35,654 nt of DNA. Source: Acidobacteriaceae bacterium. GTDB lineage: Bacteria > Acidobacteriota > Terriglobia > Terriglobales > Acidobacteriaceae. Where the stretch lies: contig JANWJB010000009.1 of the NCBI GenBank assembly GCA_025449575.1, positions 1-35,654 of the forward strand. Reading direction: 5' to 3'. Position 1 is the first letter of the stretch, and each line of letters starts with the position of its first letter. The position numbers and the translations under genes are program-made. Of this stretch, positions 1 through 35,654 are shown piece by piece. The notes under the pieces are model-generated. The model did not search any database and was not told where the DNA came from. It saw only the letters and a program-made list of their open reading frames with translations.

Positions 1-152
1 GAGCTCCAATCGAGAGGTTGAGCGACGTAAAACCTTTGGCCGGGATTTCTTGGGAGGTTCTTCCGCTTCTCTTCGCTCACGGAGCCTCGCGCCGGCGCCA
101 CGGACTGATTTCAGGGAAGCAGCTCGAACCCTGACGACCGCCTCGTCCGGCT

Positions 153-166
153 CGCCGCAAGCGGCG
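153..166 (-). terminator. GC-rich hairpin just after the PPTase stop codon
   Basis: CGCCGC-AA-GCGGCG is a perfect 6-bp inverted repeat lying a few bases past the stop codon of the leftward phosphopantetheinyl transferase. No U-tract follows, so a classical intrinsic terminator is not shown. It may be a 3' mRNA end structure. The rest of positions 1-170 shows no gene I can support. Confidence 0.3.
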
Positions 167-170
167 CGAA

Positions 171-920
171 TCAATTTAAGAACTGAACGGCCGCTTCCTT
201 GCCATCTCGCTGGAGTACAGGAGCATACAGTGGCGGTCGAGCCTCCCATATGTTCACATGCGGATCAAGGTCGCTTCTAACTGCGACTGCAACGCGGTGT
301 TCTGCCAGATCGAGTAGCCGGAACCGCCAGTTCGCTGGGTCGTCTGCAAGACCAGGATCTAACTTCAGATGGAATCGATTTGATTGGCCAAAAACAAAGG
401 AAAAGCTTTTGAGCGGAAGCGAGAGACCAAGTCCCCGCGCTTTAATGTAAGACTCCTTTAGGGTCCACAATGATAACGCGCGGTTGAATTTTTCCTGATC
501 GCTTAAAGTCTCGATTTGCTCCAGTTCCAGAGATGAAAAAAACTCGCGCGCAAGTTTGGCCACTTCTATTGCCCGGCCATGCGGTTCAATGTCTACGCCA
601 AGTTCGACCTCGTTGCCCATGAGACAAACAACCAATTCTGAGGAATTGGAGAGATTGAAACGCAAACCACAATCGGGATCAACGCTGGGTTTTCCGTACC
701 GGTTCGTCCGAAAATTCCAGGTCTGCGGAGGGGCAGGATGATAGTGTGAAAGCGCGTAGCGTACCAGGAGCCGAGTAATAATGTATTCGCGACGATGCTT
801 TTCAAATCGGAAAGTTCCGCTGCGTGCGCGTTCCTCTGCGTTCAGGATATTTTCCCAATCCCCGGCGGTTGCTTGCGCCGGCAGATCCTTCGGATGAGCA
901 TACCAAAGGTTTACGGTCAT
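171..920 (-). CDS. Sfp-type 4'-phosphopantetheinyl transferase
   Basis: This enzyme would move phosphopantetheine from CoA to the conserved serine of carrier domains, turning apo-ACP/PCP into holo form. Seen: the family motif GVDIE (residues 108-112, Mg-binding) and WTLKESYIKARG (152-163), the W-x-x-K-E-x-x-x-K signature. The ORF track runs to 1106. I chose the internal ATG at 920 because GAGGTGG lies just upstream and the protein then begins with the usual MTVNLWYAH-type N-terminus; 249 residues is normal for the Sfp class. One oddity is FNLSNSSEL (88-96), where Sfp relatives usually have FNxSHS, so the usual His is Asn. It is divergent from the NRPS/PKS operon and very probably activates its seven carrier-type domains (PCP/ACP) in trans. 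Family assignment is firm; the partner proteins are inferred from position. Confidence 0.92.
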   Translation of the reverse strand: MTVNLWYAHPKDLPAQATAGDWENILNAEERARSGTFRFEKHRREYIITRLLVRYALSHYHPAPPQTWNFRTNRYGKPSVDPDCGLRFNLSNSSELVVCLMGNEVELGVDIEPHGRAIEVAKLAREFFSSLELEQIETLSDQEKFNRALSLWTLKESYIKARGLGLSLPLKSFSFVFGQSNRFHLKLDPGLADDPANWRFRLLDLAEHRVAVAVRSDLDPHVNIWEARPPLYAPVLQRDGKEAAVQFLN

Positions 921-1710
921 CCCCACCTCATGCGATTCCTTAAAGTCTTCATTTCGCGCGGGCATGCGAGGACTCGAATGCGGGAAGATCCAGGCCAACG
1001 TTTGGCCTGGGACGGCTGGTCGAAGAAATGTTATACCAGTGGCCAACGCTTCTGAAGTTCTCAACCAAGACAGTCCACGGGTTTTTCGCTTTCGCCTACT
1101 GGACAAGTCCTTTTCCGTCTATGGACCAGCGGTGCGAGATAACCATAGTAATCTAAATCGCAAACTTAAGGTCACCGGAATCCAAAGTACAAATGTCACC
1201 AAGGTGGCTGTGTTTCAGGAGCATCAGGGCAGCCAGGCGCCGATGGACCGGAGAAGGCGTCATTGAGGCTAACCACTTTGTCTGGAATGTATTGGAGTGC
1301 CGCGAAATGGACGAACCAAAGCGCTATTGCGTCTATGCGCGGCACAGAGTAAAACGTAGAACAGTTTCGCTCCCCCGAAATGGAAACTGAATTCCGCGAA
1401 CTGGATGCCTCCGGAGTGGTGGGGTGTGATGGTTACCGTCTGATTGCCTGACTGATGATGTGCTCCAATTTTCCCAACGTGTGCTCGGCCAGGAAAGGCC
1501 GCATGCATTTCTCTTGGGTGTGCTTGCAGATAATAGGCTGCTGCTCTGAATTGGCATCTACAGCTGGAGAGAATTGCTGATAAAAACCCGTTTTTTGGGG
1601 AAGCGTCGTAACCCAGCAGCGCTGACCACTCGCTCACGATACACGCTCGATCCCCCCGGTGGCGTTCCCTGCTGGAAGATTCTCTTTTCAGGATAACCAT
1701 ACAAGACTAC
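921..1710. promoter_or_regulatory. Long gene-free divergent region upstream of the biosynthetic operon
   Basis: About 790 bp separate the start of the PPTase from NRPS1. The ORFs listed here (for example 1269-1700 minus) have no recognisable domain and unconvincing composition. The region must hold promoters for both directions, but I see no strong sigma70 match. CACC-AA-GGTG near 1198-1207 is a short inverted repeat. A weak TTGCGA/TATCTC pair on the minus strand around 1135-1165 could serve the PPTase. There is no convincing Shine-Dalgarno in front of 1711. A long leader or regulator binding sites are possible but not demonstrated. Confidence 0.4.
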
Positions 1711-4700
1711 ATGGTCAGCTTTGTGGAACATTTGAGCACCGTCCAGCTTTTATCCGAATTGCGCCGGCTCGGCATCCGTGTGAGTGTCGAGGGGAACAAA
1801 TTGCGCTGCAGCGCTCCATCTGGACGTCTCACGAAGGAACTGGAAAGGACGATTGCAGAGCATAAAGCAGAGATCATTCAGGCTCTCCGCTTTTCCGAGA
1901 AATCATCCTCCATTCCCAGACGATCGGCGCCGAACACGCGGATCCCCTTGTCCTCTTCTCAGGAGCGCTTCTGGATTCAGCAAAACCTAAATCCGTTGAG
2001 CACAGCCTTTAACATCACTGCGACGCGCCGCTTTCACAATGCCGTGAAGGCGGAGATTCTGGAGCTCGCGTTGTGTGCATTGGTGGATAGGCACGAGATT
2101 CTGCGCACGTGTTTCGTCGAGGTGGATGGAGTACCGGCTCAAGAAATTCGGTTGGATTTGTCGCCCAAGCTCGAAACATACGACCTGGCTCACCTTAGGG
2201 GAACTGAACAGGAAACGGCGGTAGAGTCAACGATACGGGAGTTCTCCGCTCGTCGATTCGATTTTGCCGTCGGACCTCTTTTCCGGGTCGTACTGATCCG
2301 TCTTTCCAATACCGAATGCCAGGTCGTGTTGGCGGCCCACCACATTGTCTGCGACGGTTGGTCTTTGGGTATCTTCTTCGCGGAGCTCTGCTCGCTATCT
2401 GAAGCGATGGGGCGCGGACAGGCAAAAGAATTGTCTGAGCTTTCCGTTCAATATGGAGACTACGCGATATGGGAACGAAAGAGGGCGGACTCCACATTCC
2501 TGGCTCCTCAGATCGAATACTGGAAGAATAAACTCAAGTCAGCTCCTGCCTCTATCGAGATTCCTTTAGACTACCCGCGCACGTTTTCTCTGGAACACGA
2601 GTCCGCGCTTTGTTCATTCCAACTGGATCAAGCAACCTCGGAATCGCTGAAGCGGCTGGGCCGGGAGAGTGCTGCTACCCCCTTCATGGTGTTGGTGGCG
2701 ATATTCAAGGCGCTTCTTGCCCGGTACACCGGACAAGACGACATCGTTGTCGGTACTCCAGTATCAACGCGGACCGTACCGGAATTGGAAGGGTTGATTG
2801 GATGCTTCATCAATACGCATCTGTTAAGAACTGCGGTGACACAAGATATCACCGCCAGAGAACTAGTCAACCGAGTGCGCACCACGGTGCTCGAATCTCT
2901 GGCTCACCCGGATGTCCCCTTTGAAGTTTTAGTTCGGGAGCTTTTGACGAAACGAGATATGTCTCGTTCACCGCTTTTCCAGATTGCCTTCGTTCTGCTG
3001 AACACGCCGGGGGCGCAGGAATACGAGGTGGTGAGCGGCGGCAGCAATCTCGACATGACGCTGTATATGTGGGAGGCGGAAGGCAAGTTTTCGGGTTCAC
3101 TGGAATACGATGGAGCGCTCTTTCATCCCCATACCATTGCCTGCTTTACGGGTTGCTTTCAAACTCTGGCGGCGCAGATGGCGGCTCGACCGGATTCGCC
3201 GCTCATGGAGCTTGCTTTAGTCGCCAACGATCAGGCGGAAGAGTGGTTCTCCAAATACAACGGTGAGTCCATGGCATTGCCTGTGCACAGCACGCTGGAG
3301 TGGGTGCAGCAGCGGGTAAAAGCTTCTCCCGACAAGATCGCGGCTGTGTGCGGCGAAGAACAACTGAGCTTCCGCGAGTTGTGGGCTCGCTCGAGCGAGC
3401 TGGCTGGTCTCTTGCGTTCGCTGGGCGTCGGGACCGGCAGCCGCGTTGCGCTTTGCTTGAATCGCAGTTTGGATCTGGCCGTGGCTCCTCTTGCAATCTG
3501 GCAGGCGGGCGCCGCCTACGTTCCGCTTGATCCCGATTATCCCGTGGCCAGGCTTGCTTACATGCTCGAGGATGCCGGGGTATCCGTGTTGGTCACGGAG
3601 AGTGACCTGCTTGAACGTTTGCCCAGCGCGCTTCCGTCATTGATCTGCATGGATCGGGATGTGCATAAAGATCGGAACGATGTTGTCATTTTGCCCGCAG
3701 TTCCAGTGGCTCCAGATGATCTTGCATACATCATTTACACATCCGGATCGACGGGAAATCCGAAGGGGGTCGAGATCTGCCACCGCTCGCTGGTCAACTT
3801 GCTTGCCTCGATGAGGCGGGAACCGGGCATGAGCGAGACGGATCGACTGCTTGCGGTGACAACGCTCTCTTTCGATATTGCAGGTCTGGAGCTATTCTTG
3901 CCGCTGGTGAGCGGAGCGCAGGTCGTCATCGCACCAAGGAGTGCTGTAGCTGATGGAGCCGCCTTGGCTCAGTTGCTGACTGAATTCAACATCACTGCGA
4001 TGCAGGCTACACCGGTGACTTGGCGATTGCTTTTGGAATCCGGGTGGAAGGGAAAGCCCGGACTGAAGATTCTCTGCGGCGGTGAAGCGCTTTCGCGCGA
4101 TCTTGCGGAGCAGCTGGTGGCGACCGGAGCAGAGGTGTGGAACCTTTACGGCCCGACGGAGACGACGATTTGGTCAACGCGGCAGCGAATTGAAGCGCCG
4201 GTCGATCGAATCACCATTGGACGCCCCATTGACAATACGCAGCTCCATGTACTCGACGAAAGCGGCCGTCCAGTGCCGCCGGGCGTGATAGGAGAGCTCT
4301 TTATCGGTGGGATGGGTCTGGCACGAGGCTATTGGAATCGTGGAGATCTGAAGTCGGAAAGGTTTGTCACTGGACAAGGTCTCTACTCCAAGACGCGGCT
4401 CTATCGGACTGGTGATCAGGTGCGACGCCTGCTCGATGGAAGTGTGGAGTATGTCGGCCGACTGGACCAGCAGGTGAAGCTCCGCGGCTACCGCATCGAG
4501 CTGGGTGAGGTGGAGGCAGCCCTGGAGGGCCTATCTGGCATAGTGCAGGCAACCGTCACAGTCCGCGAGGATATTCCGGGGGATAAGAAGCTTATTGCTT
4601 ATTGCACCACTCGGAGTCAATCAAAGATTGATGCCGCTGAGCTTCGCAGGAGTCTACGCGGGCAGTTGCCGGACGCAATGATTCCCGCAGCGTTCGTCCA

Positions 4701-5952
4701 ACTTGACAGCATTCCTCTCACTCCCAACAACAAGGTCGATCGCAAGGCGCTTCTGGGTCCCGAATTTCAGCCGGCCTTGCTGGAAGATGCTCATGGTGAG
4801 CACGGGCGAAATGAGCTGCAGGCAGCGGAGGGAGGGATTGAGCGGGAGCGAATCGCGCCAGGCAATTATGTCGAGGCGGTTCTCGAGGAAATCTGGCGCG
4901 AAGTGCTGCAAGTCAGGCAGATTTCTGTGCACGACAATTTTTTCGAGCTTGGGGGATACTCCTTGGCCGCCACACGAGCTGTCTCCGATATCCGGGCCAA
5001 GCTGGATATCGAACTGCCGTTACGCTCGATCTTTGTCAACCCGACGATCGCCGGCCTCGCGAGTCATATTACTTTCGAGCTGTCGACTCGTCGATACAGC
5101 TATACGAGCGAGCCGAGTTCGTGGCAGCGGCTGGTGCCCGCGCAGCCCCGCGGCAGCCGCACACCATTCTTCTTCGTCGCTGGATTTAATAGACCAGATG
5201 GCCCGTTGCTTGTCCTTTCCCAACTCATAGCTCACCTCGGCAAAGATCAGCCAGTCTTCGGGTTCCAGCCTCGCTGGATGGAGGAGACTGGAGCAGATTA
5301 TTCCAGCGTGGAAGAACTCGCGCGTGAGTATCTGGCGGAATTACGGCAGGTTCAGCCCTCGGGGCCTTATCTGCTTGGCGGAAACTGCGTAGAAGGCATT
5401 GCCGTTCTGGAGATTGCAAGGCTTCTGGAGCAACAAGGCGAGAAAGTAAAGCTGTTGGTTCTGCTGGATACTGGGCAGCCGTCAAGGTGGCGAGTACTAC
5501 AGAAAGATTTGTTCTTTCTGAAAAGACGGCTGGGACATATCCGAGTAGTGCTTTCGGATATCGCGCGCTCCAGAGGCCAAGAACGACGTCATCGGATTCG
5601 CGACTTGGCGAATCGAAAACTGGGCATTGCAAGGTCGGCAGAGGATCGCGAGGCCGATCGTTTTGAGGAGCGCAGGGTCAATTATCTGCAATTGCTCTAC
5701 AGGCATAAACTCCCCTCTTGGCCGGGACGTATCACGCTGATTGGAAATGAGGAAGAGCTGAAGCTGGACCACAACTTTGGCTGGACTGGATATTCCGAGG
5801 GCGGCTTGGACGTTCACGTTATCCCCGGGTCTCACGAGACGCTACTAAGTGAGCATGGAAGAGAGGTTGCTCAAATCATCCGTCAAGGCATCGATGAGGC
5901 AACTGCGGAGCTTTTGGAGAAGGTGACACGTAGAGAGGCGGAAGTTTTGTGA
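1711..5952 (+). CDS. NRPS1: TubC docking-C-A(Gly)-PCP-thioesterase, predicted terminal module
   Basis: A 1413-residue single-module peptide synthetase. Residues 1-58 resemble a TubC_N docking domain (VEGNKLRCSAP, then charged helix). The condensation domain starts near 78 and has an intact HHIVCDG (210-216). The adenylation domain (about 520-1015) has YTSGSTGNPKG (from 676), NLYGPTETT and a C-terminal NNKVDRK lysine. Reading the ten pocket positions by alignment to the GrsA pattern gives D-I-L-Q-L-G-L-I-W-K, the known glycine code. The carrier domain has FFELGGYSL with Ser1084. The C-terminal alpha/beta-hydrolase (about 1150-1400) has GGNCVEG with Cys1226 at the nucleophile position, LLDTG and PGSHETL as probable Asp and His. 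It is the only TE fused to a synthetase here, so this module probably adds glycine and releases the product, although it is the first gene. The start codon lacks a clear ribosome-binding site. The stop overlaps the next gene (GTGA). Confidence 0.95.
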   Translation: MVSFVEHLSTVQLLSELRRLGIRVSVEGNKLRCSAPSGRLTKELERTIAEHKAEIIQALRFSEKSSSIPRRSAPNTRIPLSSSQERFWIQQNLNPLSTAFNITATRRFHNAVKAEILELALCALVDRHEILRTCFVEVDGVPAQEIRLDLSPKLETYDLAHLRGTEQETAVESTIREFSARRFDFAVGPLFRVVLIRLSNTECQVVLAAHHIVCDGWSLGIFFAELCSLSEAMGRGQAKELSELSVQYGDYAIWERKRADSTFLAPQIEYWKNKLKSAPASIEIPLDYPRTFSLEHESALCSFQLDQATSESLKRLGRESAATPFMVLVAIFKALLARYTGQDDIVVGTPVSTRTVPELEGLIGCFINTHLLRTAVTQDITARELVNRVRTTVLESLAHPDVPFEVLVRELLTKRDMSRSPLFQIAFVLLNTPGAQEYEVVSGGSNLDMTLYMWEAEGKFSGSLEYDGALFHPHTIACFTGCFQTLAAQMAARPDSPLMELALVANDQAEEWFSKYNGESMALPVHSTLEWVQQRVKASPDKIAAVCGEEQLSFRELWARSSELAGLLRSLGVGTGSRVALCLNRSLDLAVAPLAIWQAGAAYVPLDPDYPVARLAYMLEDAGVSVLVTESDLLERLPSALPSLICMDRDVHKDRNDVVILPAVPVAPDDLAYIIYTSGSTGNPKGVEICHRSLVNLLASMRREPGMSETDRLLAVTTLSFDIAGLELFLPLVSGAQVVIAPRSAVADGAALAQLLTEFNITAMQATPVTWRLLLESGWKGKPGLKILCGGEALSRDLAEQLVATGAEVWNLYGPTETTIWSTRQRIEAPVDRITIGRPIDNTQLHVLDESGRPVPPGVIGELFIGGMGLARGYWNRGDLKSERFVTGQGLYSKTRLYRTGDQVRRLLDGSVEYVGRLDQQVKLRGYRIELGEVEAALEGLSGIVQATVTVREDIPGDKKLIAYCTTRSQSKIDAAELRRSLRGQLPDAMIPAAFVQLDSIPLTPNNKVDRKALLGPEFQPALLEDAHGEHGRNELQAAEGGIERERIAPGNYVEAVLEEIWREVLQVRQISVHDNFFELGGYSLAATRAVSDIRAKLDIELPLRSIFVNPTIAGLASHITFELSTRRYSYTSEPSSWQRLVPAQPRGSRTPFFFVAGFNRPDGPLLVLSQLIAHLGKDQPVFGFQPRWMEETGADYSSVEELAREYLAELRQVQPSGPYLLGGNCVEGIAVLEIARLLEQQGEKVKLLVLLDTGQPSRWRVLQKDLFFLKRRLGHIRVVLSDIARSRGQERRHRIRDLANRKLGIARSAEDREADRFEERRVNYLQLLYRHKLPSWPGRITLIGNEEELKLDHNFGWTGYSEGGLDVHVIPGSHETLLSEHGREVAQIIRQGIDEATAELLEKVTRREAEVL

Positions 5953-6794
5953 CGACGACGAATGCGCCCTCCGCTTTGATCTCGACGGAAAGGTCCGCAC
6001 GCGAATCGCCGCTGATTGAGGTCCAGGATGTGACGATGCGCTTTCCCATCCCAAAACGATACCGGGAGTGGGTGCTGGCGCCGCTTCGGCCCCGGCGCGT
6101 CTTCACCGCGCTTACGAATGCGGATCTCGAGGTGCAAACGGGTGACCGCATCGCTGTCATGGGACCGAATGGCGCCGGCAAGACAACTCTACTCAAGCTG
6201 ATCGCCGGAGTCCTGCTTCCCACGGAGGGGAAGGTGCTTGTGAACGGGCACAGCACGCTTGAACAGAACGCAGCGCCACGGAGTTCCGTCGGGTTTGTCT
6301 TCAACGAAGAGCGCAGTTTCTTTTGGCGATTGACTGGCAGGCAAAATCTCGAGTTCTTCGGAGCACTCGACAATCTCTATGGGAGACAGTTGCGCGAGCG
6401 CATCGAGTATCTGCTGGAATTGGTGGGTCTGCCGGACGCGGGCGACAAAGTTGTTTCCGCATACAGCACCGGCATGAAACAGCGCCTGGCGCTCGCACGT
6501 GTCCTGATGGCGGAACCGGATGTATTAATTCTTGACGAACCCACACGCGCACTCGACCCGGTGGCCTGCGACGAGATCATCGAATTGATTTCAACCACGA
6601 TTCATCGGAACTTGCGGAAAACGCTGCTAATCGCCACGCATCGGCCGGAAGAAGCTTCATTGCTTTGCAACAAGGTCATAGTCGTCGAAGGAGGAACCAT
6701 AAGAGGTAGTGAATCCATCAAAGAACTCAATGCAAAGGGAATTACGGTGCTCGACTATTACCGCCAGCTCGTGGTGGGTGGGAGACCCTCATGA
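5949..6794 (+). CDS. ABC transporter ATP-binding protein
   Basis: A 281-residue ABC ATPase that would power export together with the permease encoded next. Seen: Walker A GPNGAGKT (72-79), the signature in modified form YSTGMKQRLALAR, and Walker B DVLILDEP, followed by a switch-region His in ATHRPEE. The GTG start overlaps the NRPS1 stop by 4 nt, indicating translational coupling. The N-terminal stretch (MRFPIPKRYREW, before the P-loop) resembles the ABC-2 exporter ATPases associated with polysaccharide or antibiotic export. Because it sits inside the biosynthetic operon, the likely cargo is the NRPS/PKS product or self-protection against it. The cargo is an inference. Confidence 0.93.
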   Translation: MTTTNAPSALISTERSARESPLIEVQDVTMRFPIPKRYREWVLAPLRPRRVFTALTNADLEVQTGDRIAVMGPNGAGKTTLLKLIAGVLLPTEGKVLVNGHSTLEQNAAPRSSVGFVFNEERSFFWRLTGRQNLEFFGALDNLYGRQLRERIEYLLELVGLPDAGDKVVSAYSTGMKQRLALARVLMAEPDVLILDEPTRALDPVACDEIIELISTTIHRNLRKTLLIATHRPEEASLLCNKVIVVEGGTIRGSESIKELNAKGITVLDYYRQLVVGGRPS

Positions 6795-7606
6795 TGTCGC
6801 TGATGAGAAAAGCCGTCGCATTCATCAAGCGTGATTTCAGCATTGAGTCCGGCTATCAGGCTGCATTTGTGATGGGACTGGTGGAATCGCTGATGCTTCT
6901 GGTGATTCTCAGCTTTGTCGGCCGGTTGGTATCGCCGACAGCGTCAGGTACCCTCAGCCGCTCCGGGTTGCATTATTTCCCCTTTGCGCTTATTGGGGTG
7001 GCATTTGCGCGTTACTTCGACATCATGTTGAGGATGTTTTCCGACTCAATTCGCACTGCACAGGTCACGGGCTGTTTAGAGGCGATGCTTTCTAGCCGGA
7101 CGGGCTCCGTCACGATCGTAATGCTCTCATCCCTCTACAGCCTCATTTCGGGGGGACTGCAACTCCTTCTGATTCTGTTGGGCGGAGTACTTCTCTTCGG
7201 GGTAAACCTTCAGCACATGAACGTGCTCGCTACGCTGCTGGTGTTGCTGGTATCGGTTTCGATCTTCGTGGGATTCGGGGTTCTATCGGCGGCCGCCATT
7301 GTCTGGCTGAAGAAAGGCGATCCCATCACTTGGATGCTCGGCGGTCTGAGCGGCATCCTCGGTGGGGCTTATTTCCCGGTCGATGTGATGCCGACCTGGA
7401 TGCAAAAAATCTCGGTCCTGATTCCTGTGAAGTACTCCTTGGACGCGTTGCGTCTCACCATGCTCCAGGGCGCGTCGTTAGCCACGGTGGCAAAACCTGT
7501 TGGCACGCTCGCCATAATCGCTGTCGTAATTTTGCCCGTCAGCGCCGCCATCTTTGCTGCCACCATTCGAAAGGGCAGGAAAGAGGGCACATTAATGGCG
7601 TACTAA
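6791..7606 (+). CDS. ABC-2 type transporter permease
   Basis: A 271-residue integral membrane protein. Several hydrophobic segments are visible (for example around FVMGLVESLMLLVILSFV, LLLILLGGVLLFGV, LLVLLVSVSIFVGFGVL and IIAVVILPVSAAIFAA), fitting a six-helix ABC-2 permease. The segment GGAYFPVDVMPTWMQ is typical of the ABC-2 family loop before the last helices. It starts in an ATGA overlap with the ATPase gene, so the two are co-translated and should form a heteromeric exporter (two ATPase and two permease chains). Fifteen bases separate it from the thioesterase gene, the only non-overlapping junction in the operon. The substrate is inferred from context only. Confidence 0.9.
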   Translation: MMSLMRKAVAFIKRDFSIESGYQAAFVMGLVESLMLLVILSFVGRLVSPTASGTLSRSGLHYFPFALIGVAFARYFDIMLRMFSDSIRTAQVTGCLEAMLSSRTGSVTIVMLSSLYSLISGGLQLLLILLGGVLLFGVNLQHMNVLATLLVLLVSVSIFVGFGVLSAAAIVWLKKGDPITWMLGGLSGILGGAYFPVDVMPTWMQKISVLIPVKYSLDALRLTMLQGASLATVAKPVGTLAIIAVVILPVSAAIFAATIRKGRKEGTLMAY

Positions 7607-7621
7607 TTTCCTGCGCCGCCA

Positions 7622-8392
7622 GTGCTAAATATGCTTAAGCGACCTCGATTCCGGGACAGATCAGTTGTTCAGCTCTTCTGCGTTCCACACGCGGGAAGTG
7701 GCCCCGCCGTGTTTCGAGGATGGTCTGAGCGGATGGCTCCCGAGGCCGAGACAATCATCGTGGAGCTACCCGGGCGAGAGTCTCGGTTCTATGAGCCTCC
7801 TTATCAGCGTATGGACCCGCTTGTCTCCGACCTTGCTGGAGCAGTGATTGATTGTTTGTCCGCGGATCAGACATTTGCATTTTTCGGCAACAGCATGGGA
7901 AGTGTAGTCGCCTTCGAGACCCTTCACGAGATAAGACGGAGGACTGGCCGCACGGCTCTGCATCTGTTCGTTTCGGCTTCTGGCGCTCCGCACTGCCGAT
8001 CTATTTTGCCGCCTATCGGCCATCTGGAGGATGACGAGTTGGTTCGGGAGGTCGACGCGCGCTACGGTGGCATCCCTGCAGCCGTTTTGGCCGACAAAGA
8101 ATTTCTTGCGCTGGCTCTTCCCACTTTGCGCGCAGATATTTGCTTGCTCGAAGCGTATCAGCCGGAGAAGCCTGAACCGTTGGAGTGTCCGATCACTGCC
8201 TTCGGCGGTAATTTCGATGCAACTATTCCTCCGGAACAGGTGGAAGCATGGCGGGAGCAGACCTCGAGCACCTTTAGCAGCTTCTTCCTTGAAGAGGGCC
8301 ACCTCTATTTGGACAGTGCCCGAGATCTCCTGTTGCGGCATCTGCGCCAGTCCCTGTTCGCACCCACATCGACAGGGGGAAATTTCCAGTGA
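7622..8392 (+). CDS. Type II (editing) thioesterase, alpha/beta-hydrolase
   Basis: A 256-residue stand-alone thioesterase of the RifR/GrsT type. Such enzymes hydrolyse wrong or stalled acyl groups from carrier domains of NRPS and PKS lines. Seen: LFCVPHAGSGPAVFRGW near the N-terminus, the nucleophile motif GNSMGS (Ser91; the family usually has GHSMG), a probable Asp in GGNFDATIP and His in EEGHLYL. The ORF begins with GTG at 7622; an ATG four codons in (7631) is an alternative, and neither has a clear Shine-Dalgarno. The stop overlaps the PKS1 start (GTGA). In a line with two AT-less modules an editing enzyme could matter for clearing non-productive loading, but that is inference. Confidence 0.93.
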   Translation: MLNMLKRPRFRDRSVVQLFCVPHAGSGPAVFRGWSERMAPEAETIIVELPGRESRFYEPPYQRMDPLVSDLAGAVIDCLSADQTFAFFGNSMGSVVAFETLHEIRRRTGRTALHLFVSASGAPHCRSILPPIGHLEDDELVREVDARYGGIPAAVLADKEFLALALPTLRADICLLEAYQPEKPEPLECPITAFGGNFDATIPPEQVEAWREQTSSTFSSFFLEEGHLYLDSARDLLLRHLRQSLFAPTSTGGNFQ

Positions 8393-11300
8393 TCGCGAGC
8401 GACCACACGCGGGAACCCATTGCCATTCTTGGAACCGCTCTGCGGCTTCCGGGAGGTGTCTTTTCACCTGAGCGGTTCTGGCAGGCGCTTGAGCAAGGGG
8501 AGGACTTGATCAGTATGGTGCCGCCGGAGCGCTGGAATGCTTCTTCTTTCCGGAGCTCTGATCCTGATGAAGCCGGCACGACATACGACGTGCATGGCGG
8601 GTTCATTTCAGATATCGATGCTTTCGACGCGGATTTTTTTGGCATTCATCCCCGCGAGGCCTCTAAAGCCGATCCCCAGCAGCGTCTCCTTTTGGAACTT
8701 ACCTGGGAAGCGCTGGAGCGTTCCTCGATCAACCCGCACAGCCTGGCCCGCTCGCAGACTGGGGTATGGATAGGCATCTCCAACAGCGACTGGACGCGCA
8801 TTCTGCTGGAGGAGCCACGAAAAATTGATGGCTATACGAGCACCGGAGCTGCAAATAGTGTCGCAGCGGGCCGGATCGCGTACTTTTTGGGGAGTTATGG
8901 CCCGGCAGAAGTGATCGACACGGCATGCTCCTCATCGTTGGTGGCCGTCCATCACGCGGTTCAAAGTCTACGTCGGGGAGAAACCAATCTTGCGATCGTC
9001 GGCGGCGTAAATCTAATCCTCTCTCCCGAGTTGAACATTTGCTTCTCGCGCAGTGGAATGTTGTCGCGCAGTGGACGTTGCCACACGTTTGACAACGCGG
9101 CTGACGGTTACGTGCGTGGCGAAGCGTGCTGCGTAGTTGTGCTCAAGCGGTTGACCGACGCACAACGCGACGGCGACCCAATACTGGCAGTCATTCACGG
9201 AACAGCCGTGAATCAGGATGGACGTAGCGCTCGGCTTACAGCTCCGAACATCCGGGCGCAGAAGAACGTGATGAGGTCCGCATTGGCGGACGCCGGCCTC
9301 GAAGCGACTTTGGTGAGCTACGTTGAGGCGCATGGTACCGGCACACCACTTGGCGATCCCATGGAGTTTCTTTCGATAGGGGCTGTGTATGGCGAAGGGC
9401 ATACCGAATCAAGTCCGCTTCATGTCGGATCGGTGAAGACTAATCTGGGTCACGCTGAGGGGGCAGCTGGATTGACGGGCTTGATCAAAGTCGTCCTGAT
9501 GCTGCAGCCAGGTCATTGCATTGCACCTCATCTTCATTTTGTTTCGCCGAGTTCCCGCATCGACTGGCAAAAGTGGCCAATCAAAGTTCCTACAACGCCG
9601 ACCCCCTGGCCGCATGAAGGCAGCGTCCAATTTGCCGGTATCAGTTCGTTTGGATTCAGTGGCACGAATGCGCACGTGATTGTCGGATCTGTCGACGGGA
9701 TGTTGAGTCCTGCACCGGCCGTAGCAGCGCTCTCATCAGAGGATGCGGTTCTCTGCATTTCCGCGGCTCATCCGCAGGCATTGCAATCACTGGCTGCTGA
9801 CTATATTGAATTTCTACGGAAAACGAGAGAGAGCTTTTCCGATATTTGCCAGAGCGCATTGCACACGCGCGCCACGCTCGCGCACCGGCTGGCAGTGACA
9901 GCTTCTGACTCGTCGGCGGCGGCCCGCGCCATCGAGCAATGGCTTGGTGGCCGGCCTGCTTCCAATGTCGTCACTAGGAGCGAGGACGAGATTGAAAGCT
10001 TGGCATCCGGCGTGACATTGAATCAAGCGGCGGTGGATTATTTAACCGGTGAGAAGCTGCGAATTCCCCCCTTAAGTTCAAGACGTGTTCCGTTGCCGCT
10101 CTATTCTTTCCGGAAACAGCGATTCTGGTTTGGAGACGCTCCGGAGATTCAGTGGAAGCTGGAGCGCGAGCGGACATGGCAAGCATTGTGTGCGGAGGCC
10201 GTGCGACAGAGCTGCCAGGGACCATTGGGATGGAACCCAGATACATATCCGCAGCGGTGGGCATTGCTTGAACAGCTGACTTTGGCGCACGCTCGGAATG
10301 TCCTTTCTCACGCAGGTGCTTTTCCCGAAGGAAGCGCTGCGACCGTTAGTGACGTGATGCGGAACTGCGGCTTCCAGGCCATCTATCACAGGCTGATCAG
10401 TCGATGGCTGCGGAGCCTGGCGAATGCGGGAATACTGGTGGAAACCGACCAGGGGTATCGGCCAATTGGAAAGTTGGCTCCCGTTGAACTGGAAGATCTT
10501 TGGCGCGAGGTGGAGAAATCGCTAAAGTCGGACCCTGGAGTGTTGGCCTATTTCCGGCGCTGCGGGACTCTTCTGGAAGAAGTGCTGACCGGAAATGCAA
10601 GTCCATTGGAAACGCTCTTTCCTGCGGGGTCATTCGACTTGGCCGAGGCGCTCTACCGGCGATCTCCAGAGGCTCGCTACAGCAACGCTATCGTTGCCAA
10701 TGCTATCCGGACTGCGGTTCAGGGATGGGGAAGGAAGCGCAATGCGCGCATATTGGAGATAGGGGCAGGAACGGGAGGAACCACATCTGCGGTGGCGCCC
10801 CTGCTGCCACCCCGCGAGACGGAATATTGGTTCACCGATCTCTCTGAGTTATTTTTGCGTCACGCGCGGCAGAATTTTGGCCAGTTTCCATTTATTCGCT
10901 ACAGTTTTTTCGACCTTGACCGCGAGCCCGAAGAACAGGGCCTGCCCGTCGATTATTTCGATGTAGTGATGGCGGCGAATGCAGTGCACGCGTCTCGCAA
11001 TCTCTCTCAGTCCCTCGATCGAATTCACCGGATGCTTGCTCCTGGCGGCATTCTCGTGCTCATTGAGACGACGGTCCACCAGGCATGCTTCGACATGTCG
11101 ATCGGTTTGATCGACGGATGGCAGCATTTCGAAGACTCGGAACGGACCGAACACCCACTGCTTTCTGAGAGCAGATGGTGCGAGGTGCTGTTGGAAAGCG
11201 GATTCGAGCAGGCGATAAGTCTTCCTGCAAAGGACTCGCCCGCTTCGTTTGCGGGTCAGTGTGTGGTGTTGGCGCAGCGCAATTTCGGATCTCCGCGCTC

Positions 11301-11805
11301 TGTGTCCCAGGATGCTGCTGCCGATCCAGGCGGCAGGGTGGAGCGATTCGGTGAGCGACTGGATGAGCACAGGATTACGTTGGATGGAGAATCTGCTGAG
11401 CACAGGGACTCCGAGCGTGCGGAACAAATTGACGGAGTTGTGCGGCAGGTGATCTGCCGGGTGTGCCAACTGACAATTTCTCCCCAAGAACTGGGCGATC
11501 GCGACCGGTTGAGCGATCTGGGATTGGATTCTCTGGTCGCGCTGGAACTGCGCACTGAACTGGAGAAGGCGCTGGGCTTGAAAGGAAAAATCTCGGCTAC
11601 AGTCGCATTTGACACCGGGACAGTGGGAGAGCTGACAAATCGGCTAACGGAACTTATGTCACCAAGGGAAGAATCTGTCTCTGCCAAAAACAATTTGAAT
11701 GGGGTCATCGCGCATGATTCCAGAATGATCGGCGCAGAATCCCTGCAGAGGATGACCGATGCCGAGGTTGAAGGACTATTGAGGGAGCGATCATCCGAAC
11801 GATGA
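8389..11805 (+). CDS. PKS1: KS-(AT-less linker)-C-methyltransferase-ACP
   Basis: An 1138-residue type I PKS module. The ketosynthase (about 5-430) has the complete triad: Cys180 in DTACSSS, His315 in EAHGTGTPLGDP and His355 in NLGHAEG. There is no acyltransferase: no GHSxGE motif, and the KS runs through a ~130-residue linker to the post-AT signature LPLYSFRKQRFW, as in trans-AT modules. Residues ~575-980 form a C-methyltransferase with the SAM-binding motif ILEIGAGTGG (788-797). The ACP has LGLDSL with Ser1048. No ketoreductase is present, so an alpha-methyl-beta-keto unit is predicted. The C-terminus, MTDAEVEGLLRERSSER, looks like a class-2 docking tail of the kind that ends in E-x-E-x-LL. 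Cys180 is present, so this is not a KSQ loading domain, and no starter module exists in the window. It begins with GTG overlapping the thioesterase gene. Confidence 0.94.
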   Translation: MIASDHTREPIAILGTALRLPGGVFSPERFWQALEQGEDLISMVPPERWNASSFRSSDPDEAGTTYDVHGGFISDIDAFDADFFGIHPREASKADPQQRLLLELTWEALERSSINPHSLARSQTGVWIGISNSDWTRILLEEPRKIDGYTSTGAANSVAAGRIAYFLGSYGPAEVIDTACSSSLVAVHHAVQSLRRGETNLAIVGGVNLILSPELNICFSRSGMLSRSGRCHTFDNAADGYVRGEACCVVVLKRLTDAQRDGDPILAVIHGTAVNQDGRSARLTAPNIRAQKNVMRSALADAGLEATLVSYVEAHGTGTPLGDPMEFLSIGAVYGEGHTESSPLHVGSVKTNLGHAEGAAGLTGLIKVVLMLQPGHCIAPHLHFVSPSSRIDWQKWPIKVPTTPTPWPHEGSVQFAGISSFGFSGTNAHVIVGSVDGMLSPAPAVAALSSEDAVLCISAAHPQALQSLAADYIEFLRKTRESFSDICQSALHTRATLAHRLAVTASDSSAAARAIEQWLGGRPASNVVTRSEDEIESLASGVTLNQAAVDYLTGEKLRIPPLSSRRVPLPLYSFRKQRFWFGDAPEIQWKLERERTWQALCAEAVRQSCQGPLGWNPDTYPQRWALLEQLTLAHARNVLSHAGAFPEGSAATVSDVMRNCGFQAIYHRLISRWLRSLANAGILVETDQGYRPIGKLAPVELEDLWREVEKSLKSDPGVLAYFRRCGTLLEEVLTGNASPLETLFPAGSFDLAEALYRRSPEARYSNAIVANAIRTAVQGWGRKRNARILEIGAGTGGTTSAVAPLLPPRETEYWFTDLSELFLRHARQNFGQFPFIRYSFFDLDREPEEQGLPVDYFDVVMAANAVHASRNLSQSLDRIHRMLAPGGILVLIETTVHQACFDMSIGLIDGWQHFEDSERTEHPLLSESRWCEVLLESGFEQAISLPAKDSPASFAGQCVVLAQRNFGSPRSVSQDAAADPGGRVERFGERLDEHRITLDGESAEHRDSERAEQIDGVVRQVICRVCQLTISPQELGDRDRLSDLGLDSLVALELRTELEKALGLKGKISATVAFDTGTVGELTNRLTELMSPREESVSAKNNLNGVIAHDSRMIGAESLQRMTDAEVEGLLRERSSER

Positions 11806-14042
11806 ACGATCAGGAGCAATCCGGCGAGCAGCTCTCTCCGTTGAAGCTGGCATTCTTGAAACTGCAGGAGGCGGAGGAGCGCGTTCGTCAATTGGAAGCC
11901 GCGCAGACTGCTCCGATCGCCATTGTCGGAATTGGCTGCCGTATTCCGGGTGGGGAAGCGGGTCCTGATTCATATTGGCGTTTGCTGCGTGACCGCCATA
12001 GCGCGATCTCGGACGGAATGCATCGTCGGCTCCGTTCTACAACCGGCGCTGTGCAGTTGCCGGATTCTGCGTGTCGAGCGGCCCTGCTAAGCCAAATGGA
12101 TCTGTTTGATCCGCAGCACTTCGGAATCTCACCGCGCGAAGCGGCCGCGATGGATCCACAGCAAAGGCTCCTACTGGAAGTGAGCTGGGAAGCTCTGGAA
12201 CATGCGGGTATCGATCCCGGCTCGCTATATCAAACCGGCACGGGAGTTTATATAGGAATCGCTTCGCACGATTATGCTCAGCTCCAGACGAGGGGCGGCA
12301 ATCTGCAGAATCTTCATTTGTACTTCGCGGCGGGAGCGGCATCAAGTGTCGCGGCCGGTCGAATTGCCTATACTCTGGGCCTGAATGGGCCGGCGATTTC
12401 GGTGGATACCGCGTGTTCTTCGTCACTGGTTGCGGTTCATTTGGCTCGCGAATCGTTGCTCAGGCAAGAGTGCTCGATGGCGCTTGCCGGAGGTGTCAAC
12501 GTGATCCTCGCTCCGGAAGCCTCTGTGGCTTTTGCTCAGGCGGGGATGCTGTCCTCGAGCGGCATTTGTTCCCCGTTTCTGAGTTCGGCGGACGGATTCG
12601 TGCGCGGGGAAGGTTGTGGCATTGTCGTTCTCAAGCGACTTGCTGATGCCGAAGCAGCCGGCGACCGCATTTTGGCGGTCATTTTAGGATCTGCTGTCAA
12701 CCAAGATGGCGCATCGAGCGGCTTAACGGCGCCGAACGGATTGGCGCAACAGTCACTGTTGCGAGAGGCATACCGGCGTTCCGGCATTGCACCATCGGAG
12801 ATCGGTTACATTGAAGCGCATGGCACTGGCACAAAGCTCGGAGATCCGATAGAAGCTGAGGCGCTGGGCGCCGTATTTGCGGGAAGATCCGACAAGCTCC
12901 CTATCGGCTCAGTGAAAGCGAACATCGGCCATCTAGAATCGGCGGCGGGGATCGCCGGGCTTATCAAATTGGTGTTGAGCATCGAGCACGGAGAAATTCC
13001 GGGACAGCTTCTGAGTCACGGCCTGAGCGAGCATATTCGTTGGGACGAGCTTTCTTTGGAGCTATCAAGGGAGACACGCGCCTGGCGGCCCATCGCAGGG
13101 CGGCGTATCGGCGGGGTGAGTTCTTTCGGATTTAGCGGCACGAATGCACATGTTGTGGTGGAAGGATGGCCGTGGGAACCGCGAGCCCGCGCGGTATCTG
13201 AAGGTCCCGACGTACTAGCACTTTCGGCCCGCACTGAAGCTGCACTGCGCGCGATGGCTGACAAATACGTGATCTTTTTGAAAGAGACAGGCTGGGACTG
13301 GAGCGAGATTTGTCACACTGCCGGCGCCGGGCGGGCTGCAATGGCAGAGAGGCTGGCCATAGTAGCCAACGGGAAAGAGGACGCTGCGGAGAAGCTTTCA
13401 ACCTGGCTCAATGGCAATGCGGCCGATCGAGTTTATCGGGGACAAGTGAGAAGTTCGCGTCGCGCAGATACGGAGCCAGCAGATGACCCGAGCCCGGAGA
13501 TCGTTGCCAAGCGGTTTGTCCTTGGCGACCATGTGGACTGGAATCGACGCCAGGCAGGCTTGAAGCTGCGCAGAGCCGACCTGCCGACGTATCCATTTCA
13601 GCGAGAACGCTACTGGTTCGAGGGGCGAGATCTCGAGAGCGATACGGCAGATAAGACAGTCGCGATTCCGCACGGCTCAACGGAGTCCTCTGCGCCGCTG
13701 CGAGATCTCCGGGTGATCCTCGCGAATGCATCTGCAGAACAGCGGTTGGAGATCATCCGGAATTTTCTGCGAGACGAAGTTGCAAGGGTTTTAGAAATGA
13801 ACACATTCGCCGAACCGGAAGAGGAGAAGTCGCTGATAGAGCTTGGAATGGATTCAACGATGGCGATGGAGCTGAAACATCGCGTCCAGCAGTCTTCCGG
13901 GGTGACATTACCAGCGAACTTCCTGTTTGAATATCCCACGATTCGGCGGGCTGCTACGTACCTGAATGCAATGATCGGATCAAACCAGTGCGGGTTAAGC
14001 TCGCAGACATATTCTGCTGGCTATGAGGACGTGGCGCTATGA
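11802..14042 (+). CDS. PKS2: docking-KS-(AT-less linker)-ACP
   Basis: A 746-residue minimal extension module. The N-terminal LSPLKLAFLKLQEAEERV is a coiled-coil docking segment of the type found at the start of many cyanobacterial and myxobacterial PKS. The KS (about 36-450) has Cys205 in DTACSSS, EAHGTGTKLGDP and NIGHLES. As in PKS1 no AT is present; a ~150-residue linker ends with LPTYPFQRERYW, the post-AT signature. The ACP has LGMDST with Ser685. No reductive domain is visible, so the beta-keto group should stay. The C-terminus ends in an acidic/hydrophobic tail (YEDVAL) suitable as a short linear motif for a TubC-type docking domain, which the next gene has at its N-terminus. ATGA overlaps exist at both ends. 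Malonyl supply must come from elsewhere: a trans-acting AT or the AT of PKS3. Confidence 0.93.
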   Translation: MNDQEQSGEQLSPLKLAFLKLQEAEERVRQLEAAQTAPIAIVGIGCRIPGGEAGPDSYWRLLRDRHSAISDGMHRRLRSTTGAVQLPDSACRAALLSQMDLFDPQHFGISPREAAAMDPQQRLLLEVSWEALEHAGIDPGSLYQTGTGVYIGIASHDYAQLQTRGGNLQNLHLYFAAGAASSVAAGRIAYTLGLNGPAISVDTACSSSLVAVHLARESLLRQECSMALAGGVNVILAPEASVAFAQAGMLSSSGICSPFLSSADGFVRGEGCGIVVLKRLADAEAAGDRILAVILGSAVNQDGASSGLTAPNGLAQQSLLREAYRRSGIAPSEIGYIEAHGTGTKLGDPIEAEALGAVFAGRSDKLPIGSVKANIGHLESAAGIAGLIKLVLSIEHGEIPGQLLSHGLSEHIRWDELSLELSRETRAWRPIAGRRIGGVSSFGFSGTNAHVVVEGWPWEPRARAVSEGPDVLALSARTEAALRAMADKYVIFLKETGWDWSEICHTAGAGRAAMAERLAIVANGKEDAAEKLSTWLNGNAADRVYRGQVRSSRRADTEPADDPSPEIVAKRFVLGDHVDWNRRQAGLKLRRADLPTYPFQRERYWFEGRDLESDTADKTVAIPHGSTESSAPLRDLRVILANASAEQRLEIIRNFLRDEVARVLEMNTFAEPEEEKSLIELGMDSTMAMELKHRVQQSSGVTLPANFLFEYPTIRRAATYLNAMIGSNQCGLSSQTYSAGYEDVAL

Positions 14043-17000
14043 CCTCGCTGATCCAGATGCTGTCCGACTTGCGTTTACGCGGCGTGGTTTTTTCACTCGA
14101 TGGCGAGCACCTCCGATGCAACGCGCCCAAAGGGATCATAACTCCAGAAATTCGCGATGAATTGGCAAAGCGAAAACAGGAGATTATCGGCCTGCTGAGG
14201 GCATCTGCTGAAATCCGCTTTAGCGAATCCCACGCAGACGCATCGGAATTCCCGCTGTCGAGTTCGCAGCGGAGACTATGGTTCATTCAAAAAATGGATC
14301 CACAGAATCCTGTGTATCACATCGCATTCACCATGCAGATGAGAGGTGAATTGCGGCGGGATGCTTTAGAGAATAGTCTCCGCATCCTCGTAGATCGGCA
14401 TGAGTCCCTTCGAACCGGCTTTCAGGAGAAAGCCGGCAAGCCTGTAGCGAGGATCGTAGAGGCCAAAACCTGGAACCCGACTTTTGTCGACCTCTCGCAT
14501 ATGGCGCCCAAGGATGCCGAGGAAGAGGCCAAGCGGCGCGCCGTTGAGGAGGCTCGTCTACCTTTTGCGCTGGAGCGCGCACCTCTTATTCGGGCGGTGC
14601 TTTATCGAACCGCAAACGATCATCATTCGCTGCTCCTTGTGATGCATCACATCATCTCCGATGGCTGGTCTGTCGGTGTCCTCGCCCGTGAGATCGGGGT
14701 GATCTATTCCGCCCTCAGCGCAGGCACCCGGCCGTTCCTTCCGCCACTAACTTCGCGATTTGCGGATTTTGTGCAATGGGAAACCGACACAGTCCAGCGC
14801 ACCTCCGAAGTTCATTTGCCCTATTGGCTCGAGCTCCTCAAGGGGCCTCTTCCACCCATACAGCTTTCCGGTGGACGGCGCAGGCCGGCAGTGCCAAGCT
14901 TTCGTGGCCGTCATGCCTCTGTCACGGTCGATCCATCTCTGCGGGAGGCGGTTGAGAAGCTCTGCCGTATGCATGATGTCACTCCCTTCATGTTCCTGCT
15001 TACTGTTTTTAAAGTGCTGCTTTATCGCTATACAGGGCAGAGCGACATCATCGTGGGAACTGCCAATTCCAACCGATCGCGCGAGGAATTTGCTTCGGTG
15101 GTGGGATTCTTCGTCGATAATCTCGTTCTCCGCAGCAATCTGAGCGGCAATCCCCGATTTCAGGACCTGCTGGCGCAAATTCGGCAAATGACTCATGCAA
15201 CATATGCCCACCAGGAACTCCCTTTCAGCTTGCTGATGGAGAGGCTGCAACCAGACAGAGAGCTAAGTCGAAATCCCCTGTTTCAGGTCGCTTTCGTCAT
15301 GCAGAATGCGCCGTTGGAACCGATTGAGTTCCCGGGCCTAAGCATTGAAGCCAAACCGCTCGACATTGGTGTATCGCCCATGGACCTCTCCGTTGGAGCA
15401 TGGCCCGACGGCGACGGTTACCGATTCGATCTGGAGTACTGCACGGATCTCTTCGATGAGCACTTCATTCACCCTTTTCTGGCGCAATACCTGAATCTTC
15501 TGCAGCAGGCAGTGAACGATCCCGAACAACACATTGAGAACATTCCTTTGGTCACCGAAAGAGAAAGACGTCAGCTGCTTGTGGATTGGAATGCTACGGC
15601 ACATTCGTATCCTTCTTTACCTGTCCATTCCGTCTTTGAAGAGTTCGTGCGGACACGAGGGAATGCAGCAGCACTGACTTTCGACGGTGGAGAGTACACC
15701 TATGGAGAACTCGATCGGCGAGCAAACACGATTGCTGCATGGCTCTCAGAGCGCGGCGTCGCGCCGGGATCCTTTGTAGCGGTCTGCGCCCCAGGAAGCC
15801 CGCTGGGAATTGCAGCATTCCTCGGCATACTCAAGGCGGGATGCGCATACTTCCCGCTTGCGCCGAATGATCCCCCTGAGCGGCTCAAAGGGATGTTGCA
15901 CGATGCGAGAACGGGAGTTCTCTTGACCACGGCGGAGTTGCGCCACCGGCTCTCTTCGCTCGAGGTGCCGTGTGTCGCAGTACTCGGGGAGATTTCCGCA
16001 GGATCGAGCAACGTGTTTGCCGGTCCGGCGGTTGATCCCAGCGATGCCGCTTGTCTGATGTTCACTTCGGGATCTACTGGAAAGCCGAAAGGAGTCGTGA
16101 TTCCGCATCGGAGTATTGGTCGATTGGTGCGAGGGACTGACTATGTGCGCTTTGCATCGGATGAGGTGTTTCTGCAGGTTTCTGCGCTGACTTTTGACGC
16201 TTCAACCACTGAAATCTGGGGGGCTTTGCTGAACGGTTCACGGCTTGTGCTGGTGGAGTCGGAACAACCGAGCGCCGAGGAGATTGGCCGAGCCATTCAA
16301 ATTTGTGGTGTGACAACGATGGTAATAACGGCAGCGCTCTTTCATTACCTTGTCGCTAACCATCTTGAAGCGCTCACTCCATTGAGACAAATAGTTGTCG
16401 GTGGCGACATTCTCTCACCGACGCATGTGGCTCAATTGCTCCGTAAGGCTTCTCATATTCACCTCGTGAACGCCTATGGCCCTACAGAGAACGGTACGAT
16501 CACGACTACATATAAAGTCAGCCTCGAATCTTTGGGTGGCGGTGCGATCCCAATTGGGCGACCGATTCATAACACCAGTGTTTTTCTGTTGGATGCAAAT
16601 CGGGAACTGGTTCCAACGGGCGCTACGGGTGACTTGTATGTTGCTGGGGATGGCCTTGCCATCGGCTACCTGAATGCGGCTGCAGAGACGAAGAGGGCTT
16701 TTGTCACACTGAATTTCGCTGAAACTGGAAGCGTGCGAGCATATTGCACCGGCGACCTGGCGCGCTATCGGCCAGACGGCGTACTTGAATTCCTGGGGCG
16801 AGATGACAAACAAGTGAAGGTGCACGGTCACCGCCTCGAACTCGGTGAGGTGGAAGAGGCGTTACTGTCGATTGCGGGTGTCCGTGCCGCGGTTGTTTCG
16901 ATGCGTACCGCATCGGATGGCAGCGGGAACTTGGTAGCGTACGTCGTCAGAGAAACTGGAGTGATCGCAAGACCGCGCGATTTGCAGTTTCAACTTCGTC

Positions 17001-20000
17001 GGATTTTGCCTCGCCCGCAGATCCCAGCGGCCTTCTTATTTGTTGAGGAAATCCCATGCACTCCAAACGGAAAGGTCGACTATGCGGCACTCGACGCGCT
17101 CCCCCTCGGATCCAGGAGCGCGAGCAGAGAGGCCCGTCTACCAATCAATGAAGTAGAGAGAATACTTCTTAATGACTTTAGAGATTTGCTCCACGCTGGT
17201 TCGGCTACGGTCGAAGACGATTTCTTCTTTCTTGGCGGGCACTCTCTGCTTGCGATGCAGCTTCTGTCGCGGATTAGAGCTTCTTTCGGTGTGACTCTAT
17301 CGGTCGCGGACATTTTTCAGAGCTCCACAGTAGAAGGCGTGGCTGCCCGCATCGAGGCTGCTGGTGGCACGCCGGTGCAGCCATCGCCCGAGCAGCAGGA
17401 AAGGAAAGGTGGTGTCTCGGTCGGGGAGCACAGGCTCTCGCGCGCGCAGCGTCGGCTATGGTTCCTCGATCAGATGGACCCCGGCAATCCCGTCTACAAC
17501 ATCTCTATTGCCCTCCGTCTTGAGGGCCGGTTCGATCGCATTGCCATTGAAGAAGCACTGCAAGAGATCGTCAACAGGCACGAGTCGCTGCGCACGCGGT
17601 TTCTGCAGAATGACGGCATTCCATATGCAGTGGTCGCAGACGCGCTCGAATTCTCTATTGATTTCATAGATCTGGGGTTGCTTTCTTCGGGGGCCTATGA
17701 AGAGAAGCTGAAGATGCTGATTTCCGCTGAATCTCAGCGTCCCTATGCGCTCGATCGAGGACCGCTTTTTCGCGTATCGCTCTATCGCAAGAGCGATCGC
17801 GCGTGCGTGCTCTTGCTGGGAATGCACCACATCATCTCGGACGGTTGGTCTATCGGCGTGCTTGCGCAGGAGCTTGGCCTCATCTACGACGCGAGAACAA
17901 AGAAGATGCCCTGTCCTTTGGCGCCGTTGGCGGTTCAGTTCCGCGATTTTGTCCAATGGGAGTCGGAGCAGGAGAGACTCTCGTCTGGTGAGGATCTGGC
18001 TTACTGGCGCAATCAGCTTGGCGGGGAATTACCGCTGCTTGAATTGCCTGCCGATCATCTCAGACCGCCCATGCAGACCTTTCGAGGACAGCGGATCTTC
18101 GCCGACATTGATGCGGAGCTTCATGCGAGACTTCAAAAAGTGGCGCGCGAGCATAACGCTACATTCTTCATGGTCTTGCTGGCCGCTTTCAGCGTGATAT
18201 TGCGGCAGTACACGCGCCAGGAGGACATTCTGATCGGCACGCCCACGGCGGGGCGCACGAAGAGCAGCTTCGAAGGCCTGATTGGATTTTTCGTAAACAA
18301 CCTGGTTTTGCGGGTCGATCTTGTGGGCAATCCCAGCTTTGCGGATTTGCTGCGCCGCGTGCGCGGTGTGGCGTTGGAGGCATTCGAGCATCAAAGTACT
18401 CCTTTTGATCAGTTGGTGGAGATACTGCATCCGGAGCGCACTCTCGATCGAAGTCCGATATTTCAGGTGCTTTTTGCGTTGCAGAATATGGCAATGCCGG
18501 ATCTGCAATTCGATGAATTGGAAATGAAGCCGTTGGAATTCGAAGGATTTCGGGCCCGCTACGATCTGGCGGTCGATATCTATCAGCGTGAGGATCAATT
18601 CCGGTGCAATTTCGAATTCAACACCGACATTCTTGAAGGGGCGACGGTTCAGCAGATGCTGCGGCATTACATGCGCATCCTGGAGATCGTTTGCGATAAC
18701 GCGGAACAAAAAATCGCCGACCTTCATCCGCTTGATGACGCCGAACGGCGTCAACTCATTCGCGATTGGAATTCCACCGAACAGCCCGCATCTGTGTATC
18801 CCACTGTACCGTCCTGGTTTCGAGCGCAAGCTCGCTGCACTCCGGAAGCAACCGCTCTTGAAATGGGGGATCGGTCGCTGACGTATGAGGAACTCAATGC
18901 CGAATCCGACCGAGTTGCTGCGGATCTACGCTCGCGTGGCGTTGGGCAAGGAACCATTGTTGGAATCTTCATCCATCGCAGTCCTGAGATGGTGATTGGG
19001 CTGCTGGGCATTCTTAAGGCCGGAGCAGCTTATCTTCCGCTTGATCCGGCTCTGCCTCCTCACCGAATTGAGTTCCTGCTTTCCGATGCGCAGGTTCCGC
19101 TGATTCTGACCCAACGCGAGTTGAGTGATACTTTGCCGGCTACGGCCGCGACGCTTCTGCCCATTGAAGAAATCGATAAGCGAAGCGCTGAGCCTATTCC
19201 CGACGATGTGTCCGGCTCGGACCTGGCCTATCTGATCTATACCTCCGGATCGACCGGCAATCCGAAAGGGACGGAGATTCAGCACGCAGCCTTGGTCAAT
19301 CTTCTGGGATCCATGCTGAAGGAGCCGGGCCTCAGGAAAGAAGATACTTTGGTCGCGATCACCACGATTTCGTTCGATATCGCAGGACTGGAGATATTTG
19401 GCCCATTGGTTTGCGGAGCGAAACTAAGGTTGGCTTCCAGGGAACAGACCGTCGATCCTAAGCTCCTCGCGGAACTGCTCGATTCGGCCGGCGCAACAGT
19501 TATGCAAGCCACGCCATCGACCTGGCGCATGCTCGTCGAATCCGGCTGGACGGGTAGGCCGGCATTACGCATGTGGTGCGGGGGCGAGGCGCTATCGTCC
19601 GATCTCGCCGAGAGCCTGATGGCGCGTGGCAGAGAGCTCTGGAATCTGTATGGTCCTACGGAGACGACGATCTGGTCATCGGCTCATCGCGTTCGTAGCG
19701 GCGAAGCTCAGATCCTGGTTGGACGCCCAATTGCAAATACCCAAATGTTTATTCTGGACGACAATCTGGAGCCGGTTCCGCTCGGCGTTGCTGGGGAGCT
19801 GTACATCGGAGGTGACGGAGTGGCGCGGGGATACTGGCAGCGCCCGGAACTTACCTCGAGCCGTTTTCTGCCGGCTCCTTTCGCTTTGGCCGGTGTTCGC
19901 AGAATGTATCGAACGGGCGACCTTGCACGTTATCGCCGCGACGGTCGAATCCAGTTATTGGGTCGAACAGACCATCAGATCAAGCTGCGTGGCCACAGAA

Positions 20001-20560
20001 TCGAGCTTGGCGAGATCGAGATTGCGATCGAACGGCACTCGGCCGTCCGCCAGGCCGTGGTGGTGTTAAGGGGGGAGGGTGCGGAAAGGCAGCTGGTCGC
20101 CTACATTCGCTTTGGAGAGACTTTAAACGATGCGGATCAGCTCCGATCCTGGCTGCGCCGGGTTTTGCCGGACTACATGGTGCCTTCCATTATCGTGCCA
20201 CTTGAAGAACTGCCGCTAACACCGAATGGCAAGGTCGACCGTAAGCGTCTGCCTATTCCACAAGCGATGTCGCGCGAACGGAACGTTGACTCCATTCCGG
20301 CCCGAAATCGAACCGAACAGAGACTAAGCGAGCTCTGGTCTGATCTCCTGCGCATCGAAAAGCCAGGCATCCGGGAGAACTTCTTCGATCTTGGCGGACA
20401 TTCTCTTCTACTTGTCCAGCTCCACGCTCAACTGAAACGTGAGTTCAACACCAATATTGCTGTTGTGGATCTGTTTCGTTATCCCACGATTGAAGCGCTC
20501 GCATCTCATCTGGACCACAGCGTTATGGCGGCCTCGTTGCCCGTAGGAGTAAATGTTTGA
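14039..20560 (+). CDS. NRPS2: TubC docking-C-A-PCP-C-A(Gly)-PCP
   Basis: A 2173-residue two-module peptide synthetase. Residues 1-57 form a TubC_N-like docking domain (LDGEHLRCNAPKG). Module 1: C with HHIISDG (203-209), A with FTSGSTGKPKG (from about 675), PCP with LGGHSL (Ser1069). By eye its pocket reads about D-A-T-V-V-G-A-T-I-K, which I cannot assign; it suggests a neutral or hydrophobic residue. Module 2: C starting near SRAQRRLWF with HHIISDG (about 1262), A with YTSGSTGNPKG (about 1734), PCP with LGGHSL (Ser2122). Its pocket reads D-I-L-Q-W-G-L-I-W-K, one position from the glycine code. There is no epimerase, N-methyltransferase or TE, so the dipeptide X-Gly must pass to another protein, most simply PKS3 encoded next. 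ATGA overlap with PKS2; AGGAG near the 3' end serves the next gene. Confidence 0.95.
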   Translation: MTSLIQMLSDLRLRGVVFSLDGEHLRCNAPKGIITPEIRDELAKRKQEIIGLLRASAEIRFSESHADASEFPLSSSQRRLWFIQKMDPQNPVYHIAFTMQMRGELRRDALENSLRILVDRHESLRTGFQEKAGKPVARIVEAKTWNPTFVDLSHMAPKDAEEEAKRRAVEEARLPFALERAPLIRAVLYRTANDHHSLLLVMHHIISDGWSVGVLAREIGVIYSALSAGTRPFLPPLTSRFADFVQWETDTVQRTSEVHLPYWLELLKGPLPPIQLSGGRRRPAVPSFRGRHASVTVDPSLREAVEKLCRMHDVTPFMFLLTVFKVLLYRYTGQSDIIVGTANSNRSREEFASVVGFFVDNLVLRSNLSGNPRFQDLLAQIRQMTHATYAHQELPFSLLMERLQPDRELSRNPLFQVAFVMQNAPLEPIEFPGLSIEAKPLDIGVSPMDLSVGAWPDGDGYRFDLEYCTDLFDEHFIHPFLAQYLNLLQQAVNDPEQHIENIPLVTERERRQLLVDWNATAHSYPSLPVHSVFEEFVRTRGNAAALTFDGGEYTYGELDRRANTIAAWLSERGVAPGSFVAVCAPGSPLGIAAFLGILKAGCAYFPLAPNDPPERLKGMLHDARTGVLLTTAELRHRLSSLEVPCVAVLGEISAGSSNVFAGPAVDPSDAACLMFTSGSTGKPKGVVIPHRSIGRLVRGTDYVRFASDEVFLQVSALTFDASTTEIWGALLNGSRLVLVESEQPSAEEIGRAIQICGVTTMVITAALFHYLVANHLEALTPLRQIVVGGDILSPTHVAQLLRKASHIHLVNAYGPTENGTITTTYKVSLESLGGGAIPIGRPIHNTSVFLLDANRELVPTGATGDLYVAGDGLAIGYLNAAAETKRAFVTLNFAETGSVRAYCTGDLARYRPDGVLEFLGRDDKQVKVHGHRLELGEVEEALLSIAGVRAAVVSMRTASDGSGNLVAYVVRETGVIARPRDLQFQLRRILPRPQIPAAFLFVEEIPCTPNGKVDYAALDALPLGSRSASREARLPINEVERILLNDFRDLLHAGSATVEDDFFFLGGHSLLAMQLLSRIRASFGVTLSVADIFQSSTVEGVAARIEAAGGTPVQPSPEQQERKGGVSVGEHRLSRAQRRLWFLDQMDPGNPVYNISIALRLEGRFDRIAIEEALQEIVNRHESLRTRFLQNDGIPYAVVADALEFSIDFIDLGLLSSGAYEEKLKMLISAESQRPYALDRGPLFRVSLYRKSDRACVLLLGMHHIISDGWSIGVLAQELGLIYDARTKKMPCPLAPLAVQFRDFVQWESEQERLSSGEDLAYWRNQLGGELPLLELPADHLRPPMQTFRGQRIFADIDAELHARLQKVAREHNATFFMVLLAAFSVILRQYTRQEDILIGTPTAGRTKSSFEGLIGFFVNNLVLRVDLVGNPSFADLLRRVRGVALEAFEHQSTPFDQLVEILHPERTLDRSPIFQVLFALQNMAMPDLQFDELEMKPLEFEGFRARYDLAVDIYQREDQFRCNFEFNTDILEGATVQQMLRHYMRILEIVCDNAEQKIADLHPLDDAERRQLIRDWNSTEQPASVYPTVPSWFRAQARCTPEATALEMGDRSLTYEELNAESDRVAADLRSRGVGQGTIVGIFIHRSPEMVIGLLGILKAGAAYLPLDPALPPHRIEFLLSDAQVPLILTQRELSDTLPATAATLLPIEEIDKRSAEPIPDDVSGSDLAYLIYTSGSTGNPKGTEIQHAALVNLLGSMLKEPGLRKEDTLVAITTISFDIAGLEIFGPLVCGAKLRLASREQTVDPKLLAELLDSAGATVMQATPSTWRMLVESGWTGRPALRMWCGGEALSSDLAESLMARGRELWNLYGPTETTIWSSAHRVRSGEAQILVGRPIANTQMFILDDNLEPVPLGVAGELYIGGDGVARGYWQRPELTSSRFLPAPFALAGVRRMYRTGDLARYRRDGRIQLLGRTDHQIKLRGHRIELGEIEIAIERHSAVRQAVVVLRGEGAERQLVAYIRFGETLNDADQLRSWLRRVLPDYMVPSIIVPLEELPLTPNGKVDRKRLPIPQAMSRERNVDSIPARNRTEQRLSELWSDLLRIEKPGIRENFFDLGGHSLLLVQLHAQLKREFNTNIAVVDLFRYPTIEALASHLDHSVMAASLPVGVNV

Positions 20561-23500
20561 TGAATTTGACCTCCGAAATCAATCGCCCCACGGGAGCCAC
20601 ATCTTCGGAATTCCCATCGGGTCCAGAGCGGTGGTCCGAAGGTATTGCCATCATCGGCATGAGTGCGCGCTTTCCACAGTCGCGCAACGTGGAGGAATTC
20701 TGGCGGCATCTGGTTGCCGGAGACTCCCTGATCGCGAACTTCAGCGCGGATGAACTTCGTGGGCGTGGGATTCCCGATGCGATGCTCGGCGACCCGAGCT
20801 ATATACGACGTGGCAATGTCATCGAAGATGCAGATCAATTCGATGCGGGCTTCTTCGGCTTCAGCCGCCGTGAAGCAGAAATCCTCGATCCGCAGCAGAG
20901 AATATTTCTCGAGTGTGCCTGGGAGGCATTGGAGAATGCTGGTCGCACCGCCGAGGGCGAGCGCGTGGGTGTTTTCGCAGGCGTTGGAATGAACACCTAC
21001 GTTCTCCAACTCCTTACAAACCCTGGCGTGTTGGCGAGCGTGGGCGAGTATCAGCTGATGCTGGCCAGCGAGAAGGACTATCTTGCCACGCGTGTCGCAT
21101 ATAAGCTCGACCTTCGTGGGCCGGCTCTTACCGTGCAGACTGCGTGCTCCACTTCCCTTGCGGCCGTACATCTTGCATGCTGCAGCCTCTTGAGTCACGA
21201 GTGTTCAATGGCGCTTGCCGGTGGGGCATCGATATCATTTCCGCAGGGAGTTGGCTATACCTATATCCCGGGCATGATTCTTTCACCGGACGGGTACTGC
21301 CGCCCATTTGACGAAAAAGCGGGAGGAACCGTACCTGGCCGCGGCGCGGGCATCGTCGTTCTGAAGAGATTGTCAGACGCAATTGCTGACGGAGATTCGA
21401 TCATTGCGGTGATCCGGGGCTCAGCCTGGAATAATGATGGAGCCGGCAAGGTAGGCTACACGGCTCCCAGCGTTGAAGGACAGGCAGAGGTCATACTGGC
21501 GGCGCATGCCTCGGCCGGCATCGATGGTGCGCGGGTGGGATATGTGGAGACGCACGGTACAGCCACAGAATTGGGAGACGCAATCGAAATCTCGGCACTG
21601 GCGCAGGTTTTCGCTGCGGAGGAGCGCAAGCGGCCCCTCGTGCTCGGCGCACTGAAGGCGAATATGGGGCATGCCGATGCGGCAGCGGGCATCGCCGGTT
21701 TGATCAAGGCTGCGCTCGCAGTACAGTCGGGACTCATTCCTCCCACTCCGTGGTTCAAAAATCCCAACCCGGCCCTCGGTTTCGAGAAGACCTCCTTTGT
21801 GGTTAGTTCTTCCGCAGTGGATTGGACGGATGAGCCGGAACGGTGGGCAGGCGTCAGCTCGTTCGGGATCGGCGGTACGAATGTACACGCCGTACTCAGC
21901 GGTGCCCCTGCGGCCGCAAGTAAGGAACCTGAACCGGCTCGGCCGCGCATCTTTCCTGTCTCGGCAAAGAGCACCTCGGCATTGAACACCGCCGCGGACC
22001 AGCTTTCGCGCCGGCTAACGGCAGACGCCTCTCTTTCGATTGATGACGTGACCACAACGCTGCAATTGGGGCGTCGTTCTTTCGCGTTCAGACGGGCAGT
22101 AGTGGCAGATAGCTGTGGTGAGGCTGCAAAACTTCTCGCAAAACCGTCCCGAAAGTTCGAAGCGGGAATCAATTTGGATCGCGATGTCATTTTCCTGTTT
22201 CCTGGTCAGGGGCAGCAATTTCCAGGGATGGTCGAAACCTTGTATCGCGAAGATGCGATCTTCCGAAGGACCGTCGATGCAGGGTGCAACATTCTGAAGG
22301 AACATGCAGGGCTCGATCTTCGCCAGTTCCTCGTGGACGGAGAGGCGACATTAGAATCATCCGCTCGTCTGCGAGATACACAGATTGCACAGCCAATGCT
22401 GGTGCTGGTGGAATACGCTTTGGCGCAGCGGTTGCGGTCCGTGGGAATAGAACCGGCCGGTTTGCTTGGTCACAGCCTTGGCGAACTGACCGCCGCTTGC
22501 ATAGCAGGTGTGTTCTCTTTTGAGGATGCTCTTCGACTGGCCGCCGAACGCGGCCGACTCATGTCGCAGACCCCGCCGGGAATCATGCTGGCTGTGCTGC
22601 TTCCTCCGCAAGAACTGGCTAGCTATCTCGATAACGGTCTCTGGATCGCCGCTGAAAACGGACCAAAACTGACAGTCGCATCAGGGCTCGTCGAAGCGGT
22701 GGAAGAGCTTGAACGCAGGTTGGCGGCAGAGAAGGTAGCAACGGTTCGTCTCGCTTCGAAAAATGCATTTCACACTCCGCTGATGGGTGAAGCCGCAAAG
22801 GCATTCCGGGGTGCCGTGGCCGCAGTTGATCGTCATGCGCCGAGCATCCCATGGGTTTCAAATGTGAGCGGCACCTGGATCGGCTCAACTGATGCACAGG
22901 ATCCGCAGTACTGGGCGAATCAAATTCTGTCACCGGTGCGCTTCACGCGCTGCCTGGCTACATTAGCTGAGCGCCGCAGGCTGCTGTTGGAGGCCGGGCC
23001 CGGCGAAGCTCTCATCGGAATAGCGCGACGGCAATTGTCTACCAGCGTGATGGTCCCTTCTGTAGGCGCGGAGGGTCATCGGGCAACGGACGCTGTGATT
23101 TTCCATCAGGCAGTAGCCACAGCGTGGGAATGTGGCATTTCCATCCAGTGGAAACGGTTCAACTATGAATCGAAGGCCCGGCGCGTTCCTCTGCCGACCT
23201 ATCCTTTCGAACGGCAGCGATACTGGATCGAGCGAGCTTCCACCGCTACTGATGTTGCGGCTTCGGCCCCGACACCCCTTCCACATGCTTCTTCCGCATC
23301 CGATAGCAATCCTTTGGCGAGGCGCGACGACATCTCGACCTGGTTTTATGCTCCGTTTTGGCACAGCACTCCGCCGGCCAGCATTGCTCTGCCGGCGCAA
23401 ACCAGGCCATGTGCGTGCTGGCTGGTGCTGGCCGGCGAAGATTCACTCAGCAACGCACTGGTTTCGGCTCTTCGCGCACAGGGCGCGAAGGTTATCTGTG

Positions 23501-25143
23501 TAAAAGTGGGTGAACGGTTTAGCTGGCAGGATGGAAACGCCGTCGTGAACCCGTCCAGTACGGCGGACATGAATCTGTTGTGGGAGCAGATAGGGACTTC
23601 CAAACTGCAACCAACGGGACTCTTGTATCTGCCCCGGCGCGAAGGCAATGAAGTCTCCTCCTACGATGTCATTCTTCAGATTCTCCAGACGGCTGGTCCG
23701 CAGCAAAGATATTTACGAAGGTTTGAATTCATCACGACTTCGGTCCAAAGTGTGAGCGGAGAGCCCATCCTAGATCCGGGAGGTGGGGAACTGCTTGGAC
23801 TCGCGGGTGCAGTTCGCGTCGAACTGGATGGTGCGGAGTGCCGGTGCATCGATGTCGAGAAGACTGAGGGCAATGTAGAACCGTTGCTGCAGATGTTGTT
23901 AGCAGAGTTGTCCGCGCATGGTGCGGGTCTCACGGTTGCATACCGGCGCGGACAGCGGTGGCAGAAGGGGTGGTCGCCGGCGCCTCTGAAAGAATGCGTT
24001 AAATCCCCATTTCGGCGTGATGGCGTTTATTTGATCACGGGCGGCGCAGGGGGCATTGGCTATGTTTTGGCCAGACACCTGCTTCAGCAATACGATGCCC
24101 GCGTGATTCTTGTCGGGCGCACCGTTCTCCCGCAGCGGGGTGAATGGGAAAGCTGGCTCGCTACTCACGAAGCAGACAACGCAACCTCCCGGCGTATTCG
24201 GAGAATGCAGGACCTGGACGGCGCCGGTGGAAAAGTGCTCTCCTTGGCAGCAGATGTCGCCGATCTTGATGCAATGAGGGCTGTGCTCGATCGAGCGCAA
24301 CAGCAATTCGGATCGCTTCATGGTGTGATCCACGCTGCGGGCATCGTGGGCGGGAGCAGGATATTATCCCAATCTGTCGACGACGCGCGCGCGGTTCGCA
24401 GGTCGAAGACGCAAGGCTCTCGCGTGCTCGCTGAATTGCTACTTGGCAGCAGCATCGATTTTCTCCTGTATTGTTCCTCGATTAGCGCAAACTTCCCAAC
24501 CCCTTCGCTGAGCGCCTATGCTGCCGCAAATGCATTCCAAAACAGTTTTGCCGAATACTGCCGCGAAGCCTTCAAAATTCCTGCATTTGCCATCGGGTTC
24601 GATACTTGGCGAGAAGTCGGGATGATGGCTGACATCGCAGTCCCCACGGGAATGGAGTCTTTCTACGACCAGATAAAGCGTCGTGCCATGACGAACCGGG
24701 AGGGACTTGAAGTCATCAATCGCGTCCTGGGGCAATGGCGGGGAGCACACATCCTTGCCAGTATTTCGGATCTCGATATGCTCGATAGCTCAGCTTCGGC
24801 CCCTTTATTGGAGTCAAGGAAGCCGAATGAGACAGTCCCAGTCGATTTGGGATCGACGGAACTGGCCGCTATTCTCGATATCTGGAAGGATCTTCTCGGC
24901 ACCGCTGATATTGCTCCATCGGATAACTTCTTTAACCTCGGTGGCCATTCGCTCATGGGGACAATGATGATCGCGCGAATTCGGGAGCGCTTGGGCGTTA
25001 CCCTCTCCTTGCGGAATGTCTTCGAGGCGCAAACGCCTGCGCGGCTGGCCGAACTTGTGCAGATTGTCAGCGAGAAACCAACTTCCGGAGAACTTCAGGA
25101 AGCATCGGAGGATACCGAGGAGCGCGAAGTTTTCGAGATCTGA
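20560..25143 (+). CDS. PKS3: KS-AT(malonyl)-KR-carrier protein
   Basis: A 1527-residue PKS module. KS: Cys196 in VQTACSTS, then THGTATELGD and NMGHADA; VQTACSTS is common in KS domains that accept peptidyl chains from an NRPS. AT (about 545-850): GHSLGE with Ser639 and NAFH (735-738), close to the HAFH of malonyl-specific ATs. A structural KR half precedes the catalytic KR with TGGAGGIG, the Ser in YCSSIS and Tyr1320 in SAYAAAN. The KR lacks the LDD motif (AAGIVGGS instead) and has no diagnostic Trp, so stereochemistry is not called. The carrier has FFNLGGHSL (Ser1464), a PCP-like rather than ACP-like motif. The tail ends in acidic EEREVFEI, a possible short motif for the TubC domain of NRPS1. 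The track starts at TTG 20557, which would give a 4-nt TTGA overlap; I chose the adjacent ATG. AGGAG lies 7-10 nt upstream. This module should convert the glycyl unit to a 4-amino-3-hydroxybutyryl unit. Confidence 0.94.
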   Translation: MNLTSEINRPTGATSSEFPSGPERWSEGIAIIGMSARFPQSRNVEEFWRHLVAGDSLIANFSADELRGRGIPDAMLGDPSYIRRGNVIEDADQFDAGFFGFSRREAEILDPQQRIFLECAWEALENAGRTAEGERVGVFAGVGMNTYVLQLLTNPGVLASVGEYQLMLASEKDYLATRVAYKLDLRGPALTVQTACSTSLAAVHLACCSLLSHECSMALAGGASISFPQGVGYTYIPGMILSPDGYCRPFDEKAGGTVPGRGAGIVVLKRLSDAIADGDSIIAVIRGSAWNNDGAGKVGYTAPSVEGQAEVILAAHASAGIDGARVGYVETHGTATELGDAIEISALAQVFAAEERKRPLVLGALKANMGHADAAAGIAGLIKAALAVQSGLIPPTPWFKNPNPALGFEKTSFVVSSSAVDWTDEPERWAGVSSFGIGGTNVHAVLSGAPAAASKEPEPARPRIFPVSAKSTSALNTAADQLSRRLTADASLSIDDVTTTLQLGRRSFAFRRAVVADSCGEAAKLLAKPSRKFEAGINLDRDVIFLFPGQGQQFPGMVETLYREDAIFRRTVDAGCNILKEHAGLDLRQFLVDGEATLESSARLRDTQIAQPMLVLVEYALAQRLRSVGIEPAGLLGHSLGELTAACIAGVFSFEDALRLAAERGRLMSQTPPGIMLAVLLPPQELASYLDNGLWIAAENGPKLTVASGLVEAVEELERRLAAEKVATVRLASKNAFHTPLMGEAAKAFRGAVAAVDRHAPSIPWVSNVSGTWIGSTDAQDPQYWANQILSPVRFTRCLATLAERRRLLLEAGPGEALIGIARRQLSTSVMVPSVGAEGHRATDAVIFHQAVATAWECGISIQWKRFNYESKARRVPLPTYPFERQRYWIERASTATDVAASAPTPLPHASSASDSNPLARRDDISTWFYAPFWHSTPPASIALPAQTRPCACWLVLAGEDSLSNALVSALRAQGAKVICVKVGERFSWQDGNAVVNPSSTADMNLLWEQIGTSKLQPTGLLYLPRREGNEVSSYDVILQILQTAGPQQRYLRRFEFITTSVQSVSGEPILDPGGGELLGLAGAVRVELDGAECRCIDVEKTEGNVEPLLQMLLAELSAHGAGLTVAYRRGQRWQKGWSPAPLKECVKSPFRRDGVYLITGGAGGIGYVLARHLLQQYDARVILVGRTVLPQRGEWESWLATHEADNATSRRIRRMQDLDGAGGKVLSLAADVADLDAMRAVLDRAQQQFGSLHGVIHAAGIVGGSRILSQSVDDARAVRRSKTQGSRVLAELLLGSSIDFLLYCSSISANFPTPSLSAYAAANAFQNSFAEYCREAFKIPAFAIGFDTWREVGMMADIAVPTGMESFYDQIKRRAMTNREGLEVINRVLGQWRGAHILASISDLDMLDSSASAPLLESRKPNETVPVDLGSTELAAILDIWKDLLGTADIAPSDNFFNLGGHSLMGTMMIARIRERLGVTLSLRNVFEAQTPARLAELVQIVSEKPTSGELQEASEDTEEREVFEI

Positions 25144-25156
25144 TCTCGAAAATTTC
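25126..25156 (+). terminator. Palindrome overlapping the stop codon of the last biosynthetic gene
   Basis: TTTTCGAGATC-T-GATCTCGAAAA is a perfect 11-bp inverted repeat around position 25141, and it extends to 15 pairs with one G-U (GAAG...TTTC). The TGA stop of PKS3 lies in its centre. It probably marks the operon's 3' end as a terminator or mRNA-stabilising hairpin. The U-run after it is short (AAAATTTCAG), so strength is uncertain. Because it is nearly symmetrical it could act on the convergent DedA-like gene too. Confidence 0.5.
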
Positions 25157-25185
25157 AGAACGGACATTTTGGCTGGTCGGTCGGA

Positions 25186-25200
25186 CCTTTTACGAAAAGG
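25186..25200. repeat. Short inverted repeat CCTTTT-ACG-AAAAGG
   Basis: A perfect 6-bp inverted repeat with a 3-nt loop between the convergent PKS3 and DedA-like genes, 30 nt past the larger palindrome. It could be part of a bidirectional termination region. Nothing else is recognisable in 25157-25292. Confidence 0.3.
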
Positions 25201-25292
25201 CTCATGACATCGTCTTTCGCCTTCGCACAGCGGCGGGAGATCGAAAAGAATGACGCCACGCTGCGCTGATCCGAGGAACCGGCGACCGCGGC

Positions 25293-25925
25293 TCAGTCGA
25301 CCCGCACCGTTTTCCGCTTTTTCCGCCGCCGCCAAAGCAACCAAGCTACTCCGAGCACGGCCAGCACAGCCAGACCGGCGGTGAGCGTTTTGTTGTGCTT
25401 GGCCGCTAACTCGTGGAGGACGCCGACGATCTGTGGCCCGTATTCAATGGTGAGCCAAGCAGTCACCAGGTTGCGTAGCGTGCGGCCGGCAAAAACTGCC
25501 AGCAGGAATTTCGTCACCCGCATCTCGAAGACGCCCGCTCCGAAGACGAAAAGCTTCCATGGCGTCGGCGGTGGCAGTATGGAGGGGATCATTAGCGCGA
25601 GAAACTCTTGCCGCTCGAACCGGTGATTCAACCTTTCAAACTTCACGCGGTCAATACGTTTCATCAGGAACGCTTCGCCGCCGGCTCGCCCAATTCCATA
25701 GGGCACCAGGCCGCCGAGCGCTGAGCCGCAGGCGGCCAGCAAGACATAGAGGTAAAAGTGCTTGACGTCGTTCCAGATGTAGATAGCCACGATCGGATCG
25801 ATCGGGATGGGAATCGCAGCCGCGTCGGCAAAGGCCAGGCAGAGGATGCCGCCCATGCCGAGCGGCCTCAAAAGCGCCAGCAGCCACGTCTTGTATTTGG
25901 CGACGAGACTGAGAATTTTCTTCAA
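25293..25925 (-). CDS. DedA/VTT-domain (SNARE-associated family) membrane protein
   Basis: A 210-residue polytopic membrane protein. Hydrophobic stretches occur near residues 13-36, 50-72, 135-155 and 180-197, and the C-terminus is strongly basic (WRRRKKRKTVR). The segment PIPIDPIVAIYIW and the small-residue region GSALGGLVPYGIGRAGGEAFL resemble the VTT core of DedA/YqaA-type proteins, which are implicated in lipid flipping or membrane homeostasis. It starts with TTG at 25925, overlapping the stop of the upstream mog-like gene by 4 nt (TTGA), so the two are co-translated. Family call is moderately sure; the substrate is unknown. It lies just outside the biosynthetic operon, in the opposite orientation. 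Confidence 0.75.
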   Translation of the reverse strand: MKKILSLVAKYKTWLLALLRPLGMGGILCLAFADAAAIPIPIDPIVAIYIWNDVKHFYLYVLLAACGSALGGLVPYGIGRAGGEAFLMKRIDRVKFERLNHRFERQEFLALMIPSILPPPTPWKLFVFGAGVFEMRVTKFLLAVFAGRTLRNLVTAWLTIEYGPQIVGVLHELAAKHNKTLTAGLAVLAVLGVAWLLWRRRKKRKTVRVD

Positions 25926-26455
25926 TGGCTGCCTCGGCCATGCTCCTCAAATCGCTCTGGCGGCGCCGCCCGGTCGTTGTCATGACCGGCTGCCCCGCCT
26001 GCCAGAAGCTCCAACGCGTGGGGAATCAATTCCAGGATCGCGTCGAGGGAAGTCTGTGCGCCGAGCGGGCTGCCGGGAAGATTCACGATCAGCGTGGCGC
26101 CTCTGCAACCGGAGACTGCGCGGCTCAAGGGCGCAAATCGCGTATGCTTGCGGCCTTCGCTGCGCATCAACTCCGGAAAGCCGTCGAGCAGCCGGTCGCA
26201 CACTGCCCGTGTGGCCTCGGGCGTAACGTCCCTTGGAGCCACTCCCGTGCCGCCGGTGGTCACCACCAATTGCGCTCGCTCGCACTGCTGCCGAAGCGCT
26301 TCCTCAATCGCCGGCTGCTCATCCGGCACAAGAATTGGACCGGCAACGTCAAAACCGGCGGATTGCAGCCGCTCGACCACCGCCGGGCCGGAAAGATCGG
26401 GTCGCCGCCCCTCAAAGGAGGAATCGCTCACCGTAATGACCACTGCATGAAACAT
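25922..26455 (-). CDS. MogA/MoaB-family molybdopterin adenylyltransferase
   Basis: A 177-residue molybdenum cofactor protein. Family motifs: VVTTGGTGVAPRDVTPEAT (65-83), the hallmark of MogA/MoaB/MoeA-C domains; an early Asp in TVSDS; and LPGSP near residue 128. Such enzymes adenylylate molybdopterin before molybdate insertion. The C-terminal ~20 residues (HDNDRAAPPERFEEHGRG) are hydrophilic and may be disordered. The ATG at 26455 follows a ~190-bp divergent spacer shared with the TonB-like gene. No other Moco gene lies in the window, so the pathway context is not visible here. MogA versus MoaB cannot be separated by eye. Confidence 0.88.
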   Translation of the reverse strand: MFHAVVITVSDSSFEGRRPDLSGPAVVERLQSAGFDVAGPILVPDEQPAIEEALRQQCERAQLVVTTGGTGVAPRDVTPEATRAVCDRLLDGFPELMRSEGRKHTRFAPLSRAVSGCRGATLIVNLPGSPLGAQTSLDAILELIPHALELLAGGAAGHDNDRAAPPERFEEHGRGSH

Positions 26456-26645
26456 AAGCAGATTGTAAGGGCGACGCGTCCAAAGGCCGCCTTTTTGGCC
26501 GATGTGGCATGCCTTCCAGGGTTTGCGCGCCCGGGTAACAGCCCGGCCCCTTTAAAAAGCAAAGAATGAGAGAATAAGGGGATATTCTGGAGTTTAGCGT
26601 CAGGCGCGCGTAGCTTGGCGTGACTTACAGTCTCCGTAGTCGCCA

Positions 26646-27716
26646 ATGCCCACGACTGAAGTCCCAACCACCCCGCCCGGCAGGTCTCCGGAACCTCCTT
26701 CCCGCCGGAAACGATCGAGATATGAGGAGATGGAGCCGGATGAGCTTCTGCACCTTATCGATCAGCTGGAGGATGAGCGCTCCCGCAGCCGGCGGCGCGA
26801 AGGCATTTGGATCTCGGTCATTGCGCACATCATTCTGTTCTGGTTCCTGATTTATGGCCCGCGCTTTCTTCCCCACCAGCCGCGCGTCGTCCCCAACGAT
26901 CAGCTCCAGCAGAAGGACATGACCTTCCTCAACCTTCCACCAGACGCGCTGAAGAATATCAAACCCCGGCCGCACGCCCCGCTTTCCGACAAGAACCGCG
27001 TTGCGCGATCGCCTCACCCCACGCCGGATCGCAAGACTTTGCAGCAGCTACAATCCATGCTTCCCGCGGGACCGCCTCACCCTACCGCTCCCGCTGCTGC
27101 GCCCGCGCCGCAACAACCGGCTCCGCAGCCTCCGCGGCAGCAGGCTCAATCGCAGCCCCGGCCGGTGCAGCCAGCGCCGCCGCCGCCGATTCGTCCTGCG
27201 CAGCAGGCGCAGCTCCAGGCGCCTCAGCCGGCTCCGACCCAGCCCAACCTCAATACCGGCTCACAGACCGCCGGCGACGCCATCCAGCAGGCACTTCGGA
27301 ACGCAGCGCGCAATCCCGCTGCATCCGGCGCGTATGGCGCCAATGCCCCCTCCCAGCACCCGGCCATGAATGCCGGCGCCGACATTCTTAGCGACACCAT
27401 GGGTGTCGATTTCGGCCCTTACATGCAGCGCGTGATCGCAGACACCTATCGCGCTTGGCTGCCGATTATTCCGGAGTCCGCCCGGCCGCCGCTCAACAAG
27501 CAGGGCAAGGTCGGCGTTCGCTTCAAGATCTATCCCGATGGCAGCGTCAAGCAGATGATCCTCGAGTTCCCTTCCGGCGATGTCGCCTTGGATCGCGCCG
27601 CCTGGGGGGGAATCACCGGCGCATCTCCATACCCTCCTCTGCCCAAGGCCTTCAAGGGGCCCTATCTGGAGCTTCGCTTCGGCTTCTTCTACAACTTGAA
27701 CCCCAATCAGCAATAA
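26646..27716 (+). CDS. TonB-like energy transducer with Pro-rich linker
   Basis: A 356-residue protein with the classic TonB layout. There is a cytosolic N-terminus rich in charge (RRKRSRYEEME), a single membrane anchor (about 54-71, ISVIAHIILFWFLIY), a long Pro/Gln/Ala-rich periplasmic spacer (about 130-205, many QPAPQPP and PPPPIRP repeats) and a globular C-terminal domain from about 265. That domain contains GKVGVRFKIYPDGSVKQ and a final LELRFGFFYN strand, matching TonB C-terminal features (V-x-F-x-I-x-x-D-G-x-V). Such proteins pass proton-motive energy to outer membrane receptors or take part in envelope processes. No ExbB/ExbD or receptor is nearby. A TolA-like role is an alternative. 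It is upstream of the small membrane ORF and miaA, 44 nt apart. Confidence 0.78.
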   Translation: MPTTEVPTTPPGRSPEPPSRRKRSRYEEMEPDELLHLIDQLEDERSRSRRREGIWISVIAHIILFWFLIYGPRFLPHQPRVVPNDQLQQKDMTFLNLPPDALKNIKPRPHAPLSDKNRVARSPHPTPDRKTLQQLQSMLPAGPPHPTAPAAAPAPQQPAPQPPRQQAQSQPRPVQPAPPPPIRPAQQAQLQAPQPAPTQPNLNTGSQTAGDAIQQALRNAARNPAASGAYGANAPSQHPAMNAGADILSDTMGVDFGPYMQRVIADTYRAWLPIIPESARPPLNKQGKVGVRFKIYPDGSVKQMILEFPSGDVALDRAAWGGITGASPYPPLPKAFKGPYLELRFGFFYNLNPNQQ

Positions 27717-27760
27717 GCGCATTTACACTCGGCGTGAGAATGCTTTAGAAGGAAAGCAGG

Positions 27761-27895
27761 ATGCGCCCCGCCTTTGAGCTTCGCAAACGTCAGATCTACG
27801 GGCTTCTGCTGCTCGCCGCGGTGTTGCTCATCGCTGCTCTTTGCCGCGCGCCGCTGCGCGACATCTTTCCTCCCGGCTGGTGGAGAGCGTGGTAG
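27761..27895 (+). CDS. Small single-pass membrane protein, 44 residues (unrecognised)
   Basis: Too short for the ORF track. Translating from ATG 27761 gives 44 codons then TAG at 27893: a basic start (MRPAFELRKRQIYG), one hydrophobic helix (LLLLAAVLLIAAL, about 15-27), then PLRDIFPPGWWRAW. A purine-rich GGAAAGCAGG lies directly upstream as a ribosome site. It overlaps the chosen miaA GTG start by 7 nt, which would couple the two. I do not recognise a family. The positive-inside N-terminus suggests Nin-Cout topology. The alternative is that it is part of a longer miaA leader. Confidence 0.5.
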   Translation: MRPAFELRKRQIYGLLLLAAVLLIAALCRAPLRDIFPPGWWRAW

Positions 27896-28881
27896 AGAGC
27901 TTCACCGGTGCCTCGCGTCTTTCGCCTGCGTCAAAGCAGGACTCCTCTCTGCCGCTCCTCGTCGTGCTGATGGGGCCGACCGCGAGCGGAAAGACCGCGC
28001 TTTCCATGGCCTTGGCCCGCCGATTCGAAGGCGAGATCGTCAGCTGCGACTCCGCCGCCGTCTATTGCGGCCTTGAGATTGGCGCAGCCAAGCCCTCCCG
28101 TGCGCAGCGCGTGGAAATTCCGCACCACCTGATTGATGTAGCACGTCTGCAGGAGCCCTACAGTGCGGGTGACTATGCGCGCGCGGCGCGTGCGGCCATC
28201 GCCACCATCGCCGCCCGCGGCAAACTGCCGATCGTGACTGGAGGTACGGGCCTCTACCTACGGGCGCTCCTGGAGGGGCTCTTCGCCGGTCCGCAGCGAG
28301 TGGAACCCCTGCGTCTTCGCTTGCGGGAGCGGTCGGAGCGCCGCGGAAAGCCGTGGGTGCACCGGATCCTCACCCGGCTCGATCCCGCCTCCGCCTCTCG
28401 CATCCATGCCAATGATCTGCCCAAGGTCATCCGGGCAGTCGAGGTGTCTCTTACCGGCCGCCGGCCGATGTCGGAGGCTTGGCGCGCCGGACGCGATCCG
28501 CTGACTGGCTATCGCATTCTGCGCCTCGGCCTTGATCCGGAACGCGCCCGGCTCTATGAGCGCATCAACGTCCGCGCCCGGCAAATGTTTGCCGACGGCC
28601 TGATCGAAGAAACGAGAGAGTTGCTGGCACACTCCGGCTCCGTCGCCGCAGATGTCCCTGCACCGCTGAACTCGCTCGGCTACCGGCAGGCGGTCCAGCA
28701 CCTACGCGGCCTACTCACGCTAGAGCAAGCCGTCGCCGCCGCGAGCCAGGGCCATCGCAACTATGCCAAGCGGCAGATTACCTGGTTCCGCCGCGAGCCC
28801 GCTGTGCATTGGCTGCGCGGCTTCGGCGATGATCCTGACATTCAAGCCCGGGCCGCGAGCCTGATCGCGGAGAAGGCTTGA
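27889..28881 (+). CDS. miaA: tRNA dimethylallyltransferase MiaA
   Basis: This enzyme transfers a dimethylallyl group to N6 of A37 in tRNAs reading codons that start with U. Seen: P-loop GPTASGKT, the DSAAVY and GAAKP region (family DSxQVYxGxxIGTAKP), PHHLID, TGGTGLYLRALLEG, and the C-terminal NSLGYRQ and RNYAKRQ-TWFRR motifs. The track begins at TTG 27841 with a long leader overlapping the small ORF. I moved the start to GTG 27889, after a GGAG, giving 330 residues; a start further in (about 27955) would fit the family length better but lacks an obvious codon. The gene ends in a short tandem duplication. Confidence 0.93.
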   Translation: MVESFTGASRLSPASKQDSSLPLLVVLMGPTASGKTALSMALARRFEGEIVSCDSAAVYCGLEIGAAKPSRAQRVEIPHHLIDVARLQEPYSAGDYARAARAAIATIAARGKLPIVTGGTGLYLRALLEGLFAGPQRVEPLRLRLRERSERRGKPWVHRILTRLDPASASRIHANDLPKVIRAVEVSLTGRRPMSEAWRAGRDPLTGYRILRLGLDPERARLYERINVRARQMFADGLIEETRELLAHSGSVAADVPAPLNSLGYRQAVQHLRGLLTLEQAVAAASQGHRNYAKRQITWFRREPAVHWLRGFGDDPDIQARAASLIAEKA

Positions 28882-28893
28882 TCGCGGAGAAGG
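28862..28893 (+). repeat. 17-bp tandem duplication across the miaA stop codon
   Basis: TGATCGCGGAGAAGG occurs at 28862-28876 and again at 28879-28893, separated by CT. The first copy encodes the C-terminal LIAEK of MiaA, and the second begins with the TGA stop itself. This looks like a slippage duplication that either created the present stop or left a copy just beyond it. Confidence 0.8.
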
Positions 28894-29007
28894 AACGAAA
28901 GCCGCATCGGCTACGTTGTAGCCTCTTGATATCGGCATCCCCCAGGGGCTTCTTCTCCTCCGCTCGTCGCCGCATAGCGCGGGCGGTAGCAAGCGCCTCG
29001 AATGACG

Positions 29008-29023
29008 CCAGGCGAGCGCCTGG
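29008..29023. repeat. Hairpin CCAGGCG-AG-CGCCTGG upstream of phosphoribosyltransferase
   Basis: A perfect 7-bp inverted repeat with a 2-nt centre, about 40 nt before the phosphoribosyltransferase start and 130 nt after miaA. It may end miaA transcription (no T-run seen) or act as an operator. The rest of 28894-29064 shows nothing recognisable. Confidence 0.4.
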
Positions 29024-29064
29024 AATATTCTGGTTGAGAACGGCGCAGGATCTGACGGGACACT

Positions 29065-29718
29065 ATGTTTTTTGCAGATCGATTCGAAGCGGGGCGGCTG
29101 CTTGCGGCTCTGCTAGGGGAATATGCGGGAGACCGCGAGGCAATCGTGTTGGCGCTGCCGCGTGGCGGCGTTCCCGTAGGCTTCGAAATCGCGGCCGCGC
29201 TGCGTCTTCCTCTGGATGTTTTGGTGGTGCGCAAGCTGGGCGTTCCCGGCCAGCCGGAGCTGGCGCTGGGCGCCATCGCCTCCGGCGGTATTCGCTTCAT
29301 CAACCAAGACGTGGTGGAGGCTTTCTGTCTCTCGTCAGAGTCCATTGAGAGAATCGCCGCGGCGGAGGAAGCAGAGCTGGAGCGCCGCGAGCGCGAGTAC
29401 CGCGGGTCGCGGCTCGCGCTTGACCCGAAAGGCCGCACCGTCATTCTGGCTGACGACGGGCTGGCTACCGGCTCGTCCATGCGGGCCGCCGCGCAAGCCC
29501 TGCGCCTTCGCCGGCCGGCGAAAATAATCGCCGCGCTCCCGGTAGGTTCGCCGGAGGCCTGTGCCGCCCTCTCCCTCGAGGTAGACAGCTTGGTTTGCCT
29601 CAATTGCCCAGACAGATTTCAGGCTGTCGGCCAATGGTATGAGCGATTCGACCAAGTCGCCGATACGGACGTGCAGCAGCTCTTGCGGCGCTCCGCTGAC
29701 CTACTGCCGGTCTGCTAG
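29065..29718 (+). CDS. Phosphoribosyltransferase-domain protein
   Basis: A 217-residue type I phosphoribosyltransferase fold protein. Its PRPP-binding loop is VILADDGLATGSSM (126-139), hydrophobics followed by D-D/E-G-x-A-T-G-x-S/T. ALPRGGVPVGFEIA (30-43) and VRKLGVPGQPELALGAIA (55-72) are typical of the stand-alone putative phosphoribosyltransferases often annotated as PRTase/hydrolase. Residues 90-120 form a charged helical hood (ERIAAAEEAELERREREY). The nucleobase acceptor cannot be told from sequence. It begins with ATG about 183 nt after miaA and ends before a structured convergent spacer. Confidence 0.82.
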   Translation: MFFADRFEAGRLLAALLGEYAGDREAIVLALPRGGVPVGFEIAAALRLPLDVLVVRKLGVPGQPELALGAIASGGIRFINQDVVEAFCLSSESIERIAAAEEAELERREREYRGSRLALDPKGRTVILADDGLATGSSMRAAAQALRLRRPAKIIAALPVGSPEACAALSLEVDSLVCLNCPDRFQAVGQWYERFDQVADTDVQQLLRRSADLLPVC

Positions 29719-29720
29719 AG

Positions 29721-29810
29721 CCGATTCACGATAGGTGTACGCCGAGGCACATCCACCCTACGCGGCTTTTCCGTTCAGAACTACGGTGGCGCATAGCAAT
29801 CGTGAATCCG
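29721..29810. repeat. Structured inverted-repeat spacer between convergent genes
   Basis: GATTCACGAT (29723-29732) is repeated inverted as ATCGTGAATC (29799-29808), 11 of 12 when extended by two. Inside it CCACCCTA (29753-29760) pairs with TACGGTGG (29782-29789) at 7 of 8. The ~90-bp stem-loop element lies between the phosphoribosyltransferase and ndk, which point at each other. It may be a bidirectional terminator or a small repeat element. Confidence 0.5.
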
Positions 29811-29832
29811 CTCGAACGGATGTGAATAGGTC

Positions 29833-30249
29833 CTAAATCAGTTCGTGACCGGCAAAGAAGTAGCCTATCTCGAAGGCTGCCGTCTCTTCTCCATCTGAGC
29901 CGTGAATGGCATTCTCCTCAATCGAGCGCGCGAACTTCTTGCGGATAGTTCCCGGCTCGGCATCGGCCGGGTTGGTGGCTCCCATCGCCTTGCGCAGATC
30001 CGCAATGGCGTTCTCCTTCTCCAGCACCATGGCCACAATGGAACCCGAGGACATGAATGTGGTCAGCGAATCGAAAAACGGCCGCTTCGCGTGGACCGCA
30101 TAGAAGCCCTGTGCCTGGGGCTTGGAAAGCACCATCTTCTTAATCGCGACAATCGTAAAACCGGCCTTCTGAAGCTCGGCAAGAATAGCGGCGGTCTGGC
30201 CCGCGCGGACGGCGTCGGGCTTGAGGATGCTGAAGGTTCGCTGCGCCAA
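29833..30249 (-). CDS. ndk: Nucleoside diphosphate kinase
   Basis: Transfers the gamma phosphate of ATP to nucleoside diphosphates through a phosphohistidine. Seen: the N-terminal ERTF-like [12 protein letters not shown], the KRPFF and [10 protein letters not shown] segments, PGTIRKKFA, and the active site NAIHGSD with His116. At 138 residues it has the family length and is complete. The ATG at 30249 is preceded by AGGAGAACGATCC on the minus strand, a plausible Shine-Dalgarno. It lies between the structured spacer and the toxin gene, in the same direction as the TA pair and suc genes. Confidence 0.96.
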
Positions 30250-30309
30250 TGGATCGTTCTCCTAAAAATGTGGTTAGTTCCAGTGTATTGCAGGCCTGCA
30301 GCGGCGTGA

Positions 30310-30690
30310 TTACCAGACCGCTCGCGGATAGTGTTTCCTGATCTCCTGATCGGCGGAAACCAGAGGCGCAAGCCCGTTGGCTTTCGCCTGCGCCACGATG
30401 GTTCGGTCAAAAGGATCCCGCGTCCACTTCTCGTCGAGAACCACATCGGCAACGCGCGGAAAGGCGAGGTCGCAGACCCGCACTCCTGCCTCAAGCCCAA
30501 CCTTGAGCAAGATGGCGCGCGCGGGAAGCCTGATTCGGTGTGCCTCATAGAGGTATTCCAACTCGACGAGCACCATCGGCGAAATCAGCAGATCGGCCCT
30601 CTCCAGTCGGCGCTGTGCTTTTGGAGCAATCCGCGCGCGATCGCCCTGAGCCAGCCACACCACGACGTTGGTGTCGAGGTAGGCGATCAC
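30310..30690 (-). CDS. VapC-type PIN-domain toxin
   Basis: A PIN-fold ribonuclease, probably an inhibitor of translation that cleaves RNA when free of its antitoxin. Seen, numbering from the chosen start: Asp6 in YLDTN, Glu43 in LVELEYL, Asp92/Asp95 in RDPFDR, and Asp114 in SADQEI, the acidic metal-binding set. The track starts at GTG 30714, but GTG at 30690 gives VIAYLDTN at the N-terminus as in the family, and overlaps the antitoxin stop by 4 nt (GTGA). At 126 residues it is complete. The cognate partner lies directly upstream. Confidence 0.88.
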   Translation of the reverse strand: MIAYLDTNVVVWLAQGDRARIAPKAQRRLERADLLISPMVLVELEYLYEAHRIRLPARAILLKVGLEAGVRVCDLAFPRVADVVLDEKWTRDPFDRTIVAQAKANGLAPLVSADQEIRKHYPRAVW

Positions 30691-30932
30691 AAGTCGGACC
30701 AGTCCCGCTCCCACGCGCGTGTCATCTCCTCCAGCAGGGAGGAATCCTTCTGACCCTTACCGGAGTTGACGACTTTCAACGGAGTGAGCCTGGCAAGGCG
30801 CCCAGCAGGCTTATTCTCCGGCGCGATTTGGAACCTGCGTCCTCTGTAAGTGACCCAGATCTCGCTGCCGTTCAGCGCTTCATCGACCAAGGCGAAGATG
30901 TTTTGCCGAAATCGGGTGATGGAGACTTCCAT
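30687..30932 (-). CDS. Phd/YefM-like antitoxin
   Basis: The track ORF (to 31118) is longer, but ATG 30932 is preceded by GGAGG six bases upstream and yields an 81-residue protein starting MEVSITRFRQNIFALVDEAL. This matches the Phd/YefM pattern of an N-terminal DNA-binding domain (V-S-x-x-x-F-R-x-x-x-x-x-L-x-D-E) followed by a short beta-hairpin (EIWVTYRGRRFQI). The C-terminal part (SSLLEEMTRAWERDW) is a helix likely to block the VapC active site. It is expected to repress its own promoter, where ATGTACAT palindromes lie. It overlaps the toxin gene by 4 nt. Confidence 0.82.
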   Translation of the reverse strand: MEVSITRFRQNIFALVDEALNGSEIWVTYRGRRFQIAPENKPAGRLARLTPLKVVNSGKGQKDSSLLEEMTRAWERDWSDL

Positions 30933-30944
30933 GTCCCGCCTCCA

Positions 30945-30975
30945 ATGTACATACTGTGGTGTACGGCATGTACAT
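30945..30975 (-). promoter_or_regulatory. Candidate TA operator with repeated ATGTACAT palindromes
   Basis: ATGTACAT occurs at 30945-30952 and again at 30968-30975, 23 bp apart (about two helical turns), each a perfect 8-bp palindrome. A third TGTAC lies between them at 30960-30964. The block is immediately upstream of the antitoxin Shine-Dalgarno, where Phd-type antitoxins normally bind. The promoter itself is not resolved. Confidence 0.6.
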
Positions 30976-31009
30976 AGACAAGGACAATGGACCGGGGGGA
31001 GCCTCATGT

Positions 31010-31034
31010 CGGGCTCAGAATAGGACGGAGCCCG
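31010..31034 (-). terminator. Hairpin CGGGCTC...GAGCCCG downstream of sucD
   Basis: A perfect 7-bp inverted repeat with an 11-nt loop lies about 25 nt past the sucD stop on the minus strand. A further palindrome CTCCCGGGAG sits between them (31042-31051). No U-tract is present, so termination is only suggested. It separates sucCD from the toxin-antitoxin genes. Confidence 0.35.
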
Positions 31035-31056
31035 GCTGATTCTCCCGGGAGTTGTC

Positions 31057-31932
31057 CTAGGCTTTTCCGATCGCCTGCGCGAGCGTTTCGCCGATGGCGG
31101 CCGGGGATTGCACAACACGGATGCCCGCTGCGGCGAGCGCCTTCATCTTGTCCGCTGCCGTTCCCTGGCCTCCGGAGATGATCGCTCCGGCATGGCCCAT
31201 GCGCCGTCCCGGAGGCGCCGTCTGCCCGGCAATGAAGCCGACCACCGGCTTTTTCACATGCTGCTTGATGTAGGCGGCCGCCGCTTCCTCCGCGGTGCCC
31301 CCAATCTCGCCGATCAGAATGATCGATTCCGTCTCCGGATCGTCATTGAGCAGCTTGAGCGCATCCACATGCGTGGTGCCGACGATCGGATCGCCGCCAA
31401 TGCCGATGGCGGTTGATTGCCCGATGCCGCGCTGCGTGAGCTGGTAGACGGCCTCATAGGTCAGCGTGCCCGAGCGGGAGATGATGCCCACGTTGCCCTG
31501 CTTGTGGATCCGGCCGGGCATGATTCCAACCTTGGCTTTGCCGGGCGAGATCACCCCCGGGCAATTGGGGCCGATCAGCCGCGACTTCGACCGCCGCAGG
31601 ACGCTCCACACCTTCACCATGTCGTTGACCGGGATGCCCTCTGTGATGCAAACGATAAGCGACAGCCCGGCATCTTCGGCCTCCAGGATGGCGTCGGCGG
31701 CGAACGGCGGCGGCACGAAGATCGCCGTCACATTGGCGCCTGTCTTCTCAACTCCTTCCGCCATGGTGTTGAATACCGGCCAGCCCTCGTGCGTGGTTCC
31801 GCCCTTGCCCGGCGTGACGCCGCCCACCACGTTGGTGCCATACTCTGCGCAGCCCTTGGCATGAAAGGCGCCTTCTTTGCCTGTGATTCCCTGCACGATC
31901 AGCCGCGTATTCTTATCCACCAAAACAGACAT
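31057..31932 (-). CDS. sucD: Succinyl-CoA synthetase, alpha subunit
   Basis: The alpha subunit of the TCA cycle enzyme that makes ATP or GTP from succinyl-CoA. It binds CoA and carries the phosphohistidine. Seen: the CoA-binding Rossmann start ([18 protein letters not shown]), GGVTPGKGG, a PNCPGVISP segment, and the active-site His in [11 protein letters not shown]. It is 291 residues, normal length. It lies 166 nt downstream of sucC in the same direction, so the two are probably one operon, although the spacer is longer than usual. Confidence 0.97.
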
Positions 31933-32098
31933 GGTTTCGTCCCCAGTTCCTTGTTGTTGGTCCCTAGCTGCTTAAGCGAAATGCCGCTGGAACCGATTCG
32001 GCATTCACCGGCGGCAAAGTCCGCTTTCGCGATTCGATCCTGGCTTCCCGTCCCATGCTCCGGCCCCGCACGCCAACCGCCCCGAAGCTCGGGACCGT

Positions 32099-33283
32099 TC
32101 AGCGACTTGCTGTTGCTGCCGCTGCCTTCACGGCCTTCTGCGCCGCGTCCTGCATGGTTTCGCCAATGATGAAATTCAGCCCCGAGTTCTTCAGGATCTC
32201 CCTGCCTTGCTCGACGTTGGTTCCTTCCAGCCGCAGCACCACCGGAACCTTCACGTTGGTCTTCCGGGCCGCTTCCACCACCCCGGTCGCCAGCGTATCC
32301 ACGCGCAAGATGCCGCCAAAGATGTTGATGAAGACGGCCTGTACGTTGCGGTCGGAGAGCAGAATCTCGAAGGCGTGCTCAATCTGCTGTTGGCTGGCTC
32401 CGCCGCCAACATCCAGAAAGTTGGCCGGCGAGCCGCCCGCATATTGAATGATGTCCATGGTCGCCATGGCCAGCCCTGCGCCATTCACCATGCAGGCGAT
32501 GTTGCCGTCGAGCTTGATGTAGTTCAGCGCATATTTTGACGCCTCGACTTCCAGCGGGTCTTCTTCCGTGATGTCGCGCAGCTCTTTTAGATCCTTGTGA
32601 CGGAAGATCGCGTTATCGTCGAAGTTGATCTTGCAATCGAGCGCCAGCAGCCGGTCATCCTTGGTAGTGATAAACGGATTGATCTCCAGCAGTGAGGCGT
32701 CGGTTTCCACGAAGGCCCGGTAGATGCCGCTCATGAACCGGACCGCATCGTTAATCTGCGTCGGCTTGAGTCCCAGCGCAAACGCCAGCTTGCGCGCCTG
32801 ATAAGGCTGGAAGCCAATGCAGGGCTCGATATAGGTCTTCACGATGGCCTTCGGATCCTTGGCCGCGACCTCTTCGATCTCCATGCCGCCCGCTTGCGAG
32901 GCCATGAACACCAGCTCCGCCGCCGCGCGGTCCAGCACGATGCCCAGATAAAGCTCGCGATCGATGGCCGCCGTCTCCTCGATCAGCAACCGCTGTACCT
33001 TCTGCCCCTGCGGCCCCGTCTGATGCGTGACAAGTTGCATGCCAAGAATCTGCTTGGCGTACTCCTCGGCCTCGGCAATAGTCTTCGCCACCTTCACGCC
33101 GCCGCCCTTGCCGCGGCCTCCAGCATGAATCTGCGCTTTGACCACCACGCCTTTCGCGCCGTTGCTAAAGAGCCGCTTGGCCACGTCGACCGCTTCTTCG
33201 AGCGTGTTGGCCACTTCACCCCGGGGAACGTCCACACCACGCTTCGCCAGGATGTCCTTCGCCTGATATTCGTGAATTTTCAT
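32099..33283 (-). CDS. sucC: Succinyl-CoA synthetase, beta subunit
   Basis: The ATP-grasp beta subunit that holds nucleotide and succinate. Seen: MKIHEYQAKDILAKRGV at the N-terminus, the glycine-rich GGRGKGGGVKVA, EINPF, MVNGAGLAMATMD, and NIFGGI in the C-terminal domain, all characteristic. At 394 residues it is complete. It precedes sucD on the minus strand and is divergent from trpD across about 135 bp. No clear Shine-Dalgarno precedes the ATG. The 166-nt spacer to sucD shows no gene. Confidence 0.97.
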   Translation of the reverse strand: MKIHEYQAKDILAKRGVDVPRGEVANTLEEAVDVAKRLFSNGAKGVVVKAQIHAGGRGKGGGVKVAKTIAEAEEYAKQILGMQLVTHQTGPQGQKVQRLLIEETAAIDRELYLGIVLDRAAAELVFMASQAGGMEIEEVAAKDPKAIVKTYIEPCIGFQPYQARKLAFALGLKPTQINDAVRFMSGIYRAFVETDASLLEINPFITTKDDRLLALDCKINFDDNAIFRHKDLKELRDITEEDPLEVEASKYALNYIKLDGNIACMVNGAGLAMATMDIIQYAGGSPANFLDVGGGASQQQIEHAFEILLSDRNVQAVFINIFGGILRVDTLATGVVEAARKTNVKVPVVLRLEGTNVEQGREILKNSGLNFIIGETMQDAAQKAVKAAAATASR

Positions 33284-33418
33284 AGATTAGTTCGCTTACG
33301 ACCGGCGTTCGGCGCCGTCACCGGCGCTTGGAAGTGATTGCCCGAGCGGAAGTTCCATAGTAAATTCCAGGGGGACGAGCCGTCCAGTTGAGGTGCGGTC
33401 CGGGGCCCTTTCTTTCTT

Positions 33419-34450
33419 ATGTCCAATCTTCGCGCGCTCCTAAAACAATTGGTGGAAGAAGGCGGCGCCTTGACGGAAGAGCAAGGCGCCGCCGCCGTCC
33501 GCGAGATGCTGGAAGGTGAAGCCAGCGACATTGAGATTGCCGCGCTGCTGACGGGAATCTCCGCGCGCGGAGCCTCCGTCGAGGAGCTGACCGGCTTTGT
33601 CCGCGCCATGCGCGAGCTCTGCCGTCCCATTCCTCTCACCGATGAGGAGCGCGCCCAGCTTGTGGATACCTGCGGCACTGGCGGCGACGATCGCGGGACC
33701 TTCAACATCTCCACCGGAGCAGCGCTGGTCGCCGCGGCGGCCGGAGCCAAAGTCGCCAAGCATGGCAACCGCGGCGTGACCTCCAAGTGCGGCTCCGCCG
33801 ATGTGCTGGAAGCGATGGGCATCGCAGTGGAATTGGAGCCGGAGGCCGCCGCCCGATGCCTGCGCCAAACGGGATTCATGTTTCTCTACGCTCCGCTGCT
33901 GCATCCTGCGATGAAACGTGTGCAGCCGGTGCGTAAGGCCCTGGGCTTTCGTTCCATTTTCAACCTGGCCGGTCCGCTCACCAACCCGGCGGGGGCGCGC
34001 GCACAGTTGATGGGGGTTTTCGCCGCAGCCCGGGTCAGCATCATTTCTGAAGCCATGGTGAGGCTAGGCATGCGCCACGCCATGGTCGTCCGGGGCGCCG
34101 ACGGCGTGGATGAGCTCACGTTGCATGGCGTCAGTGAGGTCGCTGAGGTGCGGGACCATCGCGTGCGCCTTTTTCAGCTGGATGCGGCCGCCGCCGGCCT
34201 GGCTCCTGCTCCGCTGTCGGCAATTGCCGGCGGCGACGCCCGCGCCAGCGCGAGCATTCTGGAAGCGGTGCTTAAGGGCGAACGCAGTGCGCGCCGGGAT
34301 GTGGTCCTCTTGAATGCCGCCGCCGCGCTGATCGTTGCCGGCCTCGCCACCGATTTTCCCGCCGGCGTCAGCTTGGCCGCCGAGGCCGTCGATTCCGGCG
34401 CCGGTGCTCGCCTGCTGGCGCGGCTGCGGGAGTTCAAGCAGGCCGGGTGA
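33419..34450 (+). CDS. trpD: Anthranilate phosphoribosyltransferase
   Basis: Joins anthranilate and PRPP to give phosphoribosyl anthranilate, the second committed step of tryptophan synthesis. Seen: DTCGTGGD (83-90, PRPP site), KHGNRGVTSKCGSAD (114-128), the RKALGFRSIFNLAGPLTNP block, and VVRGADGVDE. At 343 residues it is complete. No other trp gene is in the window, so it is an isolated locus here. It ends in a convergent arrangement with the methyltransferase gene, separated by a repeat element. Confidence 0.97.
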   Translation: MSNLRALLKQLVEEGGALTEEQGAAAVREMLEGEASDIEIAALLTGISARGASVEELTGFVRAMRELCRPIPLTDEERAQLVDTCGTGGDDRGTFNISTGAALVAAAAGAKVAKHGNRGVTSKCGSADVLEAMGIAVELEPEAAARCLRQTGFMFLYAPLLHPAMKRVQPVRKALGFRSIFNLAGPLTNPAGARAQLMGVFAAARVSIISEAMVRLGMRHAMVVRGADGVDELTLHGVSEVAEVRDHRVRLFQLDAAAAGLAPAPLSAIAGGDARASASILEAVLKGERSARRDVVLLNAAAALIVAGLATDFPAGVSLAAEAVDSGAGARLLARLREFKQAG

Positions 34451-34455
34451 GATCT

Positions 34456-34567
34456 CCTGGAGCATTTCTGGTTACGGTGTCCACCGAGCGCTGCGCTGCT
34501 TTTCTTGGTAAAAAGCTGCGCTTGTGCAAGCTGTTCCGGGAAACACCTACAGGAGAAATGTTCTAGG
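34456..34567. repeat. MITE-like 112-bp inverted-repeat element between convergent genes
   Basis: CCTGGAGCATTTCT (34456-34469) is mirrored by AGAAATGTTCTAGG (34554-34567), 12 of 14; in RNA both mismatches are G-U pairs. Further in, GGTGT (34476-34480) mirrors ACACC (34543-34547), and the core is a hairpin GCGC-T-GCTTTT / AAAAGC-T-GCGC (34493-34521). The right end covers the stop codon of the methyltransferase gene. It could be a small mobile repeat, a bidirectional terminator or a structured RNA. Confidence 0.55.
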
Positions 34568-35582
34568 GTTTCGTCGCCAGAATCAGCGGCGACGCCCCAG
34601 GCGCGTCGAGCGTCCGCGTGTTCACAAATCCAGCCTTTTTCAGCCAGCCGCCGATCTCCTCAACAGAATATGTGTCTCCGTTTTGAGTGTTCACCAGCAT
34701 ATTGACGGCGAAGAGGAGCCCGCTGAGGGGGCCGGTTCTTTCCGGGTTTACCAGGAACTCGGCGATCGCAATCGTTCCTCCAGGGGCCAGCGCGCGGAAG
34801 ACCTTCTCCAGAAGGGCTTGGCTGCGTTCCCTGCCTTCGCTGTGCAGAATATGGCCCAGCGTCGCCACAGCATAATTGTCTCCAAAATCCGCTTTGAGCA
34901 GATCTCCGGAGGTAAAGGAGAAGCGGCTCTCCAGCCCGAAGCGCTCAGCGTTTTTTTGCGTGACCGGAATCACCTCTGGCCAGTCCACCACGGTTACGTG
35001 AACGCGCTCCGACTTCTGCGCCAGCGCGATACCCCAAACGCCGGAGCCCGCCGCGAGATCCAAAACGCGCAGCTCGGGTCCGGAGCCGTTGAGGCTCAGG
35101 TGCCCGGCCAGCACTTGAGCGGCGGGATAATTCAAGGGAAACAGATCGTTGACCAGATCGACAAAGAACTCACCGCCCTCGCTCTGTTGATTGACTGCCT
35201 TAGCGGGACGGCCGGTGGCTACAACCTCATTCAGTTGCAGAAAGTTGGGCATCAACTGCCGGCTTATATGGCGATAGATCCCGCCCAAAAATGCGGGCTT
35301 CGTGCTGACCAGAAAGGCAGCGCTATCTGGAGCCAGAGAGTAGCGGCCCTGCCCATCTTTTTCGAGAAACTCCAGCCCCACCAGCACGTTCATGATCGCT
35401 GCCAACCCGCGCTCAGACGCGCCCGTCTCGTGCTGGACTTCCTGGATCGTTTTTGCGCCGGTATCCAGCACATCGAACACGCGATGCCGGATGGCGGCCT
35501 CCAGCACCAAAGGGGGCACATACCCCCAGGCGAATTGCGAAATGCGTGCGGGTGTGACCTGGGCAGCCGAGGCAGTTGTCAT
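34563..35582 (-). CDS. SAM-dependent methyltransferase (O-methyltransferase, Methyltransf_2 type)
   Basis: A 339-residue methyltransferase with an N-terminal winged-helix dimerisation domain (about 15-95, PPLVLEAAIRHRVFDVLD and ETGASERGLAAIMNVL). A Rossmann SAM domain follows, with VLDLAAGSGVWGIAL (173-187) and Asp in VVDWPEV. The late LGHILHSEGRERSQALL holds the region where plant-like O-methyltransferases keep a catalytic His. Such enzymes methylate phenols, polyketides and quinone-like compounds. AAGGAG lies 6-7 nt before the ATG. It is 9.4 kb from the biosynthetic operon with housekeeping genes between, so a role in that pathway is possible but unsupported. A C- or N-methyl acceptor cannot be excluded. 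Confidence 0.85.
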   Translation of the reverse strand: MTTASAAQVTPARISQFAWGYVPPLVLEAAIRHRVFDVLDTGAKTIQEVQHETGASERGLAAIMNVLVGLEFLEKDGQGRYSLAPDSAAFLVSTKPAFLGGIYRHISRQLMPNFLQLNEVVATGRPAKAVNQQSEGGEFFVDLVNDLFPLNYPAAQVLAGHLSLNGSGPELRVLDLAAGSGVWGIALAQKSERVHVTVVDWPEVIPVTQKNAERFGLESRFSFTSGDLLKADFGDNYAVATLGHILHSEGRERSQALLEKVFRALAPGGTIAIAEFLVNPERTGPLSGLLFAVNMLVNTQNGDTYSVEEIGGWLKKAGFVNTRTLDAPGASPLILATKP

Positions 35583-35617
35583 CTACTTCTCCTTCAGAAA
35601 AAAGCGTTCAAACGGAA

Positions 35618-35637
35618 CGGACAATTATATCCGTCCG
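35618..35637 (-). promoter_or_regulatory. Promoter -10 within an inverted repeat, upstream of the methyltransferase gene
   Basis: On the minus strand a perfect TATAAT (35624-35629) lies about 42 nt before the methyltransferase ATG, inside CGGAC-N10-GTCCG. No good -35 is seen. A repressor could bind the repeat and cover the -10. A second repeat, TCCGC...GCGGA (35640-35654), touches the window end. Confidence 0.45.
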
Positions 35638-35654
35638 CTTCCGCTGCTCGCGGA

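Follow-up and report, generated by a model that had tools for sequence, protein, structure and literature searches.

In which order do the proteins of a hybrid PKS/NRPS line act when the gene of terminal type is encoded first? The question is raised by a locus in the initial 35.65 kb of contig C9 (35,654 nucleotides, hereafter the window), from the 3.03-Mb draft genome (83% complete) of a soil-type bacterium. We compared it with relatives found via PKS1 and via TubC_N among 399 genomes of the class, which are denoted below by G numbers. We consider it highly probable that the five synthases form a single line in the order PKS1, PKS2, NRPS2, PKS3, NRPS1-TE, with class-2 and SLiM handovers, malonyl loading in trans and release by a thioesterase (TE) with a cysteine nucleophile.

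Gene content of the locus

Eight forward-strand genes (1711–25143) encode NRPS1, an ABC ATPase, an ABC-2 permease, a type II TE, PKS1, PKS2, NRPS2 and PKS3. Neighboring genes overlap by 4 bp, with a single 15-bp gap as the exception, so the stretch is probably transcribed as one operon. The initial annotation had placed a terminal-type gene at its head, followed by exporter and editing genes, and our analysis bears this out; domain searches also confirmed that the only fused TE of the cluster sits on NRPS1. The protein ends and motifs quoted at that stage (the PKS1 tail, the PKS2 start, YEDVAL, VQTACSTS and EEREVFEI) were all recovered. The genes of the locus are as follows.

171..1106, − strand: 4′-phosphopantetheinyl transferase (Pfam ACPS, E 2.2e-17; HetI-like PPTase, under the cut-off of the HetI-like model)
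1711..5952, + strand: NRPS1, TubC-C-A-T-TE, proposed terminal subunit; A-domain code DILQLGLIWK (Gly)
5949..6794, + strand: ABC exporter ATPase (DrrA-like)
6791..7606, + strand: ABC-2 permease
7622..8392, + strand: type II (editing) thioesterase
8389..11805, + strand: PKS1, KS-[AT missing]-C-methyltransferase-ACP, without N-terminal docking helix, proposed first subunit
11802..14042, + strand: PKS2, docking helix-KS-[AT missing]-ACP
14039..20560, + strand: NRPS2, TubC-C-A-T-C-A-T; A2 Gly-like
20557..25143, + strand: PKS3, KS-AT-KR-ACP, proposed to extend a peptidyl chain

The PPTase gene adjoins the operon upstream; similar genes, both recognized by eye, adjoin the ortholog in G287 and lie inside the G332 cluster. 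On the 3′ side (25922–35654), the window carries housekeeping-like genes (MoCF, TonB, IPP transferase, phosphoribosyltransferase and succinyl-CoA ligase), and the G+C content rises from about 57% in the cluster to 61–64% past about 26 kb; together these may mark the edge of an island. With the genome at 83% completeness and the contig starting at base 1 of the window, the assembly may lack further cluster genes, for instance a loading module or a trans-AT. The cluster as recovered showed no loading module, and the stretch inspected on each side of the G287 cluster held no additional cluster gene of either kind. The cluster was not found in the open-licence literature and is apparently an undescribed member, as far as could be searched, of a known kind of system.

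Docking ends and the order of the subunits

The features on which the proposed order rests are listed below.

1744..1890, + strand: TubC (beta-hairpin docking) domain of NRPS1, proposed partner of the PKS3 tail (PF18563, E 7.1e-16)
11752..11802, + strand: C-terminal docking tail of PKS1, MTDAEVEGLLRERSSER (class-2-like by sequence and family consensus)
11829..11900, + strand: N-terminal docking helix of PKS2, QLSPLKLAFLKLQEAEERVRQLEA (aligned with the CurL N-terminus)
14022..14039, + strand: C-terminal SLiM of PKS2, YEDVAL, proposed partner of the NRPS2 TubC domain
14054..14200, + strand: TubC domain of NRPS2 (PF18563)
20635..22137, + strand: KS of PKS3 with VQTACSTS, member of the PCP-fed KS clade
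25123..25140, + strand: C-terminal SLiM of PKS3, REVFEI, proposed partner of the NRPS1 TubC domain

Pairing the PKS2 tail YEDVAL with the TubC domain of NRPS2, and the PKS3 tail EEREVFEI with that of NRPS1, as initially proposed, fits our results. Both NRPSs carry an N-terminal TubC_N domain above the Pfam cut-off, followed by a C domain, and these were the only two found in the genome (83% complete). Among solved structures, the NRPS2 domain matched the docking domains of AerJ, TubC, 6cgo (Bamb_5915-type, from a condensation-domain protein) and EpoB. Both tails match the pattern [RYKF][ED][DEVIA][VILF]x[LIF]-COOH, which was drawn up post hoc, after the tails were known. It fits 21 of 25 TubC-paired tails, drawn from the window and from related loci, and among 337 other ORFs it fits a single one, which sits just upstream of a TubC ORF. 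Within the window, PKS2 and PKS3 alone fit the pattern. In the proposed line, the SLiM YEDVAL would recruit NRPS2 through its TubC domain, and the PKS3 SLiM EREVFEI would recruit NRPS1. As in the tubulysin, epothilone, enacyloxin, rhabdopeptide and romidepsin/FR-901375 systems, TubC_N precedes a C domain and the preceding carrier ends in a short acidic/hydrophobic tail; unlike in those systems, the line has two SLiM/TubC pairs, the partner of the second lying at the opposite end of the operon. Elsewhere in the class, a stand-alone TubC-TE protein (G094:C82:9439-10599, L141) is encoded downstream of a module with the tail EREELEI, a release domain apparently recruited via its docking domain.

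The PKS1/PKS2 junction had been described as a class-2-like docking tail followed by its usual partner. The PKS2 half of this description held: its beginning includes LSPLKLAFLKLQEAEERV, and its N-terminus aligns with CurL from residue 4 through the docking helix (E 1.7e-5; the 51-residue query extended into the start of the KS). The PKS1 tail contains the family consensus LSDxEVExLL, with RERSSER (Ser) in the window against RERLAER (Leu) in its orthologs, but neither a single tail sequence nor a 16-row profile retrieved the class-2 pairs among solved structures, and a profile of the N-terminal helix reached solved CurK/CurL at E 0.89 only. The likeness to the class-2 pairs CurG/CurH, CurK/CurL and Bamb_5925/5924 consists of the PKS2 N-terminus, compared with CurL over helix and KS, and the PKS1 tail consensus; the junction differs from them in the tail profile, which misses the solved pairs, and in PKS1 itself, which has no N-terminal helix. 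We regard a class-2 reading as plausible on sequence grounds, in which case PKS1 would hand over to PKS2 through class-2-like helical ends.

The other end of PKS1 bears on where the line begins. In the window, G287 and G410, only nine residues stand ahead of the PKS1 KS; the orthologs from longer lines (L005, G036 and G293), in which another PKS protein precedes the PKS1 ortholog, have 44–60 residues there, including a docking helix. Since the docking helix of these orthologs is missing, PKS1 is probably the first subunit, and the same difference in length makes the short lines (window, G287 and G410) look like truncated forms in which PKS1 has become the first subunit.

Within the line, NRPS2 would pass its peptidyl chain to the KS of PKS3. 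The motif VQTACSTS had been taken as typical of a peptide-accepting KS, and the wider comparison upholds this: [VI]Q[TS]ACSTS occurs in 11 of the 12 KSs found right after a peptidyl carrier and in 0 of 26 after an ACP, and in a 46-KS tree the peptide-fed KSs form one clade of 13 (support 100/100) that includes the PKS3 KS. The displaced PKS3 of G332, which has no NRPS ahead of it in gene order, also falls in this clade. The closest solved KSs to that of PKS3 include colibactin hybrids such as ClbC. The sole post-peptidyl-carrier KS without Q-T-ACSTS (G177:C58:276000-280130, L139) reads VNTACSSA, yet lies in the PCP-fed clade.

Five gene layouts occur among the relatives, with docking ends matching in each. 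G287 carries orthologs of all eight genes, arranged as in the window (72–83% protein identity), with the ends YEDIAL, EREIFEI and MTDAEVEELLRERLAER. The synthase genes of G332 begin with PKS3 and finish with NRPS1, and in G293, NRPS1 and the exporter lie on the opposite strand. G018 and G395 encode, in line, a PKS, NRPS2, PKS3 and then a TubC-C protein; G036 is nearly the same, although its last step is less clear because an A-T-TE and then a TubC-C follow PKS3 as separate genes. G410 has no PKS2, and its PKS1 continues, as one fused protein, into the TubC domain and module of NRPS2; this leaves a single SLiM/TubC pair free in the G410 cluster, PKS3/NRPS1. Throughout these layouts, the PKS3 tail keeps the form [DE]RE[EVI][FI][ES][IF], and a TubC domain is found on the next predicted subunit.

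The order PKS1-PKS2-NRPS2-PKS3-NRPS1, which is not collinear with the genes, is well and independently supported by synteny, the PKS1-NRPS2 fusion of G410, the clade of peptide-fed KSs and the absence of an N-terminal helix from PKS1; physical docking and the order itself we infer from sequence. The enzymes appear to take their order from the protein ends and not from the arrangement of the genes. This resembles PKS lines ordered by docking class (PMC1994986), in which matching termini rather than gene order set the sequence; what differs here is that a single family offers five layouts, one of them with a natural fusion, on which the rule can be tested.

Two further features of the relatives were noted. 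The G018 and G395 lines end in the TubC-C protein (G018:C147:15011-16693 and G395:C29:60518-62275), with no A, T or TE domain in the stretch read beyond; their chains are perhaps released by condensation with a free amine. In G036, contigs C1, C2 and C12 (L083, L084 and L085) end inside identical stretches of PKS protein, namely AWSHVRIERSDNNTLKANVSVCDDHG (C1 and C2) and GWLLSSA (C2 and C12), which suggests that recent duplication or conversion of modules interrupted the assembly.

Missing acyltransferases in PKS1 and PKS2

PKS1 and PKS2 had been treated as ordinary modules, a view that Pfam searches and linker distances contradict: neither contains an AT domain, whereas PKS3 has one.

9706..10158, + strand: missing-AT site of PKS1, where the KS-AT linker directly joins the post-AT linker (RVPLPLYSFRKQRFW); 128-residue gap
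13179..13622, + strand: missing-AT site of PKS2, where the CurL alignment jumps from 571 to 900; 133-residue gap
22189..22971, + strand: AT of PKS3, the only AT of the cluster, with a malonyl-type NAFH motif (by eye)

The end of the KS and the post-AT linker are separated by 128 residues in PKS1 and 133 in PKS2, against 423–448 residues in AT-bearing modules. Correspondingly, the alignment of PKS2 with CurL runs to residue 571 of the latter and resumes at residue 900, skipping the AT. Both KSs resemble cis-AT rather than trans-AT enzymes in a nearest-structure comparison, made against single-KS chains rather than as a full tree. KS1 scored 497 bits with CurL, 346 with PksJ and 326 with an AT-less PKS; the KS2 region scored 502 with CurL and at most 388 among the single-KS trans-AT-like chains listed, with the two-KS chain 7zma higher in sum.

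A search for a dedicated trans-AT in the source genome (83% complete) returned only FabD besides the AT of PKS3. In the G287 genome, rated 100% complete, the ATs were that of PKS3, FabD and MdcH, none of them a dedicated trans-AT. Across the source genome and seven relatives, no candidate emerged beyond PKS-frame ATs, FabD and the G287 MdcH, with the stand-alone ATs of the relatives typed in G287 alone. The loss of the ATs is plain, and since no dedicated trans-AT was found, FabD or the AT of PKS3 presumably supplies PKS1 and PKS2 with malonyl in trans; both modules would then work without a dedicated AT. There is a precedent in barnesin biosynthesis, in which the AT-less hybrid PKS-NRPS BrnF is loaded by FabD of primary metabolism (PMC13096860). 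The two systems share a hybrid PKS-NRPS module without an AT and without a dedicated trans-AT gene; unlike in barnesin, both AT-less modules have cis-AT-like KSs, and one further module of the line carries its own AT.

The AT-less state is common to PKS1 and PKS2 of G287 and to PKS1 of G410, G036, G293 and L005. AT-less modules fall at about five places on the 46-KS tree, so that AT loss recurs across the relatives. We tentatively propose, at somewhat less than even confidence, that these acidobacterial lines are cis-AT lines turning AT-less, in which the AT was lost several times independently and its role passed to FabD or one in-line AT, a dedicated trans-AT being absent. One module of G395 (G395:C29:46904-52537, L135) carries a decayed AT, with FGYGTGE where GHSxGE is expected (no GHSxG serine) and 368 residues from KS to linker; its sister module in G018 has no AT whatever.

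Chain release, product and alternative readings

The last subunit of the proposed line ends in the following domain.

5278..5883, + strand: thioesterase domain of NRPS1, with the Cys nucleophile in LLGGNCVEG, Asp in LLVLLDT and His in GSHETLL

Its nucleophile is Cys, not Ser, a point that the initial annotation had overlooked, and all four relatives in which NRPS1 is complete (G287, G410, G332 and G293) keep this Cys. The AB3403 TE likewise has a Cys nucleophile, and the placement of the NRPS1 Asp (LLVLLD) suggests an AB3403-like position rather than that of SulM and ObiF, whose TEs share the Cys nucleophile, have their Asp elsewhere and act on a beta-nucleophile (PMC11298585). We weighed whether the Cys TE might form a beta-lactone or beta-lactam and rejected this on the Asp position and the terminal Gly (PMC11298585); neither product is predicted because a terminal Gly offers no beta-nucleophile.

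The A-domain codes were read against a GrsA reference and are provisional. The code of NRPS1, DILQLGLIWK, we take to be a glycine code. For A2 of NRPS2, DILQWGLIWK was obtained by hand and DILQVSLIWK by automatic alignment, and the G287 ortholog has DILQWGLIWK. The A1 domain gave no assignable code in the window, and its G287 counterpart, DAAFIGGTFK, looks valine-like. Together with the domain order, these codes would predict a skeleton of starter, C-methylated C2, C2, amino acid, Gly, C2 reduced to a beta-alcohol, and Gly. The KR of PKS3, acting on the Gly-extended chain, would give a 4-amino-3-hydroxybutanoyl unit followed by the Gly end, and the Cys-nucleophile TE would free the product.

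The initial annotation held that the two TubC domains must discriminate between the upstream tails, which we treat as a hypothesis. Were they not to do so, PKS2 could deliver directly to NRPS1 (starter-C2-C2-Gly) and PKS3 to NRPS2, yielding a mixture of products, a reading that we judge unlikely but a serious contender. SLiM/betaHD pairs do cross-talk in the rhabdopeptide, enacyloxin/watasemycin and HDAC-inhibitor systems, and docking in the systems studied so far varies from specific to promiscuous, some of it being SLiM-independent or having dispensable SLiMs (PMC9113145, PMC13324335); here, both tails fit one class-wide pattern and the two TubC domains of the window are 46% identical. Within the family, however, 7 of 8 PKS3 tails have an acidic residue at position −2, as against 0 of 7 of those feeding NRPS2, and the TubC domains split into position-specific groups, with five from NRPS1 sharing G-R-[LI]-T. 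As each class is also an ortholog group, these differences speak for conservation rather than specificity. Selectivity of the condensation domains may provide a further gate. A simple charge code for the choice of partner was rejected: the acidic −2 residue separates the tail classes within the family, but is no general code because the separation fails in other acidobacterial pairs.

Two other readings would shorten the line. NRPS1 might be a separate single-module synthetase whose first position in the operon is incidental, as could be argued from the three genes between it and the other synthases, its place on the opposite strand in G293 and its absence as a unit from G018 and G395. This we consider highly improbable: NRPS1 keeps a TubC domain that needs a SLiM-bearing partner, the PKS3 SLiM has no other free partner, a TubC protein directly follows PKS3 in G018 and G395, and a line without NRPS1 would have no fused release domain. 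It is also quite improbable that PKS1 and PKS2 are decayed and inactive, the functional line being NRPS2-PKS3-NRPS1. Although both lack an AT and neither a loading module nor an N-terminal helix stands ahead of PKS1, their KS and ACP active-site motifs are intact, their frames are open, their AT-less state is shared with the relatives named above, and G410 has fused PKS1 to NRPS2.

With the five-subunit line as the preferred reading, the family constitutes a natural experiment on assembly-line order, in which five layouts exist, one docking pair has been replaced by a fusion, and the ends still match. Two SLiM/TubC pairs in one line offer a compact 2 × 2 setting for docking specificity. The repeated AT losses provide a series from active AT through decayed AT to clean excision, useful for studying the origin of trans-loading and for engineering; if cis-AT lines are indeed turning AT-less here, a trans-AT-like architecture would have arisen in them independently.
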